A program made the position numbers and the translations under genes. 64,000 nt of DNA, taken from positions 62,001 through 126,000 of the forward strand of contig NZ_JACXAA010000004.1 in NCBI RefSeq assembly GCF_014699035.1, written 5' to 3'. The notes beneath the pieces are model-generated. The model was not told where the DNA came from. It saw only the letters and a list, made by a program, of their open reading frames with translations, and did no database searches. The stretch is from Spirosoma validum. Lineage in GTDB: Bacteria > Bacteroidota > Bacteroidia > Cytophagales > Spirosomataceae. Positions 1 through 64,000 of this stretch are shown here, piece after piece (within the stretch, counting starts at the first letter, position 1; the number at the start of each line of letters is the position of its first letter).

Positions 1-1123
1 GACCAAAATCCTGAGCTTTCTGCTCTGCTTTATCGTTAATTGATAACGCGTTAATTAAAGATGTTCCATCTGCAATGCTGTCTAAGTCAGTTAAAATTAC
101 TGGTGTTTTGCCTATAGCCTGAAATAATTTTGTCACTATTGGCATTTGGTCTTTTCCAATCACAGGTAGTATCTGAGATCCAGCGGCATTCAGGTATAGA
201 TCACACTTCCCTTCTAAGAAAGAGCATATTATCTCATCGCTCGGCCCTTCTACCATTAAAGGGCGCTGGGCGAAAAATGCAGCTTTGTGTATATGTCCCA
301 TTCTCATAAGCAGCGACCTTATCTTATTATACTTCAACTCCTTAGCATCAAAAGCAAGCTGTTTTGGAGAAGTATCTATAGTTGAAAAAAACACGAAATT
401 GCATATGTCTTCCGGCCTGCGAATGGTTATAAATTCAGGAGAATGGGTGCTAATAATTATCGCTTTTTTGCCAGGTATTTTAGGATCGCCAGCAACGCGT
501 TCCATTTCCATTCTCAAGAAAGCTTGCAACTGAGGATGAAGAGAGATTTCTGGTTCGTCTATAAAAAGTATACTAATCTCATCATTATATATAGCAGTCA
601 AAATCGACACTAAATGTAAAAGCCCACTTGCCTCTTTTGCGGATGTATAAACAGAACCTACCTCGTTAGTACGTTTAAAATTTACTTTCAAACGCCCGCT
701 ATCCCATTCAAGAATAATATCCCGATGAAAAATTTTTCGTAGTCTTTCTGCAACCTTTATAAGTATATCAACACGATCACTCAATGTAAAAAAATCTCCT
801 ATAGCTGATTCAGAACTCAACCTATATTGCTTAGTTCCTGAATCACCCATGTACGCATCTTCAGGATTTGTATAACTTCGTCCACCATGGGCATTTGATC
901 TATACTGCTCATAGAAACCTAGTCTTCCTGCTGAAATGTATCTTGCAGCACAAATAGACGGTATTACATGACTATTAGCTCTTAGGAATTTAAGAAACTG
1001 AGTTTTTCCTGAACCGTTAGGGCCTACAAAAATGGTTAAGCCTGAGTGAATAGTTAAATCAACAGGATTGCCATTAAATAGGTCAGGGACTTTGTCGAAA
1101 GGGATTTTGATTGGAAAAGGCAT
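1..1123 (-). CDS. OLD-family ATPase with Toprim nuclease domain, C-terminus cut by window edge
   Basis: The first 374 codons are visible and the gene runs off the left edge. The ATPase half has Walker A GPNGSGKT (residues 34-41), an ABC-type SAKEASGLLH signature near 161-170, Walker B ILFIDEPE (185-191) and an H-loop STHSPE (225-230). It is followed by the start of a Toprim domain with VEGPSDE (291-297) and the acidic motif DLDS (346-349). This order is that of overcoming-lysogenization-defect nucleases, a family that includes GajA of the Gabija defence system and retron- or phage-borne exclusion nucleases. The ATG at 1123 opens right after an AT-rich leader with no clear Shine-Dalgarno site. 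Any partner helicase would lie beyond the left edge. Class assignment is confident; a defence role is inferred from family and neighbourhood. Confidence 0.88.
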   Translation of the reverse strand, partial: MPFPIKIPFDKVPDLFNGNPVDLTIHSGLTIFVGPNGSGKTQFLKFLRANSHVIPSICAARYISAGRLGFYEQYRSNAHGGRSYTNPEDAYMGDSGTKQYRLSSESAIGDFFTLSDRVDILIKVAERLRKIFHRDIILEWDSGRLKVNFKRTNEVGSVYTSAKEASGLLHLVSILTAIYNDEISILFIDEPEISLHPQLQAFLRMEMERVAGDPKIPGKKAIIISTHSPEFITIRRPEDICNFVFFSTIDTSPKQLAFDAKELKYNKIRSLLMRMGHIHKAAFFAQRPLMVEGPSDEIICSFLEGKCDLYLNAAGSQILPVIGKDQMPIVTKLFQAIGKTPVILTDLDSIADGTSLINALSINDKAEQKAQDFG

Positions 1124-1275
1124 TAGATATAAGACTATTAATTTATAGATCAAATAACGATTTTAATGGATTCTATATCAAATCCAAAGTTTTTTGTTTC
1201 AATATTTTGGTACTATCTTAAAATCGCTTCGAGTCTCAAGTAGGGTGATTTTTACTATGCCTACTCAACCGCATT

Positions 1276-1395
1276 GTCAATCCTCCTCAGCATGAACTTT
1301 AAATCGCCAATCCGAACAATAGGCGGGCCGAAACCGCCCAGGTGTAACGTACCCGTTTCGGGGTAGAGAGTTTAGTTTCGAACGCTTTATAATGG
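1276..1395 (-). repeat. 120-bp repeat, copy 1 (inverted relative to 28165-28284)
   Basis: The reverse complement of this stretch matches 28165-28284 with three mismatches in 120 bases. It fills a third of the 362-bp gap between the OLD gene and the next gene; the rest of that gap is AT-rich with nothing recognised. In its own polarity the repeat points at the OLD gene and ends about 150 bp upstream of its ATG. One frame reads as an open C-terminal-like peptide ending in TAA, followed by an AGGAGG-like tract. It may be a shared leader, the 3' end of a lost gene, or the edge of a mobile unit. Confidence 0.85.
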
Positions 1396-1485
1396 CAATA
1401 GTTATCGAAAGAGGTGTAAAGTCGAGGGAGGGCAGGGCACCAAGGGGGTGAGCATTTTCTAGGTAAAGAAATCGACTAGCCTTTG

Positions 1486-2325
1486 TTATTGTATTTTTTC
1501 ATATAAAACCTTATTTATATACGCTTGCTCATTGATACCAAAGTGTTGGTATTTTATCCAGTCTAAGGAACTCAATGTACCTGTATAGTCAGACTCCTCT
1601 TTTAATATATGCTGGGTCACTACTCTTTCATTCTTTTTCATACCATCTGTAACTCTTTCTTGTACGGAACTTGTTATCTTATACACCTGTGTATCACGTC
1701 TATGTAGTTCAATATGTGTACCACTAACAAATGCGTTTTTGTACTCTTCCTTGTCCCTTCTAAAGACAGTGCGCTGAAACCACTTTTTCGATCCATCCCC
1801 TACTTCGAAAACGGCCACCAATAAAATTAAATTATTTTCGGGTTTTAATTGAAGCTCTTTTAGGTAAGTTTCTATCCCAGGGCCAATGACTGTAATATTT
1901 GTACCAGGATCAATTTTATTACCATTTATTATGTACATGTACCTGTCCGGGAAGTTATCAAACATTTGATCAGTTGCAAATAGTTTAACATTCAGGTTAT
2001 GAATTGGATATTTTTGACTTGTATCCATTTTAATCTTTATTTGAACTTTGTTGTCCCAAGGCCATTCCGAAAACTCAAGGTAACAGTAACTATCACCTCC
2101 TGTATTGTAATTTTTTACATCCTGTACGCCCTCTAAAATTTTATCTGATTTTTTTGATGAGTTCTCGTCTTGAAAAAACTTTCCAATAATTCCGAAAGCA
2201 GTGCCAACCAAGGCAATCACACCAGCGATAAGTATAATGTACAGCGGCTTCATGCCGTCCATTATAGCAATTACCATTCCCGCTATAAGTAATATTCCAC
2301 CAAGGACAATGAAGCCAATTGCCAT
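1486..2325 (-). CDS. Membrane-anchored hypothetical protein
   Basis: The protein has about 279 residues. Two hydrophobic helices lie in the first 50 residues (IGFIVLGGILLIAGMVIAI and YIILIAGVIALVGTAFGII). A soluble domain of about 220 residues follows, rich in beta-prone segments. The frame is open to a GTG at 2364, but a -7 like element (TATATTTG) overlaps that codon, so the ATG at 2325 is preferred. It was not recognised as a known family. It is transcribed toward the OLD gene but separated from it by the 120-bp repeat, so a shared operon is unlikely. The helix count is visible; function is unknown. Confidence 0.7.
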   Translation of the reverse strand: MAIGFIVLGGILLIAGMVIAIMDGMKPLYIILIAGVIALVGTAFGIIGKFFQDENSSKKSDKILEGVQDVKNYNTGGDSYCYLEFSEWPWDNKVQIKIKMDTSQKYPIHNLNVKLFATDQMFDNFPDRYMYIINGNKIDPGTNITVIGPGIETYLKELQLKPENNLILLVAVFEVGDGSKKWFQRTVFRRDKEEYKNAFVSGTHIELHRRDTQVYKITSSVQERVTDGMKKNERVVTQHILKEESDYTGTLSSLDWIKYQHFGINEQAYINKVLYEKIQ

Positions 2326-2363
2326 TCTTTTTTTCACGATATAATTATGTGATAAAGAGTACA

Positions 2364-2371
2364 CAAATATA
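2364..2371 (-). promoter_or_regulatory. Putative Bacteroidota -7 element
   Basis: On the minus strand this reads TATATTTG, a match to the Bacteroidota TAnnTTTG -7 motif. It lies about 40 bp upstream of the ATG at 2325. No clear -33 TTG is seen at the usual distance, so support is partial. Confidence 0.4.
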
Positions 2372-2542
2372 AGTACTCTATATGTCGATAGGCCGCAGTA
2401 TAGCTAAGCGACTTCTCAAAAAAACAGGAGTTTCTCCCAAGTTAAGATTCTCTACAGTCAGTCTAAGCAAAAATTATAAGTTGCGAGTTAAGAGAATCAC
2501 TGGAAATAGCTATTTAAGTTTTGTAGCCTATTTTCAAGGCGC

Positions 2543-2588
2543 AAAAAATACCCCTCAACCAACACGTATAGGTTGAGGGGTATTTTTT
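2543..2588. terminator. Bidirectional intrinsic terminator
   Basis: A perfect 18-bp stem (arms 2543-2560 and 2571-2588) encloses a 10-base loop. It is flanked by an A-run on the left and a T-run on the right, so it can work on both strands. On the minus strand it lies about 240 bp upstream of the membrane-protein start and insulates that gene from the VWD lipoprotein's surroundings. No convincing plus-strand gene feeds into it. Confidence 0.85.
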
Positions 2589-2605
2589 GTATAGGTTAGT
2601 TAAAA

Positions 2606-4945
2606 CTACTTCTGAATCTTTATGTCAAAAGTTACCCACCAGCCCGTGCCTTTTTTACCGAAATTTTTGACCCGATAGACACCCCGCTTCCCATCCTGAG
2701 TTACAAAGCGGGTGAGGGTCTGACTGAAGAAATAGCTTGGTACGCATAGATTTGTATTATCAGCAGCAGCTACCAAAATGGTACTGGATGAGTTGCTGGA
2801 AGCTTGGACATAGTTCAGCCAGGGTAGATTTGCCAGCGAAGCAGAAGAAGTTAAATTAGGCCACTGCGCGCCTGCAATTACATTCGTGGAAGTCGGGTTG
2901 TCATCTCTTGGGGTAGACTTTGAGTCATATCCCCCAGTTCTATAAACCGACCATTTTTGGTCGTTGAGCATCCGATAGGTTGGATATACGCCACACGAAG
3001 AACCGCAAAGTATTATATTGGCGGGTGATCGGATGTCTATTCCGCAGTAATACGTCACAATCGCATCAACCTTATTAGCATTTTTGGCTCCGTCTTTTAA
3101 TTGATAGACCTCACCTGTATGCAAATTTACCAGACAGGAATCTTCGAGATTGCCTTGTGAATTGCTCACTGTTATGCGTACATCTTTAAAATAACTAACG
3201 TCGTTACTGACCAAGGGGTCAGATAAAGGATTCATTTGTTGGCTCAAAAGCGACGAATTTGCGAAAGCTAGATCGTTCGTATAATATATGTCCGTGGCGC
3301 AGTTGGTCAGAAAAGGTTCGTTCGTTACACCCTCCTTTCGGCAAGCTTCTAAAGCGCTCTGCCACTTAGCAAGTTCAACAGCCTCTCTTTTCTGAGGGAA
3401 ATTTTTCTTGGTATAGCTATCTGTGTTATTCGAGCCATCATAGTGCAAAAGCGATCCTGTTTTGACGCGCCAGCTATCGGCAAAACTAGAATATAGCTCA
3501 TTGAGTGAATAGGCTATTACTTTTCCATCTTTAATCATTAAATCATTATCCTTGTTGCCATCATAATTACCCAGTAGGCCAATTACTTTACCTTTGCGTT
3601 CATCATTTATAGACAAGCTATAATCCAGCCAGTATGTCCCATTGGTTTGAATTTTAACGGCGTCATTTTTTGTCGTTATTACGGTATATACATCTCGCCC
3701 GTTTTCTTGAGACTTCTTAACAGACGCATTCTTAGTGAGAGGCAAGGTTGTAAAATTCAAGTCTTGAACCTTCGCATCGTTTACATACAATGTGAAAGGC
3801 TTTGCTGTTACGCTTACAATATCCCCTCCAGTTTGAATACCAATAGCCGTATTCACTGTTACATAGCCGGTATTCATTACGTCTTCCTGACGTGCCTGTA
3901 CTTCAAAATTATCTTCCGTTGATTTTATGGCGATAAACTCACCATGCCCCTGAAAATCATAATAATATCCGTCGGCAGTTTTTAAATGGGGGTCACCGGT
4001 GCTTTGAATAAACCATCGCCTAATTGTTTCTGGAATATTGCTGTTCTTTAGATCATCGTATAACCTTTGAAGTTGTTGTTGAATTTTAGGTATTAATTCC
4101 TTCCAGTCCTCAGGTGCTGCTTGTGTTTGACAACCTTGCCCTCCTGATAATGCTTTACAAATAGGGTCTAATAAACCGGCAAATGCATTAGAAGCGTTAC
4201 CCCCTTGTCCTACAAGGTCTCCAAAAAGGCCTCCTCCGTAAGTAGACTGAAAAGCATTATATGCTCTATATGCAAAGTATGCAGCTACCGCCCACCCCGC
4301 ACCGTTTAGTGCTGCCGCAGCTAGACCGGCTCCCAAAGCTGGAGATAAAGCTGCCACAACTGAAAATGCAAGAATTCCTGCTACCGCCCAGACAAATCCC
4401 TGAACAGATGTTGAGACTTGTTGAGCTTGTGCTGATGGAATTATACTGGTCAAAAAATCCCAAAGAAAATTCTTATTAACTGATTTGTTATATGCCAAGT
4501 CAATATTTTCTCGATTAATTAACTTTTGTATTTGAGCTTGACTTAACTTAAGTTCACTTCGAAATTCAGGAAAGCTCGAGAAATAATCTTTAGCAAAGTC
4601 TCCATAAGTCGCAAATCGATTATAGTCGATACTTTTGTTAACAAAAGCAGCAATGAAATCACCTGATATTTTGATAGTCTTGTTTTTGTCTTTCGTTGAA
4701 TACCGGTATAAATAGCCTTCCAAATTAAATTTTAAGTCAGAAGTTTGAATCAAATTGAGGAGGACGACACCCTGACTCTTATCATTTTCTTCAAAAAGTA
4801 GCGTATATACCGCAGCTTGCAAATCATTTTTGCTTGATGATCCAGGATTTGTAGCGTCTTCCTTGCTTGTGTTACAAGAGCCTAAAGCGAATAATAACAT
4901 TAAAACGAACTTAGCTCCTATTTTTGAATTAAAATATGTGCTCAT
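2606..4945 (-). CDS. Lipoprotein with von Willebrand factor type D domain
   Basis: The protein has 779 residues. A lipoprotein signal ends at the lipobox LGSC (Cys24), so it should be exported and lipid-anchored. Residues about 183-228 are a long Ala/Gly-rich hydrophobic stretch. A VWD domain begins with GDPHLKTADG at about 317 and includes DFQGHGEF and, near 457, GLLGNYDG followed by DND, the calcium-type motif of the family. The C-terminal 250 residues contain scattered cysteines and are unassigned. VWD proteins are usually adhesive or structural surface proteins, and partner specificity cannot be read here. It is not a recognisable phage gene and is more likely host or accessory cargo. Confidence 0.85.
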   Translation of the reverse strand: MSTYFNSKIGAKFVLMLLFALGSCNTSKEDATNPGSSSKNDLQAAVYTLLFEENDKSQGVVLLNLIQTSDLKFNLEGYLYRYSTKDKNKTIKISGDFIAAFVNKSIDYNRFATYGDFAKDYFSSFPEFRSELKLSQAQIQKLINRENIDLAYNKSVNKNFLWDFLTSIIPSAQAQQVSTSVQGFVWAVAGILAFSVVAALSPALGAGLAAAALNGAGWAVAAYFAYRAYNAFQSTYGGGLFGDLVGQGGNASNAFAGLLDPICKALSGGQGCQTQAAPEDWKELIPKIQQQLQRLYDDLKNSNIPETIRRWFIQSTGDPHLKTADGYYYDFQGHGEFIAIKSTEDNFEVQARQEDVMNTGYVTVNTAIGIQTGGDIVSVTAKPFTLYVNDAKVQDLNFTTLPLTKNASVKKSQENGRDVYTVITTKNDAVKIQTNGTYWLDYSLSINDERKGKVIGLLGNYDGNKDNDLMIKDGKVIAYSLNELYSSFADSWRVKTGSLLHYDGSNNTDSYTKKNFPQKREAVELAKWQSALEACRKEGVTNEPFLTNCATDIYYTNDLAFANSSLLSQQMNPLSDPLVSNDVSYFKDVRITVSNSQGNLEDSCLVNLHTGEVYQLKDGAKNANKVDAIVTYYCGIDIRSPANIILCGSSCGVYPTYRMLNDQKWSVYRTGGYDSKSTPRDDNPTSTNVIAGAQWPNLTSSASLANLPWLNYVQASSNSSSTILVAAADNTNLCVPSYFFSQTLTRFVTQDGKRGVYRVKNFGKKGTGWWVTFDIKIQK

Positions 4946-4988
4946 ACTTTATACATTTTAATATTTATACATATCTAGGTGATTCAGT

Positions 4989-5027
4989 TTATTGATCCGT
5001 GAATTGGTCTGTAAAGTTTGTGGGCAG
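4989..5027. repeat. 39-bp inverted repeat, left arm
   Basis: This pairs with 5826-5864 in inverted orientation, with two mismatches in 39 bases. The arms bracket one gene (5063-5716) and its palindromic upstream site. The layout fits the ends of a small mobile cassette or an invertible segment. No transposase or recombinase is encoded between the arms. Confidence 0.8.
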
Positions 5028-5062
5028 TTTACTGTTGGCTTTTAGGAGTCAGTTAGGGGCAA

Positions 5063-5716
5063 TTACAGGCGTTTTATCTCTATATGGGCATCATATACTC
5101 TTGAATTTGCTTTACTTCTAATTGCAAAGGTTGAGTAACTCCCTGTTACGTTCAGTATAACATTAGCGATTTGCGTTGTGATTATACTAGATATTGCCCC
5201 ACCGGGTATTTCAACTCCATTGTACTCAGCGACTAATGACAAATTGGATCCGCCGAGTACAATCGTATAGGTTACATGGTAAAGGCCCGGTCTAGAAAAC
5301 GTAAAAACAGAGTTGCCAGCAGGATTGAGTGTTATATCTGACGAAAGCTGTTGAAAATCAGGGAAATCTAGTAAAGCCCCATTCGCTATATCAGCTGGTA
5401 GTACCCGTTGTGCAAAGGCATAACTTGGGACTATAGCTGCGGTTAGCTCAGCCTCGGTAACTAACCTTTGCCAACTCCCCTGTTTGAATAGATAGTAGCC
5501 TAAAGGAGATTCATTCTGATACACCATTAACCCCTCAACCGGATTCGGAATGTTAGTTCGTTGTTGGGCACTCATGCGGGGTGGTAGTAAGCCTCGTTGT
5601 GTAGACACTACATCGAGCTGAGCCGACGGGTCGGGAATAATGGTTCCAATGCCAACTTGAGCATAGGCCGTTATAGTGAGTAGCAATAATAAAGGGGTCA
5701 GTAAATGGTTTTTCAT
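5063..5716 (-). CDS. Secreted GIGT-type head-domain protein with beta-sandwich-like C-terminus
   Basis: The protein has 217 residues. A Sec signal peptide ends near ITAYAQ. It is followed by the Bacteroidota head motif GIGTIIPDPSAQLDV and then LLPPRMSAQQR and GLMVYQN, typical of secreted surface or fibre-like proteins. The C-terminal 110 residues look like a C1q/TNF-type jelly-roll (FSRPGLYHVTYTI). The same PPRM-QR-GL-VY module forms the C-terminus of the protein at 35568-36698. It is the only gene inside the 39-bp inverted repeats. An adhesin role is inferred. Confidence 0.75.
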   Translation of the reverse strand: MKNHLLTPLLLLLTITAYAQVGIGTIIPDPSAQLDVVSTQRGLLPPRMSAQQRTNIPNPVEGLMVYQNESPLGYYLFKQGSWQRLVTEAELTAAIVPSYAFAQRVLPADIANGALLDFPDFQQLSSDITLNPAGNSVFTFSRPGLYHVTYTIVLGGSNLSLVAEYNGVEIPGGAISSIITTQIANVILNVTGSYSTFAIRSKANSRVYDAHIEIKRL

Positions 5717-5734
5717 ATTTTAGAGCGGTTAAAC

Positions 5735-5748
5735 TGTCGTATACGACA
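5735..5748. promoter_or_regulatory. Perfect 14-bp palindrome upstream of the GIGT gene
   Basis: TGTCGTATACGACA lies 19-32 bp upstream of the ATG at 5716, inside the inverted-repeat bracket. Position and symmetry suggest an operator for a dimeric regulator. No other copy was noticed. Confidence 0.45.
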
Positions 5749-5825
5749 AACTATTAAAGTTGCTCATGATGTAAACTACTCCTGCTAAACATTGAGTAAA
5801 TAAAATTCAAATGTCAAACGGAAAG

Positions 5826-5864
5826 CTGCTCACAAACTTTACAGACTAATTCACGGATCAATAA
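5826..5864. repeat. 39-bp inverted repeat, right arm
   Basis: This is the partner of 4989-5027. The remainder of the 408-bp gap up to the XRE gene at 6125 is AT-rich. It holds presumptive promoter sequence for that regulator (an ACATTTTG tract near 6089-6096) but nothing else recognised. Confidence 0.8.
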
Positions 5865-6124
5865 GAAATTTGAATAAAAAAGCAATTTATCGTTTAATGC
5901 TATGGAATTGTTTTCTTTGGAAGGAGCTCAAGTGTCAGAGGAAAATATTCAAATTTAACTTATTTAGGAGGCTGGTATAGTCTTTTAAGAGAAATTGATT
6001 AAGCGGTTATGGTTAACCGAATAAACCATTCTCTCAAAAGTGTATGCAACTTCTACCAAATACGGTAATCTTTCCAAAATATGTTAGTAACATTTTGTAA
6101 GTTTATACCAACAACGGAGTGACT

Positions 6125-6331
6125 ATGACAAATGTAAAAATGAGAGTTGGCCATTTGATACGAGAGGCTCGTAAGGCGAAGGGACTAACTCAGAAAGAAC
6201 TGGGGGCGAAACTGGGCGTTTCAGAGTCAACCTTTAATCAGTATGAATCTGGTAAGCAGAACCTTACCATTGAAACACTTGAGAGAGTAGCAAACGCTAT
6301 CGGAGTAGATATAAAGGCTTTAATTAACTAA
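6125..6331 (+). CDS. XRE-family helix-turn-helix regulator, block A
   Basis: The protein has 68 residues, almost all a Cro/C1-type HTH: LIREARKAKGLTQKELGAKL, then SESTFNQYE as the recognition helix. The start was taken at the ATG at 6125, six bases after an in-frame GTG and close behind GGAG. It is a clear paralogue of the XRE protein at 25020-25223, which sits at the head of block B in the opposite orientation. It probably represses its own operon and the small genes downstream. No effector domain is present. Confidence 0.9.
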   Translation: MTNVKMRVGHLIREARKAKGLTQKELGAKLGVSESTFNQYESGKQNLTIETLERVANAIGVDIKALIN

Positions 6332-6492
6332 TATTTTTTTACTTAAACACTTTGGATATATCTTAAGTTTTACTAATATTGTAATGCAGTTCAGGCCGAA
6401 AATCGGTTTAGCTACAAACGAAGAACCCCAACGATTCAAACTTGGCGGTAGGAACGTCGGGGCTTCGTGATCACTTTTAACAGTTCGTTACT

Positions 6493-6867
6493 ATGAACAC
6501 GGATGCAAATTACCGTGGTAGGAATTCTTATGCAAATTCCTCTCCACAAACGGCCCAAAGCGGCCCCAATCCACCCTTATCGCCGGATGACTGGCAACCA
6601 GTACACGCCGATGTGTACGCCATACAAACCGACCTGCTTCGGGTGGTAGATGAGTTTCTTTGTGGGGTCAGTCCAATTCAGGCCATCAACAATCTCCTTG
6701 AATACTGGCTAATAACCTCCGCGCCTGATCTAACCAAAACGGTAAACAATCGACAGATTAGCACAGCGCTCGATTTAGTGAACTTCCTGGACAAACTTAG
6801 GGACATTAACGAAGCACTACGTACCGAAACGAGCGCTTTTGATGAAAAGGAGGTGAGTCGTGGATAA
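6493..6867 (+). CDS. Hypothetical protein, block A (PIQAIN family)
   Basis: The protein has 124 residues with a polar, Ser/Asn/Pro-rich N-terminus. The helical core contains PIQAINNLLEYWLIT and a second helix DLVNFLDKLRDI. The same core occurs in block B at 24442-24810 and, more loosely, at 24132-24452, so this is a small paralogous family. It ends in KEVSRG, whose DNA (AAGGAGGTGAG) supplies the Shine-Dalgarno site of the next gene. Function is unknown; position between an XRE regulator and an antirepressor suggests a role in lysogeny control. Confidence 0.75.
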   Translation: MNTDANYRGRNSYANSSPQTAQSGPNPPLSPDDWQPVHADVYAIQTDLLRVVDEFLCGVSPIQAINNLLEYWLITSAPDLTKTVNNRQISTALDLVNFLDKLRDINEALRTETSAFDEKEVSRG

Positions 6868-7177
6868 GAAATTCAGCGACAAGGCTTTAGTCGAACGTCA
6901 GGCAGTATTAGAAAAGGCGGTAAAGGATTTAGTTGTCGAGTCGGACCTTTCCGATAATCTCGAGGAAATCTCAAGCGCCTTTTATTCGCATTTTCTGTTT
7001 ATGGTCGATGCTGACCCCGAACGTGATGTGGATCACACCAAAGTATTCGAGCTTCGCGAGCATCATATTTCCAGTCTGTTTTCTACGTTACGGCTTATGG
7101 TTAGGCTGGCGGCAATTTATGAAGCCTATGACCGTGTAGACAACATGCGCAAATTGCAGGAGGTGGGCTGTGAATGA
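6860..7177 (+). CDS. Hypothetical helical protein, block A
   Basis: The protein has 105 residues, mostly helical and acidic. It overlaps the previous gene by 8 bp and the antirepressor by 8 bp, so the three genes are translationally coupled. It occupies the same position as 24132-24452 in block B, but sequence similarity is weak. Its 3' end (GCAGGAGGTGGGCTG) provides the ribosome binding site for the antirepressor. No known family was recognised. Confidence 0.7.
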   Translation: MDKKFSDKALVERQAVLEKAVKDLVVESDLSDNLEEISSAFYSHFLFMVDADPERDVDHTKVFELREHHISSLFSTLRLMVRLAAIYEAYDRVDNMRKLQEVGCE

Positions 7178-7937
7178 GTTGATAACCATCTCGACGGGGG
7201 GGCAAGGTTCGCCCGTTGTTTCTGCTCGTGAATTGCACAGCTTTTTCGAGGTTAAGACTGAGTTTGCCAAATGGAGCAAACGCATGTTTGATTACGGCTT
7301 CACCGAGGGGCAGGATTATTCGCAGGTTATCGTCAAAAATGACGATAACCCCAATGGAGGGCGGCCAATGACCGACTACGCCTTAACGTTGGATTGTGCC
7401 AAAGAAATTGCCATGATCCAGCGCACCGAGAAGGGCAAACAGGCGCGGCAATATTTCATCGACAAGGAAAAGCAGCTTAACTCGCTGTTGGCCCCCGCCC
7501 CTCCATCTACGGAGCAGGTCTTGATGCAACTAGTTAGCCAAAGTCAGCAAATTCTACTGACGCAGGGGGAAATGATTGCCCAGCTTCGAGCCGACGTTGA
7601 TCAGATTATGACAACGGGCTGCAAGCCAGTCAACCCAGGCCGGGCGGGTAGGCAGTTGTCTATGCCGGGCCTGCCCCGACCACGGCCGAGCGTCGGTACG
7701 TCCCCGTTACGTCAACTCATTCACACGCGGGTAGTGGAGTACTGCGGTTTCCACGACGCGACCACGCAGGAAACGTATACCTACCTCTATAAGCGACTGT
7801 TTGACGTGTACAGCATTAACGTATATAGGTTGACGCGAGCCGGTACGGAAAGCATGTTGGACGCCCTGGAGCGGTACGGGCATCTGGACAAAGTGTACGG
7901 GTTGGTAATGGCTGAACTAAGCTATTCGGAAGAGTAA
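7170..7937 (+). CDS. AntA-type phage antirepressor
   Basis: The protein has 255 residues. The N-terminal 100 residues are an AntA/AntB domain (VSARELHSFFEVKTEFAKW, then YGFTEGQDY and RPMTDYALTLDCAKEIAM). Residues 105-255 form a second domain nearly identical to the C-terminal half of the Rha-type protein at 23372-24139, including TYTYLYKRLFDVYSINVYRL. AntA proteins usually counteract phage repressors. Here two different N-terminal domains share one C-terminal domain, so the C-terminus probably binds a common partner or oligomerises. The stop overlaps the ATG of the next gene. Confidence 0.85.
   Translation: MNELITISTGGQGSPVVSARELHSFFEVKTEFAKWSKRMFDYGFTEGQDYSQVIVKNDDNPNGGRPMTDYALTLDCAKEIAMIQRTEKGKQARQYFIDKEKQLNSLLAPAPPSTEQVLMQLVSQSQQILLTQGEMIAQLRADVDQIMTTGCKPVNPGRAGRQLSMPGLPRPRPSVGTSPLRQLIHTRVVEYCGFHDATTQETYTYLYKRLFDVYSINVYRLTRAGTESMLDALERYGHLDKVYGLVMAELSYSEE
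7485..7937. repeat. Near-identical antirepressor 3' half, inverted copy of 23372-23821
   Basis: The DNA encoding the shared C-terminal domain is about 95 percent identical by eye in its second half to the block B copy, which lies in the opposite orientation 15.4 kb away. The flanking genes of the two blocks (HNH, GIY-YIG) have diverged strongly at synonymous sites. This contrast points to recent gene conversion or recombination confined to this segment. Confidence 0.75.
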
Positions 7938-8287
7938 TGAACGGGCGCGTAATAAAGCTAAAAGCATGGGATAAAACAGGCCGGACATTTGTTCCGGTCT
8001 GTTCCCTGCCTGCCAACCCTGACCTGACAATCGTTCAGTTTACGGGCATCTACGATAAGAACGGGCGGGAGATTTGGGAGGGTGATATTTTGTACTGGCG
8101 GTGCTACGACCAGTCCGAAAACCGCGTGTACGAGTCATGGCATGAGGTGGTGTTTCAACATGGAGCGTTTGGGGTACTGGCCGGTGATCACGATCTGAAT
8201 ACGTTCAATGACGTAAATACGGGCGATCTGGTAGTTGGCAACGTCTTTGAAAACCCTAACATGATATGTTCACCACGTCGGAACTGA
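7937..8287 (+). CDS. YopX-like phage protein
   Basis: The protein has 116 residues. The order LKAWDK, QFTGIYDKNGREIWEGDIL and a C-terminal VVGNVFENP is that of the YopX family, common in phages of Gram-positives and Bacteroidota and of unknown biochemical role. The ATG overlaps the antirepressor stop, so it is cotranslated. Block B has no YopX gene at the equivalent place; a short signal-like ORF sits there instead. The start is well defined by the overlap. Confidence 0.8.
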   Translation: MNGRVIKLKAWDKTGRTFVPVCSLPANPDLTIVQFTGIYDKNGREIWEGDILYWRCYDQSENRVYESWHEVVFQHGAFGVLAGDHDLNTFNDVNTGDLVVGNVFENPNMICSPRRN

Positions 8288-8592
8288 TCAGAAAAATAAG
8301 ACGCTTAGATGAATACGAAGCGTGGAAGCGGGCGGTTTTTATTCGGGACCGTTTCGCCTGTCAACAATGTGGTGCAAGGAACGGTCGTAAGCGAGTTATA
8401 GAGGCCCATCACCTAACGGAATTATCTACATTGGTAAGGGCAAACGGCATTACGTCAGTGGAGGAGGCCAAAGAATGTGTTGCCTTGTGGTCGCACGACC
8501 TAGGACAAACGCTGTGTCATTCATGCCACGAAAAAACTGAATCCTATCCTGTAAATTTTCGCAAACCAGTCAAAAAAAAGAAAAGGTCATGA
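8266..8592 (+). CDS. HNH endonuclease, block A
   Basis: The protein has 108 residues. A zinc-binding CQQC pair near 35 is followed by EAHHL (the HNH histidines) and a second LCHSCH pair, giving a complete small HNH nuclease. The C-terminus is strongly basic (KPVKKKKRS). It overlaps YopX by 22 bp. The paralogue at 22743-23093 has the same architecture, and both sit directly before a GIY-YIG gene. It could be a homing-type nuclease or a phage DNA-processing nuclease; the association with GIY-YIG favours homing. Confidence 0.85.
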   Translation: MFTTSELIRKIRRLDEYEAWKRAVFIRDRFACQQCGARNGRKRVIEAHHLTELSTLVRANGITSVEEAKECVALWSHDLGQTLCHSCHEKTESYPVNFRKPVKKKKRS

Positions 8593-9302
8593 TAATAGCA
8601 CACTATAATTTCCCCGGCATTTACAAGTTTACTAATAAAATAAACGGTAAGGTTTATGTTGGGCAGTCTGTAAACATTTGTAGGCGGTATTATACGCATG
8701 GATGCAAAAGTCAAGAAATGACATTTGGTTATGCCATTCGTAAGTATGGTAAAAAGAACTTTGAGTTTGAGGTTTTAGAGCGAGTTGACGACACGTCCCA
8801 GCTAAAAAACAGAGAGCAGTATTGGATGGATTATTACCAAAGCTACGAATCCGACAAGGGCTATAACATACTTAGACTAGCCACTGACGCAGGTAAGCGC
8901 GTAGGAAGAAAGGCCACAGAAAAGCAAATAGAGGCTACCAGAGCGCGAGGAAAGGCGCAGGTTGGCGAAAAGAATCCCATGTATGGCAAAAAACGTTCGG
9001 ATGAACTTAAGGCGAAATTAAGTGCATACAGAAAAGGGGTTCCGGTCCCTGAATCGCGGCTTAAACAACTTATAGAGCATAATAAAGTTTTAGGTGCTGC
9101 CAAGCGAGTAAAAATAGATCAAATTGACCCTCAAACGGGCAAGGTTCTCAAGGTTTGGGAGTCAGCTCGAAAGGTGGCCGAAGCATTGGGCATTCACCGA
9201 CAATCGATTCCTTATCGCTGTAGGGGCATCAACCCAAAAAATGGTAAGCCCTTCAATGATGATCTTTTCCTTGGTTTTCGCTGGCAGTTTCACGAACAAT
9301 GA
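8589..9302 (+). CDS. GIY-YIG homing-type endonuclease with NUMOD motifs, block A
   Basis: The protein has 237 residues. The GIY-YIG catalytic domain is residues 8-95 (GIYKFTNKINGKVYVGQS, an arginine after YVGQSVNICRR, and the glutamate in REQYW). A NUMOD3-like stretch follows (NPMYGKKRSDELKAKLS), then a NUMOD1-like DNA-binding module (QIDPQTGKVLKVWESA, then LGIHRQSI). It overlaps the HNH gene by 4 bp. Such proteins cut at a specific site and promote their own spread. No intron was recognised around it, so it is probably free-standing. Confidence 0.88.
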   Translation: MIIAHYNFPGIYKFTNKINGKVYVGQSVNICRRYYTHGCKSQEMTFGYAIRKYGKKNFEFEVLERVDDTSQLKNREQYWMDYYQSYESDKGYNILRLATDAGKRVGRKATEKQIEATRARGKAQVGEKNPMYGKKRSDELKAKLSAYRKGVPVPESRLKQLIEHNKVLGAAKRVKIDQIDPQTGKVLKVWESARKVAEALGIHRQSIPYRCRGINPKNGKPFNDDLFLGFRWQFHEQ

Positions 9303-9308
9303 TTACAT

Positions 9309-9342
9309 AAAAGCCGACCTTACTATATGAAAGTCGGCTTTT
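9309..9342 (+). terminator. Intrinsic terminator after block A
   Basis: A 10-bp stem (AAAAGCCGAC with GTCGGCTTTT) is followed by a T-run, directly after the GIY-YIG stop. It separates the plus-strand block from the convergent tail-tip gene. Confidence 0.8.
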
Positions 9343-9406
9343 TAATGCCTACCTATTTGCTATGCAAACTGTTAGTATGACAACTATCTGTACAGCCCCG
9401 TAGCAT

Positions 9407-12400
9407 TTAGAATACATTTTGCCAATCGCCTTTTACGTACCAATATATTTCTGATCGGATAAGCGTTACCACGTGACCCGCTGCCATGTCGTAATCGACA
9501 TAGCCACGCACAATATTGCGAAGCGTCACCTGTCCGTTTACCCGACTGTGAATGATGGTGATTTCTTTGCCATTGCCAACGGGTTCGCCCGAAAATGTAA
9601 CAATTGATCGACTTGTACCAGAGCTGGGATAAACGTCAATTACGTCAAATAAAGAAGGGTTTACAGTTTCGCTAAATCCTTTGATGTAATACGTTCTTCT
9701 ACCGTTCAATAGCGCATCACCCAACCGCGAAGAACCCACTTCTGCATCAATAGCGAGGTTTATTCCCCCGCTTGCTGTGTTGGCTCCGCTAGCCTTAAAT
9801 ACGGCCGAGGTTACGTTAGATGTACTATTGGGTGGCTGTATGTTCTCAAAACGAGCTACAGCATCCAGGCCCGTTGAGGGGGCATAGACAACACTACCAA
9901 TTGCAACAAACTTGCCCCCATTCTCGATTTTAATGGCTGCGTCGGTATTGTCGCCTTCATTGGTGAGGTAGGCATCTTGTATTTTTAAGCGGCCAATTTT
10001 TCCGGCTGTGGCCACCATCGACCCGTCACTATGCACCCGAAACGGTGCCGTTGCGCGTCCATTATAATCAGCACCCGCATAAATACGTACAGTAGAATCG
10101 GATGGACTAAGGGCCCCGGCAAAACCTGCTTGCCCTTGAATGTTCTGACCATCAGGTGTATATCCTGTTGCTTCGAGCCTAAACCGAACGAACACTTCTC
10201 CTGATTGACGAACCATAAACGGGGCAATGTCCCGATTTTCAAAGGATGCTCCCGCCCAAATTCGCGTTTTAGCTGCCGACCGATCAACGCCAGTTATGCC
10301 AGCTTGAATCGAGCCGTCACTGCCCGCTAATTGAATTGTTCCCGATGTGACAATGCCCCCATTAATCGCAGTTTGAGTATTGTCGTAATTGACGGCAACC
10401 ACCCAATCAATCATAGCGAACGCTTGCCCGGCCGCTTTATTGGCAATACTACGCAGCAAGCCTCCGCCCGCCCCCTGGGTCCACAAATCCCCGATTTCGT
10501 AAGGGGGGTAGGGTGTGGCGCTAAAGTGCGTTACTTTTCCGTCAACGGCACTTTTGGCCTGAGATGCCAGCTCCAGCGCAGCAATAGCGTCTTTATCATA
10601 GACTTGTAGCCAGGTATTGTCATTTCCATTATAAACGAACATCTCCTTGGACGTAGGCTTATACCAGATATCGCCACTATGCTTGGTTCGATCGGCTACC
10701 GGCCATATAGCCGGGTTTGCGTCCTGAAACCATATCTCGATCTTTCCGTCAATCTGAGCCTGCAACCCGTTTACCGTCTGAGTAAACGGTGTATAGACCG
10801 ATCCAATAAAGGCTTGAAGCGCTGAATCATCGGTATACTTAGCCGCCACCACCCAGTCACTGGCATTGAACGCCTGACCTGCCGCCCGGGCCGTCACAGC
10901 CCGGAGAATATCGCCCCCAGGACCCTGCATCCAAATGTCGCCAACGTCGTACGGTGCGTAGGGAGTAGCGATGAAATTTCGTCGTTTACCATCAGCGGTA
11001 TCCTGCGCCTGATTGGCAATGCCAAAAGCCGCCAGCGCATCCTTATCCTGGATCGGCTCCCAGCTATTCGCCCCCGCATTATAGGCAAACAGCTCTTTCG
11101 TATCGTTTTTGTACCAGTAATCACCCGCGTGGGTGTTACGTTCATCTTCAGTCGTCCAGTTAAGTTTTGGATCGTTCGGACCAAACCAAGCGTCGAACCG
11201 ATTATCCAGCTGCGTCTGTACGCCCGTCACAAACGGATTATAGACCGCATTGACAAAGTTTATGATCGCTTCGTCACCTGTGTATTTTCCCGCCTTTGTA
11301 AAATCGGAAGGGCTGTAGGATTGCCCAGCAACTTTACCGACGACACACATCATAATGTCACCACCAGCCCCCTGCGCCCATAAATCGCCGGGCTGGTAGG
11401 GTGGGTAGGGCGTCGTCTGAAAGACCGTCCGCTTGCCATCCGCCGTATCTTTAGCCTGCGATGCCAGCGCTGCGGCTTCGAGTGCCTGTTTGTCGAGAAT
11501 CTCCAGCCAGCTATTATCATAGCCGTTATAAGCAAACAGTTGTTTGGTAGAGGCTTTATACCACCAGTCACCACTATGAGCAAGCCTTTCCGATGCTGGC
11601 CACGTATTCGGTTCGGTATCCTGATACCAGGTTGTGATCTTTCCGTCGATTTGCGCCTGTAATCCATTTACGGTTTGCGTGAAGGGATTATAAACGACAG
11701 TAATAAATGCCTGAAGCGATGAGTCGTCGGTATATTTTCCGGCTTTGACCCAATCACTAAGGGAATAAGCCTGCCCAGCTAATTTTGCTGTGACGCATAC
11801 CATAATTTCGCCTGACGCCCCCTGAGTCCACATATCGCCGACGTCATAAGGTGCGTGGGGCGTTCCTGTAAACACCCGGCGTTTGCCATCCGCTGTATCC
11901 TGAGCCTTTGATGCACTTTCAAAGGCCGCCAGTGCATCCTTATCATAAATGGGTAGCCAGGTATTCGCATAGCCGTTATAGGCAAACATTTCCTTGAATG
12001 TAGGCCTGTACCAGATATCCCCAGAATGCTTCACCCGATCGGTAGCTGGCCATGTATTCGGATCGACATCCTGAAACCAGATTTCAACCTTTTCGTCAAG
12101 CTGGGATTGATACGTTGTTACGACTTCGGAGAAGTCCGCCAACTCCTGAGAGACCTCGTCGATTGTGCCGGTACTGCCATCCGGCTTTCTAAACTCGATT
12201 CGACCTTTGATAATACCGCTATCCAGGTCGAATGAGGTTTGACCATCCGCCGACTGAATAACACCCGTAGTAATATATCGGCCGTTAATGATCGTGAAAC
12301 CGTACGTCAAGTGAATACGACGTACCCCGTCCGGTCCCACACTGTGAAGCATACCCACTAGAAACCGGTGGTAAATTGGATGCGAATCAACCGTTACGCC

Positions 12401-14227
12401 CGTCGTGAAGAATTGAAAACCTGCTTCATTGTAATTTGTCTTATTCGCTTCGACGTAGATGAAGCGAAGTTCATTGTCATTGATCGTGAACGTCTGGGCC
12501 GGTATCTGCCACGTCTTGGGCGTGTCTTCAATCGTTAAGTGGGTGAGCGTTCCGTTGCTGACATGCACTACATTGGGGTTGCCGCCAACATTGGGTGTCA
12601 CCGTTACGTTGAGAATAAATTGCTGTGACCGCGTACCGACGCTGAGCATCATCGTTTCAATGCTCAGCGGCTTAATTTTCTCCGGATCAAAATAGCCGTC
12701 GGGATCGAATACGTTTTTGTATAGCTCCTGGGCCACCCGGTAGGACTCCTTCGCTGACCGGGCATCGCGCAGATCGTTGATCTTGATGATGCGCTGAACC
12801 GTGTTGCGCTCGTTGAGTTGCCGATAAATGATTGATACGTCGAAGCTATCGCCAACGTCCAGGGTGTACTTGTAGTGGTTGATCAGGTCGCGCTTGAAGC
12901 CAATCACCCGGCTACCGCCTTCGATCTGAAGGTCCGTATCCAGAATGGTAACCGTATCGCCCAGGCCAAACCAGTTGTGAATCGTTCCGGGCGCAACCCG
13001 GTCCGCCAGATACAATTGATCCAGGGCGATCGTGTACTGATTGCGGGGTTTTCCGTTCGCATCCAGATACGCCTGCCCCGCTGCCTGTAGTTCAGCCTCG
13101 GCGCTATCGACGTAGGATTGCGGCATGAGAATGTCCAGCAGCACGTACGTATCCCCCGCTGCGATAGCGAACGCCCCTGCCGCTGGATACGTCTGCCCGT
13201 TATCCTCCAGTTTATCCAGCACGAACGTTTTGCTACTGGCAGTGTATTTATTCACCGTAAACTCATAGCCGGTTAGCTTACCCGTCTTAAAGCTCACTTT
13301 CGCGGTTTGACCAGGCAATAACTGGGCGTTGAGATCGAAATTCATGCCCGAATCGACAAACGTGAACACATCGGCGCCGAGCGCTGTTACCGTACCCGTC
13401 CGGCGGGGATAGATGTCGGGAAATTCTTTGTACTGCTCAATCAGCCCAAAGGCCGCTTTGGTGGTGGCATTCTCCAGAAAGTTATTCGGCCGGTTGGCGA
13501 AGACCAGCTTACCCGCATTGCTTCGGTAGGCCGTAGGTATGTTTTTGCTTCCGCCCTCAACGTAGAGCCGGGTGAAAAAGCCGGTATTGGAAACGATCTG
13601 GCGCTTGATTTCCGTGCCGCCTTTGGCCTGACCGAACTGAAACACGTGGGGTAACACAACGCCCGTTGTCCCCACGAATAGTTCTCTACCCGTACCGTTG
13701 TATTCAATCCGGAATTCGGTTTGAAACTCCGAGCATAAGCGCTGGAGCACGGCCAGACAATCTTCGTTGTTGAACGATAGGGTTTTTTCGGTCGTAGTAA
13801 TCACATTGCCCAGTGACCAGGTGGGAAGCGCCCGGGCGATATTGGTCATCAGCACCCCAATGAACACCGCCAGGTTGCCCGTTAGCGAAAACGCGCCACC
13901 CGTGTTGAAGCCAGTCAGATCGGCCGACAGGTATTGAACGCGCTGAAGCGAGTACTGCGCCCCCTGAAATTCAAGATCATAGCGAAACTTATTCTCAGAT
14001 AACTTCGTGCCAACGGGCTTGCTGTTCAGGGTGTAGGTTTCCCCAAACACCTCCAGGTAATCGCCAATATTGAAAATGAGCGGCCCCGCCGAGTTGACGG
14101 TAATGGCAATCGTGTCTTCCCCCAGCAGCCGCTTGTTCTGCTCCGCTTTTTCGACGGTACGCGCTATTTCGTAGCCAAACAGCGGCAACTCACCTCCCGA
14201 GCTATTTTTGACAATGATCTGATCCAT
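9407..14227 (-). CDS. Tail-tip / tail-associated protein with four internal repeats
   Basis: The protein has 1606 residues. The N-terminal 400-500 residues resemble a siphovirus tail-hub or Tal-type domain (IFNIGDYLEVFGETYTL, then FRIEYNGTGRELFVG). Residues about 700-1290 hold four tandem units of roughly 150 residues, each with W-Q/G-D-P, HSGD-WYK, YNG-N-W, AL--A--AQ-T-DGK, TPYAPY--GD-W-QG and a DWV-A-KYTDD-like tail. The last 300 residues include paired RIWAGA/RIYAGA segments and a beta-rich tip. Together with the tape measure and Dit-like protein upstream, this makes it the distal tail and host-recognition component. Unit number may vary between relatives. Confidence 0.85.
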   Translation of the reverse strand: MDQIIVKNSSGGELPLFGYEIARTVEKAEQNKRLLGEDTIAITVNSAGPLIFNIGDYLEVFGETYTLNSKPVGTKLSENKFRYDLEFQGAQYSLQRVQYLSADLTGFNTGGAFSLTGNLAVFIGVLMTNIARALPTWSLGNVITTTEKTLSFNNEDCLAVLQRLCSEFQTEFRIEYNGTGRELFVGTTGVVLPHVFQFGQAKGGTEIKRQIVSNTGFFTRLYVEGGSKNIPTAYRSNAGKLVFANRPNNFLENATTKAAFGLIEQYKEFPDIYPRRTGTVTALGADVFTFVDSGMNFDLNAQLLPGQTAKVSFKTGKLTGYEFTVNKYTASSKTFVLDKLEDNGQTYPAAGAFAIAAGDTYVLLDILMPQSYVDSAEAELQAAGQAYLDANGKPRNQYTIALDQLYLADRVAPGTIHNWFGLGDTVTILDTDLQIEGGSRVIGFKRDLINHYKYTLDVGDSFDVSIIYRQLNERNTVQRIIKINDLRDARSAKESYRVAQELYKNVFDPDGYFDPEKIKPLSIETMMLSVGTRSQQFILNVTVTPNVGGNPNVVHVSNGTLTHLTIEDTPKTWQIPAQTFTINDNELRFIYVEANKTNYNEAGFQFFTTGVTVDSHPIYHRFLVGMLHSVGPDGVRRIHLTYGFTIINGRYITTGVIQSADGQTSFDLDSGIIKGRIEFRKPDGSTGTIDEVSQELADFSEVVTTYQSQLDEKVEIWFQDVDPNTWPATDRVKHSGDIWYRPTFKEMFAYNGYANTWLPIYDKDALAAFESASKAQDTADGKRRVFTGTPHAPYDVGDMWTQGASGEIMVCVTAKLAGQAYSLSDWVKAGKYTDDSSLQAFITVVYNPFTQTVNGLQAQIDGKITTWYQDTEPNTWPASERLAHSGDWWYKASTKQLFAYNGYDNSWLEILDKQALEAAALASQAKDTADGKRTVFQTTPYPPYQPGDLWAQGAGGDIMMCVVGKVAGQSYSPSDFTKAGKYTGDEAIINFVNAVYNPFVTGVQTQLDNRFDAWFGPNDPKLNWTTEDERNTHAGDYWYKNDTKELFAYNAGANSWEPIQDKDALAAFGIANQAQDTADGKRRNFIATPYAPYDVGDIWMQGPGGDILRAVTARAAGQAFNASDWVVAAKYTDDSALQAFIGSVYTPFTQTVNGLQAQIDGKIEIWFQDANPAIWPVADRTKHSGDIWYKPTSKEMFVYNGNDNTWLQVYDKDAIAALELASQAKSAVDGKVTHFSATPYPPYEIGDLWTQGAGGGLLRSIANKAAGQAFAMIDWVVAVNYDNTQTAINGGIVTSGTIQLAGSDGSIQAGITGVDRSAAKTRIWAGASFENRDIAPFMVRQSGEVFVRFRLEATGYTPDGQNIQGQAGFAGALSPSDSTVRIYAGADYNGRATAPFRVHSDGSMVATAGKIGRLKIQDAYLTNEGDNTDAAIKIENGGKFVAIGSVVYAPSTGLDAVARFENIQPPNSTSNVTSAVFKASGANTASGGINLAIDAEVGSSRLGDALLNGRRTYYIKGFSETVNPSLFDVIDVYPSSGTSRSIVTFSGEPVGNGKEITIIHSRVNGQVTLRNIVRGYVDYDMAAGHVVTLIRSEIYWYVKGDWQNVF

Positions 14228-14386
14228 TACGACTTGCTTAACCCACTAATAATCACTATACTTGAATCAGTTTTTGATACCTGTTGGCAGTCGCCCATAC
14301 AGCATCGAATTTAAATCAACCAAACGACATGAAACGCTAACTTGCCTCCGCTAAGAAAAGCCAAAGGGCTATTTTAGACATCTCAT

Positions 14387-14412
14387 AAAAGCCCGCCGAC
14401 GAGTGGGCTTTT
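14387..14412 (-). terminator. Hairpin after the single-repeat gene
   Basis: AAAAGCCC and GGGCTTTT arms enclose a 10-base loop directly after the stop of 14413-14784 on the minus strand, with an A/T-rich flank. It would end or attenuate transcription before the tail-tip gene. That implies partial readthrough or a separate promoter in 14228-14386, where none was identified with confidence. Confidence 0.6.
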
Positions 14413-14784
14413 CTAGTTTTTCAGGGCCAATACCCAGTTGCTTGGGCGAAAGCACAATGGTTTATTTCGAGCCTTTATGCATCTGCGCAAATGGAGCCCG
14501 TCAGCCCATAAGTCATTTTCTTTATAGGGCGGATAGGGGGTAACTACGAAAAATGTTAGACTTTCGGCAGTGGGATTGATTAGTACTGTCGCCCTTTTAA
14601 ATGCTTCCAGTGTTTCTTTATCTTCAATCGGCAACCATAGCTTTTCTGTGGAATCCCAAACAAATAGTTCTTCTGATTGAACCCTGAACCAGTAGTCTCC
14701 ACTTGATAGGGCGGTATTACTTCGTGGGTCGTTTTCAGAAAAAAAGCACTCAATACGCCCTTCAATAGCTTCTGCGGTTTCCAT
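14413..14784 (-). CDS. Stand-alone single copy of the tail-tip repeat
   Basis: The protein has 123 residues. It is one whole unit of the repeat found four times in the tail-tip protein: IEGRIECFFSENDP, SSGDYWFR, LWLPIEDKETLEAFKRA, TPYPPYKENDLWADG and PSNWVLALKN. It has diverged more than the four internal units have from one another. It lies between the Dit-like gene and the tail-tip gene, 12 bp from the former. It may be a tail accessory protein that caps or competes with the repeats, or a relic of a longer array. Confidence 0.75.
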   Translation of the reverse strand: METAEAIEGRIECFFSENDPRSNTALSSGDYWFRVQSEELFVWDSTEKLWLPIEDKETLEAFKRATVLINPTAESLTFFVVTPYPPYKENDLWADGLHLRRCIKARNKPLCFRPSNWVLALKN

Positions 14785-14796
14785 ATAGTTGATTGG

Positions 14797-16011
14797 TTAG
14801 AACTTATCGTAGATGGTTTGCGCGTTACTCGAAAAACTGGTCAGCTTCTCAATCACGCCCGTGACACTGATATAATGATCACCCGACGAATTGTAGTTAT
14901 GCGTCCGGGTAACATTACTACCGTACACGTCTTTGCTGGGCGTAGAGTTGTCACCCCAGTAGATGTTCATCGGCGTAGGAGAAGACAGCGTAATGCTCAC
15001 CTGCCCGGTACCGGAGAATTTGAGTACCCGTTTGACGGGTTCAGGCTCCAATAGATTCAAGGTAAACGTAGCCGTCAGGTTGCGCCAGTCAATTTCCTCA
15101 TCAATGCTTTTCATGGCTACCACCTCATACACCAGCACGACGGTGTTGTCCATGATCCGCATCAACCGGCGAAAACCGGGCTTAACAAACAACTCGCGAA
15201 AGGCCCGAATTTTGTTGGTGAACTCAGTAGCAGAAATGCCGTAGCAAAAGCAGAGCAGGGTAATTTCGCGGGCTTCGTAGCGCGGACTGCCTAAGTCCAT
15301 CACCAGGCCGTGCGCCCCCGCCCAGTTCATCATCAGGGGTTCTTTGAGGTGCAGATTACCCAGCATACCGCGCGATTTGGTGACGACAACGCCCATGCTG
15401 CGAAAGTTTATGCCGTCTACGTAATACGTATTAGTCATGTAAGAAGGATTTTGGGGGTCCGTGGGATCGGTTGGATCAGTTGGCAGGCCGTCATCAACGA
15501 TCTGATTATAGATTAGCAGATCTTCCACCGTCGCGTTGCCGGTATAGCTGGTGGTCACGTCATTGATCACGGCAACGCCGATGGGTTTTCCCCAGCCCGA
15601 AGGAAATAGTTGCACATCCGTGTTGTGGCCGTTGACGTACGCCCGCGCCCGGTCGGCTTCCTGCTGAATGACCAGGTACGACCAGATGGTTAGGGGGGAC
15701 GCCAGGTCCAGATACAGCACTCTATTCTCGCCCGCAAACACGAACAGACACCAGCTGGCCCCCGGACCCGTGGCCGTTATTTCCGCTTTGATCCACAGGC
15801 TCATGGTGAAAATGCCCGATAGTGGCACGATGGAGCTGGCAATCTCGGCGTAACCGTCGGCATTGAGCCGGGCCGCCCGGTGATTACGTCCCACAATGAA
15901 ATTACCGTCCACGACCTGGGCGTTGTGGTGACCCGGCGCGTAGTCCTGCGCCACGGTCGACCCCGGCGTTTCGTTGAAGGGAATATCCAGTATGGGTGTC
16001 GGTGTCGGCAT
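14797..16011 (-). CDS. Dit-like distal tail protein with LamG-type N-terminus and PKD-like C-terminus
   Basis: The protein has 404 residues. Residues 1-175 look like a concanavalin/LamG beta-sandwich (GIFTMSLWIKAEI, then ARAYVNGHNTDV). A TDPTDPTDPQNP linker follows. Residues 195-335 have the character of a distal tail protein (VDGINFRSMGVVVTKSRG, then NKIRAFRELFVKPG). The last 70 residues resemble a PKD-type domain (MNIYWGDNSTPS, then HNYNSSGDHYISVTG). Position immediately after the tape measure is the normal Dit position. The extra carbohydrate-binding-type domains suggest surface glycan contact; this is inference. Confidence 0.75.
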   Translation of the reverse strand: MPTPTPILDIPFNETPGSTVAQDYAPGHHNAQVVDGNFIVGRNHRAARLNADGYAEIASSIVPLSGIFTMSLWIKAEITATGPGASWCLFVFAGENRVLYLDLASPLTIWSYLVIQQEADRARAYVNGHNTDVQLFPSGWGKPIGVAVINDVTTSYTGNATVEDLLIYNQIVDDGLPTDPTDPTDPQNPSYMTNTYYVDGINFRSMGVVVTKSRGMLGNLHLKEPLMMNWAGAHGLVMDLGSPRYEAREITLLCFCYGISATEFTNKIRAFRELFVKPGFRRLMRIMDNTVVLVYEVVAMKSIDEEIDWRNLTATFTLNLLEPEPVKRVLKFSGTGQVSITLSSPTPMNIYWGDNSTPSKDVYGSNVTRTHNYNSSGDHYISVTGVIEKLTSFSSNAQTIYDKF

Positions 16012-16029
16012 CGCGGATTGCTTAATTCA

Positions 16030-16263
16030 CTATCGTAATGGTACTTGCTTACCTTCTTTGGGGAAACCACGATCATCATTACCTACTTCAATGTAGGCGA
16101 CTGGTCGAAATCGAGGGGAGTAGTCTTCCAATTCGCTCGTACGCAAAAATTCCAGCGTATTAGGAGACGTGGTTGAATAATACTTGCCTTCCTGTTCGTC
16201 GAACATTAGCGCGATGACGCCCGTATCGGTTCGTTTACAAATGGGTTGCTTTTCCTTTTTCAT
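16030..16263 (-). CDS. Small hypothetical tail-module protein
   Basis: The protein has 77 residues, hydrophilic, with no recognised domain. It lies 4 bp after the tape measure stop and 18 bp before the Dit-like gene, so it is part of the tail operon. The sequence (EGKYYSTTSPNTLEFL, then RPVAYIEVGNDDRG) hints at a small beta-fold protein. Function is unknown. Confidence 0.7.
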   Translation of the reverse strand: MKKEKQPICKRTDTGVIALMFDEQEGKYYSTTSPNTLEFLRTSELEDYSPRFRPVAYIEVGNDDRGFPKEGKQVPLR

Positions 16264-16267
16264 AAGA

Positions 16268-19200
16268 TTATTTATACGTTCCGGCTAGGATGCCCCCTTG
16301 GTACATCCGGTCCAGTCGGTCACTGATGGAGGTAAGTTTGACGTTGGTTTCTTCCAGGCGGGCCGTGTTGCGCTCGATGCCCGCCAGATACACAATGGAT
16401 TGCTGCATACGCGTATCAATTTGCGCCTGCGTAATCCGAATGGCAGTGATGTTGCCCGCCAGGATCGAAGCGGTTTCTTCAGTGACGCCTTTGATGCTTC
16501 CGGTAAGGGACGAGGATGACGATTTGTCTTTTGGATTTTTCAGCACATCGAACCCTGAACTTTGTGCCTGATCTTTGAGATCTTTTAAGCCCTGATTAAA
16601 CAACTGCACTGCTGGGGCAGCTTCTTTGAACAGCTTGGCAAAATCATCATCGAACCGTTGATCACCGCCGGGGGTAAGTGATTGTGTTATATCCTTTTCT
16701 AGCTGATCCAAGTACGGGCCAATGACTTTAGAAAACAGTAGGTTTGTTACCAAGCTCTCAAGTAAATCTTCGACGGACGACTTAAAAGCAAGTGCGGCAT
16801 CGGTTCCCTCTTTGAAAGCATTGACTAGACCGTCCCGCAGCGAATTTCCAAAGCCTCCCGCCAGTTCACCCACCACTGCTTTTACCTTCTCCTTTGCTTC
16901 CTCCATTTTTTTGGTCCAAGCAATGGTATCTTGTAATAAAAGTTTGGTTGATTCGTCAATACGGTTGTTCTGAATTAAACTTTCCGCCAAGGCTTGATTT
17001 AATTCCTTTACGCCATTTCCGGTATCACGAATCAGATCGGGATAGGTAGCCAGTAGCGCACCGAATTCATCTTCCTTCTTTTTGCCTCCAAATAAACCGA
17101 CTATAAAACCAACGCCAGCTCCAATGGCCGTACCGATGCCGGGTAAAATGGCCGTACCGATGGCGGCACCGCTAACGGCTGTCGTTCCGACATTTTTCCA
17201 GTCAACTACGTTGCCTTGTCCAACTTTGGCCTGACCATCATTGAGCCTCATCAATGATTCCTGATAGCCCTTCGTTGCGTCTTTTAGTTGATCAATTCCA
17301 TCTTTGATTCGGCCCTGGTAATTCTTGACAAATACGTTTTCATTCCGCTCTGTACGGTTGCCGATTTGCTCATTTAAAAGTTGATTGTACTGTAGCTGTT
17401 GCCCGATGACCGACCGGTAATACTCTTGTTCACTGCGTTTCCGTTGCTCGTAGGCCGAGGCAATGGTTGATAGTATGGTAACGACTCCTTGAAGGCCAAT
17501 ATCAAGCTTTTGGGCATCGGTTAAATTCTCCTTTAAAGACTTAGTGAGTAAACCGATATTGGAGGCAACGCCAGATACGTAGCCGCCCAATGCTGTAAAG
17601 GCTCCACCTAAGTTTATTAGTGAGTCCCCAAGCTGATTAAGCGTTCCGATTAATTCGGCTACCCTGGCTAAGTCTTCGTCTTTTATAGATGCCTTTAGGT
17701 CATTGCGTTCTTTTAATACCTGCTGATATGTTCTGGTATTTGCAACCTTCTTTTCTGTCTCTAAATATTCGTTGAGTTGCGCGAGCCGTTTTTGCATAGC
17801 GGCCCGACCCGATTCCAATATGACTTGATCGAGTTTTTTATAGGCTTCTGATGCTTGCGCTGCTCGCTCATTAATTTCTTTTATCTCAGCATCATTGCCT
17901 TTGTTAATGTTATTGAGCGCGGTTTGATACGTGGAATTCTTTGCCTTTCCTCGGTATTGTAGTTCCAATGCGGCCCGTAGATCCGCATAGCGTTTGGTTA
18001 TGGCCAAACGTTGCTGTTCTGCCCCGGTAACGTCTTGCAAATATTGGGCAAGCTGTTGTTTTAGTTGATCCTGGGCGGCAATACGGCGATTAGTAACTTC
18101 TTCCCGCTTATCGTAATCGTCTCTTGTGTTGGCTGGTTTTTGATCTAATTCGGCCTGTTTTTGCTTGAGTATTTCTAGATAATCAATCAGGCTGCCCGCT
18201 TCAACTTGCGCCTTTTCAAGTCCTTCCCGGAATACATCAAGACTCGTTTTTTTGCCCGTAACAGCGTTCCGCTCATCTAGTAGCGTCCCTAAATTTTTGG
18301 TTTCCTCTGCCGATAATTTACCGAAAGGCTGCTTACTTTCTAATTTAGAAATCTGAGAGTTTAGGTAATCGAGATACGAATCGCCCGACTTCTTCAGGTC
18401 GGCAAATTGTGCATCTGCTGACTCTTTACCGTAAGCTTCTATGAACTGCTGATAGACTGTGTACTTAGATTTCTTATCCGCCAATTCCTGATCGAATGAC
18501 TCGATAGCATACTTCTTCCTGAGTTCTTCAACGTTGCGGTCAGCCTGGTATTTTTTTGCGCTCTGTTCGGCTATTTTACCCGTTTCAGTGGGTTTTGCCT
18601 TTTCAATTATTTCCTGCGCCTTTTTTGAAATTGCCTCCCAGTAATCAATACTACCATAGGGACCGATTTTGTCAGCCTCTTTAGCAGCCTTAATTTCTTC
18701 CTTGGTTAGCTTTCCGGTAATTAGTCGCTTCTTTCTTTCGAGTTCGTCAATTTCCGCTTGATAGCGAGCATTTTCCGCACCTGATGTAGATTTTTCGTAC
18801 TGCGCCTTTCTAGTAGTCTCGATTAATTTATCGTAATACTGCTCTGTTTTAAGGATAGCCTTTTGTTTATCCCCTTCGCCCTTCGCCTTACTTTTTGCGG
18901 CCTCATCATTTAAGGCCATTTCTTTTTGAACTCTGACCTGTGTTGCTTTCTCGGCGGCAATTTCCTTCTGCTGCCGCTGCTTTAAAAGTGCTGCTTTACC
19001 TTTTTCGTAATCAAAACTACCCTCACCTGCTGCCGCAGCCCCCGCCAAGCTGAGTTTATCACCAATGCCTAATTCCAGCCCTTCGCCCCGCTCTAGAGCT
19101 TTTTGACGTTTATACGATTCATCAAATTTCTGAACTAACCGATCATTGTCAATCTGACGTTTGCGAGCATCGATGTAATCATTGATTGATTTAATCGATT

Positions 19201-20512
19201 CTTTCGTCTTGCTATTTTCAAGCGTTATTTGATTGAGGTGTTCGGGGGCAATGGCAATTAAGTCCTTTAGTGCCTTGTTACGAGCATCACGACTTAATTT
19301 TTCGTTGTTGATGGTACGCCTAAGAAGTTCGATCTTGGATATCTCCCCATCGGCTGCGCTGGCTGCCTGCGAACGAGCGTCCTTAATAGCTTCTTCCGCT
19401 TTTTGGGCATCGGTCAATTCTCGCTTGTATAAAGCAACGGCGGCAACTAAACCGACTAAGGCAGCGGCTGCAACTGCATACAGGTTCGCGCCGGTCATCA
19501 GGTTGAAAAACGCCTGTGCGTCACCCGCCGACCGAATGCTGAGGGCTAGGTCTTTCCATAATCGTAGGTTGGTTACCGAAAGCGCGGTTGATGCGGTTTG
19601 GGCAACAGAGAGGGCAATAACAGCGGCTCGATACGTGCCGTATACACTCACAATCAGACCTAATGTTTGCAGTACGGGCTCGTAGTTAGCCACTAAGTAG
19701 GTTGCCCCCTTAATACTATCGGCTAAAATTCCCTCATTAGACTGCCCGATGCTGTTAAGCATCTTTACCCATTCATCCTTTAGCTGCGAGGTAAGGCCCG
19801 TTAAGGACTTGGTTTGTTCGGCCATCAGCCCGCCGAAATTGATTTTGCCGGTTCCGTCAACTAAACTATTTAAGGCCGTTTCAACGTCTTTGAAGCTGAT
19901 CTTGCTATCCTCGGCTAATTTCTGTACTTCGGAATCAGCTACCTTAAACTGCGTGGCCAACTGTTGCAACAATGGGATTCCCGAATCCGTAAATTGTTGC
20001 AAATCCTTCGTCATTAGTCGCCCGGATGTTCGGGTGGTACCAAAGAGATAGGTCAACCTTTCCAGTGGCAAACCCATTCCCGACGCAATATCACCTAGCT
20101 TAGTCAGAGTTGGTATAACTTCTTCAGCAGCAAAGCCATAGGCTAACATTTGCTTTTGCGCCTTGGCGACCTCTTCTAATCCATAAGGCGTTTTAGTGGC
20201 AAATTCAACACCTTCCCGTAAAAAACGTTCTGCCTTTGCCTTACTGCCTAATAGGAGAGTAAATGCCGAATCCAGTTGCTGAAATTCGCCCCTTACACGA
20301 ACAACCTGTTGCGCGAAGTCTCCTAATGCATTAAAAGAAAAATAGCCAGTCGCCAGCCTTGCCAATCGGGAAAATTGGTCGTCTAATTTATTCGTCTCTC
20401 TGACAACATTAGTTGTCATCGAGGTAATGCGACTCTCAATGCGATTGACAGCCTGCATTAACTGAGAGTCAGATATTACGGCGTCAAATGCGAGCGGTCC
20501 CGATGTGTTCAT
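16268..20512 (-). CDS. Phage tail tape measure protein
   Basis: The protein has 1414 residues, the right size and position for a siphovirus tape measure. The N-terminal tape-measure domain spans about 50-270 (EFATKTPYGLEEVAKAQKQM, then GMGLPLERLTYLFGTTRTSG). Hydrophobic segments lie near 270-370 and in the Gly-rich stretch AAIGTAILPGIGTAIGAGVG near 1130. Between them is a long charged coiled-coil region rich in Lys, Glu and Gln. The length sets tail length in this family. The chaperone gene normally adjacent upstream is instead at 34.8-35.6 kb, separated by cargo. Confidence 0.93.
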   Translation of the reverse strand: MNTSGPLAFDAVISDSQLMQAVNRIESRITSMTTNVVRETNKLDDQFSRLARLATGYFSFNALGDFAQQVVRVRGEFQQLDSAFTLLLGSKAKAERFLREGVEFATKTPYGLEEVAKAQKQMLAYGFAAEEVIPTLTKLGDIASGMGLPLERLTYLFGTTRTSGRLMTKDLQQFTDSGIPLLQQLATQFKVADSEVQKLAEDSKISFKDVETALNSLVDGTGKINFGGLMAEQTKSLTGLTSQLKDEWVKMLNSIGQSNEGILADSIKGATYLVANYEPVLQTLGLIVSVYGTYRAAVIALSVAQTASTALSVTNLRLWKDLALSIRSAGDAQAFFNLMTGANLYAVAAAALVGLVAAVALYKRELTDAQKAEEAIKDARSQAASAADGEISKIELLRRTINNEKLSRDARNKALKDLIAIAPEHLNQITLENSKTKESIKSINDYIDARKRQIDNDRLVQKFDESYKRQKALERGEGLELGIGDKLSLAGAAAAGEGSFDYEKGKAALLKQRQQKEIAAEKATQVRVQKEMALNDEAAKSKAKGEGDKQKAILKTEQYYDKLIETTRKAQYEKSTSGAENARYQAEIDELERKKRLITGKLTKEEIKAAKEADKIGPYGSIDYWEAISKKAQEIIEKAKPTETGKIAEQSAKKYQADRNVEELRKKYAIESFDQELADKKSKYTVYQQFIEAYGKESADAQFADLKKSGDSYLDYLNSQISKLESKQPFGKLSAEETKNLGTLLDERNAVTGKKTSLDVFREGLEKAQVEAGSLIDYLEILKQKQAELDQKPANTRDDYDKREEVTNRRIAAQDQLKQQLAQYLQDVTGAEQQRLAITKRYADLRAALELQYRGKAKNSTYQTALNNINKGNDAEIKEINERAAQASEAYKKLDQVILESGRAAMQKRLAQLNEYLETEKKVANTRTYQQVLKERNDLKASIKDEDLARVAELIGTLNQLGDSLINLGGAFTALGGYVSGVASNIGLLTKSLKENLTDAQKLDIGLQGVVTILSTIASAYEQRKRSEQEYYRSVIGQQLQYNQLLNEQIGNRTERNENVFVKNYQGRIKDGIDQLKDATKGYQESLMRLNDGQAKVGQGNVVDWKNVGTTAVSGAAIGTAILPGIGTAIGAGVGFIVGLFGGKKKEDEFGALLATYPDLIRDTGNGVKELNQALAESLIQNNRIDESTKLLLQDTIAWTKKMEEAKEKVKAVVGELAGGFGNSLRDGLVNAFKEGTDAALAFKSSVEDLLESLVTNLLFSKVIGPYLDQLEKDITQSLTPGGDQRFDDDFAKLFKEAAPAVQLFNQGLKDLKDQAQSSGFDVLKNPKDKSSSSSLTGSIKGVTEETASILAGNITAIRITQAQIDTRMQQSIVYLAGIERNTARLEETNVKLTSISDRLDRMYQGGILAGTYK

Positions 20513-20713
20513 TTACGCTAGGAGTAGTCAATCACTCAAAGCATAAAAATAGTAAACAAGAGGGAATAAAACTTAATATAAATATCTGATTTCCAGTGCG
20601 TTAGCGCTGATTTTAGAGTAAAAAGTTATTAATAATAATCCGACTTTTCACTCAAGAGAGTAGCTTGCAATAAGTTGATTTGCAATAACTTAAAAGGGGA
20701 GGGGTGCTGCTTC

Positions 20714-20761
20714 GTGAAGCGGTTTGTGAAGCAATCCGCAAAGCAGCTTGTAAAGCAGAAA
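20714..20761. repeat. Four 12-bp direct repeats upstream of the tail module
   Basis: Four consecutive units of exactly 12 bases share a (G/A)AAGC core: GTGAAGCGGTTT, GTGAAGCAATCC, GCAAAGCAGCTT, GTAAAGCAGAAA. They lie about 200 bp upstream of the tape measure start. The surrounding 309-bp gap also has a TTGCAATAA direct pair (near 20667 and 20680) and is otherwise empty. A comparable 12-bp array is at 42117-42200 in the other late-gene control region. Confidence 0.55.
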
Positions 20762-20821
20762 AAATATTACCGTTACGCTACTATAGCAGATAGTTGTCTT
20801 ACTAATAGTTGTAAAAATTCC

Positions 20822-21172
20822 TTAATCCACCTCAACCAATTCAGGTTCAATATATAGTACTCTTTCGCAATCGCAGGATGTTCCCATTGTCGATAGGGTC
20901 ACATATCGCTTTAATTCTTCTTTTGAATTGAATACACGTAGCGTTGCAATTTGCTTCATTTGCTCAACTGTCAAATGATTATACAGATAGCCCATTAACC
21001 CGCTCATTATGAGAAAGCAATTATCGTCCGTGAGTTCGGGCGTACTAACCGACAAGGTAAACAAACCCGTTGCCCCCTGCCCGTAGGTCGGCTCTAAATT
21101 GAAAAATTCAATTTCGGGTCTGTAAGAAGTTAAAACTTCTTTAATCATTCCTACCAATGCTGTCTTATCCAT
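20822..21172 (-). CDS. Hypothetical protein paired with HEPN gene
   Basis: The protein has 116 residues, with no recognised family. It is acidic at both ends, with a CDCERVLYIEPELVEVD C-terminus. Its ATG lies inside the 3' end of the HEPN gene (22-bp overlap), so translation of the two is coupled. It is not a MNT nucleotidyltransferase, the usual HEPN partner. Position suggests an antitoxin or regulatory partner, but the sequence does not show it. Confidence 0.7.
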   Translation of the reverse strand: MDKTALVGMIKEVLTSYRPEIEFFNLEPTYGQGATGLFTLSVSTPELTDDNCFLIMSGLMGYLYNHLTVEQMKQIATLRVFNSKEELKRYVTLSTMGTSCDCERVLYIEPELVEVD

Positions 21173-21570
21173 TGCATTAATATTTGTACCGACTCCAAAA
21201 AACTATCACACTTCTGTTTGCTGCAAGCAATTGGCTCATACCTCTTCACTTCGCTCCATCCGTCTGTCTGGCTGGTAATGTAACTATAAGCGGACTTTAA
21301 TTTGGGGTCAAGCGTTTCGGCTAGCCCCTTGACAAACCCAGCGAATATTACAAGCTTTGAAAGTTTATGAGTGCGAAAATTACTCAGTTCACCATCCATG
21401 CCAGCATAAATTTCGTAATTCAAATGTGTAGATATAGCCGCCTTTAGTGCGCATTCAATGACATAGCCAGCTAGGTAATAAGCTCCGTCATATTTGCCAG
21501 CACTGTGTAAAACCAATGCTTCCTCTAGCCTCCTTTCCGCTATATCCTTGAACTCTAAACCTGTTGGCAT
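21151..21570 (-). CDS. HEPN-domain protein
   Basis: The protein has 139 residues. It shows the HEPN pattern AERRLEEALVLHSAGKYDG followed by AYYLAGYVIECALKAAI, then HKLSKLVIFAG and a WSEVKRYEP segment. HEPN proteins are often RNases in toxin-antitoxin or defence systems. The canonical Rx4-6H catalytic motif is not obvious here, so it may be a non-catalytic or variant member. It sits at the 3' end of block B, between the GIY-YIG terminator and the tail module, as the first gene of a two-gene unit. Confidence 0.8.
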   Translation of the reverse strand: MPTGLEFKDIAERRLEEALVLHSAGKYDGAYYLAGYVIECALKAAISTHLNYEIYAGMDGELSNFRTHKLSKLVIFAGFVKGLAETLDPKLKSAYSYITSQTDGWSEVKRYEPIACSKQKCDSFLESVQILMQWIRQHW

Positions 21571-21752
21571 ACAGACTATATTGCACTAACGCTGCTGTGC
21601 TATCACAAGTATAACAAATTATTTACCATAAATATTTATACCATCTTCCTTTATTACCATCTTTTTTATCTCGTCATTCTGCAATATCATTTTCTTCACC
21701 ATTATCAGTACATACATTAACTGTAATACCAGCTTTACATTCATACCAAAAA

Positions 21753-21784
21753 AAACGACCTCCAATGTCAATTAGAGGTCGTTT
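21753..21784 (-). terminator. Intrinsic terminator after block B GIY-YIG gene
   Basis: AAACGACCTC and GAGGTCGTTT form a perfect 10-bp stem with a 12-base loop, and an A-run lies on the minus-strand downstream side (T-run in the transcript). The rest of 21571-21752 is AT-rich and holds presumptive promoter sequence for the HEPN pair; nothing else was seen. Confidence 0.8.
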
Positions 21785-21792
21785 ATGACTAG

Positions 21793-22746
21793 CTATGCGT
21801 ATTGCCACCTAAAGCCGCCGTACGTACTTTTGGGTGTATAAAATTTTTTATTAACAGCGCACCACTTCGGTTTATTCGCACATGTTCTTCGTATTGCCTC
21901 TTTGGACAACCCAGGTAAACCATGAATAGAGCTAACACAGGGCCATACTTGGATAACTTTGCCGGTATCAATGTCTATCTGACAAACTGGCTTCTTTTGA
22001 GTTTCAATGTGTTTTCCTGCATTAATTGGCACAATAGCTGAAGCACCTTCTTTGGATACATGTTGCCATTCAAAGCCTTTACAAATATTGTTTCTACAAA
22101 ACCATCGTTGTCTTGAAGGTGAATAGTAGCCGCCCTTACAGGCATATCCGATAGCGGATTCGGGTATGCCTAACTGCCTTTTTATCTCACTGCCGGAAGA
22201 CCATACTTTAATTATCTTACCCGTTTTCAAATCAATCTGAGCAACAGGCTTACTTTTAGCGGCAATTTTTGCAAGCAAAGTCTGCTCGGAAACAGGCTTA
22301 CCCTTCCTATCGTCAGATAGTTTTTTCTTAGCTGCCTCTGAATGACTCCTACCTAACCAGGGGTGCCCTATTTCTTCGCGTTGTTTTTTCAAGGCTGCCA
22401 ATCCATTTGCCGTCTCCCAAGGTTCGCGCTTCCTTCCTTTGGTTGGGCTATTTACAAAAATTACAGTGTTATAGCCTTTATCTTTAGTATAGCTTTGATA
22501 GTAATCAAGCCAGTATTGCTCTTTGGCGTCAAGTTGCTCTATGTCATCTACTCGCTCTATGGCCTCAAACGAAAAGTTATCAACCCCGTATTTTTTTAAA
22601 GCCCTAGCAAAGTTAAAATCATCTTTCAAGCGCCGGTGTTGAAGGAATCGCTTATACATATTAATAGCCTGCCCAATATAAACTTTGCCGTTTAGCTTAT
22701 TGGTAAATTTATAAATGCCTGAAAATTTACAATCAACTGGATTCAT
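21793..22746 (-). CDS. GIY-YIG homing-type endonuclease with two NUMOD1-like modules, block B
   Basis: The protein has 317 residues. The GIY-YIG domain is residues 9-95 (SGIYKFTNKLNGKVYIGQA, then KEQYWLDYYQSY). A NUMOD3-like segment follows (HPWLGRSHSEAAKKKLS), then two NUMOD1-like repeats (QIDLKTGKIIKVW and QIDIDTGKVIQVW), against one in the block A paralogue. The second repeat accounts for the extra 80 residues. It overlaps the HNH gene by 4 bp exactly as in block A. Confidence 0.88.
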   Translation of the reverse strand: MNPVDCKFSGIYKFTNKLNGKVYIGQAINMYKRFLQHRRLKDDFNFARALKKYGVDNFSFEAIERVDDIEQLDAKEQYWLDYYQSYTKDKGYNTVIFVNSPTKGRKREPWETANGLAALKKQREEIGHPWLGRSHSEAAKKKLSDDRKGKPVSEQTLLAKIAAKSKPVAQIDLKTGKIIKVWSSGSEIKRQLGIPESAIGYACKGGYYSPSRQRWFCRNNICKGFEWQHVSKEGASAIVPINAGKHIETQKKPVCQIDIDTGKVIQVWPCVSSIHGLPGLSKEAIRRTCANKPKWCAVNKKFYTPKSTYGGFRWQYA

Positions 22747-23093
22747 GCCTTTTTTCTCTTTTTCTTAACAGGTTTACGAAAATTGACGGGGTACGACTCG
22801 GTTTTCTCGTGACACGAATGACAAAGCGTAAGACCGTTATCAGCCGACCATAACGCAACACATTCCCTTGCTTGTTCTACTGAGGTAATATTGTGCAACG
22901 TAACTAGCGTTGACAATTCGACTAAATGATGAGCTTCAATGACCCGCTTTCGACCATTACGCGCTCCACACTGCTGACACGTACAGCGATCGCGTAAATG
23001 AACTGCCTTGACCCACTCCCTATACAGCTCTGAGCGTCGAATTAATCGGATAAGGGCAGTCTTACCACCCTTATCCTTCACCATTGACTGCAT
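22743..23093 (-). CDS. HNH endonuclease, block B
   Basis: The protein has 116 residues. It carries CQQCGARNGRKRVIEAHHL, the same central motif as the block A protein, and LCHSCHEKTESYPVNFRKP at the end. The N-terminal 20 residues differ. DNA divergence from block A is mainly at synonymous positions, so the duplication is old. It starts 2 bp after the stop of the small gene 23096-23257. Confidence 0.85.
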   Translation of the reverse strand: MQSMVKDKGGKTALIRLIRRSELYREWVKAVHLRDRCTCQQCGARNGRKRVIEAHHLVELSTLVTLHNITSVEQARECVALWSADNGLTLCHSCHEKTESYPVNFRKPVKKKRKKA

Positions 23094-23095
23094 TA

Positions 23096-23257
23096 TTAAT
23101 ACTCTGATAAAAGAGCCAATTCGTTTTCGATCTCTATGGCCTTGGCTTCACAGTACGCCTGTCCGCCTGACGAGGTGAGCTTTGTTTTGAGGTCTTGCCA
23201 TTGACCAAGCTGCTGCGTTAATAAATCGCTGATTAAGTTGATTTCTTGGGTTTCCAT
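23096..23257 (-). CDS. Small hypothetical protein, 53 residues
   Basis: A short open frame starts METQEINLISDLLTQQLGQW and ends ELALLSEY, helical and acidic. It ends 2 bp before the HNH ATG, as expected for an operon member. It overlaps the 3' part of 23148-23372 in another frame, so probably only one of the two is translated over the shared stretch. The amphipathic helix pattern favours this one as a real gene. Confidence 0.55.
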   Translation of the reverse strand: METQEINLISDLLTQQLGQWQDLKTKLTSSGGQAYCEAKAIEIENELALLSEY

Positions 23258-23372
23258 ATGTAGGATGATGATTAATATGATGTTGAAGGATGAGTTGATT
23301 AGCTGTTACAGCCAAAAGGAAAAAGGGTAGAGCCGCTAGAAAGTCCGAACGGGGCAGGAAGAGTTTTTTCAT
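23148..23372 (-). CDS. Possible small membrane or exported peptide
   Basis: The 74-residue frame begins at an ATG overlapping the stop of the Rha-type gene, the same arrangement as the YopX start in block A. The N-terminus (FLAALPFFLLAVTANQLIL) is hydrophobic like a signal anchor. The second half is low in character and overlaps the frame at 23096-23257. It may be a short membrane protein or a decayed gene that keeps the ancestral start. Confidence 0.35.
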   Translation of the reverse strand: MKKLFLPRSDFLAALPFFLLAVTANQLILQHHINHHPTYGNPRNQLNQRFINAAAWSMARPQNKAHLVRRTGVL

Positions 23373-23821
23373 TATTCCTCCGAATAGCTTAGTTCAGCCA
23401 TTACCAACCCGTACACTTTGTCCAAATGGCCGTACCGCTCCAAGGCGTCCAACATGCTTTCCGTACCGGCTCGCGTCAACCTATATACGTTGATGCTATA
23501 CACATCAAACAGTCGCTTATAGAGGTACGTATAGGTTTCCTGCGTGGTCGCGTCGTGAAAGCCGCAGTACTCCATTACCCGCGTGTGAATGAGTTGACGT
23601 AACGGGGACGTACCGACGCTCGGGCGTGGCCGGGGCAGGCCAGGTAGGCTTAGTTGTTTGCCCAACCGACCCGGCTTAGCCGGTCTTTTGTTGTGCATGA
23701 TCTGGTCAACGTCTGCCCGAAGCTGAGAGAGCATTTCCTCCTGCGTCAGTAGAATTTGCTGACTTTGGCTAACTAGTTGCATCAAGACCTGCTCCGTAGA
23801 TGGAGGGGCGGGGGCTAACAG
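23372..23821. repeat. Near-identical antirepressor 3' half, inverted copy of 7485-7937
   Basis: This is the block B copy. It matches the block A copy closely over the start of the shared domain and again over its last 90 codons, with a more divergent patch between. Orientation is opposite, so recombination between the two would flip the tail module and HEPN pair lying between them. Confidence 0.75.
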
Positions 23822-24139
23822 CCGTTTACGGGCATCGGCAAACGATTTAACTAGCACTGACTTAAATTCAACGACTCGCTTGGAGTTGCGACTTAGCGTA
23901 CCAATAAACAAAGCCTGATCTTCGGTGAGTTGCGCCACTGATTCGGGCCGACCTTTCCCTGTTTCGATTTTTCGCGTTTCAAACGCGATTAATCCAAAAT
24001 CTCGTTCGATGATTTCCCGATGGGTGCGAATAGTTTCCAGCAGGTTCTTGTGCTGAATATCCAGTCCAGCCGCGAAGTCCAGAGAGGAGACTACCAACGA
24101 ACCTTGCTCATCCGTAGTAATACGAATTAGTTCATTCAT
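23372..24139 (-). CDS. Rha-family phage regulatory protein with AntA-protein-type C-terminus
   Basis: The protein has 255 residues. The N-terminal 105 residues are a Rha (pRha) domain: SLDFAAGLDIQHKNLLETIR, LTEDQALFIGTLSRNS and VVEFKSVLVKSFADAR. The C-terminal 150 residues are almost identical to those of the AntA protein at 7170-7937. A third protein, at 63207-63983, has the same kind of Rha domain but a KilAC-type C-terminus. This is a clear case of domain exchange among antirepressors in one element. The overlap with 24132-24452 makes it part of an operon. Confidence 0.85.
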   Translation of the reverse strand: MNELIRITTDEQGSLVVSSLDFAAGLDIQHKNLLETIRTHREIIERDFGLIAFETRKIETGKGRPESVAQLTEDQALFIGTLSRNSKRVVEFKSVLVKSFADARKRLLAPAPPSTEQVLMQLVSQSQQILLTQEEMLSQLRADVDQIMHNKRPAKPGRLGKQLSLPGLPRPRPSVGTSPLRQLIHTRVMEYCGFHDATTQETYTYLYKRLFDVYSINVYRLTRAGTESMLDALERYGHLDKVYGLVMAELSYSEE

Positions 24140-24452
24140 GACCCACCTCCTTCCCTTCGGCTTCCTGTTCGTAAAAGTTCAACTCCCTCATGCCTACACC
24201 CAAATTGGAAAGGAAGGTGACTAGGCTTAGCATACTTTCCAGAAACTCGCGGTCGTGGCTCCCTTTAGAAAGATTAGCAGATGTTTCGAGCCATTTTAAT
24301 AGTACGTGGTTTACTGACCAAATCGGGTTGAGTGTATTGCCCAGAAATTCCTCGATGTGACCAACGATGTGCATGTGAGCCGCTAATACATTTTTGTCTA
24401 CCGTAACCAGATGGTCCGCGATTACAGGAGTGGGGGTAATGCTAGTTTCCAC
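24132..24452 (-). CDS. Hypothetical protein, block B (PIQAIN-like)
   Basis: The protein has 106 residues. The core PIWSVNHVLLKWLETSANL and LVTFLSNLGVGMREL aligns with the PIQAIN core of its upstream neighbour 24442-24810, so the two are probably tandem duplicates. It overlaps both neighbours by 8-11 bp. The ribosome binding site of the next gene (GAAGGAGGTGGG) is inside its 3' end. Function is unknown. Confidence 0.7.
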   Translation of the reverse strand: METSITPTPVIADHLVTVDKNVLAAHMHIVGHIEEFLGNTLNPIWSVNHVLLKWLETSANLSKGSHDREFLESMLSLVTFLSNLGVGMRELNFYEQEAEGKEVGHE

Positions 24453-24810
24453 GGCTCACCTCCTTTTCTTTGGCAGTGAACTCAACATTGACTTGCAGCT
24501 CATAGAGCTTGGTTAGAAAGCCAATCAATTCCAGGACCGTATATAGCTGATTTTGGCCCGTCTGATTTTGGAGATTAGTAGACGGGGTGATCAGCCAAGC
24601 ATAAAGCAAATCATTAATGGCCTGTATCGGCCCCGATACGTAGCCAATGTTAACGTAGTCGTCAACCAGGGCTAGTAGGGCCGACTGAGCAGCGTCAATA
24701 GTTTCTTGCCGGTTATCCGGCGTATCAGGGGAATTTGGGCCATTTTTGGCCGATTCTGTAGAAGTGGGTGCATAATTGCCCTTACCCACGTAACTTTGTC
24801 CCGTAGACAT
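24442..24810 (-). CDS. Hypothetical protein, block B (PIQAIN family)
   Basis: The protein has 122 residues. GPIQAINDLLYAWLIT and VLELIGFLTKLYEL correspond to the block A protein at 6493-6867, and both end in KEVSRG. The N-terminus is polar and Asn/Ser/Thr-rich. It is the first gene after the block B XRE regulator, about 210 bp downstream. That 24811-25019 gap holds no other gene. Confidence 0.75.
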   Translation of the reverse strand: MSTGQSYVGKGNYAPTSTESAKNGPNSPDTPDNRQETIDAAQSALLALVDDYVNIGYVSGPIQAINDLLYAWLITPSTNLQNQTGQNQLYTVLELIGFLTKLYELQVNVEFTAKEKEVSRGN

Positions 24811-25019
24811 TTTAATGAAGGTTAGATTGTTCTACATGCCCCTTTGCTACTGTCGTCGAAAACTTAGCATTGGGGTTTTCTTTATCTTTTCAGGCTTCTA
24901 CCGTTGGGCGGGGCAACCATATTATGGTACTATGCCACCGTTTTCGTGCCTAATGGATTATGTAAAGATAGTAAAATGTAACATTTGTCCAACATTATAG
25001 GTCAAAAAAATATTGGCAA

Positions 25020-25223
25020 TCAAAAAAATGGCTTAATCTCAAGGCCCAATGCAGTTGCTACCCTCTCAAGTGTTTCAATTGTCAAGTTTTGATCGCCTTT
25101 TTCGTAACCATTGACTGTAGCGTGCGAAACCCCCAGTTTCTCCCCCAGTTCCTTCTGAGTTAGCCCCTTCGCTTTACGAGCCTCCCGAATCTGCTGCCCT
25201 ACCCGTTGTTTAATGTCTGCCAT
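25020..25223 (-). CDS. XRE-family helix-turn-helix regulator, block B
   Basis: The protein has 67 residues: QQIREARKAKGLTQKELGEK, then SHATVNGYEKG, a complete Cro/C1-type HTH. The frame continues upstream to 25313, but a TACATTTG -7 element lies in that extension, so the ATG at 25223 (MADIKQRV) was chosen. It is close to the block A regulator in the first two helices but differs in the recognition helix (SHATVNGYE against SESTFNQYE), so the two probably read different operators. Confidence 0.9.
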   Translation of the reverse strand: MADIKQRVGQQIREARKAKGLTQKELGEKLGVSHATVNGYEKGDQNLTIETLERVATALGLEIKPFF

Positions 25224-25247
25224 TACTATAGTTAAGCCTATTATTAA

Positions 25248-25280
25248 CAAATGTACAATATTGTGGAAGTTGGTATCCAA
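25248..25280 (-). promoter_or_regulatory. Putative promoter of block B regulator
   Basis: The minus strand reads TACATTTG at 25255-25248, a match to TAnnTTTG. A TTG lies at 25280-25278, somewhat farther away than the usual 19 bp. It is 25 bp upstream of the ATG at 25223. Confidence 0.45.
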
Positions 25281-25753
25281 TGTTGTAGAACTTTCTTGGA
25301 TAGACCCTATCATTTTGAAGGAGTCTCCTGCACACTTTGTATAAGTTTCCAGAATTGAGCCAACGGACCAAAGCGTTCAATTCCCCTATTATGAAGCAGA
25401 AGGGAACAACATGAGATGCTAACATACCTTATAAGGATTCCACCTGTACATTTAGAAAATCCTCCCAAGATCGACCTGTATATTCTGTATTAGTCATTAA
25501 GCTTCAAGTCAAAATCAGTCTTGCGAAACACTACCGCTTAATCACTTCAACAGCCATTTTTAGGATAATTCATATACCAAGTGTTACTTTATTAGCAATA
25601 GGCTCAATAAATGGGCAATAACATTACACAATATATGAAAACAGTTGTCTGTATATTACCAAAGGCTTAAAATGCTCATTCGTATTTACAAGCATAGAAT
25701 AGGTTTTATACCAAACTACGCTTTTTAAAATCCACACAACAAAAATAAAAGAT
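25281..25753. other. AT-rich intergenic region
   Basis: There is no convincing gene on either strand between the block B regulator and the membrane-GNAT gene. Base composition drops sharply here and stays AT-rich through about 29.4 kb, marking the edge of a segment with a different origin. No strong hairpin or repeat was seen. Confidence 0.6.
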
Positions 25754-28066
25754 ATGTCAACTAATAAATCTCGAATCGAAGAGCAGAAAGATGAAGATAA
25801 CTCATTCTTAAAATCGTTTTTCGACGATCAATTGGGCCTACTACTAACAATAGTAGGAAGCGTTCCAATATTAACTGATTATTTTAATATTATTCCACAC
25901 CCCACTAAAATTACTGAAATTTCCGTTAGTGCCATTAACTTAGTTTCAGTTTTCATTTGCGGTATTCTAATAATTACAATTTACGGTGAGCGAAACAAAT
26001 TAACTAATGCAAAAAAAGTACATATTGTCTTGTTGGGTTTTTTGTTAATGATCTTAGGTTTTTCGTTGTTATTGTTGTACACTTACAAAGGTTTCTTTTT
26101 TAATAATAATAGTATTTCCGTATATAGAGATTTAATTATACGGTTAGATTTTTGGATGGGAGGTTTATTAATACTTTTATCCTTGATAGTCGGTATTCTT
26201 TTGCTACTTTTTACAATGTATGCCACAATTTATGATTCTGGCAAAACTAAACAAAGACAAGAAAAAGAAAATTATTCGCAATCTGCAGAATTTACAAGAA
26301 ACTTTATATCTTATAAGAAAACATTAAACTTCCTTATAATTGTTTCAATTATTGCTATTTTATATTTATCATTTCGTTCTATAATAATGCAATATTTTCC
26401 ATATATCAATCCGGAAATAAAAATTAAAAGCCGTACAGTTTCGTTTATACATACACTTTTATATTTTGCTTATTATCCATTAATATTAATTGGTGCAGTT
26501 ATTACTTTAAGTGTTATTCTCAAATCATATGAAGGTAAAAGAAATTTTTATCAAAACATCAATCGACTTAATAAGAATTTCTACAATCCAATTGAACGAA
26601 TAGTCGAAAATTTGGCAAATTTTGAAATATGGTTTGATGCAAATGAAAAAAAAGACGTTGAAAACTTTTTGGAATCTTCAAACACCAAAGATTATTTTTT
26701 TTCTAAGAGAAATAGGCAAGAGCATGAACAGTTGTCGGGTAAGTGGGAAAGCTCTGCGGGAGAACTTTTTGCTGAAAGAGCACAACGTCATTTTCTTTGG
26801 AGGGCTATAAGGACTAAACTTAACCATTATGCACAGAGAATCGATCAACTGGGAAGCACTACAGGAAGAAACCTGACAGCTTCCGGTAATTTGATTGATG
26901 AAATTGTAAAAAAGCTACCATTCAGTGATGATACAATTAAGGAATTTAACGCTGTCAGTTGGAATGATTTGCTGTTTTGGCAAAGGCGTGGAGAGGAATA
27001 CCTCTCTTGGAGTAAAGAAATGATAGACAAAGGAATTAAAGTTAAACGCGTTTTTCTCTTAAATAGTAGTAAGGATATAATTGGTAAAAATGATGATGAT
27101 TTTAGGGATAATTTAGATGTATTATTTGATCAAATTATGGCAGGAATTCTTATTGGAATTTGCTACGTGGATTCAATAAAATCTTATGATGGTGGAACTT
27201 TTGCATCGGGGACAGAGTACGATTTTGGCTTCTTTCCAAATTTTGGTGTTACTTTCTTCGAAAAACCGCTTAGAGTTGGGGGCAGAAGTTTCAAAATGCT
27301 TTTCGATGAGGAAGCTATAAATAATTATTCGGAGTTTTTCAATAAAATACTAAAGGGTTGTGTATTTTGTTCTGATATAAATAACGGTTCATCTTGTTCA
27401 ATTGAACAAATCAAAGAAAATGCAATCGATCGTATCAATGATCTTGCAAGATATTTAAAGGAAGAGGATTTTACAAGAGAAAAAATTTACATAATAGAAG
27501 AGGCAGTAAATAAAAGAGAAATTGATAATAATAAAAAACAAGACATAAAAAGCGAGAAATTAAATTTTGAAATATTGCCCACTGATATCGAATACATTGA
27601 CACGATCATAGCTATTGAAAATGATGCTAAACATTTAATTCGATGTTGGGACAAAGACCGGCATGAGTTAGCCACAAAAGGTATAGCCGAACGGCATTTT
27701 TCAATAATTGATGTAACCGCAGGAACCGTTGTCGGTTATGCAGTTTTAACTAACATAAATGATGATGATCACAGTGTGAAATTGCAAAGAGTAGTTGTTA
27801 GCTCAACAAATCGCGAAAATGGTTATGGTTCGCAAATGCTTGATTACTTAAAACAAATTGTATTTGATGAAATGGGGATGCATAGATTTTGGTTAGAAGT
27901 AAAAGCTAGCAACAGAAATGGAATTTTGTTCTATACAAAGCAAGGATTTAAGGTTGAAGGATATTTAAGAGATAGCTTTTTAAATGGAGAAGAATATGAA
28001 ACATTAGCGTTAATGTCATTACTTCGTAGAGAGTTTAAATATGAAAATGCAGATCAAAGAATGTGA
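25754..28066 (+). CDS. Six-helix membrane protein with C-terminal GNAT acetyltransferase domain
   Basis: The protein has 770 residues and is strikingly AT-rich. Six hydrophobic helices lie at about 30-50, 60-80, 90-112, 134-160, 190-212 and 233-260. A cytosolic region of about 350 residues follows, with a segment (SWNDLLFWQRRGEEYLSWSK, then GIKVKRVFLLNSS) that looks like a conserved but unnamed domain. The last 160 residues are a GNAT fold: VVGYAVLTNI, the acetyl-CoA motif RENGYGS, LEVKASNRNGILFYTKQGF and GYLRDSFLNGEEYE. Membrane-anchored GNAT fusions are not a standard phage gene. A defence or signalling role is inferred from the neighbouring TIR gene. Confidence 0.8.
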   Translation: MSTNKSRIEEQKDEDNSFLKSFFDDQLGLLLTIVGSVPILTDYFNIIPHPTKITEISVSAINLVSVFICGILIITIYGERNKLTNAKKVHIVLLGFLLMILGFSLLLLYTYKGFFFNNNSISVYRDLIIRLDFWMGGLLILLSLIVGILLLLFTMYATIYDSGKTKQRQEKENYSQSAEFTRNFISYKKTLNFLIIVSIIAILYLSFRSIIMQYFPYINPEIKIKSRTVSFIHTLLYFAYYPLILIGAVITLSVILKSYEGKRNFYQNINRLNKNFYNPIERIVENLANFEIWFDANEKKDVENFLESSNTKDYFFSKRNRQEHEQLSGKWESSAGELFAERAQRHFLWRAIRTKLNHYAQRIDQLGSTTGRNLTASGNLIDEIVKKLPFSDDTIKEFNAVSWNDLLFWQRRGEEYLSWSKEMIDKGIKVKRVFLLNSSKDIIGKNDDDFRDNLDVLFDQIMAGILIGICYVDSIKSYDGGTFASGTEYDFGFFPNFGVTFFEKPLRVGGRSFKMLFDEEAINNYSEFFNKILKGCVFCSDINNGSSCSIEQIKENAIDRINDLARYLKEEDFTREKIYIIEEAVNKREIDNNKKQDIKSEKLNFEILPTDIEYIDTIIAIENDAKHLIRCWDKDRHELATKGIAERHFSIIDVTAGTVVGYAVLTNINDDDHSVKLQRVVVSSTNRENGYGSQMLDYLKQIVFDEMGMHRFWLEVKASNRNGILFYTKQGFKVEGYLRDSFLNGEEYETLALMSLLRREFKYENADQRM

Positions 28067-28164
28067 TTCCATTACTGTATATAAGTGCATACTAAAAGAC
28101 AATATTAAGCCCTACCCACAACATTCCCCCTCCCTCAGCTTAATTACTCAGATCGGCACCTATC

Positions 28165-28284
28165 CCATTATAAAGCGTTCGAAACTAAACTCTCTACCCC
28201 GAAACGGGTACGTTACACCTGGACGGTTTCGGGCCGCCTATTGTTCGGATTGGCGATTTAAAGTTAATGCTGAGGAGGATTGAC
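28165..28284 (+). repeat. 120-bp repeat, copy 2 (inverted relative to 1276-1395)
   Basis: This has three mismatches in 120 bases to the reverse complement of 1276-1395. It occupies part of the 424-bp gap between the GNAT gene and the TIR gene, and in its own polarity points at the TIR gene, ending about 207 bp before its ATG. The two substitutions inside the open frame change amino acids (Ala to Thr, Ala to Gly), so coding constraint is not evident. The rest of the gap is empty. Confidence 0.85.
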
Positions 28285-28490
28285 CAAGATGATCGTTGAA
28301 GTGATGATTATAGACTGCTTAAGTAGTCTAGTTTACTTCGAATGTACTGTGCGGCTAACGGATTCACTTGATTTGAGTACAGCAAATAGTATAAGCGGAG
28401 CCAGAAAAACTTACTACACTAAACATTAAGAACCGCTAGTCGGCTCCTTATACCGGATTGGCAATTTTCCACCAGCAAAATTCTCTATAA

Positions 28491-29384
28491 ATGAGAGGTA
28501 ATTTTCACTTAAGACCGTTGGACGTAGTAATTTGCTCAGATTGGGAGCCAAACGAAGAGATCGCCGAGATTGTACAAATACTGGTTGATGGAGGTTACAG
28601 TGTATACTATGACATTGATCATATTAGGGTGGGTATGGACTTGACTCAGGAATTATATAATGTGGTTTTCGCTGCGCCCGTTTGTATCTTCTTTTATCCA
28701 ACTTCTAAGAAACGCTACAAACACTTCTTTGATGAATCGATAACACTATTAGAAAGCTACAAGGATAAAAGAATGCTATTGGTCGTTTTGTCCGAAACCG
28801 ACTGCATACCTCCTGATATTGAAGCATATTTCTCCAAGGCAGATGTATTGTATATAAAAGGTAACTCCCAAGAGAGTCTCAATCAAGTTGCCTTTAAAAT
28901 TGCTATGAAGTTAACGCAGATCATTGGCAGGCCAAAAAGACCCCGAATTTTTTTGTGCCATGCTCACGAAGACTATGAGCAAGTCCAAGAATTATATAAA
29001 AAACTACAATCTGCAGGTTTTGAGCCTTGGTATGATAAAGAAAGCTTAAATGCTGGCGATCTTTGGGACAATGAGATTGCTCAATCTATTGAAAATACAG
29101 ATTTTTTCGTTCTATGCCTATCATCTACATCTGTTAAAAAACGAGGCTATATAGATAAAGAGATCGAACTTGCCGGTGAAGAGTATGCGAAGAGGGGTTT
29201 TAGAGAGTCAATAATTCTGCCGGTACGACTTGATAAATGTGAAATTCCAAATATCAAGATGGGTTCATATAGAAATTTAAGCGATTTTCAATGGATCGAC
29301 CTCTGGGAAAAGGACTCGTATGATAAGTTGATTAACGGACTATGGAAGCAATGGAAACATTTAGGCAGAAGAAGCAGATACTAA
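28491..29384 (+). CDS. Tandem TIR-domain protein
   Basis: The protein has 297 residues. Residues 1-145 resemble a TIR fold (LDVVICSDWEPNEEIAEIVQ, then GYSVYYDIDHIRVG and APVCIFFYPTS) but lack a clear catalytic glutamate. Residues 150-290 are a canonical bacterial TIR (RIFLCHAHEDYEQVQELYKK, GFEPWYDKESLNAGD, FFVLCLSSTSV and DKEIELA with the likely catalytic Glu). Bacterial TIR domains commonly hydrolyse NAD+ or make cyclic ADP-ribose signals in antiphage defence. There is no SAVED, STING or NLR domain and no ThsA-type gene nearby. A degenerate TIR fused to an active one suggests self-regulation or sensing. Confidence 0.88.
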   Translation: MRGNFHLRPLDVVICSDWEPNEEIAEIVQILVDGGYSVYYDIDHIRVGMDLTQELYNVVFAAPVCIFFYPTSKKRYKHFFDESITLLESYKDKRMLLVVLSETDCIPPDIEAYFSKADVLYIKGNSQESLNQVAFKIAMKLTQIIGRPKRPRIFLCHAHEDYEQVQELYKKLQSAGFEPWYDKESLNAGDLWDNEIAQSIENTDFFVLCLSSTSVKKRGYIDKEIELAGEEYAKRGFRESIILPVRLDKCEIPNIKMGSYRNLSDFQWIDLWEKDSYDKLINGLWKQWKHLGRRSRY

Positions 29385-29453
29385 TAGCTAGTTAATATGC
29401 CGGAGAGCTATCAAGTTATTGTTGATTAAACTACACTAGCATGTCTACTAAAA

Positions 29454-29482
29454 AAAGCCAGGCCACAAGGCAGCCTAGCTTT
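29454..29482 (+). terminator. Probable terminator after the TIR gene
   Basis: AAAGCCAGGC and GCCTAGCTTT pair with one mismatch around a 9-base loop, followed by CCGCTTTT. A second small hairpin (TGTAAGC-CGAA-GCTTACA) lies at 29502-29519. Confidence 0.5.
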
Positions 29483-29580
29483 CCGCTTTTATCCACACCA
29501 TTGTAAGCCGAAGCTTACAGAGTTATCAAACATACGCCAAACCGCTTAATTAGGACTAGCGCACTCACATTTAAAGTCCA

Positions 29581-29901
29581 TTAAAACGAGTCTGAGCCCA
29601 CTTCATCCTGCAACTCCTGCGGCATTTCAAACTCCGCCCACTGTTCTTTCCTGGCTAAGTACACTTCAAACAGCAATGCTTTCTTTCCTTCTCTAGCCGG
29701 ATCAGCAATTTGCTTCATGCCCGTCCCGTGTGCTACGTAATACAACAGCCAAGTGGCCGGGTCGTCCTTCTCCTCTCCAACGCGCACCATCTCGCCATAG
29801 TCAAAGTGGACGGGGCTTTCAACGGACTCATCGGGGCCAAGCTGAGTAAAGGACTGGCGGCTGGAGTCGTTGTAGCAGAGCAGGCGGAGGTAGTAGTGCA
29901 T
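29581..29901 (-). CDS. Hypothetical protein
   Basis: The protein has 106 residues, hydrophilic and acidic, with no recognised family. It contains HYYLRLLCYNDSSRQSF at the N-terminus and an EFEMPQELQDEVG tail. It is isolated on the minus strand between plus-strand units. Its composition is closer to the main phage genome than to the AT-rich GNAT-TIR segment. The start at the ATG at 29901 is the only one available near the frame's upstream end. Confidence 0.6.
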   Translation of the reverse strand: MHYYLRLLCYNDSSRQSFTQLGPDESVESPVHFDYGEMVRVGEEKDDPATWLLYYVAHGTGMKQIADPAREGKKALLFEVYLARKEQWAEFEMPQELQDEVGSDSF

Positions 29902-30202
29902 GGGAAGATGGTAGTGTTTGGTTGATACTCAATGTTAATCGTTTAACCCCTTGAGTCAAGGTGCTAGGCGCTTCGATCAATAATATACGTACATATATCT
30001 ATCTAGCGTATGTCACTACGTCGGAATGTTGTTCATTAACCCTTGTTCTTGCTTCTGCTTTTATACTTGTTTGTCTATTTGCATTTAGTCCTTCATTATC
30101 AGCTGTTCTTATATCTGCCCTACTACATCTAGCACTGCTAATTTCAGCACCATTTGCTTATCATTTGTGTTACATTTGTCAAGTAATTACCATAGTATAG
30201 CT
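29902..30202. other. Divergent promoter region
   Basis: This separates the minus-strand 29581-29901 gene from the plus-strand pair. It holds TACATTTG at 30171-30178, a -7 like element 25 bp before the ATG at 30203. No ORF is convincing; the plus-strand frame 29961-30200 is hydrophobic but has no credible initiation context. Confidence 0.45.
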
Positions 30203-30775
30203 ATGACAACATCGGTAGCACTAGACATACGTCTAATTGATAGAGATTTGGCGCAGTTTAACGCTCTAATAGATCGGGCGAAAAAGCCTATATCATTGAG
30301 CATAGCTAATTATAATGAGTTGGCGGTAGTCGCTGATGAATTCTGTGAAATGCAGCAGAGGTGCGTAAACTCTCTAAAAGGGGTTGCTATGCGAATGGAT
30401 AAGATGTTAGACATTGACCCATTGCGATTGGCTATTAATATTGACTCCCATACGCTTGCAGACCTATATCGCACAAGGGACAACCTACAAGACGTACTGA
30501 ACAGGTGCATCGATTTTGATCAACAGTTATCCCGAGTCACTGGCGGCTTTTGGGGCGGCTTTTATAAATTACTGCGTTCAAGGCTGATACTTAGAATGCG
30601 TCGCGCTAACACGGAAGCATTGATAGCCGTTCAGGGGCAGGTAGCTTGGTATGACACCTTTTTAGAGATTTTAGATAACGCTGTCCCTTCACAGCCTTTA
30701 GAATCTGGCTTTACGAACATTTCTGCTAGCCAATTATGGGAAAACCGATGTAAGGCTTACGAGTATCTAGTTTAA
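30203..30775 (+). CDS. Hypothetical helical protein, first of a coupled pair
   Basis: The protein has 190 residues, largely alpha-helical, with a GGFWGGFYKLLRSRLILRMR segment that is basic and amphipathic. The ATG at 30203 was chosen because the longer frame would start inside the putative promoter. Its stop overlaps the ATG of the next gene (TAATG), so the two are translated together. No known family was recognised. The size and two-gene layout fit a toxin-antitoxin or small defence unit, but nothing in the sequence proves it. Confidence 0.65.
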   Translation: MTTSVALDIRLIDRDLAQFNALIDRAKKPISLSIANYNELAVVADEFCEMQQRCVNSLKGVAMRMDKMLDIDPLRLAINIDSHTLADLYRTRDNLQDVLNRCIDFDQQLSRVTGGFWGGFYKLLRSRLILRMRRANTEALIAVQGQVAWYDTFLEILDNAVPSQPLESGFTNISASQLWENRCKAYEYLV

Positions 30776-31272
30776 TGTTTAGAAATCCTTACCCGACACA
30801 TTTTAGTGGTATTGAACGAGTGAAGGTGCGCCCCGATTTAGTTGAGACGCACCTTTTTCGTTTTAAAGACAGTAAAAACCACGCCTACATCATACGAGCC
30901 GAAAAATACCCCCACGAAGTATATGCGATCAAGTTTCACTTAAAAGCACATCGTTTGTCAGCCAAAAAGTATAGCTTTTTTACAAAGCTTAATACATCAA
31001 TACGTGTGCTTAGTACTTGCCTGAATGTAATGGTGGGCTTGTACAGGAAAAATCCACTTGCTTCATTTATCGTAGTTGGGGCAAATTCGATTAACGAAGA
31101 GGAGTCAAATACAAAGCGATTTCGCCTATACAGCCAAATATTGGGTAGCCTGTTCCCTCCCAATAAATTCAAGCACGACCCACAAGCAGAGAAAAGTATT
31201 TATCTGATGGTTAATACATCGGGACTTATTAAGGACGATGATTTGTCAAATAAAATTATCAGAATGATATAG
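30775..31272 (+). CDS. Hypothetical protein, second of a coupled pair
   Basis: The protein has 165 residues, basic, with a beta-rich first half (LVETHLFRFKDSKNHAYIIR, then YPHEVYAIKFHLKAH). The order resembles a small RNA- or DNA-contacting fold but no catalytic motif is obvious. The start overlaps the upstream stop codon. It is followed by a 528-bp AT-rich gap. Confidence 0.65.
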   Translation: MFRNPYPTHFSGIERVKVRPDLVETHLFRFKDSKNHAYIIRAEKYPHEVYAIKFHLKAHRLSAKKYSFFTKLNTSIRVLSTCLNVMVGLYRKNPLASFIVVGANSINEEESNTKRFRLYSQILGSLFPPNKFKHDPQAEKSIYLMVNTSGLIKDDDLSNKIIRMI

Positions 31273-31800
31273 TTTGCAATTATTAGTAAGACAACAGACT
31301 ATTGATAACATAACATCTTTCCTGAATTATCAGCTATTAAATTGCCTTTCCTCTGGGACTAACTCCTAACTATTCATTTCCCACAATCAATATATTTAAT
31401 AGAATAGCACTAATAAATTTTAGACAATCGAAATTATAAATTTTTAAAGATTTTTTGATAATTTGTATTTATATTAATAAATTATTATGTGTAAGTATAT
31501 TTATCACTAAACCTTTCCATTTTTCAGCATTCATTAACATTACAATATATAAAATTAAGTATTATTGCTTATACTAATTTGAAATATGACTTATTTCTAA
31601 GTATAAACTATCTTATATCGGTTACATTTTTTTTGATTAAGTGGTATGTAAATAGTAATTATGTATTGTCAACGAACAGGAAATGCTTGCGTTTTGCTTC
31701 ATTTGTGCGAAGAGATGATGCCTAATTCTATTGAGTTGGAGCTGATAAAGCAGTAAATTATGAACGTTGATCAATCATTTTATCTTAACTCCCAAACATT
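31273..31800. other. AT-rich gap without a gene
   Basis: About 530 bp, very AT-rich (many TTTA and AATT runs), with no credible ORF, RNA gene or hairpin. The right part presumably carries the promoter of the lipoprotein gene. Composition and emptiness suggest a junction between separately acquired pieces. Confidence 0.5.
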
Positions 31801-32439
31801 ATGAAAACGTTTAGTTACTTTCTAGTTACTGCCCTGCTATTCTTTTTCATCGCTTGTAGCGATAAAAATTCCAGCGTTGTTACTCCCTATGAGAATGTTA
31901 AAGCTTCTTCTCAGAGTAAAATTGTTGAAACCGCCGTTGTTACACCCAGCACCCCTCTACCTTTTTTCACAAAATTCGATCAGGCCAAGTACGATTTGAC
32001 CAAACTAGACCTATCAAATAATAATACAGGTAGCTCTAACTCTGGGTCTGCTCGCAAAGCTGCTGGTCCATTCACAGTTGCTGGTAACTTGAGGATGATT
32101 TTCCACAATAGAAAAGTTATCCTTGGAACAAATCAATCTCTTTATAATCCAGGAGCGTACTTTTGTGATGTATACATCTGTGATTATACGCTTACATTAC
32201 CCTCTGGGCAATTTGCAGGGCTTTACGGAGCGTCTAAGAATGGATACAATAACTTTGATACACAGGTTGTTGGTATCAACAACGTTCAAGTGCAAGATCC
32301 TAACACAGGAGCTTCTACCTATACTTTCTCTACTTACAGCATAGTACCACTTACCAATGTGTTAGGTCAACCAGCGTATGTAGGAACAATACCTCAAGAC
32401 TTAACTGGCTTAACTTACACATACGGAATATTTCCATAG
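31801..32439 (+). CDS. Lipoprotein of unknown function
   Basis: The protein has 212 residues. The signal MKTFSYFLVTALLFFFIAC ends at a lipobox cysteine (Cys19), so it should be lipid-anchored. A Ser/Thr/Asn-rich linker to about residue 80 precedes a beta-rich domain (FTVAGNLRMIFHNRKVILG, then GAYFCDVYICDYTLTLPSG) with two cysteines that could form a disulphide. It has its own terminator. Not a known phage lysogenic-conversion family, but surface lipoproteins are typical conversion or superinfection-exclusion genes. Confidence 0.75.
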   Translation: MKTFSYFLVTALLFFFIACSDKNSSVVTPYENVKASSQSKIVETAVVTPSTPLPFFTKFDQAKYDLTKLDLSNNNTGSSNSGSARKAAGPFTVAGNLRMIFHNRKVILGTNQSLYNPGAYFCDVYICDYTLTLPSGQFAGLYGASKNGYNNFDTQVVGINNVQVQDPNTGASTYTFSTYSIVPLTNVLGQPAYVGTIPQDLTGLTYTYGIFP

Positions 32440-32458
32440 GTCGATATAGTTGTCTGAT

Positions 32459-32507
32459 AAATCGCACTACTGTTTACACATTCAATGTATAAACAGTAGT
32501 GCGATTT
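32459..32507 (+). terminator. Strong intrinsic terminator
   Basis: An 18-bp perfect stem (AAATCGCACTACTGTTTA with its complement at 32490-32507) encloses a 13-base loop and is followed by an AT-rich tail. It lies 19 bp after the lipoprotein stop. Confidence 0.85.
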
Positions 32508-32560
32508 ATTCTTTATACAAATATTGGTAATAACCCGGCCCAATTTTCGTTTTTATTCAA

Positions 32561-33190
32561 ATGAATTTTAAGCAGCGAACGGCGATGGTAAAGAAGTTAA
32601 TGTTATTTTCTCTGCTATTCATTTCTAGAAATCTGTACGCACAATATCTAAAAATAGATAACGGCATAGCAGTAAGCGGATTTGTCAATAGCCAGAATTT
32701 ATCGTTATTAAAATCGAGAGTTTCAAACTATTCGGTTTTAGTTGGCTCAGACTATTTGGAGCACAAGTGGTACTATTTGTCCTCCCAGATAGGATACAAC
32801 TCTATTGGTGGCAAGGATCAAGATGTCTTTATTCAGAATGATAAAGTTATTGTGACCGAACGCCGTGGATATTTGCATCTGAACACAACATTCAGAGCTT
32901 ATAAGCGAATATCTGGCTTAAGTCTACTAGCAGGTGTTGGACCGTACGCTAACGTCCTGTTAGGTTCCAATCGTTTTGATAATGAGTTATATAGCCCCTA
33001 TTACGATATTAAATCATTTCACGTAGGTGGCAAAGGTGAAATTGGTGTAACTCAAGATATAAACAAATTTAGAATAGGCTTAGTGGGATCATACCTAATG
33101 AGCTTAACACCTGTGGCTAAAACCCCTTACTTGTCACTGAATAATAATGCTTTTGCCATTTCGCTAACGGTAGGTTATCTTCTTCACTAA
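32561..33190 (+). CDS. Outer-membrane beta-barrel protein
   Basis: The protein has 209 residues. A signal peptide (LMLFSLLFISRNLYAQ) is followed by alternating amphipathic strands with Tyr/Phe/Gly girdles (SLLAGVGPYANVLLGS, then GKGEIGVTQDI and a terminal LTVGYLLH), as in small Bacteroidota barrels of about eight strands. A second ATG at 32585 gives a cleaner signal peptide and may be the true start. Phage- or island-borne small porin-like proteins can alter receptor exposure; that role is inferred. Confidence 0.7.
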   Translation: MNFKQRTAMVKKLMLFSLLFISRNLYAQYLKIDNGIAVSGFVNSQNLSLLKSRVSNYSVLVGSDYLEHKWYYLSSQIGYNSIGGKDQDVFIQNDKVIVTERRGYLHLNTTFRAYKRISGLSLLAGVGPYANVLLGSNRFDNELYSPYYDIKSFHVGGKGEIGVTQDINKFRIGLVGSYLMSLTPVAKTPYLSLNNNAFAISLTVGYLLH

Positions 33191-33246
33191 CTGAAATACT
33201 TAATATCATGGCTGCACGTTAATGTGTTCTCCTGTAACCTTTCCAT

Positions 33247-33282
33247 AAAAATAGGAACCTCACAAGCCGGGTTCCTATTTTT
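33247..33282 (+). terminator. Terminator hairpin downstream of the barrel gene
   Basis: AAAAATAGGAACC pairs perfectly with GGTTCCTATTTTT around a 10-base loop. Together with the next hairpin it occupies the 373-bp gap between convergent genes, which holds no other feature. Confidence 0.75.
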
Positions 33283-33366
33283 TATATGCTCCCTATTAGT
33301 TTTTGAATCAGTCTGAGTATATACGGTAAAGCGGGGGTCGGTGGATTGGCTAACTGTCCACGTTAG

Positions 33367-33404
33367 AAAAAAATAGGAACCCACTCAATGAGGTTCCCAT
33401 TTTC
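33367..33404 (-). terminator. Second, related terminator hairpin
   Basis: AAAATAGGAACC and GGTTCCCATTTT arms (one mismatch) repeat the stem sequence of the hairpin 120 bp to the left. On the minus strand it lies about 160 bp beyond the stop of 33564-34520, suitable for that gene. The two hairpins look like a local duplication. Confidence 0.6.
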
Positions 33405-33563
33405 GGGTGTTCTATTCAATCACGCTGGCAAGGGTAATACGGAGTACCAGCGCACATAGTAAATACGAAATTGAGTAAGCGGTGGATTTATTGACGAGCG
33501 TATTTGTTAGTAAGACAACCATATGCCCCAGTTGCGTACCAATTTATCAGAAATAATAACTGT

Positions 33564-34520
33564 TTACTTGTTCTCTTTTTTTAAGTTTCCAATGTAAGTA
33601 AACAACGGTTGACCCACTAACTTAATTCGAGATAACATATATTGCTGATCAGCTAAACTTCTTTCGAGAACTACAACAACGTTGCGCATATAAACTACGA
33701 AGGTATTGTAATCATTCGCGACACTCTTAGCCTGAAGCAGTAGTTTACGCTGTGTTATTGGCCCTCTTCTGTTCAAAATATCAATCAACTGATAATTGAA
33801 TACCCTCTGCGACTCAACAAGCCATCTATTTCTTTGAAATGGCACAGTGTTGAGCCTTCCGTTAATTTCTGCTAAGAGTGCGTCGATTTCATTGTACATT
33901 GCCTTTTCCTCACCCTCAAGGCGTATCCTACTAGCACTTATCTTGTAGTCATTTACACTTTCTATCAAACCATTAAGCTTTTCAAAGTAGCTATCCTTCA
34001 TCTTTATGAGTATAGGGACTTCGGTTTTTTGATGTGTGCTTGCTTCTACAAAATTTTTGTTTAGGGCATTGTAGAGCTGTAAGAGTTCAGCTACTTCACT
34101 AGATTTTATTTGACTAACGGAAGCTAAATAATATTCTTCGTGGTTGATCTTGTTGGCAATCAGATCCAATCCATAAGGCCCATAATTTATTAGAACGGGC
34201 ATAAGGAAAGGATTTACATCAAAGTTCTGTCTAATTCGAGTAACACTTTGCTTATAAGACTCTAAGGTCTTGTAAGAATCAACAATTAAAAAGTTTAAAT
34301 ATTTTAGTTTATTCTGTTCTGTTTGCGTTTGTTGATCTTTATCTTTTTGATCCTGTTGCTCTTTTTGAATATAAACGACCAATAGACTGACAAACGCAGC
34401 GATTAATGCTCCCTTTATGCTAAGATCGAGACTTGTCCAGTAAACGTGATATGTAGAATCAATGGCAATTTTGGTGCGATAAAGTAGTTGCCTTATTTTA
34501 TTCATACTGACCGTTCGCAA
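33564..34520 (-). CDS. Single-helix membrane protein with long coiled coil
   Basis: The protein has 318 residues. One transmembrane helix (IKGALIAAFVSLLVVYI, about 34-50) is followed by a Gln/Asp/Lys-rich coiled-coil start (KEQQDQKDKDQQTQTEQNK) and a long helical domain. An internal Met6 (MNKIRQ) may be the true start. No family was recognised. Anchored helical proteins of this kind occur in abortive-infection and superinfection-exclusion loci, but also as general envelope proteins. It is the last cargo gene before the phage structural operon. Confidence 0.65.
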   Translation of the reverse strand: MRTVSMNKIRQLLYRTKIAIDSTYHVYWTSLDLSIKGALIAAFVSLLVVYIQKEQQDQKDKDQQTQTEQNKLKYLNFLIVDSYKTLESYKQSVTRIRQNFDVNPFLMPVLINYGPYGLDLIANKINHEEYYLASVSQIKSSEVAELLQLYNALNKNFVEASTHQKTEVPILIKMKDSYFEKLNGLIESVNDYKISASRIRLEGEEKAMYNEIDALLAEINGRLNTVPFQRNRWLVESQRVFNYQLIDILNRRGPITQRKLLLQAKSVANDYNTFVVYMRNVVVVLERSLADQQYMLSRIKLVGQPLFTYIGNLKKENK

Positions 34521-34653
34521 CAGTTATTTTTTTAAGCTTCGTAACATCTCCATTTACTTAATACTACGTAAAGTAAAAATTTTGCACATAATAGAGTGTT
34601 TGCTAATAACGTAAGCCGTAAATATAAATGATTGGTCATTAATTCAAGAAGAC

Positions 34654-34842
34654 TTATTGCGTTGCCCTACTAACGATCCGCCAAACCGTTGCCCGGCTCC
34701 CAATTTTAAATTTTCGCATGACTTCCTGTTCGCAAGCCGTTTTCTTGGCTCCGGTAGCAAGGAGCTTGGAATAGGTGGAGGCTACTTTGCTCCACCGTTT
34801 TTCCTGCTTTTTTTGATGAAGTGTTTTTATAAGTATCATCAT
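34654..34842 (-). CDS. Small basic HTH-like protein
   Basis: The protein has 62 residues, highly basic. ACEQEVMRKFKIGSRATVWRIVSRA resembles a helix-turn-helix; the protein at 54468-54722 has a comparable ending. The ATG overlaps the stop of the chaperone extension (TAATG), so it is coupled to the tail-chaperone operon. It occupies the place where the tape measure gene would normally begin. It could regulate the operon or be part of the inserted cargo. Confidence 0.6.
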   Translation of the reverse strand: MMILIKTLHQKKQEKRWSKVASTYSKLLATGAKKTACEQEVMRKFKIGSRATVWRIVSRATQ

Positions 34843-35225
34843 TACGTCTGGTTGTCAAACATCGCGTTAAGCTCATCGGCAATGCCCTGCGCATTTTCAG
34901 CCGTAAGCGGTCGTACTTTGTCTTTTTCTCCTGTTTTGCCGGTCTTGTGCCTGGGTGCATCAATCATCATGCGCTCGACAATCTGCCAGGGTATGCGCCA
35001 CATTAGATAGTGGTAGCTCCAGCCGAAGTGCGCACAGATCGATCCCAGCGACCCGTACGGGCTTTTTAATCCGCCGGCGTTTCCTCCGGTTTCTCCATCA
35101 GCGCCGGAGCCGTCACCCTCTTCTGAATCGAGAGGTATCTGATAGAGTCGAGAAAATTTGGGATGCCCGATAACGGAATGATCAGACCCGCAAGCTGCTG
35201 GGTCTTTTTCGAGTCGATCCGCCAC
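34842..35225 (-). CDS. Tail assembly chaperone, frameshift extension (T-like part)
   Basis: This frame lies -1 relative to 35066-35566 and overlaps it by 160 bp. Its downstream part (CAHFGWSYHYLMWRIPWQ, then MMIDAPRHK) has the character of the T-domain of siphovirus gpG/gpGT chaperones. The first residues of the open frame are not expected to be made on their own. Translation through the slippery site would give G residues 1-138 plus about 103 residues from here, about 241 in all. The next gene starts at its stop codon. Confidence 0.75.
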   Translation of the reverse strand: MADRLEKDPAACGSDHSVIGHPKFSRLYQIPLDSEEGDGSGADGETGGNAGGLKSPYGSLGSICAHFGWSYHYLMWRIPWQIVERMMIDAPRHKTGKTGEKDKVRPLTAENAQGIADELNAMFDNQT

Positions 35226-35566
35226 AGGAAGTAATGCGTCAACAACCCCGTCAGAAGCTTAATCTTCCAATAGTCCCGAAGCACCGCAATGGCGACGATT
35301 TTGGCAAAGCGCCGATTATTGTGCGCCACTACGCGCCGGGCTTCGTTCATGCCGCCTGCTAGCAACGCCCCTTCTGAAAAATCCATATCGATGCATTCCC
35401 GGTCGATATAAATCTGCGTTCCCCGGTAGGGCGCCTTGATGGTGAAAGACCGGTTGGGCCAAATGTGTCGCAGTACACTCTTGCCGGGCACGGTGAACTC
35501 GACGCCCCGTTCTACCAGTGTGTCAAGTTCAATGCGTTCCGCAATTATCTTTTCGGCTTCTTCCAT
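35066..35566 (-). CDS. Tail assembly chaperone (G-like)
   Basis: The protein has 166 residues. The N-terminal region (LVERGVEFTVPGKSVL, then FTIKAPYRGTQIYIDRECI) and the helical middle (VIAIAVL-type segment near 90, THYFLWRI near 113) match the general build of siphovirus G-type chaperones. These bind the tape measure during tail assembly. It lies downstream of the tail tube gene, but with two signal-peptide proteins inserted between. The 3' part carries the -1 slippery heptamer at 35153-35159. Confidence 0.75.
   Translation of the reverse strand: MEEAEKIIAERIELDTLVERGVEFTVPGKSVLRHIWPNRSFTIKAPYRGTQIYIDRECIDMDFSEGALLAGGMNEARRVVAHNNRRFAKIVAIAVLRDYWKIKLLTGLLTHYFLWRIDSKKTQQLAGLIIPLSGIPNFLDSIRYLSIQKRVTAPALMEKPEETPAD
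35153..35159 (-). promoter_or_regulatory. Probable -1 ribosomal frameshift site
   Basis: The minus strand reads A AAT TTT in the zero frame of the G-like gene, a perfect X XXY YYZ heptamer. After slippage the reading continues in the frame of 34842-35225. It lies in the overlap of the two frames and in the gene where tail-chaperone frameshifting is known in other siphoviruses. Confidence 0.75.
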
Positions 35567-35567
35567 A

Positions 35568-36698
35568 CTAATTCGTCGTTACGGATTTCCAGACGGTCCC
35601 GTTGTAGTAGTCCAGCGTGTGCGTTGTGAGGTTATACACCTGTATGCCCTCCGCTGGCGAGGCAATAGCGTCGCGCTGGGTTGTGGTCATCCGGGGAGCC
35701 ATTATTGCTCCCTTGGTGGTGGAGTTGACCGAGAAGACCGACGAGGGTACCAGGGTGGTCGAGTTAACCAGGATTTCACCGGTGGCCGACACTACCCACA
35801 GTAGCGCCCCTGTCCAGCCCGAACCCGCAGGTAATGCAGATCCCACGGCCATGTTCCCGGAGTTGTCAATTTTCCACTGGGCGTAACTGCCCATATTTGA
35901 ACTGGTTGATCCTGCGGCCCCACTCGCGTCAAGCCGCATGTTGATTTCGTTATCGCGAAAATTCAAAACTGACGCGTACCCTAATGCCCGTCGGGTAAAC
36001 GTGCCTGAGTTTGTGTACACATTGCTGCCAATAAACGTATTGGCGGCCCCATACCCCTGCACTTCCAGGCTACCGATTTTCCATTGGGAGTTGGTCGTGT
36101 TGTAGGACAATGCGTTAAAACTTGTTCCAGAAAAAGTGCCGGAAAAGGTACCCGCAAACGTACCCGCGGTCGCACTTTGCAGAGCCGCCGATCCCAGCCC
36201 TAAACTCGTTCGGGCGGCTGAAGCATCGGTCAGGTCAGATAAGTTGTTAGCGGCAATCAAACGCGCTGCGAGTGCACTGGCCACTGCGGCCGAATTACTT
36301 TGGTAGGTCGTAATGGCCAGCGCGCCGAGGTTGTCCCGCGCTGTCGCGGCTGTTACGTCCGATAAGTTATTAGCCGGATTTAGGGGCGTATACCCCAGTG
36401 CATTTTGCTTGCCGTTCCACGTGGTTTTTTCGGTATCCGTCGAAAACCGGTAGGTCGATGATTGGCTGATGTTGGCGGGGTTGGTGAAGTCCAGATTGGG
36501 CAGGTTGCTTAGTCCCACATCCCCCTTTACCAGTCCGGTAGGCGAGTTGATAACCGGTGCTTGCAGGGTTTTATTGGTCAGCGTGGTCGAACTGGTTGGC
36601 GTAACACTACCACTGCTAACTCCACCACCGACGCGCTTTTGGGCCTGTGCTGCCAGGCTAAGCAGCATACACAGTATGAAAAAAAGATACGTTTTCAT
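35568..36698 (-). CDS. Fibre-like protein with Sec signal peptide
   Basis: The protein has 376 residues. The signal peptide ends at SLAAQAQ. Long stretches with tail-fibre character follow (TLTNKTLQAPVINSPTG, then NALGYTPLNPANNLSDV repeated as AANNLSDLTDASAARTSLG). The C-terminus IMAPRMTTTQR, then GIQVYNLTTHTLDYYNG, matches the head-type motif of 5063-5716. It is unusual for a virion fibre to carry a Sec signal. It may instead be a secreted adhesin, or the signal may be used before assembly at the periplasm. It lies 1 bp from the chaperone gene. Confidence 0.75.
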   Translation of the reverse strand: MKTYLFFILCMLLSLAAQAQKRVGGGVSSGSVTPTSSTTLTNKTLQAPVINSPTGLVKGDVGLSNLPNLDFTNPANISQSSTYRFSTDTEKTTWNGKQNALGYTPLNPANNLSDVTAATARDNLGALAITTYQSNSAAVASALAARLIAANNLSDLTDASAARTSLGLGSAALQSATAGTFAGTFSGTFSGTSFNALSYNTTNSQWKIGSLEVQGYGAANTFIGSNVYTNSGTFTRRALGYASVLNFRDNEINMRLDASGAAGSTSSNMGSYAQWKIDNSGNMAVGSALPAGSGWTGALLWVVSATGEILVNSTTLVPSSVFSVNSTTKGAIMAPRMTTTQRDAIASPAEGIQVYNLTTHTLDYYNGTVWKSVTTN

Positions 36699-36700
36699 GC

Positions 36701-37315
36701 TTATTGGGTTGGCGTTTTCCAGACGACTACGGTCGTACCAGTTGCGTTGATGGAGAGTGCCGCGAACGGGCTGTACTTGTTGGACGTACGGTCGTAGTTG
36801 GCTACGTACTCGTACTGCTCTTTGGCTTCCAGATTGGTCGTCACGCCAGCATAGGTCACCGTGGCAGTTGTCGATCCAATATTTTGAATCAGCATATACA
36901 GCGTCCCCGTGGTACTGATTGTGCCCGCATTCGTAGTATAGCTGGTAGCGACGGGCGGGCCAGATCCGAACGTAGCCGGTGTAAAGCTTCCGCCACCTCC
37001 TCCGCCACCGCCCCCGGAAAAGGTAGGCCAGGTTGCTTTGAAAGCCGTGAATGCCGCATCGGCGGTAACGCCCCAGGCCGATCCGGATGAGGAAAGAAAC
37101 TGAGCAGGCGTTAGAAAGAAGATACGCGTACCCCGCCAGTCCATCAGGATTTTACCCGACTCGACGCCGAACAGCACTTCCGATGACGGGTAGCCGTAAG
37201 CCCCGGTACCGTCTGATTTCGCTACGATGATTTTATCACCCGCCTGGTAGACCTGGTTTTGAGCCTGCGCTGCCAGACTAAGCAGGATGCAGGCGAATCC
37301 AATTAGTTTTTTCAT
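36701..37315 (-). CDS. Secreted protein with Gly-rich hinge
   Basis: The protein has about 204 residues from the ATG at 37315; the longer frame begins with TTG. The signal peptide ends in SLAAQAQ exactly as in the downstream neighbour, so the two probably share a duplicated leader. An N-terminal domain of about 110 residues is followed by a run of nine glycines and a beta-rich domain (YTTNAGTISTTGTLYMLIQN). The stop is 2 bp from the next gene. The function is unknown; the pairing with a fibre-like protein suggests a joint surface structure. Confidence 0.7.
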   Translation of the reverse strand: MKKLIGFACILLSLAAQAQNQVYQAGDKIIVAKSDGTGAYGYPSSEVLFGVESGKILMDWRGTRIFFLTPAQFLSSSGSAWGVTADAAFTAFKATWPTFSGGGGGGGGGSFTPATFGSGPPVATSYTTNAGTISTTGTLYMLIQNIGSTTATVTYAGVTTNLEAKEQYEYVANYDRTSNKYSPFAALSINATGTTVVVWKTPTQ

Positions 37316-37389
37316 GTCGATAGCTAGCAAAACAGGCGCTATCGTCCAGCACGATTAGCCAGATGCGACGCGCCTGTTTGTGATTGGGA

Positions 37390-37893
37390 TTAGGTCGGAT
37401 TCGTAACTTTGAGCGCTTTTGTACCCGCTTTGGTTGGCGTTAGGATGCTGATCGTTACCTCGACACCCCACGAGTCGGTCGTACCGAATTTACCGTTCAT
37501 TTTGGCCGTTACCTGGGCGCGGGGAATCAGGAACTGAAGGCCAACGCGCGGTACGATTTTGACGGTTTTTTCGATGCTCTGGTAGCCATCGGGCAGTTCC
37601 CAACTAGCCGGAGGTCCAGCCGTTACGCTTCCACCAAATACCAGGGCCAACGCATTAACATCGGGCTGAGCAAAGGTGAATTTGAAACTGATGGCCCCGT
37701 TCACGACCGATACGTAATAGGGCGAGTCGGATTCTTCTTCACGAAGCTCGGTACGTGTTGGGTCATCCTGCGTCATTTCGGCCGAGTCCTTTTTGGTACT
37801 CTCGACCGCCGTGAAAACAGTGCCCGCCCCGCCATCACCGGCAATTGGGGCAAAGGAAATGGTTGTGATCCCAAGGGTTACGACTTTTGCCAT
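37390..37893 (-). CDS. Major tail tube protein
   Basis: The protein has 167 residues. Its size, beta-rich profile (AISFKFTFAQPDVNALALVF, then WGVEVTISILTPTKAGT) and place after connector genes fit a siphovirus tail tube protein. It should polymerise into hexameric rings around the tape measure. Spacing of 12 bp from the tail terminator-like gene keeps it in the operon. Confidence 0.75.
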   Translation of the reverse strand: MAKVVTLGITTISFAPIAGDGGAGTVFTAVESTKKDSAEMTQDDPTRTELREEESDSPYYVSVVNGAISFKFTFAQPDVNALALVFGGSVTAGPPASWELPDGYQSIEKTVKIVPRVGLQFLIPRAQVTAKMNGKFGTTDSWGVEVTISILTPTKAGTKALKVTNPT

Positions 37894-37905
37894 TGGATGA
37901 TTTTG

Positions 37906-38316
37906 TTAGGATGGAAAAAACATGAAGTCAATCCGCAGATTGACGTAGTGATACTTGATATCAGGCAAGGCAACTGGATTGCCGATGGTCACCAGTTCGA
38001 ACTTGTAACTATCTGTATAGCGATCTTTCAGGATTGGCAAGGCCAGATCGGTCAGCAGTTTCAACCGGGCGTAATTAGCAACAGTCTGATCTTTACCTTT
38101 CAGTTTAACCCCGATATCGGGCACGTATAGATTGGCATTGGCCGTTCCGTACTGAAACTCGTTACCCGTCAGTGATAGCGGATTGATGACAACATCCTCC
38201 TTGGTTGAATTGTCCGGTCGATCCCCCTTGTAGACATCCCCCGTAATAGCGGCTTTCAGCGTGGTTCCCTGAAGCTGCTGATACAGGATGTTGGCCATAT
38301 CGTCGGGTGATTTCAT
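37906..38316 (-). CDS. Tail terminator-like protein
   Basis: The protein has 136 residues. The position between a gp10-like connector and the tail tube, and the fold-type pattern (ANILYQQLQGTTLKAAITGD, then YHYVNLRIDFMF), fit a tail terminator or completion protein. It overlaps its upstream neighbour by 4 bp. Family is not certain from sequence alone. Confidence 0.65.
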   Translation of the reverse strand: MKSPDDMANILYQQLQGTTLKAAITGDVYKGDRPDNSTKEDVVINPLSLTGNEFQYGTANANLYVPDIGVKLKGKDQTVANYARLKLLTDLALPILKDRYTDSYKFELVTIGNPVALPDIKYHYVNLRIDFMFFPS

Positions 38317-38822
38317 CGAACGTTTGCTACTTGCTGACTGAGTTGTTGCATCAATCGGGGTACAATGATTTTAGCCAGATTCTCGGCGCTGCTCAGTACG
38401 TCCAATCCCATCGCTTCGACGTGACCAGCGTAATTCATACCGGCCACAACCACCAGGGTCAAATAGCCCGGATACTCAGCGGCTATCTTTTTGGCGAACT
38501 CGCGTCCGGTGGTTACCCCGTCCTGACTGCCTTTCGTGGTACGGACCCGACCGTTTTCGGATTTGGTGCGAACGGCCGCTGAGCGCGAAAACTCCGACTT
38601 GATGATGCGCCCCCGTTTCAGAATAATGTAGCCAATCGAATTTCTCAGATTGCCCGTCTGATCCCGGTACGTATCGTTGGTTCTGGCGTGACCGACTAGT
38701 TCTTCCCCCGCGTACTGAAGCTGCCGAATCATCAGCGCTTCAATCTCTACGGCTGCGCGCTTCATTCGCTCACGAACGAGCGCTTTGGGGTTGAACCGAG
38801 CCTTTAAACCCATAGCTGACAA
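38313..38822 (-). CDS. HK97 gp10-like head-tail connector
   Basis: The protein has 169 residues. The run AAVEIEALMIRQLQYAGEEL, then TYRDQTGNLRNSIGYIIL and MNYAGHVEAMGLDVL, is typical of HK97 gp10-type connector proteins. It sits at the usual place between head closure and tail terminator genes and overlaps both. Confidence 0.8.
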   Translation of the reverse strand: MSAMGLKARFNPKALVRERMKRAAVEIEALMIRQLQYAGEELVGHARTNDTYRDQTGNLRNSIGYIILKRGRIIKSEFSRSAAVRTKSENGRVRTTKGSQDGVTTGREFAKKIAAEYPGYLTLVVVAGMNYAGHVEAMGLDVLSSAENLAKIIVPRLMQQLSQQVANVR

Positions 38823-39124
38823 CTAAGCTGACCCCGGTAGAACCGTAGCACCTGACCTTTCGCCCGAACCTGACTACCGTCCCGAACCTCGACCGGCGTT
38901 CCCGCTGCTATCTCCGGACACGACTTTGGGAGTACGATCTTATAGTCGTATACCTGCGTCGTTTGATCGTCCAGTCGCACCGTCGTACCCGCATCGTTGA
39001 CTAAATCCCGGCAAACCGACACCTTCGAGAACGTGCCAATCTGCGCGGTATAGTTGCCGTTGCTATCGGGCGTAGCGTCCGAAGCAATGACTGACGCGTA
39101 AAGGTCATAGGGATAGCGTCTCAT
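38804..39124 (-). CDS. Head closure-like protein
   Basis: The protein has 106 residues, mostly beta (TAQIGTFSKVSVCRDLVNDA, then TQVYDYKIVLPKSC and LRFYRGQLSCQLWV). It lies in the head-tail joining cluster directly after the adaptor-like gene, with a 1-bp gap. Assignment as stopper or closure protein is by position and size. Confidence 0.6.
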   Translation of the reverse strand: MRRYPYDLYASVIASDATPDSNGNYTAQIGTFSKVSVCRDLVNDAGTTVRLDDQTTQVYDYKIVLPKSCPEIAAGTPVEVRDGSQVRAKGQVLRFYRGQLSCQLWV

Positions 39125-39457
39125 TTACCAGCGGTTAGTAGCGTTTTGAATCGTTGGGCGACTACTTCCTGGCATATCCCATCCGTACTTGTTGGCTAGC
39201 TTTGCTAAGTATTGAACAATGCCGTTTTTTCGATCAAAGGAGATTGATAGCCCAGATTCGGATACGTCTGCTTTTGCTAGCACATCCGACACCAAATCAA
39301 ACAGCACAGAATCCCTATCCTTTGACTTACTGGATGTATACATCTGTGATCCGTCGACATTATTGTCCAGCAGTGCGCTTCGCAACGAAACGGGATCAAC
39401 ATCGATTGTTAAGTCATTGAGTTTGGCTTCTATGACTGTTTGAATGGTATCGGCCAT
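39125..39457 (-). CDS. Head-tail adaptor-like protein
   Basis: The protein has 110 residues, with a helical N-terminus (IQTVIEAKLNDLTIDVDP) and a beta-rich middle. It follows the major capsid gene, where adaptor proteins are encoded. No catalytic or binding motif is seen; assignment is positional. Confidence 0.55.
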   Translation of the reverse strand: MADTIQTVIEAKLNDLTIDVDPVSLRSALLDNNVDGSQMYTSSKSKDRDSVLFDLVSDVLAKADVSESGLSISFDRKNGIVQYLAKLANKYGWDMPGSSRPTIQNATNRW

Positions 39458-39473
39458 GTCTTAGTAAGGCGGA

Positions 39474-40571
39474 TTAGAGAACAGCCGTCAGGATGACGAT
39501 ACCGTCGATAGCGTCCAGCGAAGGCATGGCGTTCAACTCGACGTTGGTCCACTCAGAGAATGGATCATTTTCCTGCCACTTGCTGATCAGCGCTTTGTTG
39601 AACGTACCGTACGATACTTTCTCCACTTTCTGGATCTGCTCGATGGCCCAGGCGTTTTTGATCGTGCCCAGCTTACCCGCCGGAACGAAGCTGACGTTAT
39701 TGACATTGAAGGCATTGTAGGTCGTTATTACACCATCCTTTTCAATGCCGATCGCTTCGTCAACCAGTTCGATGATCGGGAAGCTCTGCGAAGTCAGATA
39801 CTCGTTGATTCGTTCCAGCGTCGTCACCGCCTGCGGACTGGCACCAGCGGCCTTGGGACCGTAGTAGAACGTGTTCATCGTATCCTTGACTTGGGCCGTC
39901 GCCTTCATTTTGTAAAACAGCTCATAGGTCATGAGCATTTTGGCAAAACGTCTGCCGATGCGTCGGTTGGTAACCACGATAGTTTCAATATCGTCCAGCG
40001 GTTTGGCCGAAGCAGCTGTAGCCCAAGTTGTCGTCGCATTCACCCGGTTGCTATCGGGCATGAGCAGATCAACCGACTGGTCATAAATTAGACCGTCCGG
40101 GTTGTTGGTCGTCGTCAGCGAGATTTTACCCGTCGATACGGCTTCCAGCGCCATGATGTCCAGGCGTTTGTGCGCAGAATTGCCCACGATCCGAACGTCG
40201 CCGAAGAGAAAGTCCATCAGCTGCTGCAGACGTGTATCGTTATCGATATTCGTCATGTTCTGCATCATCAGAAAATCGCGGTAGTTCGTTTCCGACATCC
40301 GCATTTTTTCTTTGATGGCAGGTAGCTCGCCCGTTACTTTTTCGACACCCTGACGCGAACGGACGGGGGACGAGGATTCGCGGTTGACGATCGAAGCGGC
40401 CGCTTCAATGCGCTGACGGCCGATGACCGATTCAAAGGTCAGCGTGTTTTGGGTCGTACCCATATCGAAATATTGGGTATACCAGAAGGGGTCAAATCGG
40501 CCCAGGCTTGTATCGATCACAATCTGTAGCCGCGACGCATACACCCCGAAAATAGAACTTAACTTACTCAT
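39474..40571 (-). CDS. Major capsid protein (capsid E-like)
   Basis: The protein has 365 residues. The N-terminal region with TFESVIGRQRIEAAASIVNR and an arginine/glutamate-rich extended arm, followed by a compact domain (VVTNRRIGRRFAKMLMTYEL) and a C-terminal NAMPSLDAIDGIVILTAVL, fits the E-type major capsid family with HK97 fold. It is flanked by a decoration-like gene and an adaptor-like gene, the standard order. Confidence 0.85.
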   Translation of the reverse strand: MSKLSSIFGVYASRLQIVIDTSLGRFDPFWYTQYFDMGTTQNTLTFESVIGRQRIEAAASIVNRESSSPVRSRQGVEKVTGELPAIKEKMRMSETNYRDFLMMQNMTNIDNDTRLQQLMDFLFGDVRIVGNSAHKRLDIMALEAVSTGKISLTTTNNPDGLIYDQSVDLLMPDSNRVNATTTWATAASAKPLDDIETIVVTNRRIGRRFAKMLMTYELFYKMKATAQVKDTMNTFYYGPKAAGASPQAVTTLERINEYLTSQSFPIIELVDEAIGIEKDGVITTYNAFNVNNVSFVPAGKLGTIKNAWAIEQIQKVEKVSYGTFNKALISKWQENDPFSEWTNVELNAMPSLDAIDGIVILTAVL

Positions 40572-40596
40572 TGTTTTGCCGAGTGTTTAGGGGTGA

Positions 40597-41187
40597 TTAA
40601 TACGATTGCGAGAAGATGATCAGGGGCAAGGCCGCCTTGATCTCATCCGAAACCGCTGGAATGCGACGTGCGTAGACCGTACCCCGCAGGATAACTGCCA
40701 GATCCGCATTGGGAACCACCGTAACGTCCGTATACAGCAATCCTTTCGGCTGCGTAATGAAGCTGGAGTTGCTGGCACCGGTCGTACCGGATTGAAACAA
40801 AGCGGCTCCGGTCGATAAGGCTGAACCCAGCGTCGTGCCAATGGTCAGCGTATCGAAGGCGGCATTGCTCGTGTTGATGGCCGTGATGGCATAGGCTTTC
40901 GAGCCTTTCGCAGCAGCCAGGAAGTCACCCACTTTGAATAGATGACCTTTCAGGACGGGGTAGTCCGTGGCCGTGTTGGTGACGTTGGCCTGCAACGTAG
41001 CGGCTTTGAGAACAACCGCCTTTCGGGTGAGCTCATCGTAGCCGATGACCGATCCGGCCGGTATGACCGAATCCGCAACCAGGTTGGTGGCGTCCAACAC
41101 AAAACCGCTCTGAGCGGTTTCCCAGAGTTTTTGCCAGATGGCGACCCCTCGATTAATAAGAGTTTTTTTAATACCAAATGCGCCCAT
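40597..41187 (-). CDS. Head decoration or head-fibre-like protein
   Basis: The protein has 196 residues. It has alternating Ala/Thr-rich beta strands (KAATLQANVTNTATDYPVLK, then FDTLTIGTTLGSALSTGAAL) and a compact C-terminus. Between scaffold and major capsid genes this is the usual spot for a decoration protein. The identification is by position and composition. Confidence 0.6.
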   Translation of the reverse strand: MGAFGIKKTLINRGVAIWQKLWETAQSGFVLDATNLVADSVIPAGSVIGYDELTRKAVVLKAATLQANVTNTATDYPVLKGHLFKVGDFLAAAKGSKAYAITAINTSNAAFDTLTIGTTLGSALSTGAALFQSGTTGASNSSFITQPKGLLYTDVTVVPNADLAVILRGTVYARRIPAVSDEIKAALPLIIFSQSY

Positions 41188-41220
41188 GAGGAATTTGGAT
41201 GAGGGTGAAACGAAAAATGA

Positions 41221-41883
41221 TTACTTAGCCGCGGTCTGCGTTGTGGCTGGTGCGTTGGCTTTCGCCCAGTTTTTAATCGCTTCGTCGGCTGCCTTTTCGG
41301 TCGGCGCGGAGGTCGACACGAAGGGCCTGGATTGATTGGCCAGACTGGTATCCGCTACGGATTGCTCCAGTACCCCTACGTCCGTTTTTTTCTCCGTCAC
41401 CCAGGTATTGAAGTCATCATCGTCTTTGAAAGTCAGACGATCGAAGTCTTTCAAGATGGAATTGCGTACGGGTTCTGAAACGTCTTTCAGGGCTGCTTCG
41501 ACAGCCTGCTTCCGAGTGGTCACCGTGTTTCCCGCTTTGATGGTCGATAGTTCTGTTGCCAACGTTTGAACCGTTGTGAGCAAACCTTTCGCCCAGTCGG
41601 GGGCATCACTTGGAGGAGTGGTTGGGACTGGTGCCGGTGTGGGTGCCGGTGCTGGATCAGGTGTCGGATTTTTCGCTTTGGCAACGGCTGACGTTACCAT
41701 GCGATTTGCTTCCCCCTGAAAGCTGGAAACCATTCCCTCTAAACCATCTACCGCTCCTGCAATTTGGCCTTCTTCCGTGATGCCAGCCTCCAAGCTGGAT
41801 GCCAGGGCCTCAAGAAATTTTTCCGAAAAACCTTTGTCCTTGTATTTCAGCTTTAGGGCTGCAAGAATCTGTGCTTTGAACAT
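41221..41883 (-). CDS. Capsid scaffold-like protein
   Basis: The protein has about 220 residues. A helical N-terminus (AQILAALKLKYKDKGFSEKF) is followed by a Pro/Ala/Thr linker (PDPAPAPTPAPVPTTPP) and a second helical acidic part. Low complexity, charge and position directly before decoration and capsid genes fit a scaffold. The frame extends to 41952, but a clear promoter lies in that extension, so the ATG at 41883 is preferred. Confidence 0.7.
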   Translation of the reverse strand: MFKAQILAALKLKYKDKGFSEKFLEALASSLEAGITEEGQIAGAVDGLEGMVSSFQGEANRMVTSAVAKAKNPTPDPAPAPTPAPVPTTPPSDAPDWAKGLLTTVQTLATELSTIKAGNTVTTRKQAVEAALKDVSEPVRNSILKDFDRLTFKDDDDFNTWVTEKKTDVGVLEQSVADTSLANQSRPFVSTSAPTEKAADEAIKNWAKANAPATTQTAAK

Positions 41884-41919
41884 GCGGGTATGCGTCGTTT
41901 GGGTTTTAAATATTGGCCG

Positions 41920-41948
41920 CAAATATATTGTCGTTTTGAGATTTACAA
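41920..41948 (-). promoter_or_regulatory. Promoter of the capsid-tail operon
   Basis: The minus strand has TTG at 41948-41946 and TATATTTG at 41927-41920, 18 bases apart. This is a good match to the Bacteroidota -33/-7 pair (TTG, TAnnTTTG). The expected start of transcription is near 41913, about 30 bp before the ATG at 41883. Confidence 0.75.
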
Positions 41949-42116
41949 GCATATTTGCATCACAATAAATAATTGATAATCAGATAGTTATGTCAAAATA
42001 TTGGCTTATTTCAGCTCTGCTTTTTTGTGAAGAAATAACGGCAACTTTTCGGCTGTTTTTTCGTGAGGATTTTCGGTAATTATTTGCTAACAGTCAGCGC
42101 ATTACAAGCGAAGCTT

Positions 42117-42200
42117 GAGACTGAAAACGAGGTAAGTTTTGAGGCAGAAATTGAGGTAAGTTTTGAAGCGGTTTTTGAGGCAAGAATTGAGGTAAAAAAC
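42117..42200. repeat. Seven 12-bp direct repeats in the divergent late control region
   Basis: Seven consecutive 12-base units have the pattern GAGG(T/C)A followed by an A/T-rich half (for example GAGGTAAGTTTT twice, GAGGCAGAAATT, GAAGCGGTTTTT). They lie between the leftward capsid promoter and the rightward gene at 42233, in a gap of about 350 bp (41884-42232) that otherwise holds only that promoter. The unit length equals that of the array at 20714-20761. Confidence 0.65.
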
Positions 42201-42232
42201 AAATCAAACATTTTTATTTAATCCCGTATGTG

Positions 42233-43117
42233 ATGACAGAAAATGTGCAAATGAGCGCAGTCGATGTGCAGGTTTTTGCGAACGTGAACGGCGAGATGAA
42301 AATGATTTCGCTGGCGGAAGCGCTGAAGCTGGCGGGGATCGTGGTCGGTGAGCAGCCGCGTGAGAACCGGGCACCGCTGCCCATCAATCCGTGTCAGATG
42401 CCCGAAGCGACGGTGGGTGTTTCTTACACGGCTACGCTGATGGGAACGATCGATCCGGACGGCGATGAAATTCGCTACGTTGTTACGCTGCCTGACGGAT
42501 TAACGGCTAATGGCCTTGATGTATCGGGTAAGCCAACTAAAGCCGGTGGTTACGCGATTGCCTACCAGGCTATCGATAGTAAAGGAGCTAAGACGGACTT
42601 ATCGGCATTGCTACTAATCAAAGAAGCGCCGGTCGACACGACAATAAAGCTGGCGGGCGAGCCAAGAACATACGTCGGAACCCGCAATGGCAAACCCCTC
42701 TATACGGGAAAAGGATTACCCTACTACTTACACGTCATCATCCCCCAATCAGCAACCCAGAATGAAGTAGTTGTACGTCGGGGTATTAATCTGGCTTTCG
42801 ATCTGGCACCGGGTGCGAAGCGGTTAACTGAGGGCATCGAAACGGGCTGGCAGGGTATGGACGAGCCGATGATTGACGGCAAAGTCGTGCCGTTTGTTTC
42901 GGGCTATAGACGGGATTATTTTGATTCGGATGATCACCGCATCTACTGGACGCCGGGCACAGAACCCGATCGCATCTATACGCCACCCACAACGGAACCA
43001 AAGCCAACTGATCCCGTCATTCCGACGCCAGAACCAGAGAAGCCGTCGGATAAACCCAGCGACATCAAATTTCCCCAAGGTAAGATTCTAGGCTACGTTA
43101 AAACCGACATCGCATAA
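42233..43117 (+). CDS. Ig-like-domain protein of the late rightward operon
   Basis: The protein has 294 residues. An Ig-like domain of about 85 residues (LPDGLTANGLDVSGKPTKAG, then YAIAYQAIDSKGAKT) lies near 60-135. A beta-rich middle follows, then a proline-rich stalk (TEPKPTDPVIPTPEPEKPSD) and a short C-terminal peptide. The start was taken at ATG 42233, one codon after GTG 42230. Ig-like domains are common decorations of phage virions and bind carbohydrates weakly. It overlaps the next gene by 1 bp. Confidence 0.7.
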   Translation: MTENVQMSAVDVQVFANVNGEMKMISLAEALKLAGIVVGEQPRENRAPLPINPCQMPEATVGVSYTATLMGTIDPDGDEIRYVVTLPDGLTANGLDVSGKPTKAGGYAIAYQAIDSKGAKTDLSALLLIKEAPVDTTIKLAGEPRTYVGTRNGKPLYTGKGLPYYLHVIIPQSATQNEVVVRRGINLAFDLAPGAKRLTEGIETGWQGMDEPMIDGKVVPFVSGYRRDYFDSDDHRIYWTPGTEPDRIYTPPTTEPKPTDPVIPTPEPEKPSDKPSDIKFPQGKILGYVKTDIA

Positions 43118-44979
43118 TGGCAACGGCACAACTAAAACAGATTGGCGATAAAACCAAAGCGTATGTCGACTCAATTGAGGGCGCTCAGCTTTGGGACAAA
43201 GAATTCACGGGCACATTGCCCAGCAATCCGGCTCCCATGTTTGAAGCGCAGCGGATTGTGCCCATGGTTACGTTTTCCAAGCATCGGGAATTCAATCCAA
43301 CGCCGTTTATTCAGAATCCGCACTTTGACCACGTTGGTGATTTTCGGCCGGATAATCTCAGTATTGCCGAGTGGCGAAGGTTGGGCATTGCCCGTTTGAC
43401 CAACATGCAGATGCGGGATGGTGAAGACTTAGGTTCGCTTCCGGCTAATCAGCAGTATGAACAGATTACCGAGAATGGGATACTAGGCCCATACCGCTGG
43501 TTTGATTTCTTCTTTACGCCAATACATAAGTTAGTCGAGTATTGGGTTCGGATGCCCAAGCGGAAAAAGGGCTCGAAAGTATCGTTTAACATCGAGGAAT
43601 CCTTGCACTTATACTGGGACATGTTCAATCGTCCCGGCCGGGAATACGTACCGAACATGCCCAATTGGGCGGACGTGAAGGATCGAAAATACGTAATGTT
43701 TCTCAACAAAGAGGAAATGTCGCTGGAGGAATTACACAACAGAGGCTGGTGGGATTTCGAGATTCAATTACGGGCCGCTTGTTTGTGGGGCATTGTTATT
43801 CAGGAGTTCCAAATCGAAGGCGCTTCGGTTGCCTGGGGTGGCGCGCTCTGGCACACCCAACCTGAAACGAACGCCATTGGCCGTGGTGATTTCTTCCGGA
43901 AAGATCTGGGTATGCGCTATTCGAACATCAACTACATTGATGGTGCGTACAAAGTAACTTACAACGAGACCGGGGGCAAGCAAACCATTACTTTCGAGGG
44001 ACCGGGTTATACCCGTACCTATGACGCTTCTGAAGGAAGTCCGTGGAAGCATCAAAAGTACAATCAGAACTACCGCTATTGGACGGATCTGTCACGTGAC
44101 GATAAGAAAAACGGTATGCAGGGCACCTACGTCAAAGCGAAGGACTATAAAGACGTTTGGGCTGATCTGCACACCCGACATCCGTTTGCCTCGGAAGTAG
44201 GTGAAAAGGAGATTACCGATAGTATCATGAAGATGCTATACGGAAAGCTCATTCCTTCGGATCGTCAGTATCAGCTATACGGTGAGTCCGAATTTTGGCA
44301 ACCAGTCGAGTGGACGGGTACCGGCGAAAAGGTTGACCCCTCGCCAATGATGGTGTTCACAGAGTTATCCAGTGCTGAATTCTTCTGGAGCAACGTAAAA
44401 AGCGACAGCATCAATTCGGGTACGTTCGGCTTCGATAATTTCATTACCAAGCCCGGACAGCTTCGGGGACTGATGCCGATGGATGATTTGAAGAACCATC
44501 CGCGGTGGAATAAACTGTGGCATGCCTACGAAGCGGTATTTGCCGCTGGCGCTACGTTTCAGGGTCGGCACGATTTTCTCGCCTATTCGACGCTAACCAG
44601 CGAAATCGATTACATGCTTCAGGGGTCTGGCCAGTGGGCGCAGTACAAGGGCGTCGATGCGTACGGCTTTCAACAGGGTGGCGGTCAGCTTCCGATGAAG
44701 CCTTGCGTAGCTGCTCGATACCTACCCGAAGAGGCTGGCCTGCGTATTCTCTTTGGCATTGGCCACGAGCAGCGGTTTAACGATAAACGTAGCGACACCT
44801 TCCGGATACCTGATGTGATGGGTCTTAATAAGATTCGGGTCACTTACGCAGGGGAGGGTGTGCGCTGGTTTGAGGTGTTCATTCCGAAGGGATTAAGTAA
44901 TACAACCTTCGAAGCTAAGGCAATCATTCCACAATACGACGTGCCCGGCTACGAAGGCATACTCGCAAAATTCGCTTAA
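43117..44979 (+). CDS. Large unknown protein of the late operon
   Basis: The protein has 620 residues, soluble, and rich in Trp, Tyr and Phe (for example WGGALWHTQPETNAIG, then WKHQKYNQNYRYWTDLSRDD). No signal peptide, transmembrane segment or recognised catalytic motif is visible. The aromatic-rich composition resembles glycan-binding or structural virion proteins. It is tightly coupled to the Ig-like gene and followed 2 bp later by the lysis genes. Family could not be named. Confidence 0.7.
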   Translation: MATAQLKQIGDKTKAYVDSIEGAQLWDKEFTGTLPSNPAPMFEAQRIVPMVTFSKHREFNPTPFIQNPHFDHVGDFRPDNLSIAEWRRLGIARLTNMQMRDGEDLGSLPANQQYEQITENGILGPYRWFDFFFTPIHKLVEYWVRMPKRKKGSKVSFNIEESLHLYWDMFNRPGREYVPNMPNWADVKDRKYVMFLNKEEMSLEELHNRGWWDFEIQLRAACLWGIVIQEFQIEGASVAWGGALWHTQPETNAIGRGDFFRKDLGMRYSNINYIDGAYKVTYNETGGKQTITFEGPGYTRTYDASEGSPWKHQKYNQNYRYWTDLSRDDKKNGMQGTYVKAKDYKDVWADLHTRHPFASEVGEKEITDSIMKMLYGKLIPSDRQYQLYGESEFWQPVEWTGTGEKVDPSPMMVFTELSSAEFFWSNVKSDSINSGTFGFDNFITKPGQLRGLMPMDDLKNHPRWNKLWHAYEAVFAAGATFQGRHDFLAYSTLTSEIDYMLQGSGQWAQYKGVDAYGFQQGGGQLPMKPCVAARYLPEEAGLRILFGIGHEQRFNDKRSDTFRIPDVMGLNKIRVTYAGEGVRWFEVFIPKGLSNTTFEAKAIIPQYDVPGYEGILAKFA

Positions 44980-44981
44980 TC

Positions 44982-45368
44982 ATGATTTGGAAATTTCTTT
45001 TAACTCGGCTCTGGCAGCCGATTTTAGCTGTGCTACTGCGTCTTGGGCAGTGGGTGTTACGCAACCCTATTGCCTGCATGCTGGCCACGCTCGCCATCAC
45101 AGTACTTTTTATCTATCTGACTCTCGATCAGGCCAGCCAGAAGCGGGAAGCGCGTACTCAATTAGCTACCGAGCAGGTACGTAACGACAGTCTGCTATCG
45201 GCCAATCGGAAAGTCGTTAACGATCGGGACAACGCCTATCAATACGCAGATTCCTTAATCCAATCAACCCATGCGACACGTGATTCAATCCGCACTGTGG
45301 TGGCGGCTATGCCTGCTGCTGAGCGTACTAAGCTTAACCGCAAGCTACTCGCAGACCTCGGTCTCTGA
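44982..45368 (+). CDS. Inner-membrane spanin-like lysis protein
   Basis: The protein has 128 residues. One hydrophobic segment (ACMLATLAITVLFIYLTL, about 31-49) is followed by a periplasmic-type helical stretch rich in Gln, Arg and Asp. This is the build of an Rz-like inner-membrane spanin. The 3' end overlaps the next frame by 98 bp, as in Rz/Rz1 pairs. It is placed at the head of the lysis genes. Confidence 0.65.
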   Translation: MIWKFLLTRLWQPILAVLLRLGQWVLRNPIACMLATLAITVLFIYLTLDQASQKREARTQLATEQVRNDSLLSANRKVVNDRDNAYQYADSLIQSTHATRDSIRTVVAAMPAAERTKLNRKLLADLGL

Positions 45369-45600
45369 TACCGTCTGCTACTCATCTGCTGAAGATGCGA
45401 AAATAACCCGGGCGCTATTGGAATTGCAATCCCTGCGCCGGCTGGATTCCGCCCGAAACGTAGCCATCGGTCAGTACAAAGTACAGCGAGCCAATCTGTT
45501 CGATGAACTGGAGAAGTCAGCCAAAAAGGGTTGGTGGTTCTGGCTGCTGCACAGACGACGCGAATTGACCCGGCTGAAAGACGTATTGCCCCAGTACTAA
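45271..45600 (+). CDS. Exported protein embedded at the end of the spanin-like gene
   Basis: The protein has 109 residues. The signal-like N-terminus (LCLLLSVLSLTASYSQ) lies within the overlap with the previous gene. The overlap geometry is that of an o-spanin, but no lipobox cysteine follows the signal, so a lipid anchor is not supported. The C-terminus contains WWFWLLHRRREL, an aromatic-basic patch that could contact the membrane. It may be a non-lipidated spanin partner or another lysis factor. Confidence 0.55.
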   Translation: MRHVIQSALWWRLCLLLSVLSLTASYSQTSVSDTVCYSSAEDAKITRALLELQSLRRLDSARNVAIGQYKVQRANLFDELEKSAKKGWWFWLLHRRRELTRLKDVLPQY

Positions 45601-45653
45601 TACCCACTCAATTTAACCGAAACGTGAATCAGTTTTTACAGGAGTTCGGCGCT

Positions 45654-45959
45654 ATGTTGGACGGATTTCCGCCAATCATTCTGATTTTTTTAGCGCCCTT
45701 CGCGGGTTCACTCTCGGCGGCCATCGTAGCGGCTTTGGTGGGCGAAGCCAACACCCCCAGGGAGGTGCTCGGTCAGTTCGTGGTGGGTTATTTGGCCGGA
45801 GCGTTTTGCAGTTCACTGCTCACAGTACTGATCAAAGCACCCGCTTACACGCTGGGCTATCTGGGCGGTGGCTCCGGCTACTGGGGCATGAAAGTTTACC
45901 TAAAAAAGAAGCAAAATGAATTACTTAACAAACCACCGGGGGAGGGGCCGACGCCATGA
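45654..45959 (+). CDS. Holin-like membrane protein
   Basis: The protein has 101 residues from the ATG at 45654, which has an AGGAG sequence nine bases upstream; the frame itself continues upstream to 45531. Two strong hydrophobic helices (PPIILIFLAPFAGSLSAAIV and QFVVGYLAGAFCSSLLTVLI) are followed by a Gly-rich third segment and a basic tail. Size, topology and the endolysin gene 0.9 kb downstream make a holin likely. It overlaps the next gene by 4 bp. Confidence 0.65.
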   Translation: MLDGFPPIILIFLAPFAGSLSAAIVAALVGEANTPREVLGQFVVGYLAGAFCSSLLTVLIKAPAYTLGYLGGGSGYWGMKVYLKKKQNELLNKPPGEGPTP

Positions 45960-46873
45960 AAGACTTTGTTTTTGAATTCTGGTACTGGCTTACGGTTACC
46001 CTGTCTCTGCTCTTTACGTATAGCTACGGTGTGCGCTGGTACCAGACCATGGGCTATTCCAAGGGTCACCGGGTATTGGGGCTGCTGGGTGTTTCCGGCG
46101 TTGCGGTCTGCGTCATTGTCCTGGCGTTCGCCCGGGATTATGCGTATGTGTTTTTACCCCTGGGTTGCCTGGGTCTGTCGGCCTGGTTGATTTACAACAA
46201 CTGGTACAACAAGCATTACCCGGTACCGGTCGGCGGCATGCGCTCGATCGCTGAACCCGGTCAGCCAGATTACGTTGCCCAAAATCGATTGTTGAGGTAT
46301 TTGGCCAATCCCGAAAAGCACGAAAAACAAAAACCACTCTACCTGCGAAGCCTGCGCATGGTGGCTATTGTCGGGGGAGCGTTGTTTGCCTTCGGTTTCG
46401 GCTTTTCCCGGGTCGTCTATTACATCCATCAGGGAGACGTTCGCGTCGCGGCAACGATCGAGTCATTCGGCAAACAGAGTCAACAGCAACTGGCCAGAGT
46501 CGCTAAGGAAGTAACGCAGGCCGTCGTTGATTCTACGTCAAAAACCGTAACCAAAGCCGTCGATACGCTCCGAAAGGAAACAAAAAGCTTAAAAGCGGAG
46601 GTAAAAACTAATCGGGCGGAAGCTCAGCAAACCGCTAAGGACGTCAAGCAGGATCTGCGCCGGGCTAATGCCCGATTGTCGCGTCCGGCTTCGCTAATCA
46701 TTAACCAGCCAACGCCCAGGGCGTCACTGCTGCCCGTCAATTCCCCGGATTATTCGGACAAGGTTAAGCCGATCGTTAGTCCACCAGCCCCAAAGTTTAA
46801 AAAGAAATACGGCTGGTATCTGGAGAGTGAAACCGAAAGTGATTCAATCATTTATGCTCGTCAATACCCATGA
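45956..46873 (+). CDS. Membrane protein with long periplasmic or cytosolic coiled coil
   Basis: The protein has 305 residues. Three or four hydrophobic helices lie in the first 155 residues. A helical coiled-coil of about 90 residues follows (AKEVTQAVVDSTSKTVTKAV, then RKETKSLKAEVKTNRAEAQQ), ending in a Pro-rich tail. It sits between holin-like and endolysin genes with 4-bp overlaps at both ends. It may be part of the lysis machinery, for example a pinholin or disruption factor; family unknown. Confidence 0.6.
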   Translation: MKDFVFEFWYWLTVTLSLLFTYSYGVRWYQTMGYSKGHRVLGLLGVSGVAVCVIVLAFARDYAYVFLPLGCLGLSAWLIYNNWYNKHYPVPVGGMRSIAEPGQPDYVAQNRLLRYLANPEKHEKQKPLYLRSLRMVAIVGGALFAFGFGFSRVVYYIHQGDVRVAATIESFGKQSQQQLARVAKEVTQAVVDSTSKTVTKAVDTLRKETKSLKAEVKTNRAEAQQTAKDVKQDLRRANARLSRPASLIINQPTPRASLLPVNSPDYSDKVKPIVSPPAPKFKKKYGWYLESETESDSIIYARQYP

Positions 46874-47403
46874 AACCACTAACTGCCAGCATTTTGATTC
46901 GCTGTGGTGCGAATCCCGAATACGTTGACCGCTACGTCACGCTGTTCAACGAACTATTGCCCCTGTATGGCATCAACACATGGCTTCGTTTATCCCACTT
47001 CTTAGCGCAGCTGCTGCATGAATCCGGCGGCTTTCGATACACCCAGGAAATCGCATCGGGCAAAGCGTATGAAGGCCGAAAGGATCTAGGCAACACTCAG
47101 CCCGGCGACGGGGTCAAATTCAAAGGTCGTGGATTGATCCAACTCACCGGTCGGGATAATTACACCGCCTTTGGCAGAAAGTTCAAGATCGACTGCGTGA
47201 ACCATCCGGAGCTTATTGAAGAGCCGAAGTGGGCACTGGCATCCGCGCTGGATTACTGGAACACCCGCAAGCTCAATGCCATCGCGGATCAGGATGACGT
47301 GAACGCGGTCACGCGCAAAGTGAACGGTGGCACCAATGGCCTGCTGCACCGTCGTGAGTTGCTGGTCAAGTGTAAGACGGCGTTAACCAGTTTGTTTGAT
47401 TAA
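46870..47403 (+). CDS. Endolysin, glycoside hydrolase family 19
   Basis: The protein has 177 residues, a single GH19 catalytic domain without signal peptide. The two catalytic acids are expected at Glu51 (QLLHESGGFR) and Glu60 (YTQEIASGKAYEGR). YKGRGLIQLTG-type motif KFKGRGLIQLTGRDNY and the NGGTNGLLHRRE stretch complete the family pattern. It cleaves the glycan chain of peptidoglycan to release progeny. Lack of a signal peptide means it depends on the holin-like protein upstream. Confidence 0.92.
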   Translation: MKPLTASILIRCGANPEYVDRYVTLFNELLPLYGINTWLRLSHFLAQLLHESGGFRYTQEIASGKAYEGRKDLGNTQPGDGVKFKGRGLIQLTGRDNYTAFGRKFKIDCVNHPELIEEPKWALASALDYWNTRKLNAIADQDDVNAVTRKVNGGTNGLLHRRELLVKCKTALTSLFD

Positions 47404-47409
47404 AATCAC

Positions 47410-47823
47410 ATGCTCTACTGTAAACCCAAACACCCGACCCCCTGCATTCGCTACGACAAAGCGAACATTCAGGATCTGATTGATTTCGTTAACGCCAACG
47501 GGGGCGAACTGCTGCACATCGAAGCAGGCGGCACCGCGCACGTATCCACGTTTGTCAAGGGCGAAAAGCGTTACGTGTATCTCAACGAAGGGAATTGGCT
47601 GCGGTGCATCGGGCCGGGTCAGTTTCTGGCCGTGACCAACGTGACGTTTGAGGATCAGTTTGAGCTGATCGATCGCTTCATTACTGAAGAGGGAACGGAC
47701 TTCGGGTCTATTCTTGAATCGGTTGAACGGGCAGAAGTGGCCTTTACTCAGATCAAGCAATTCGCCAAAGGCCAGCCAACGGCACTCGATAAGATTCTCA
47801 AGAAGTTAGGGGCGAAAGGGTAA
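47410..47823 (+). CDS. Hypothetical protein before the terminase genes
   Basis: The protein has 137 residues, soluble. The first half is beta-rich (GGELLHIEAGGTAHVSTFVK, then KRYVYLNEGNWLRC), the second helical. No family was recognised. It lies 6 bp after the endolysin and 24 bp before TerS, so it links the lysis and packaging genes in one operon. Confidence 0.65.
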   Translation: MLYCKPKHPTPCIRYDKANIQDLIDFVNANGGELLHIEAGGTAHVSTFVKGEKRYVYLNEGNWLRCIGPGQFLAVTNVTFEDQFELIDRFITEEGTDFGSILESVERAEVAFTQIKQFAKGQPTALDKILKKLGAKG

Positions 47824-47847
47824 GTAGGGTATACGAAAAGGGTAACA

Positions 47848-48414
47848 ATGGCCAAATCCAATAAAGCAACGTTAACCGCCAAGCAGAAGCGATTCTGTCA
47901 GGAATACGTCATTGACCACAATGCGACGAAGGCCGCTATTCGCGCGGGCTATTCCGAAAAATCAGCCCGATTTACCGCCTGCGAATTGTTGGGAAATGTT
48001 GGGGTGCAGGAATTCATTGAAGAGTTGGAGAAGTCGCTGACCAAACGGCTGGAAGATCGCTATCTGATCAGCAAGGAGCGCGTATTGAACGAGTACGCCC
48101 GTGCCGCCTTTTCCGACATCCGGACCTACTACAATGAAGATGGTACGCTAAAAAACGTTACCGAACTAACCGACGGGGATGCGGCCGCGCTGAGCAGTCT
48201 GGAAACCGATGAAATTAAGTTGGGCGAAACGGTCATTGGCAATACGCGTAAAATCAAACTGTACGACAAACTGCGCGCGCTCGATAGCATTGCCCGGGTG
48301 ATGGGCTACAATGCACCGGAAGATCTGAACGTAAACACCTCAGTCGACATCAGCAAATATTCGGCCGAAGAAAAAGCCTTGCTCGTTAAAATGTCCCGTG
48401 GTCTTAATCGCTGA
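47848..48414 (+). CDS. terS: Terminase small subunit
   Basis: The protein has 188 residues. LTAKQKRFCQEYVIDHNATK and AAIRAGYSEKSARFTACELL form the N-terminal DNA-binding helices of the Terminase_2 family. A LISKERVLNEYARAAFSDIR segment follows. It binds the packaging site and recruits TerL. It overlaps TerL by 17 bp. Confidence 0.9.
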   Translation: MAKSNKATLTAKQKRFCQEYVIDHNATKAAIRAGYSEKSARFTACELLGNVGVQEFIEELEKSLTKRLEDRYLISKERVLNEYARAAFSDIRTYYNEDGTLKNVTELTDGDAAALSSLETDEIKLGETVIGNTRKIKLYDKLRALDSIARVMGYNAPEDLNVNTSVDISKYSAEEKALLVKMSRGLNR

Positions 48415-49885
48415 GCAGTTCATATCGCCCGCCTTTCAAAAGGAAATGATTCAGGCTGAACGCGAAGCCTGCATTGAATCCTTCTTTGAATTCGTGCAAT
48501 CGTTCTGGGATGTAGTGATCAAAGAGGAGCCCGTCTACAATTGGCACATTCCCTTTCTGTGTGCGGAGCTGCAACACTTGTCTACGTTCATTGTCGCCCG
48601 TTCACCAAAACCCTACGATTTAATCGTCAACATTCCACCCGGAACAACCAAGAGCACGATTCTCACGGTTATGTTTCCCGCCTGGCTGTGGACGCAGGAC
48701 CCGACGATCCGAATCATTACCAATTCCTACTCGGCTGATTTGTCGATCGAGCATGCTGTGAAGAGCCGTGATATTATCCAGTCGCCCAAATACCGCCTGT
48801 TATTTCCAGACATAAAACTACGCCGGGATAAAACGGCGAAAGCGAATTACGAAAATACCAGCGGGGGCAGTCGGATTGCTTCCTCGACGGGGGGAACGAT
48901 TACCGGAAAGCACGCCCACGTCATTATTAACGATGACCCGCTGAACCCGACGCAGGCGGCATCCGACGCCGATCGGGAGACGGCCAACAACCACACGAAG
49001 ACGCTCTCCAGTCGGAAGGTCGACAAAAAGAATACACCGACGATTCTTTTGATGCAGCGTCTGCACGAAGAAGATCCGACGGGCTATATTCTTAAAAAGA
49101 AAGGCGACCGCATCAAGCACATTTGTTTGCCGGCTGAGCTGAGTCCCTTAGTCCAACCTATTGAGTTGAGAAAAAACTACGTGGGCGGGCTACTGGACCC
49201 GGTGCGATTGGATCGGGAAGTACTGGCTGAAGCAAAGATTGATTTGGGTAGTCTGGGCTACGCGGGTCAGTTTGGCCAGTCACCGTTTGCCGATGGCGGT
49301 AATATTATCAAGAAAGACTGGTTTCGCTATATCAACCGCGATACGTTCGAGCGGATGCGACGCAACGAACCGATTGTCTTTTTTGCCGATACGGCCTATA
49401 CCGAAAAAGCGGATGAGAATGACCCGTCCGGTATTATCGCGACGTGTAAAATTGGGTTTGATCTCTACATCACCCGGGTATCCAAGTTTTATCTGGAGTT
49501 CCCGGAATTAATCAAGGAGTTTCCCCTTTGGGTCGGCCGTAACGGTTACACCCCAAGCAGCAGCGTTCGGATCGAGCCGAAAGCCAATGGCCTGTCGGTC
49601 ATCCAAACCCTGCAGCGCAATACGTCGCTAAACATTACCCGGACCGTTACCCCGAAAGACGATAAGAAAACCCGGCTCACGGCCGAGTCGCCGAAGATCG
49701 AATGCGGCCGGGTCTATCTGATCAGCGACGTATGGAATGACGAGTTTATCGGCGAAGTCTGCGGCTTTCCCAATGCTGCCCACGACGAGTACGTCGATCT
49801 GCTGGCCTATGCCTGCAATTACCACCTGACCGAATCGGTCAAAGGTGACGAAAATTTGAAACGAGCAGCTACTTATTTCCGATAA
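48398..49885 (+). CDS. terL: Terminase large subunit
   Basis: The protein has 495 residues. Walker A is PPGTTKST (81-88), Walker B HVIINDDP (174-181), and the RNase H-like nuclease half begins around FFADTAYTEKADEND (about 325) with the conserved aspartate. A C-terminal AHDEYVDLLAYACNYH fits the third acidic residue. The start codon is GTG inside the 3' end of terS. It is the ATP-driven DNA packaging motor and headful or site-specific nuclease. No internal stop or truncation is seen. Confidence 0.93.
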   Translation: MVLIAEQFISPAFQKEMIQAEREACIESFFEFVQSFWDVVIKEEPVYNWHIPFLCAELQHLSTFIVARSPKPYDLIVNIPPGTTKSTILTVMFPAWLWTQDPTIRIITNSYSADLSIEHAVKSRDIIQSPKYRLLFPDIKLRRDKTAKANYENTSGGSRIASSTGGTITGKHAHVIINDDPLNPTQAASDADRETANNHTKTLSSRKVDKKNTPTILLMQRLHEEDPTGYILKKKGDRIKHICLPAELSPLVQPIELRKNYVGGLLDPVRLDREVLAEAKIDLGSLGYAGQFGQSPFADGGNIIKKDWFRYINRDTFERMRRNEPIVFFADTAYTEKADENDPSGIIATCKIGFDLYITRVSKFYLEFPELIKEFPLWVGRNGYTPSSSVRIEPKANGLSVIQTLQRNTSLNITRTVTPKDDKKTRLTAESPKIECGRVYLISDVWNDEFIGEVCGFPNAAHDEYVDLLAYACNYHLTESVKGDENLKRAATYFR

Positions 49886-49891
49886 CTAACT

Positions 49892-51289
49892 ATGAAGTAC
49901 ACCGACATCACCGGCACAGAGGAGGACCTTGAAAAAGTAATAAAAAAGCTCAAGGGCGTAAAATCCGATCTGGACATTGCGACATTCAAAAAGCAGTACG
50001 ACGTATCGCCCACGCGTGAAATTCTCGACACGTCCCTGCGTCCGGATAAGCCGATTCTCAATGAGCGCAACGAGACCCAGGGCGTTGAGCGGCCGAACCG
50101 GCTGGCTTTCCCCCTTCAGAAGCGTATCGTTGGCTCGACGGTCGCCTTTAGTTTCGGCAAACCCGTCCTGCTCAATTGCGAACCCAAAGACGAAACCGAT
50201 AAGGCGATTTTGGAGGCCGTCAAGCAGATTATGGATGACAATAAGATTGATAGCCATAATCGAAAGGTTGCCCGGAATGTAGCCAAATGCACGGAAGTGG
50301 CTGAGGTGTGGTTTCCCGTCAACACCAATGAAGTGCATGACGATTACGGTTTTGATACGTCCTTTAAGCTACGCGTGCAAGTATTCTCGCCCTGGGATGG
50401 CAATAAGCTTTATCCCTACTACGATCAAACCGGCGACATGAAAGCCTTCAGCCGGGAGTTTACCCAGCTGGAAGACGGGAATGAAATCACGTTTTTTGAA
50501 ACCTACACGGATGAGGAAAAGATCGTCTGGAAGAGAGTGCAGGGCGTTTGGGGTGAATTTCACAAAGAGCCCATCGCTATCGGGAAAATTCCGGTGATCT
50601 ACGGCCATCAGGAGCAGGTCGAGTGGCACGACGTCCAGTCGCTGATCAAGCGCCTGGAAGAGCTGATGTCAAACTTTGCCGATACCAACGACTATAACGG
50701 CAGTCCTATACTGGTCTTGACCGGGCAAATCCTCAGCATGGCCAAGAAAGGGGAATCTGGAAAGATGGTGCAGCTGGATCAGGGCGCGAAAGCTGAATAC
50801 GCCAGCTGGGACCATGCCCCCGAATCAATCAAGCTGGAGATCGAAACGCTGGTGCGTTTTGTCTACAGCCTCAGCCAGACGCCCGATCTGTCGTTCGATT
50901 CGGTCAAGGGACTCGACATTTCGGGTATTGCCATGAAGTTTTTATTTTCCGATGCCCATTTGAAGGTGGAAGAAAAACGCGAAATCTTCGATGCCTACCT
51001 GCAACGGCGCATCAACGTGGTAAAAGCGTACGTGGCTATGATGGCCAAGAAGTGGGAAAAGGAAGTCAGAAAACTGAAGATCAAACCCGAGATTGTACCG
51101 TTCCTGATCACCAACGAAAAAGATCTGATCGATCTACTGGCGGAAGCGTCCGGGGGTAAAGCGCTCATTTCGCAGGAAACGGCGGTGGAACAATCGGGCC
51201 TGGTCAAAGATGCCAAAGGGGAGTATCAGAAAATTAAGAATGAGCAGAAAGAGACCGCTGATCTCAATAAGCTCGAATCCACGTTCTAA
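49892..51289 (+). CDS. Portal protein
   Basis: The protein has 465 residues. GVERPNRLAFPLQKRIVGST, then YYDQTGDMKAFSREFTQ and LSNFADTNDYNG-type spacing (SNFADTNDYNGSPILVLTGQ) match SPP1 gp6-like portals. It should form the dodecameric ring at the packaging vertex. It starts 6 bp after TerL and its stop overlaps the ATG of the small LytTR gene. Confidence 0.88.
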   Translation: MKYTDITGTEEDLEKVIKKLKGVKSDLDIATFKKQYDVSPTREILDTSLRPDKPILNERNETQGVERPNRLAFPLQKRIVGSTVAFSFGKPVLLNCEPKDETDKAILEAVKQIMDDNKIDSHNRKVARNVAKCTEVAEVWFPVNTNEVHDDYGFDTSFKLRVQVFSPWDGNKLYPYYDQTGDMKAFSREFTQLEDGNEITFFETYTDEEKIVWKRVQGVWGEFHKEPIAIGKIPVIYGHQEQVEWHDVQSLIKRLEELMSNFADTNDYNGSPILVLTGQILSMAKKGESGKMVQLDQGAKAEYASWDHAPESIKLEIETLVRFVYSLSQTPDLSFDSVKGLDISGIAMKFLFSDAHLKVEEKREIFDAYLQRRINVVKAYVAMMAKKWEKEVRKLKIKPEIVPFLITNEKDLIDLLAEASGGKALISQETAVEQSGLVKDAKGEYQKIKNEQKETADLNKLESTF

Positions 51290-51591
51290 TGAAAATCGTT
51301 CTTGAATCCCCGGATCGAATTAGCAGTGTTCAGCATAGCGTTATGTACCTGTTGGGCAATGCGAACTACTCGACCGTAGTATATGATTCCGGGGAGGTGG
51401 TGGTGATGGCCTACACGCTGGCCAAATACGAACAGGTGTTGCCCGGCTTCATTCGCGTTCATAAGCGGCACCTGATCAATCCGCGCTACGTAACGGCCCT
51501 TACCCCAACGCACGTAGTGATGATGGATGAGGTACGGCTGCCGATCGCGCGCCGGCGCCATGCGGATGTCGTTAAACTTCTCAAACCATGA
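51289..51591 (+). CDS. Stand-alone LytTR-domain protein
   Basis: The protein has 100 residues, nothing but a LytTR DNA-binding domain: VMYLLGNANYSTVVY, TLAKYEQVLPGFIRVHKRHL, then INPRYVTAL and LPIARRR. LytTR domains are usually fused to a response-regulator receiver. Here it lies between portal and minor head genes with overlaps on both sides (1 bp and 4 bp). It might act as a late transcription switch or be a repurposed virion protein. A degenerate relative is at 58903-59181. Confidence 0.85.
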   Translation: MKIVLESPDRISSVQHSVMYLLGNANYSTVVYDSGEVVVMAYTLAKYEQVLPGFIRVHKRHLINPRYVTALTPTHVVMMDEVRLPIARRRHADVVKLLKP

Positions 51592-52631
51592 GCAGTCGTA
51601 AGTTTTCGCTAAAAGAGTGGAACGAACAGCACTTCGCCCGGGTAGAAGCCTACATCGGCGATATCGAGCGTATCTTTCAAAAAGCGCTGGCTGAAGCCGT
51701 GCGCCTGGCGGTGGATCTGCGCATTAGTCCCGACGATCTGTTCAGCTTCGACGACTACCCGGCCGGTCGCGAACGAATCGAAAAGATTCTTCGGGATCTG
51801 GCGTTTGAGTTAATGGTGGCCATCACGACCGCCCAGCAAAACCAGTGGCTGTATGCCAATCAAAAAAACGACGCCATGGTAGCCGCCAGTCTGCCCGCTG
51901 CGCTGACAAGCCCGGTTGTGACGGGCAAGTACATGGCCCGAAATCTCGAAGCGTTACAGGCGTTTCAACAGAGGGTGGTGGGGGGGCTTCGCTTATCCGA
52001 ACGCGTGTGGAAAACGACTCAGCAATTTAGAAAGGAGATCGAACTGGGTCTGGATCTGGGCATCGGGGAGGGGCGCTCGGCCCAGCTGATCAGCAAACAA
52101 CTTCGGGGGTATCTCAAAGAGCCGGAAATGCTCTTTCGCCGGGTGCGCAGCAAGCGGGGCAACCTGGTCTTATCCAAACACGCCCAGGCGTATAAGCCGG
52201 GGCAGGGCGTCTACCGGAGTTCATATAAAAATGCGATGCGCGTAGCGAGAACGGAGATCAACGACGCCTACCGTCAGGCGGATCATCTGCGTTATCTGCA
52301 ACTGGATTTTGTGGTAGGCATCGAGGTTCGGCGCAGTAACAATCCCTTTGCCTGTGATATCTGTGAGCCGCTGAAAGGCAAATACCCCAAAAACTTTAAG
52401 TTCATCGGATGGCATCCAAACTGCCGTTGCGTTGCCATTCCCGTGCTGGCCAGCCGGGAGGAGTTGAGCCGATTGAATGCGATGTTGTTACGGGATGAAG
52501 ACCCGGCCGCCTTCCGCAGCGAGAACGAAATAACAAAGATCAATCCGGGATTTACCAAATGGCTGGAGGCTAATCAGGAGCGGCTCCTGCGGGCAAAGTC
52601 ACTGCCTCAGTTCGTGACGGATAACGTTTGA
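51588..52631 (+). CDS. Minor head protein (SPP1 gp7 / Mu F type)
   Basis: The protein has 347 residues. The C-terminal head-morphogenesis domain is clear: NAMRVARTEINDAYRQADHL, then NPFACDICEPLKGKYPKN and GWHPNCRCVAIPVLASREEL with the metal-binding-type Cys/His pattern. The N-terminal half is helical. It is the last gene of the rightward operon and its 3' end overlaps the convergent early operon by 25 bp. Confidence 0.88.
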   Translation: MSSRKFSLKEWNEQHFARVEAYIGDIERIFQKALAEAVRLAVDLRISPDDLFSFDDYPAGRERIEKILRDLAFELMVAITTAQQNQWLYANQKNDAMVAASLPAALTSPVVTGKYMARNLEALQAFQQRVVGGLRLSERVWKTTQQFRKEIELGLDLGIGEGRSAQLISKQLRGYLKEPEMLFRRVRSKRGNLVLSKHAQAYKPGQGVYRSSYKNAMRVARTEINDAYRQADHLRYLQLDFVVGIEVRRSNNPFACDICEPLKGKYPKNFKFIGWHPNCRCVAIPVLASREELSRLNAMLLRDEDPAAFRSENEITKINPGFTKWLEANQERLLRAKSLPQFVTDNV

Positions 52632-52921
52632 ACCCAGGCTTTAAAGTCAGTTGCGGATTGAGTTGAATGTTTATTCATAACCGCCACGACTAAATTAGCG
52701 ATCTGCTGGAGTTCTTCAGCCGAATAGTCATCCGCCTGTTGCTCGATGGATTCGGCAAAAGCAGTGACGTCTTCGTAGCGCTCAAACTTATCCATTCGCT
52801 CAATCAGCGCAATCACTTTATCGGAATGTAGGGTAAGTCTTGGTTGAATGGCCTCATTGAACTCGTTCACCTGCTGCGATAGTTCGTCCGGCGTTGGCTC
52901 GGGTAGTGGCTGTTTTTTCAT
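52607..52921 (-). CDS. Hypothetical acidic protein
   Basis: The protein has 104 residues, helical and acidic, with a Pro-rich start (KKQPLPEPTPDEL). It is the distal gene of the leftward early operon; its 3' end overlaps the minor head gene on the other strand. It overlaps its upstream neighbour by 4 bp. Not recognised. Confidence 0.65.
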   Translation of the reverse strand: MKKQPLPEPTPDELSQQVNEFNEAIQPRLTLHSDKVIALIERMDKFERYEDVTAFAESIEQQADDYSAEELQQIANLVVAVMNKHSTQSATDFKAWVQTLSVTN

Positions 52922-53136
52922 TTTCCTAAAATTGCATTAATTCTGCGACGATTTAGTTGCTTTGACGTGGGCGGATTGATTGAATCACCCAAAGCCCGAA
53001 GTTCCTCCAGTTTAGTTGTGGCATCTGACGTTGGCCTGTATAGGTTATTAAGGGCTATTTTAATGTCACGCAAACTCGAAACAAGTTCACTGTGACTATA
53101 GCGGCTCGTCAAGGCAATTTGTCTTAGTTTGTCCAT
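52918..53136 (-). CDS. Small hypothetical protein
   Basis: The protein has 72 residues, helical and basic (MDKLRQIALTSRYSHSEL, then LNRRRINAILGK). It is separated by 3 bp from the gene upstream and overlaps the gene downstream by 4 bp. No family was recognised. Confidence 0.6.
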   Translation of the reverse strand: MDKLRQIALTSRYSHSELVSSLRDIKIALNNLYRPTSDATTKLEELRALGDSINPPTSKQLNRRRINAILGK

Positions 53137-53139
53137 AGC

Positions 53140-53448
53140 CTACACCTCCGCTGGTTTTAAAATCTCTTCCAACCTCCCTTTCATCCACTGACTGGCCTGG
53201 TACTGCTGTTCGAACTCTTTATCTTTCACAATGAACGTAGTGAATTTGATTTGGTCCGAATCCGCAACGCGTTCTGCAAACATAACCGATGCGACCCAAT
53301 CCGGAGCACTGCCGGGTGATTTCTTACGGGTCGATACCTGGCCAGCTTTGCCAAAAGGTTTGACTTTGCGGGATAACCAGGTATAACTGATTTCCTGTTC
53401 AGCTTCGTTTTCCTGAAGCAGTTGTTTTCTGTCGATTATTTCGGCCAT
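53140..53448 (-). CDS. Small hypothetical protein
   Basis: The protein has 102 residues, with a basic loop (GQVSTRKKSPGSAPDWVA) and a C-terminal helix with QASQWMKGRLEEI. It is 8 bp from the upstream gene. No domain was recognised; operon position suggests an early accessory protein. Confidence 0.6.
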   Translation of the reverse strand: MAEIIDRKQLLQENEAEQEISYTWLSRKVKPFGKAGQVSTRKKSPGSAPDWVASVMFAERVADSDQIKFTTFIVKDKEFEQQYQASQWMKGRLEEILKPAEV

Positions 53449-53456
53449 GTTACTTC

Positions 53457-53741
53457 TTATTTTAAACCTACACCAACTAAAAATTTCTTCTCACACTCGC
53501 CATTCAGGTAATCCACGGCAAGAACCGCAATAGACCGGGACTGTACCGTATCCAGATCGATGCCTTCGTACGTTCGTCGATCCTCGACTAAGATGTTCAC
53601 CGCTTCTTCATAGCCTTCCCGTACGGGCCGGTTGATGGGCTTCTTCATACCCGGCTCAGCGAGTCGCTTCTGGAGCACCCGAAGGGTGTCTTTGATCTGG
53701 GCTTCTGAAGGATTAATATTTAGCAAATTTCCCTTTTTCAT
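53457..53741 (-). CDS. Small hypothetical protein
   Basis: The protein has 94 residues from the ATG at 53741; a longer frame begins at TTG 53759. It has helical content (EAQIKDTLRVLQKRLAEPG) and an ILVEDRRTYEGIDLDT segment. It was not recognised. Confidence 0.6.
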   Translation of the reverse strand: MKKGNLLNINPSEAQIKDTLRVLQKRLAEPGMKKPINRPVREGYEEAVNILVEDRRTYEGIDLDTVQSRSIAVLAVDYLNGECEKKFLVGVGLK

Positions 53742-53788
53742 GTGTATAAAAAATCTCAAGTAGTATGAGTTAAAAACGCTCTGCTAGA

Positions 53789-54283
53789 TTATAAATATTT
53801 TTCAAGCTTGCTTTTTCCAATAAATTCCTTTTCTCTGCCCTCAAAAATATTTCCACCTCCTCGAACTATTAAATAAACAGCCGTAGCAGCTGATAAGAGC
53901 AACACATTTTTAAGCCCATCTTTCTTTATAGTCTCTTGGATTGAAATAGCGGTAAGACCCGCACTGGCGAAAGCAAAGGCACACTCAAGTATGCCGTACC
54001 AAAATTGCTGCTTTAGTTTTAATAAAAATAATAAATAACCTAAACCTCCAATTGCTAATGCTGGATACACCCCGCCATATTCCTTACTGCCATCGATTAA
54101 ATTAATCAACTGTTTGCCCCATGGCTTTACAGCCATACTGACTCTAAGTAACTGAATGAAATAAAAAGCGCCCATTCCAACATTGAAAATTAAAAGGAGT
54201 ACTACGTTAGTAAATGGGTCATTTGTATTCTTTTTTTTAACTGTTTGTGGTGGTGGTGGAATGGGTTTTGTCGGCTTCTTCAT
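53789..54283 (-). CDS. Multi-pass membrane protein
   Basis: The protein has 164 residues. A proline-rich cytosolic start (KPTKPIPPPPQTVKKK) is followed by about four hydrophobic helices (FTNVVLLLIFNVGMGAFYFI, LGYLLFLLKL, ECAFAFASAGLTAISI and NVLLLSAATAVYLIV). Lower GC than its neighbours suggests later acquisition. It may be a superinfection-exclusion or regulatory membrane protein; this is inferred only from topology. Confidence 0.6.
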   Translation of the reverse strand: MKKPTKPIPPPPQTVKKKNTNDPFTNVVLLLIFNVGMGAFYFIQLLRVSMAVKPWGKQLINLIDGSKEYGGVYPALAIGGLGYLLFLLKLKQQFWYGILECAFAFASAGLTAISIQETIKKDGLKNVLLLSAATAVYLIVRGGGNIFEGREKEFIGKSKLEKYL

Positions 54284-54467
54284 AATAGGGTCATTTAAAT
54301 TATTTTACTGAGGGGTAAATCGAAATACGTTTTTGTCAACAATTATTCACTACAAACTTACTCAAAACGGTAAATCATCCCCAACCGACTCCTGCTTTCG
54401 TTTCCAGGCAAACTGTTTATTCAACGTGAAAATATCAGCTCGTAACGAGCAAATATTAATGAATGCG

Positions 54468-54722
54468 CTAGTGTATTCGTTTACCAGACTTTCCCTGACT
54501 AAAAATTCGCTGAATCGTTGAGGAACTTACTTTATATTTCTTAGCGATGGTGTTAACTACTGCAGTTCGGGCAGATCTTGGTTGGAGGAGTTGCTGCAGA
54601 TCAGACAAAACCTTTCGATTTCTCTTATCTCGTTTCTTCTGCATTTTTGTTTTGATCATCGCGTCTACAGTACTGACTAGGTGTTTCTTAACATCAATAT
54701 GAGCTGATTTGAGTGTTTTCAT
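54468..54722 (-). CDS. Small basic HTH protein
   Basis: The protein has 84 residues, very basic. The C-terminal part (AVVNTIAKKYKVSSSTIQRI) is a homeodomain-like helix-turn-helix. It resembles in style the 62-residue protein at 34654-34842. It overlaps, in its last 20 codons, another open frame (54365-54526) ending in an SSB-like DDLPF tail. Confidence 0.65.
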   Translation of the reverse strand: MKTLKSAHIDVKKHLVSTVDAMIKTKMQKKRDKRNRKVLSDLQQLLQPRSARTAVVNTIAKKYKVSSSTIQRIFSQGKSGKRIH

Positions 54723-54727
54723 AATGA

Positions 54728-55081
54728 TTAATATAATAGTTTATACCCCGACTGTTCCACATTTTTATAAATCGTCTCCCCACAATCCCAGCAGGTAACG
54801 TACCCCTGCTGATCCGGTTCGCCGTATCGATGTACTTTGCATGGGGCTTTTATTGGTGATGATACATTTAAGCCATTCCAGCTGGTAACTGGAAATCCGT
54901 CTTCATGCTCTGGACCTTCGGTATAGCCCTCAACAATCACTTCAATGATTTCCTGACGCTTACAGGATTCGCATTGGTACGTTTCATAGCAAGGTTGCTT
55001 ATCGATCAGATCGAGCGGACCCTGACAGTGTTTGCAGCAGAATTCGTAATCGCCGGATAAGGCGTCGGTTAGGGTTGGCAT
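54728..55081 (-). CDS. Zinc-ribbon protein
   Basis: The protein has 117 residues from the ATG at 55081. Two Cys pairs (CCKHC near 13, then CESCKR near 37) and a C-terminal CWDCGE make a zinc-ribbon-like protein. Such proteins in early operons often bind nucleic acid or help transcription. The longer frame to 55183 overlaps the upstream gene and is unlikely. Confidence 0.65.
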   Translation of the reverse strand: MPTLTDALSGDYEFCCKHCQGPLDLIDKQPCYETYQCESCKRQEIIEVIVEGYTEGPEHEDGFPVTSWNGLNVSSPIKAPCKVHRYGEPDQQGYVTCWDCGETIYKNVEQSGYKLLY

Positions 55082-55088
55082 GATTGAG

Positions 55089-55445
55089 TTATTTGTAACT
55101 ATAGTTTTTAGTGTCGCCAAACAGAATCGGCTGAATTTTTTTTGACAGAATGACAACACCAGATGAATTGTCGTAAAAGTCACTTACCTTTCCATTCAGC
55201 CAGCTATGTGTGCAGATTTGGCCATTAATAACAACCCTGTCAATCAGGAAGTACCAGTGGTGATATTTCGCTGATACATTACTCTCCTCATCTCCGCAAA
55301 TAATGCCATCAGTATAATTGGTATATTCAATCGCATCAACTGAACGGGTAAAAATCTGATGATACATCCGTACTCGGTAGCCCAGCGCAAAACGAAACCC
55401 ATGTTTGTAGCCCTTGTTGATATCAATGTCGGTGCGGTAGCTCAT
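55089..55445 (-). CDS. Hypothetical early protein
   Basis: The protein has 118 residues, beta-rich (YKHGFRFALGYRVRMYHQIF, then KYHHWYFLIDRVVINGQICT). It overlaps its upstream neighbour by 4 bp. No recognised family; arrangement is consistent with a soluble accessory protein. Confidence 0.6.
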   Translation of the reverse strand: MSYRTDIDINKGYKHGFRFALGYRVRMYHQIFTRSVDAIEYTNYTDGIICGDEESNVSAKYHHWYFLIDRVVINGQICTHSWLNGKVSDFYDNSSGVVILSKKIQPILFGDTKNYSYK

Positions 55446-55804
55446 GGCCTAAGTGCTGTATATCGCCATCCCTGAAAACCGTTTTGCTCTGGCAATCCGG
55501 CAACCGACGTCCAGTTGACCATTACGAGCACTTTCCCGGAAGTCTGGCCTCGATCATTGTGCCAATCCCAATTGCTGGCGTCGTCCAGATCCACAATATG
55601 AAAGTATCCGCGGACCTGACCGTCGTAGATCATGTAACAGACTGAGCCGATTAGATTCTCCATTGGCACCCTGGGTAGTCGGATCGTCCAGTACCATTTT
55701 TTACCCTGACGCATGGTTTCGCCGTCGCATTGTTTGCAGACCTTCTCGGCCAGTGGCCAGGTCTTAAAGCGGCCTTTTGGAATGGTTGCTACGATGTTTT
55801 TCAT
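55442..55804 (-). CDS. Hypothetical early protein
   Basis: The protein has 120 residues, with a Cys pair (VCKQCDGET) and many aromatic residues (WYWTIRLPRVPMENLIGSV). It lies in a chain of 4-bp overlaps with the ASCH-type gene upstream and 55089-55445 downstream. Possibly a nucleic-acid-binding small fold; not assigned. Confidence 0.6.
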   Translation of the reverse strand: MKNIVATIPKGRFKTWPLAEKVCKQCDGETMRQGKKWYWTIRLPRVPMENLIGSVCYMIYDGQVRGYFHIVDLDDASNWDWHNDRGQTSGKVLVMVNWTSVAGLPEQNGFQGWRYTALRP

Positions 55805-56469
55805 TTCCAGTCAGCAGGTTTGTCGATTCGCTCAAACTCAACTACCCAAACAAAGGGATTTGACGCAAGCGAACCTTTGCCATTTATAAGCTCCCATAAT
55901 GAAAAATAGGAACTGATGGGCGAAAGAAACCCCCAGTCGTCATCGCCTTTATGCAGATAATTTTTGTAGTCAGTTTGACTGAGATCATCCTGAGAATAGC
56001 AGTAAACACCCTCTGCGGCAGCATCCGCTTCACTAATTTCTATTAGTCTTTCAACACGGATAGATTTGATTTGTAGAAACAGTCTAGCAGCTTCTTTGGG
56101 CATGAACATGGACGATTTCCAAGGCCCTGCGCATTGCAAGTCAACGCCATTTTCATTTCTCCACCATAGGCCATTGATCCCATCGACGGTTCGAGCATCA
56201 GCTTTATAGCCGTATTTGCTGAACTTGCCATCAACCGGTTGATATGTTTCTTTCACCCATAATACATCACCAGGTCGACCGAAAGGAGGAGTAATATTGT
56301 GATAGTCAGTACCTGATTTTGCCAAACTCGGCCAACCAAACCAAACCTCAAGCGGCCTGCCATCGCTGGTATCCGGCTGTGGCTTAACGATACGCCGGGT
56401 CTGGGTTTTGGTGCCAGCCAACAACGCCTGCACCATCTCTGTTTTAAATAAGATTGGTCTAAATTTCAT
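55801..56469 (-). CDS. ASCH-type phage protein
   Basis: The protein has 222 residues. FRPILFKTEMVQALLAGTKT, then QTRRIVKPQ, GDVLWVKETYQ, MPKEAARLFLQIKSIRVERL and NPFVWVVEF follow the ASCH-fold phage family often annotated as phage morphogenesis or host-takeover protein. ASCH domains are thought to bind RNA. It is coupled by an ATGA overlap to the small gene upstream. Confidence 0.8.
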   Translation of the reverse strand: MKFRPILFKTEMVQALLAGTKTQTRRIVKPQPDTSDGRPLEVWFGWPSLAKSGTDYHNITPPFGRPGDVLWVKETYQPVDGKFSKYGYKADARTVDGINGLWWRNENGVDLQCAGPWKSSMFMPKEAARLFLQIKSIRVERLIEISEADAAAEGVYCYSQDDLSQTDYKNYLHKGDDDWGFLSPISSYFSLWELINGKGSLASNPFVWVVEFERIDKPADWK

Positions 56470-56627
56470 GCTTTTTTCTTGCTCTTGGGAGCCGGTTTCG
56501 TGGTTTTGGGTTTAGCTACTGCCGGCTTTTTCTTCGCCTGCAGCTCAGCAATCTGTTTGCGGATCAGGGCTACTTCAGCCAGCTTGATCGACAGGCTATC
56601 TTTCAGGAATTGTATGGTAATGGCCAT
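56466..56627 (-). CDS. Small Lys/Pro-rich protein, 53 residues
   Basis: It begins MAITIQFLKDSLSIKL and ends in a basic tail of alternating Lys, Pro and Ala. The first 30 residues form an amphipathic helix. Its stop overlaps the ATG of the ASCH gene (ATGA), strong evidence for a coupled real gene below the usual size limit. Confidence 0.65.
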   Translation of the reverse strand: MAITIQFLKDSLSIKLAEVALIRKQIAELQAKKKPAVAKPKTTKPAPKSKKKA

Positions 56628-56702
56628 TGTGTTCTGATTAAATGTCTATTGACCAAATCGTGTCAAATAATTCGGGTTTGGTTGAGAGAATGGTTATGAG
56701 AT

Positions 56703-56758
56703 AGGGGTGATAGTCCCATGAGTCCCCATACTTTATATATGAAAAACCTATCACCCCT
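56703..56758. promoter_or_regulatory. Inverted repeat upstream of the small basic gene
   Basis: AGGGGTGATAG at 56703-56713 pairs with CTATCACCCCT at 56748-56758. A second short dyad, TTGAC with GTCAA (56649-56653 and 56662-56666), lies 40 bp downstream on the minus strand. The 185-bp gap otherwise holds nothing. It may be an operator or attenuator. Confidence 0.45.
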
Positions 56759-56812
56759 GTTGGTATCGAAGCGGAACGTAACGGGTAGGAGGTCCACGTG
56801 GCTGAGTGCTGG

Positions 56813-57700
56813 TCATGAGAACAAGCTTAGTTGAGTGCCGTAATGCTGACGGCTAATGGCTTTTGATGTTGTTCTGGGCGCAATGCGGACTGGCTCAGTT
56901 TTTCGCTTTGCAGATACAATCAGCGTATCGACGATGGTGCCAGATCCTCTAAATTCCTTATTGCTCAAATGCTCAAATTCCACATTAGCCAATTGGCTAT
57001 ATAAATCGTCTTCTTCCGCTTTTTTGGGTAGAACACAAACGATGTCGCCACCCGGTGCCAGGTGTCCGACCATCTTGGTAAAGTGGGTTTTATACTGATC
57101 CTTTGCGAAGGGAGGGTTCGCGATTATTATATCGTACTGGCGATCGTTCGGCAATTGCATGAAGTCGGCACAGATCCGCTGGTAGCCCATCTGTTTAATG
57201 ATCTTGTTTTCCAGACACAGGTAATTAAACTCGTCCAATTCGCATAGATCAACCTGGCTTTTGGACCAAGCATTAATCCTAAAATCCTCGCCTGTTTTGC
57301 CATTACCCTGGAACATGCACGTACGAAGCAGGATTTCCATCAGAATATTACCGCGTCCAACACTGGGTTCCAGAATGCGTTTACCGTGCCAGAAGTCGAT
57401 ACCTTGAGGCAACTTCTCTATCATTTTCCTGCAAACTGTATGAGGTGTGGCGAAGTATTGAGTGAGCTGCTTCCAGTTTACCCCCTGCTCGAAAATTCGC
57501 TGAAGTACGTTTGTTGGATCAGACGTGAATAGAAAGCCTTTCCGTTTCCAAACTCCGCCTACATCCGTGATCATCCGTTTAAATCGCGGATAATCTTCGA
57601 TCTGGTATTCAGGCAGACCAAGCCAGTACTCCTTCTGCTTTGGATGAGTTAGCGTACAATCTTCGAATATGCGCCGTAACGTTTCCTGCTGCGTTTTCAT
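56813..57700 (-). CDS. DNA adenine methyltransferase-like protein
   Basis: The protein has 295 residues. It has a SAM-binding type motif (LEPSVGRGNILMEIL) and catalytic motif IIIANPPFAKDQY (NPPF near 195), the order of Class I N6-adenine methyltransferases. There is no associated restriction enzyme in the window, so it is likely an orphan methylase protecting phage DNA or acting on regulation. It overlaps the nucleotidyltransferase gene by 4 bp. Confidence 0.82.
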   Translation of the reverse strand: MKTQQETLRRIFEDCTLTHPKQKEYWLGLPEYQIEDYPRFKRMITDVGGVWKRKGFLFTSDPTNVLQRIFEQGVNWKQLTQYFATPHTVCRKMIEKLPQGIDFWHGKRILEPSVGRGNILMEILLRTCMFQGNGKTGEDFRINAWSKSQVDLCELDEFNYLCLENKIIKQMGYQRICADFMQLPNDRQYDIIIANPPFAKDQYKTHFTKMVGHLAPGGDIVCVLPKKAEEDDLYSQLANVEFEHLSNKEFRGSGTIVDTLIVSAKRKTEPVRIAPRTTSKAISRQHYGTQLSLFS

Positions 57701-58290
57701 AGGTTCCGCAGTTTAGGTTCGACCCACTTCACGCCGATCCAGTCGAAAAATTCTTGCTCCGATTCCCAAACTGGTGGCTTTTCACCCTTTGGATTGATGC
57801 AGATCCATTTTTTCTTACCGCCGGTTATTCGCTCCTGACAATCTTCAATCCGGCGCAGGCCTTGATCAGAGCCGCACCAACCCTTGGCCACCCAGCCGCC
57901 AGCGATGACCCGGGCTGAATAGTCGGCACTACCGGTACGTATCGCGTATTGACGGTAATAATCATGGGGTTCGGGAATAAACAGATCAAGATTGATCGTA
58001 TGGGGCAAAGTGGGCAGTTCGATCTGCATGTATTTTCCATCCGGTTTGCCTTTGATGACCCTACCCAGACTAGCCACGACGTTGCAGAAAGCGAGGATAG
58101 GCTTGCGCTCGGGATTACCAAATAACTCCGCCGGTGGAGCCAGGAAGGTAAGCGGCTGGCAGACAAGCTCAATGTCTTTGACCTCGGGTTTGTAGCGACG
58201 TACGCTACCGGCGATGTTGATCTTCTCGCAGTACGGTTTGAGTTGATTACCGATCGTAATGGCAATTTCTTTGGCTGTTTTCAGGTCCAT
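57697..58290 (-). CDS. DNA polymerase beta-type nucleotidyltransferase
   Basis: The protein has 197 residues. The signature INIAGSVRRYKPEVKDIELV is the GS-(x)n-D-x-E catalytic motif of Pol X-like enzymes, and INLDLFIPEP supplies the third acidic position. The C-terminal half contains GGKKKWICINPKG. The likely role is template-poor DNA synthesis or end processing, or nucleotide transfer in phage takeover. Adjacent to the methyltransferase. Confidence 0.8.
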   Translation of the reverse strand: MDLKTAKEIAITIGNQLKPYCEKINIAGSVRRYKPEVKDIELVCQPLTFLAPPAELFGNPERKPILAFCNVVASLGRVIKGKPDGKYMQIELPTLPHTINLDLFIPEPHDYYRQYAIRTGSADYSARVIAGGWVAKGWCGSDQGLRRIEDCQERITGGKKKWICINPKGEKPPVWESEQEFFDWIGVKWVEPKLRNL

Positions 58291-58354
58291 TTTACAAATG
58301 AGAGTTGAAGAATCGCCCGGCTCAATATGTCCGGGCTGACTGGTCTACTTGTTC

Positions 58355-58891
58355 TTAATCGTCGTCATCGTCCTTTGCCGAACCATCGTCATTGAATAGC
58401 TCTGACTGATTGATGTCCCAGCTGTGGCGTCCAAGCTCTTTAAGCATGTCCTGACGATTATACCAGTCCCCTTGCCAGAGTTCATTGTTAGGATGCCAAA
58501 CCGACTGTATATCCGTTTTCTTGACGTTCGTTACGTGACTGGCATCGGCACTGCCGTGTTGAGCCAACGCCCGTTCAATGGCCTGCTCAGCGTCTTTGGC
58601 CGGAATCAGATAGCTTGTTTTTTCATCCAGCCAGTTTAGGTCAATCCGGTAAAAGGGGTCCGGTATTGTTGCATGATCGTCTGTACCCGAAAAAAAGACA
58701 ACGTAGTCGTAAGTGGCTTTGGCAATGGCGTCCACGTCAGGATCTTTGATGCGTCGCTTAAGCTGCTCATAACAGTGTTTTTCGACTTCGCCGAAATTGA
58801 CAGCCTCGTGAAGGAATAATTCAGAAACAGTTTTGATTTTGCCTTCAACCGTCTGATCGTACTTGACTTTAGATTGATACCAGGTGAGCAT
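58355..58891 (-). CDS. Hypothetical early protein
   Basis: The protein has 178 residues, acidic, ending in a run of aspartates. Helical first half (KIKTVSELFLHEAVNFGEVE) and an Asp/Trp-rich second half. Between Pol-beta-type and LytTR-like genes. Not recognised. Confidence 0.65.
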   Translation of the reverse strand: MLTWYQSKVKYDQTVEGKIKTVSELFLHEAVNFGEVEKHCYEQLKRRIKDPDVDAIAKATYDYVVFFSGTDDHATIPDPFYRIDLNWLDEKTSYLIPAKDAEQAIERALAQHGSADASHVTNVKKTDIQSVWHPNNELWQGDWYNRQDMLKELGRHSWDINQSELFNDDGSAKDDDDD

Positions 58892-58902
58892 AATAAGATA
58901 GT

Positions 58903-59181
58903 TTAAGAATGAGCAGGTACTAGTTTTAATCGACGATTACCCCGTCGCCAAGTGTCTAGCTTCTCCAGTTTCCAATGGGGCAACTGCTGAACAATCAAGG
59001 CTAGTTGCCAGCTGATCAGCAGAGGTTTGTTCTTACCTCGAAACTGAACCCAGGTATAGTTTCCATCACTTTTAAACGAGACTATACTGGCGGGATTCGT
59101 CGGCCCGATTTTGGGTAGGTAAATCGTACCGGGGGGATGCTGAGCCAGTATCTTGTAGGCTCTGGGGGGGAATGTTGGCAT
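58903..59181 (-). CDS. LytTR-like small protein
   Basis: The protein has 92 residues. IVSFKSDGNYTWVQFRGKNK, then LLISWQLALIVQQLPHW resembles the first two-thirds of a LytTR domain, but the RVHKS-type strand is replaced by a basic stretch (WRRGNRRLKLV). It is a degenerate or variant relative of the late protein at 51289-51591. A DNA-binding role is plausible. Confidence 0.55.
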   Translation of the reverse strand: MPTFPPRAYKILAQHPPGTIYLPKIGPTNPASIVSFKSDGNYTWVQFRGKNKPLLISWQLALIVQQLPHWKLEKLDTWRRGNRRLKLVPAHS

Positions 59182-59207
59182 AATTATGAATTGTTTAGAA
59201 TACTGAT

Positions 59208-59684
59208 TCAGGATAAATAGACATCGACGATCAATTTGAATTCCTCAAAGGTTTGGGGGATTTCAACTGCGTAACCCATACCGCGCAGGTAGGCATGAAT
59301 GATGGCCTGCTTATCAGATGGCTTACGGTCTTTCACCTTCATTTCGATGAACAGACCCGGATGGGTGTCCGTAGGAACGGCCACGTGTAAATCGGGAATG
59401 CCCGATACTAATCCCTCATCTTCCAGCCAGGCAGCCAGAGCAAACGAACGTTTGGCGGCATTCGGAACAGCGTAGATCAGATACTGCGGATACTGCAACC
59501 GAAACCACTCCACACAACGGGCTTGCAGGCCATGCTCTTCCTGATCGACATTCTCAGACCGATACTCATCTGCGGTGATGGTATTAGGCTGTGGCGCCTT
59601 CCTGCCTTTTTTCGTCGAAAGACCTTTCTGGACGTTTTTATGAAATGCCTGAAATTCGGCAGCGGTCATATTATTCTTGCTCAT
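59208..59684 (-). CDS. VRR-NUC domain nuclease
   Basis: The protein has 158 residues. EHGLQARCVEWFRLQYPQYL, VSGIPDLHVAVP and LFIEMKVKDRKPSDKQ give the VRR-NUC PD-(D/E)XK-type motifs with acid and lysine in place. Such stand-alone VRR-NUC proteins are common in phage replication operons and process branched DNA. It overlaps the loader gene by 14 bp. Confidence 0.88.
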   Translation of the reverse strand: MSKNNMTAAEFQAFHKNVQKGLSTKKGRKAPQPNTITADEYRSENVDQEEHGLQARCVEWFRLQYPQYLIYAVPNAAKRSFALAAWLEDEGLVSGIPDLHVAVPTDTHPGLFIEMKVKDRKPSDKQAIIHAYLRGMGYAVEIPQTFEEFKLIVDVYLS

Positions 59685-60669
59685 CGGTTTCTTCGTCTAC
59701 TTGATTGGGATCAATCCGGATGGATTCACCGGGAAAGAATACCGATTCGTTCATTTCGGTAAATCGGTCATAATTGCGCGTACCATAGATAGCTTCCAGC
59801 TCATCCGGCTCTTTGTTGGAAGTCCAGTGCGTTTTTTTGCCGTTGTCGATGTAAGCCTCATAGACGCTGTTGATCAGCTCATCCATCGGGTCCACATCTT
59901 CCGCGTAAAGCTTGGTCCATCGCTTTTCCGCTCCCAGGTCGTCGATGAGCCAGTTACCCTGGTCGATACGGGAAAGGGCTTTCAGGCTTTGGTCGTTTTT
60001 GATCGTTCGCATCAATCGTTTAGAGCCGACCATGCTGAAACGCATCTCGTTGATGGGTACCACGTCGCAGAGAATGGACATCATCCGGAACAGGTAGGTC
60101 TTGCCTACGCCGACGGCTCCATAGACGTACAGGTTTTTCGTGAGGGAAATTGGTCCTGTCGGATCGCCGATGAAGTATTTGGTTACGTCATCGACAACTT
60201 TGAAGGTTTCTTCCGTCCAGTAGGGAGTCCGAGCCCGGTTGGCCAGGTCATTCTCATAAATAGCCTGAACAATAAACTGGGCTTCATCGAAAGGTAAAGC
60301 CTGCATACGTCCGGGTTTGCGCAGATTGTTAATGCGGCCCAAAATGGCATCAACCCGGCTGACGTTACGGTTGGTTACAGTATCCACTCCGCCCACTCTT
60401 CGACGGAGGGATCTGCCATCTTCAGAGAGTTTGGTCGGGTCAATGGGACGCACGAACGGTTTATTGAAGATTTCGTCTCGACGTTTGTTGATGGTAATCC
60501 GGGTTTCATCGTACCGCTGCTGCTGTTCCGGCGTTGGGAAACCTAAGTATTCCATCGTTTCACTGTCCATTTCGCCCACCAACGGACCGGGTGAATTTTT
60601 TGGCTGTATAGTTGGTACGGATGATTTCACGTTGTCCTGTGGCTGGGGATTCTGAATTGGATTTTCCAT
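59671..60669 (-). CDS. DnaC-type helicase loader
   Basis: The protein has 332 residues from the ATG at 60669; a later ATG (MDSETMEYLG, 60570) is also possible. Walker A GAVGVGKT is near 184-191 and Walker B WLIDDLG near 240, with an AAA+ sensor-like stretch. It would load host DnaB at the phage origin. It overlaps the initiator gene 3' end by 110 bp, longer than its other neighbours. Confidence 0.85.
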   Translation of the reverse strand: MENPIQNPQPQDNVKSSVPTIQPKNSPGPLVGEMDSETMEYLGFPTPEQQQRYDETRITINKRRDEIFNKPFVRPIDPTKLSEDGRSLRRRVGGVDTVTNRNVSRVDAILGRINNLRKPGRMQALPFDEAQFIVQAIYENDLANRARTPYWTEETFKVVDDVTKYFIGDPTGPISLTKNLYVYGAVGVGKTYLFRMMSILCDVVPINEMRFSMVGSKRLMRTIKNDQSLKALSRIDQGNWLIDDLGAEKRWTKLYAEDVDPMDELINSVYEAYIDNGKKTHWTSNKEPDELEAIYGTRNYDRFTEMNESVFFPGESIRIDPNQVDEETDEQE

Positions 60670-61486
60670 TACGTTCAATGATTTCGTCGTTAAAGGCTTT
60701 TTCTTCGAGGTACTTGGACGGGATTTTACGGTAGCGTTTTTCGGGGGTTGATTTGACGTAGAGCGGCGTGTGCGCCATCGCCGTTGCGCGCTCGCCGTCG
60801 GTTAGTTCAACCCAGAGCCTTCGGCAGTAGAATTCGCCACTGTTGTACTGGTAGGCTTTGTACCAGTCTGAGAATTTGACATTCAGCTCCTCCGAGTTGC
60901 TTTTGAAAAAAAACGGATCTCGTTTTGGCGGATCGGATGAAGACGGCTTAGGGGGAACGCGCGGAATGAGGGGGACTTTTTGGACTCTTTTTTTTGCAGA
61001 GCGAAAGGCAATAATTTTTTTTCGCTCACTCGCTATAGAGAGTTTAAAAAAAGTCTTTAGTCTTATATATACAGAGTTGGTGTCATTTTTTGACACCTTC
61101 TTTGACACCTTCCTTGATACCTTTTCGCTTTTAGGTGTCAATTTTTGATGCCTTTCCTGACACCTTTCCTGATACCTTTCCGACGAAATAGGTGTCAATT
61201 TTTGATACCTTAATTGATACCTTACCCGGTTTCCTCGACCCATGCCGCCAAGCTCAAAATCGAGCAGACCGGCCATAACCAACCGGTCCCGGCATGGCTT
61301 TAGTGTATTCACTTTAATTCCAATATTCCCCTTCAATTTATCATCGGCGTAATCGAACTCATTAGGCCAGCCCAGGCGATTGGCTACGTTCAGCAGGTAG
61401 AAGTATAAGCGTGAATCATTACCCGAAAAGCTATACTCTTCATCCACCTTCCAGAAGCGGTTCATTAGTTCGATATAGGAAAGCAT
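60560..61486 (-). CDS. Replication initiator with origin inside the gene
   Basis: The protein has 308 residues from the ATG at 61486 (the frame is open to 61534). The N-terminal 100 residues form a winged-helix-like DNA-binding domain (YLLNVANRLGWPNEFDY, then LKPCRDRLVMAGLL). The middle is a basic repeat-rich linker, encoded by iterons. The C-terminus (SDWYKAYQYNSGEFYCRRLW) would contact the loader. The architecture resembles the lambda O protein, with the origin in its own gene. Confidence 0.8.
   Translation of the reverse strand: MLSYIELMNRFWKVDEEYSFSGNDSRLYFYLLNVANRLGWPNEFDYADDKLKGNIGIKVNTLKPCRDRLVMAGLLDFELGGMGRGNRVRYQLRYQKLTPISSERYQERCQERHQKLTPKSEKVSRKVSKKVSKNDTNSVYIRLKTFFKLSIASERKKIIAFRSAKKRVQKVPLIPRVPPKPSSSDPPKRDPFFFKSNSEELNVKFSDWYKAYQYNSGEFYCRRLWVELTDGERATAMAHTPLYVKSTPEKRYRKIPSKYLEEKAFNDEIIERNGKSNSESPATGQREIIRTNYTAKKFTRSVGGRNGQ
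61079..61223. repeat. Iteron array, probable replication origin
   Basis: There are eight copies of TGA(C/T)(A/G)CCTT (61091, 61103, 61115, 61146, 61158, 61170, 61203 and 61215). They form three clusters with 12-bp spacing, each preceded by an inverted GGTGTCA (61079, 61134, 61191). The first two clusters are 45 bp each, the third 33 bp. An A/T-rich tract from about 60990 to 61075 lies beside the array, as at lambda-type origins. The array lies wholly inside the initiator gene. Confidence 0.82.
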
Positions 61487-61508
61487 AGAGTACGTTGAGC
61501 GAGACGTT

Positions 61509-61631
61509 TTAAAACAGATACTTGAATGCGCCATACACCAGGCCAGCCACGGCCGATAGCATCACGGCGCACATGATCAGCAGGGAGACAAAGACGCCCG
61601 TTTCGGGGTTATGTTCGGGTTTATAAGCCAT
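61509..61631 (-). CDS. Small membrane protein, 40 residues
   Basis: It starts MAYKPEHNPETG and continues into one hydrophobic helix (FVSLLIMCAVMLSAVAGLVY). It sits between two genes of the early operon and is too short for ordinary detection. No family is known. Confidence 0.55.
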   Translation of the reverse strand: MAYKPEHNPETGVFVSLLIMCAVMLSAVAGLVYGAFKYLF

Positions 61632-61633
61632 GG

Positions 61634-61750
61634 CTATACAGATTGACGTTTACGGGCTTTTTCGCGCTGTTTCCAGTCTTTCGATTCCTGGCGGAGTTGT
61701 TTCTGACGTTCTTTCTCCGCCTTCAGTTCGGGTGCGTGGGTCGACTTCAT
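61634..61750 (-). CDS. Small basic protein, 38 residues
   Basis: It reads MKSTHAPELKAEKERQKQLR and continues in Lys/Arg/Glu-rich helix. The ATG is 3 bp after the stop of 61753-62037 and the stop is 2 bp before the ATG of the next small gene, so it is embedded in the operon. Possibly a short nucleic-acid-binding helix. Confidence 0.55.
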   Translation of the reverse strand: MKSTHAPELKAEKERQKQLRQESKDWKQREKARKRQSV

Positions 61751-61752
61751 GG

Positions 61753-62037
61753 TTAATAGCGATGCGTATTATTGACCCAGTTGAACCCCATCGCATCCAG
61801 CCAATTAAGCAGCACAACAATGCCGACCAAGCAGAACAGAATTATCGCCATGGGCATGATTGCCCCGATTTCGCGCTTGATGAATTCGCGAACTTTTGGC
61901 ATGTACGTCCAATGGAGCTCCCGCAGGACGATGAAGATGAAAAAGCCGTTGAGCAGGGCCGCGCAGAAAAGAATTAGCCGAATGGCTATCATGGCCAGTA
62001 CGGCCAGGCATTGCATGGGTGTGAAGTCCTGATTCAT
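61753..62037 (-). CDS. Two-helix membrane protein
   Basis: The protein has 94 residues with two long hydrophobic helices (CLAVLAMIAIRLILFCAALL, IMPMAIILFCLVGIVVLLNW) separated by a basic loop. It overlaps the upstream gene by 4 bp. Function is unknown; small early membrane proteins often affect superinfection. Confidence 0.6.
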   Translation of the reverse strand: MNQDFTPMQCLAVLAMIAIRLILFCAALLNGFFIFIVLRELHWTYMPKVREFIKREIGAIMPMAIILFCLVGIVVLLNWLDAMGFNWVNNTHRY

Positions 62038-62432
62038 GCCAGTACGTTGTTTTCAATGCCCCGAACCTCATCCCGCACCGCTTCAGCAATCTGCTCGATT
62101 GTCATCTCCGGATGCACGAACACCCAAATTTTCTCGCGAACCACATTCGTATCCTGATAGGCACCATCTTCATCGCGATCCACGTAGCCATTACCGCAGG
62201 GCGTTTTGACGACGTACTCCAGTGCGCGCCGGGAGTCGTGTTTGTGGTTGTCGTCATTAAATTCAATGGTCAGACAGTAGGGGCCACTGTAGGCGTAAAC
62301 CAACGCATCGAGCGGCTCGAAATCCTGCTCATTGTCCAGATCGGCGAGCGTCAGGCCGCTGGTGGGTGGATTCAGCCGCTCCAGCACCGCCAGGGCGACC
62401 GATAATTTTTCGTGACTCGGGATAGATTTCAT
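62034..62432 (-). CDS. Hypothetical early protein
   Basis: The protein has 132 residues, acidic, alpha/beta (LSVALAVLERLNPPTSGLTL, then EQIAEAVRDEVRGIENN). It overlaps the membrane protein gene by 4 bp. Not recognised. Confidence 0.6.
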   Translation of the reverse strand: MKSIPSHEKLSVALAVLERLNPPTSGLTLADLDNEQDFEPLDALVYAYSGPYCLTIEFNDDNHKHDSRRALEYVVKTPCGNGYVDRDEDGAYQDTNVVREKIWVFVHPEMTIEQIAEAVRDEVRGIENNVLA

Positions 62433-62506
62433 AGTTTTGTTTGAATTTTGATTACTGCACAGACCGGAGGCACTTGCTTCCGGTTTTGTCTTTGGTGGTA
62501 ATGCGA

Positions 62507-62782
62507 CTACTGATTGGCTTTGTAGGCCTTCCGAATGGCATTCTTATGATTCAGCGCCCAGATTTTTTGCCCATCAATATCAAAAAGGGTTAGTCCTTTT
62601 CTGATGTTGATTTCTGCTCTCTTTTCGGCCGTTACGTCGGGAAACACCGATGGGATCGGAATCCTACGTTTACTAGGTCGCGTTGAGGCTGGGCGAGATT
62701 CTGGAGCTTGACTTGACGAAGCAGCAGTAGCTGCCATCATTGCGGCCATTAGGCCCACGTTACCTGCGATGATTTTTTGCAT
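62507..62782 (-). CDS. Small protein with hydrophobic N-terminus
   Basis: The protein has 91 residues from the ATG at 62782 (MQKIIAGNVGLMAAMMAATA). A Ser/Ala/Pro-rich segment and a basic C-terminal part (KRRIPIPSVFPDVTAEKRAE) follow. The frame is open upstream to 62947 but would overlap the HTH gene. Could be exported or membrane-associated. Confidence 0.55.
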   Translation of the reverse strand: MQKIIAGNVGLMAAMMAATAASSSQAPESRPASTRPSKRRIPIPSVFPDVTAEKRAEINIRKGLTLFDIDGQKIWALNHKNAIRKAYKANQ

Positions 62783-62881
62783 GATTATGAAATGGTTAGA
62801 ATTGTGAATAATCTTTTGGTGGGAGGGAAGGAAGATCCGGGAGGCATTGCCCCCCGGTCTTGACCTACTTCTATCCACACC

Positions 62882-62903
62882 TGCTAAGGCTTTCACCTTA
62901 GCA
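62882..62903. promoter_or_regulatory. Short perfect hairpin between HTH and the next gene
   Basis: TGCTAAGG and CCTTAGCA form an 8-bp stem with a 6-base loop. No T-run follows on either strand, so it is more likely an operator or RNA stem than a terminator. Confidence 0.4.
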
Positions 62904-62916
62904 CTATCTTTATCGC

Positions 62917-63192
62917 TTAGGCGTGCACCTTTCCGGCGGAGCGCCATGCGTCTAAATCTTTTCGGAGGTAGCTAATGATGCGGCCCACTTTTTCGTAGGG
63001 GAGGCCCCGCTGCCGGTAGTGATACATCGTCTTTTGCTCGACGCCCAAATATTTGGCGGCATCCGCTTCGTAGTAGCGCGTGTTCCCCAGCTGCTCGGTC
63101 GCCTGATTGAGCGCCTTCGTGTTGGCATCCATTAGGGCTTCGATGCGGGTAAGCTGATCGGGGAGCATGGCCAGTGTTTGCAGAAAATCCAT
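62917..63192 (-). CDS. Excisionase-like helix-turn-helix protein
   Basis: The protein has 91 residues. The N-terminal half is a helical, coiled-coil-like segment. The C-terminal half is an excisionase-type HTH (EADAAKYLGVEQKTMYHYRQ, then GLPYEKVGRIISYLRKDLD), the pattern of the HTH_17 family. It could be a phage excisionase or an early regulator. It is 14 bp from the Rha gene. Confidence 0.8.
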   Translation of the reverse strand: MDFLQTLAMLPDQLTRIEALMDANTKALNQATEQLGNTRYYEADAAKYLGVEQKTMYHYRQRGLPYEKVGRIISYLRKDLDAWRSAGKVHA

Positions 63193-63206
63193 AACGTGGG
63201 AGTGGT

Positions 63207-63983
63207 TTAGGCGATACCAAGCTGATTGACCGGGTAGGCCAGGTCAGCCGTGCGAAATGCCGGATTTAGCTTACTGTGAATGAACAGCCGACCTTTTTCG
63301 GTCCAGACCAGATAGTGTTTTGTTTGCGGCTTACCCTGCGAATCCGTATAAGGGTGCGTTTTCAGCACCGCGTAGCCTTGAGCCTCGTGTTTGGAATAGA
63401 GTACCCAGATGCCCCGCTGTTTCCAGATGACGCCAATGGCGTGTAGTTTTTTATGCAGCGCAATAGCCGACATGCCCAGTTCTTTGCCAATAACCGTAGT
63501 GGTCAGCTCGGTTTCGCTGGATAAGACGGCATCCGCGTATTGAGCTTTGGGGCGCAGGGTTTCGTTTTCAGCCTGGAGCCGCTCGTTTTGCTCAACCTGA
63601 CCCAGCAGAGCAACCAGTGCTTCTTTGAAGGTTTGGGGAAGTTGGGGTTGCAGGGCACGACGGCGAGCTTCAGCGAATGAGCGCACCAGCACTGATTTGA
63701 ATTCAACGACGCGCTCACTGTTTCGCGAAAGGGTGCCGACAAATAGTGCCTGATCTTCGGTGAGCCTAGCAAATACTATCTGATTTGCGGCTCCTACCGA
63801 ATTTCTGACAGTCGCCGTTTCAAACGCGACCTGTCCAAATCCACTTTCAATAGCGGATAAATAGGTCCTTATGGTATCAAGTAGGCTTTTGTGATTAATG
63901 CCGAGCCCCTCGCAAAAATCCAACGTACTGACAACCGGAATACCCTTGGTATTACTGGAAATGGGTAAGATTATGTCGGTCAT
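63207..63983 (-). CDS. Rha-family antirepressor with KilAC C-terminus
   Basis: The protein has 258 residues. Residues 1-115 are a Rha domain (STLDFCEGLGINHKSLLDTI, LTEDQALFVGTLSRNS, VVEFKSVLVRSFAEAR). Residues 150-250 form a KilAC-type antirepressor domain (LTTTVIGKELGMSAIALHKK, then TEKGRLFIHSKLNPAF). It shares its N-terminal domain with 23372-24139 but not its C-terminus. It is the first gene seen in the leftward early operon; its promoter is at or beyond the right edge. Confidence 0.87.
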   Translation of the reverse strand: MTDIILPISSNTKGIPVVSTLDFCEGLGINHKSLLDTIRTYLSAIESGFGQVAFETATVRNSVGAANQIVFARLTEDQALFVGTLSRNSERVVEFKSVLVRSFAEARRRALQPQLPQTFKEALVALLGQVEQNERLQAENETLRPKAQYADAVLSSETELTTTVIGKELGMSAIALHKKLHAIGVIWKQRGIWVLYSKHEAQGYAVLKTHPYTDSQGKPQTKHYLVWTEKGRLFIHSKLNPAFRTADLAYPVNQLGIA

Positions 63984-64000
63984 GATTCAGGCGAGGGCTG

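Follow-up and report, generated by a model that had tools for sequence, protein, structure and literature searches.

The 120-bp inverted repeat belongs to a series of collinear patches that two inverted arms of one prophage hold in common, and it is probably one seam at which prophage cargo islands are shuffled by homologous recombination. The window is the whole stretch of 64,000 nucleotides that was analysed, and negative coordinates denote positions beyond its left edge. The 120 bp reads as a leftover seam and not as a special leader because six patches alternate with different genes in the two islands. The repeat itself is therefore one seam among several rather than a new element. Since the prophage contains the cargo locus in two versions that align with each other, one genome suffices to read its exchange seams, and it shows both boundaries of a single-gene slot (OLD versus TIR).

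The 120-bp inverted repeat

A repeat search found inverted arms of 120 nucleotides that are 98% complementary to each other. Self-blastn gave 97.5% identity (E 8e-53), and in the alignment 117 of 120 bases match, with three mismatches and no gaps.

1276..1395, minus strand: left copy of the 120-bp repeat (patch 4), from repeat search, self-blastn and alignment
28165..28284, plus strand: right copy of the 120-bp repeat (patch 4), from the same three methods

The 60 bp adjoining the copies have an ungapped identity of 0.40 upstream and 0.25 downstream, so both edges of the repeat are sharp. The distance from the left copy to the OLD-like ORF is 122 bp, counted from the TTG of the ORF list, or about 150 bp if the ATG at 1123, read from the sequence, is taken as the start; the right copy lies 206 bp before the TIR start. 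An earlier note on this DNA had described a near-identical inverted repeat with three differences in 120 positions, each copy pointing at a defence-type gene (OLD on the left, tandem TIR on the right) and followed by unrelated DNA. All of this is borne out by the alignment, the gaps, the Pfam domains of the two genes and the low downstream identity. Hidden from that note was the place of the repeat among six collinear inverted patches, three of which have their left copies beyond the window's left edge.

The inverted motif CCGAAAC...GTTTCGG, with 10-30 bases between its halves, occurs within the 91-kb prophage only in the two 120-bp copies. CCGAAAC as a general operator was unconvincing, with 16 occurrences in the window versus 10.2 expected and counts as high in 6 of 100 shuffles. 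One reading frame is open through both copies and stops with TGA at the outer edge of the repeat (read from the sequence; ORF 28041-28283).

The DNA searches for the 120 bp used sets of 119, 222 and 390 genomes, which overlap one another and each include this genome. This genome has two copies, both in the same prophage. The earlier note had proposed looking for other copies with different defence genes downstream, and no copy was found in 221 other genomes of the family (best non-self E 5e-4) or in 389 other genomes of the order. The repeat is also absent from the phage and plasmid records searched, and exact 29- or 30-mers in genome contigs and viral contigs gave only chance-level matches besides the two copies. 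At an E limit of 1, the family search gave matches in 137 of 222 genomes, and the non-own ones among the matches listed are 16-43 bases long. A 31-bp match of 90% identity inside a serine hydrolase gene of G017 (E 5e-4 for one genome) was set aside as a relative of the repeat, being near chance level, the best of 118 other genomes and only 31 bases long. No exchange at this seam was seen between genomes, and no second genome with the 120 bp was found.

Two inverted arms and their common patches

The two accessory arms extend from about -7.9 to 9.3 kb and from 21.8 to 34.8 kb. Self-blastn and alignment show six patches in common, collinear, in mirror order and 73-97.5% identical. The slots between patches measure about 0.7-4.8 kb, and the islands 13-17 kb. 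Apart from the 120-bp repeat, the parts of the arms are as follows.

34241..34829, minus strand: patch 1, right copy (left copy -7904..-7316, 95%), at the arm's outer edge beside a tail-chaperone-like gene
33247..33544, no strand assigned: patch 2, right copy (left copy -5820..-5519, 91%)
29450..29910, minus strand: patch 3, right copy, 461 bp (left copy -1382..-922, outside the window, 92.8%), with a 106-aa gene (29581-29901) and a terminator-like hairpin with a T-run (read from the sequence)
6157..6407, plus strand: patch 5, left copy, in the region of a 70-aa HTH ORF that has 68% identity with its right-arm counterpart
24937..25191, minus strand: patch 5, right copy (72.6%), in the region of an Xre-type HTH gene (25020-25313)
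7484..7941, plus strand: patch 6, left copy, in the C-terminal part of an antirepressor whose N-terminal domain is AntA (gene 7170-7937)
23368..23822, minus strand: patch 6, right copy (88.5%), in the C-terminal part of an antirepressor whose N-terminal domain is pRha (gene 23372-24139)
8266..9302, plus strand: left arm inner end, with 8266-8592 and a GIY-YIG/NUMOD3 endonuclease gene (8589-9302), facing the tail module
21793..23093, minus strand: inner end of the right arm, turned towards the tail module, with endonuclease genes of the GIY-YIG (21793-22746) and HNH_2 (22743-23093) types

The product of 8266-8592 has no Pfam match of its own and shares about 75% identity with the right arm's HNH_2 protein. 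In the alignment, the right copy of patch 2 contains two terminator-like stems with T-runs.

Two genes are mosaic between the arms. The right copy of patch 1 enters a 318-aa gene (33564-34520) by about 90 codons, and the first 80 columns of this gene are 95-98% identical between the arms, after which identity drops to 30-68%. The antirepressors show the reverse: identity is 20-35% in the first 120 columns, where an AntA N-terminus is aligned with a pRha one, and 80-100% thereafter.

The 120 bp differ at 3 of 120 positions versus 133 of 1793 in patches 1, 2, 3 and 6 pooled, four of the five other patches with patch 5 left out (Fisher p 0.04). The lower divergence is mostly due to patches 2 and 6; against patch 1 alone, p is 0.78. 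A weak functional constraint may act on the 120 bp, because they are slightly less diverged than the pooled patches.

Cargo of the slots

The defence slot is bounded by the 120 bp on its 5' side and by the 461-bp patch 3 on its 3' side. It holds an OLD-like gene in about 2.2 kb of the left arm and a tandem TIR gene in about 1.2 kb of the right arm, and the cargo of the next slot differs as well.

2..1153, minus strand: OLD-like gene, left cargo of the defence slot (Pfam AAA and OLD-like_TOPRIM); the full ORF has 624 aa and extends to -721
28491..29384, plus strand: tandem TIR protein of 297 aa, right cargo of the defence slot (Pfam TIR_2, two stretches)
1486..5716, minus strand: left cargo of the next slot, namely a 292-aa ORF, a VWD protein of 779 aa and a BclA_C-like protein of 217 aa (BclA_C assignment below Pfam's cut-off)
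25754..28066, plus strand: right cargo of the next slot, a 770-aa protein with a C-terminal GNAT domain

Across the arms, the cargo between patches comprises OLD-like and AbiGi proteins on the left and the tandem TIR protein on the right. PADLOC profiles matched 5 of 10 arm proteins, two of these only by partial or weak matches, and other slots of the same arms carry genes without a defence match. The pairing of the 120 bp with defence genes is real, yet it is one detail of a larger paired locus. The cargo may defend against other phages. In sets of 99 genomes each, this one included, relatives of the TIR protein were found at one other place (G006, 39% over about half the length) and relatives of the OLD protein at two, both in G058 (48% and 34%).

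The 106-aa gene of patch 3 was rejected as a marker of defence slots, as it is common outside such islands and has mixed neighbours. It occurs in 19 of 222 family genomes including this one, at no fewer than 33 places, and no relatives were found in genome contigs. The places listed in other genomes number 31, and neighbourhoods were fetched for 20 of them; two of these 20 did not show the gene as an intact ORF, and in 5 of the 20 it lies at or near a UmuD/UmuC homologue. One viral contig also carries the gene and is the G022 prophage again.

The 91-kb prophage

Both arms lie inside a single insertion, one 91-kb prophage, because a host 200-aa gene and a DUF5723 gene adjoin each other in relatives (all four that were fetched, out of eight others with the gene), and a 9-base common core, TATTCACTG, stands at the insertion ends, here 91,055 bp apart. 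The structural genes of the phage are siphophage-like.

9407..20512, minus strand: tail module between the arms, with a 1606-aa tail protein, a 404-aa protein and the tape measure protein (16268-20512)
34842..35566, minus strand: two overlapping ORFs, which by position we take to be the tail assembly chaperone pair; their homologues adjoin the tape measure gene in G027 and G029
35066..52631, no strand assigned: remaining structural genes (capsid, terminase, portal, head morphogenesis)
39474..40571, minus strand: capsid
47848..49885, plus strand: terminase
49892..51289, plus strand: portal
51588..52631, plus strand: head morphogenesis

Of 1949 terminase matches, the ten listed come from a sewage phage and from phages of Croceibacter and Cellulophaga, all below 60% identity. 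The right-end ORF matches PF00589 at 25.0 bits, below the cut-off of 27.1, and a SAM-like integrase domain above its cut-off. A second integrase in the prophage was rejected: a whole-genome search for the family lists ten integrase domains, all of them outside the prophage.

Islands in related prophages

Cargo at the chaperone/tape-measure locus turns over strongly among related prophages. The right arm sits between the chaperone-like and tape measure genes, which are near-adjoining in G027 and G029, so that this junction is nearly empty in two of the seven prophages examined. In G023 it contains 3.3 kb of other genes, and in three of the seven (G000, G013 and G034) there are islands of 14-19 kb. 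Related islands stand at the junction in G013 and G034, and in G022 they flank the tape measure gene on both sides; a chaperone homologue of G022 was not found within the 80 kb fetched. G022 carries Septu PtuA and an OLD-like protein as cargo, G013 putAbiC and G034 an Ntox44-domain protein. PADLOC matched 4 of 10 cargo proteins in these sister islands, two of the matches being weak. In all six islands, the GIY-YIG/HNH end faces the tail genes. Outside the G013 island there is an N-terminal fragment left over from a tape measure gene of a different type.

Origin of the arms and of the repeat

Two islands of this kind would derive from a common ancestral island, or would have traded DNA with a common pool, and homologous recombination at the patches would then have replaced the genes between them, leaving different cargo in each slot. 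The mosaic genes and alternating patches point to homologous recombination as the likely cause of the swaps. Among the three ideas of the earlier note, the recombination seam fits best, in that sharp-edged patches bracket the OLD/TIR slot, although exchange at this seam was not seen between genomes.

How both arms came to lie in one prophage may have another answer, which we put forward tentatively: two related prophages fused tail to tail, and the left 32 kb is an inverted remnant of the second phage. This part holds early-type genes, UmuDC, a tail-spike-like gene and the left arm, and its genes, UmuDC among them, are mostly on the plus strand, in contrast to the replication-type genes on the right (53-66 kb), which occupy the minus strand. 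In G013, UmuDC adjoins the integrase on the minus strand, so that the left side here mirrors a phage right end. A tail-protein fragment (-8128..-7913) lies outside the left arm, as does the tail-spike-like gene, and the total of 91 kb compares with roughly 55 kb for the G013 prophage, as estimated from gene matches at its ends. However, an ORF comparison found just one ORF of the integrase family in the insertion, and outside the arms, the left and right regions encode similar proteins in one small ORF only. Of 10 proteins scanned on the left, 4 matched a PHROG, so few genes mark the left end as phage, and G022 too has inverted arms, around its tape measure gene. A fusion is compatible with the seam reading and mainly concerns the arrival of both arms in one prophage; under it, the 120 bp would be simple homology between two phages.

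A less likely account is a defence island headed by homing endonucleases and targeting the tape measure gene. The predicted GIY-YIG/HNH enzymes would cut the tail genes of island-free rivals, and copies of the island would enter next to the tail module, in some cases on either side of it and inverted. Seams like the 120 bp would afterwards let the two copies swap defence genes one slot at a time, and the tape measure fragment outside the G013 island would be the footprint of one such event.

The earlier note had also offered a shared leader; in this reading the 120 bp would be a conserved leader or operator that controls the defence gene downstream of it, whatever that gene is. The almost perfect conservation of the 120 bp, their same place and orientation 5' of two different defence-type genes and the motif confined to both copies speak for it. 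Their conservation nevertheless equals that of patch 1, which covers a gene and intergenic DNA, and no further copies were found in the family and order genomes, phages and plasmids searched. Moreover, Rfam gave no match to the 120 bp, the right copy folds no better than shuffled sequence on either strand (z -0.22 and -0.29), and a simple scan with a Bacteroidetes-type promoter motif found no match. A leader is thus unsupported and improbable.

The idea that a lost gene left the 120 bp as its 3' end, which then served as an insertion target, fares worse and is very unlikely. The frame open through both copies to its TGA, and the location of the G017 match within a gene, would suit it. The 38-aa peptide, however, has no relative above chance in 36 genomes of the genus including this one, where it finds its own two copies and chance matches (best non-self E 0.1), and the G017 match is subject to the limits given above.

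It is equally hard to credit the repeats as recombination sites of an inversion element that flips the 27 kb between them, near-identical as they are and with a short internal inverted motif. The mirror-ordered patches nest both inside and outside the repeats, which one pair of sites does not explain; the sole integrase-like ORF among those scanned is at the right end of the prophage and not beside the repeats, and one assembly gives a single orientation. Terminal inverted repeats of a transposon were rejected, since no duplicated flank is visible just outside the copies, none of the 22 scanned ORFs between them matches a Pfam transposase (E <= 0.001) and homology goes on outside the repeats.

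Relation to known systems

Prophages carry exchangeable defence genes. The anti-phage hotspots of P2 and P4 were reportedly described by Rousset et al. in 2022. P2-like phages and P4-like satellites have variable loci of about 1-5 kb between conserved phage genes, which hold varied antiviral systems and are proposed to be exchanged by recombination (PMC9122126). The present locus resembles these in its slots of about 0.7-4.8 kb, in a right arm between conserved phage genes and in its cargo turnover. It differs in that several serial slots form an island of 13-17 kb, which adjoins the tail module, includes endonuclease and antirepressor genes and occurs in two inverted copies within one prophage. 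Defence-profile matches in the cargo of the arms and sister islands are OLD/GajA, AbiGi, TIR, PtuA and putAbiC, and many cargo proteins are unmatched. The literature search found no paper on this locus among the matches listed.

Homing endonuclease genes are expected beside their target. The GIY-YIG and HNH genes here accordingly adjoin phage structural genes. They recall the free-standing phage homing endonucleases of intronless homing (PMC2988022), but the islands carry many cargo genes, and their endonucleases are predicted from sequence. SegB is reported to drive segmental amplification of anti-defence loci (PMC13096335). If endonucleases drive the exchange, the tail module would be recognisable as the place where defence genes enter phages of this genus.

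In mosaic phage genomes, morons are cargo genes with their own orientation and terminators among phage genes. The cargo described here likewise has its own orientation, terminators and sharp homology edges, but unlike morons it forms two mirror-image copies with a common series of seams in one prophage.

Two inverted copies of a cargo island

A single prophage carries a multi-slot, endonuclease-headed cargo island in two inverted copies, one on each side of its tail genes, and the equivalent slot of the two islands holds different defence-type genes. The near-identical inverted 120-bp copies described in the earlier note were recovered with three mismatches and no gaps (blastn E 8e-53). When 96 kb of the contig was compared with itself, they fell among six patches that pair inverted, in strictly mirrored order, between a left and a right arm. 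Negative coordinates lie to the left of the window.

Patches shared by the two arms (left copy, right copy, orientation, identity)
Patch 1, outermost: -7904..-7316, 34241..34829, inverted, 95%
Patch 2: -5820..-5519, 33247..33544, inverted, 91%
Patch 3, 461 bp: -1382..-922, 29450..29910, inverted, 93%
Patch 4, the 120 bp: 1276..1395, 28165..28284, inverted, 97.5%
Patch 5: 6157..6407, 24937..25191, inverted, 73%
Patch 6, innermost: 7484..7941, 23368..23822, inverted, 88.5%

The genes between the patches differ between the arms.

Main open reading frames of the arms
Left arm, from the outside inwards: 247-aa ORF, LuxR-like regulator, AbiGi homologue, OLD-like gene, 292-aa ORF, VWD protein, BclA_C-like protein
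Right arm: ORFs of 209, 212, 165 and 202 aa without a Pfam match, TIR protein, 770-aa protein with a GNAT domain

The 120-bp copies do lie upstream of an OLD-like and a TIR gene, as previously noted. The left copy ends 122 bp before the TTG start of the OLD-like ORF; counted to an ATG at 1123, visible in the sequence, the gap is about 150 bp. The right copy ends 206 bp before the TIR ORF. In Pfam, the OLD-like protein carries AAA and OLD-like TOPRIM domains, and the TIR protein matches TIR_2 in two stretches. Both genes occupy one defence slot, which spans about 2.2 kb in the left arm and 1.2 kb in the right arm, between the 120 bp and the 461-bp patch, which has a terminator-like hairpin with a T-run at its end.

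Of the ten arm proteins submitted to PADLOC, five matched a profile: OLD/GajA, TIR and AbiGi gave clear matches, and those of the LuxR-like and HEPN proteins were partial or weak. No PADLOC match was obtained for the GNAT, 292-aa, 247-aa, 116-aa and 106-aa proteins. The 116-aa ORF, also without a Pfam match, stands in tandem with the 139-aa HEPN-domain protein beside the tape measure gene (20822-21570, minus strand); the two may form a nucleotidyltransferase/HEPN toxin-antitoxin pair. The 106-aa protein is encoded in the 461-bp patch; in 5 of the 20 places fetched for its family (L110, L113, L117, L122 and L127), UmuD and/or UmuC homologues are at the site or close by, hinting at a damage-response link. 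Two ORFs in direct orientation, one outside (-15685..-15281) and one inside (-1989..-1582) the left arm, are 56% identical.

Patches as putative recombination seams

Judged from their sequences, the patches look like recombination seams. Identity falls to 0.40 and 0.25 over the 60 bases adjoining the 120-bp copies. Some patches fall within genes: the 318-aa proteins of the two arms are 95-98% identical for 80 columns and then 30-68%, and the antirepressors share 80-100% identity in their C-terminal part, whereas their N-termini are AntA (left) and pRha (right), with 20-35% identity over 120 columns. Conservation of the 120 bp matches that of patch 1 (Fisher p 0.78) and somewhat exceeds that of patches 1, 2, 3 and 6 taken together (p 0.04; patch 5 not in the pool), so its identity alone calls for no function of its own and excludes none. 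As a seam it is ordinary; its setting is what makes it interesting.

Listing the genes downstream of further copies, as the earlier note proposed, gave a null result, since no other genome was positive in overlapping sets of 119, 222 and 390 genomes (source genome included). The 120 bp was absent from the plasmid and phage records searched, and its exact 29-mers and 30-mers revealed no further copies in larger collections. Exchange at this seam is therefore inferred: sharp edges, mosaic genes and one slot with different cargo favour the seam idea, but no exchange was seen between genomes.

One prophage insertion

Both arms lie in one insertion. The host gene (-23843..-23241 here) adjoins a DUF5723 gene (start 67979 here) in G001, G004, G006 and G007, all four relatives fetched out of eight others with the host gene. 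The insertion ends, 91,055 bp apart, have only a 9-base core, TATTCACTG, and short TTACTGAA repeats in common, and thus we infer their exact positions. An integrase-like ORF at the right end matches PF00589 under the cut-off and a SAM-like domain over it; its relatives sit at comparable positions in G013, G023 and G029. The insertion carries a siphophage-like set of capsid, terminase, portal, head morphogenesis, endolysin and tape measure genes.

As to how the arms came to be mirror images, the left 32 kb would fit the remnant of a second, inverted phage. Its genes lie mostly on the opposite strand and include UmuDC, a tail-spike-like gene and a tail-protein fragment, but only 4 of 10 scanned proteins match a PHROG. 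A beta-helix protein outside the left arm, far from the main tail operon (L038:7497-9413; window -10503..-8587), has weak tail-spike/EPS depolymerase matches.

The terminase/portal operon (42230-52631, plus strand) and the capsid operon (35066-41952, minus strand) are divergent, likewise in G029. A 620-aa tail-like gene (43117-44979) heads the capsid operon here but comes after the tail protein in both G022 and G027, suggesting rearrangement. Two overlapping ORFs of 166 and 127 aa (34842-35566, minus strand) stand where a tail assembly chaperone pair would be expected; in many tailed phages such a pair arises by programmed frameshift. In the region 9407-14784, the gene for a 1606-aa tail protein has internal repeats (within 10587-12103); an ORF upstream of it (14413-14784) shows about 32% resemblance to this protein.

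Islands in sister prophages

Of 36 genus genomes, 14, source included, contain a match to the tape measure protein (E <= 1e-10), and seven prophages, again including the source, were compared (E <= 1e-198). In G027 and G029 almost nothing separates the chaperone-like gene from the tape measure gene. This junction holds 3.3 kb of other genes in G023, with ORFs of 598 and 216 aa (joined stretch 28980-32495, L071), and islands of about 19 kb in G013 and G034. Inverted islands flank the tape measure gene on both sides in G022, whose prophage may be defective because the 80 kb fetched yielded neither a chaperone nor a capsid homologue.

GIY-YIG, HNH, antirepressor and HTH genes are common to the islands, and the endonuclease end points toward the tail genes in all six (left and right in both the source and G022, one each in G013 and G034). 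Cargo varies: PtuA of Septu and an OLD-like protein in G022, putAbiC in G013 and an Ntox44-domain protein in G034; six of ten sister cargo proteins had no PADLOC match (E <= 0.01). Outside its island, G013 carries an N-terminal fragment from a different type of tape measure protein; the fragment is 84% identical to the N-terminus of the G027 protein and 56% to that of the full-length protein of G013 itself.
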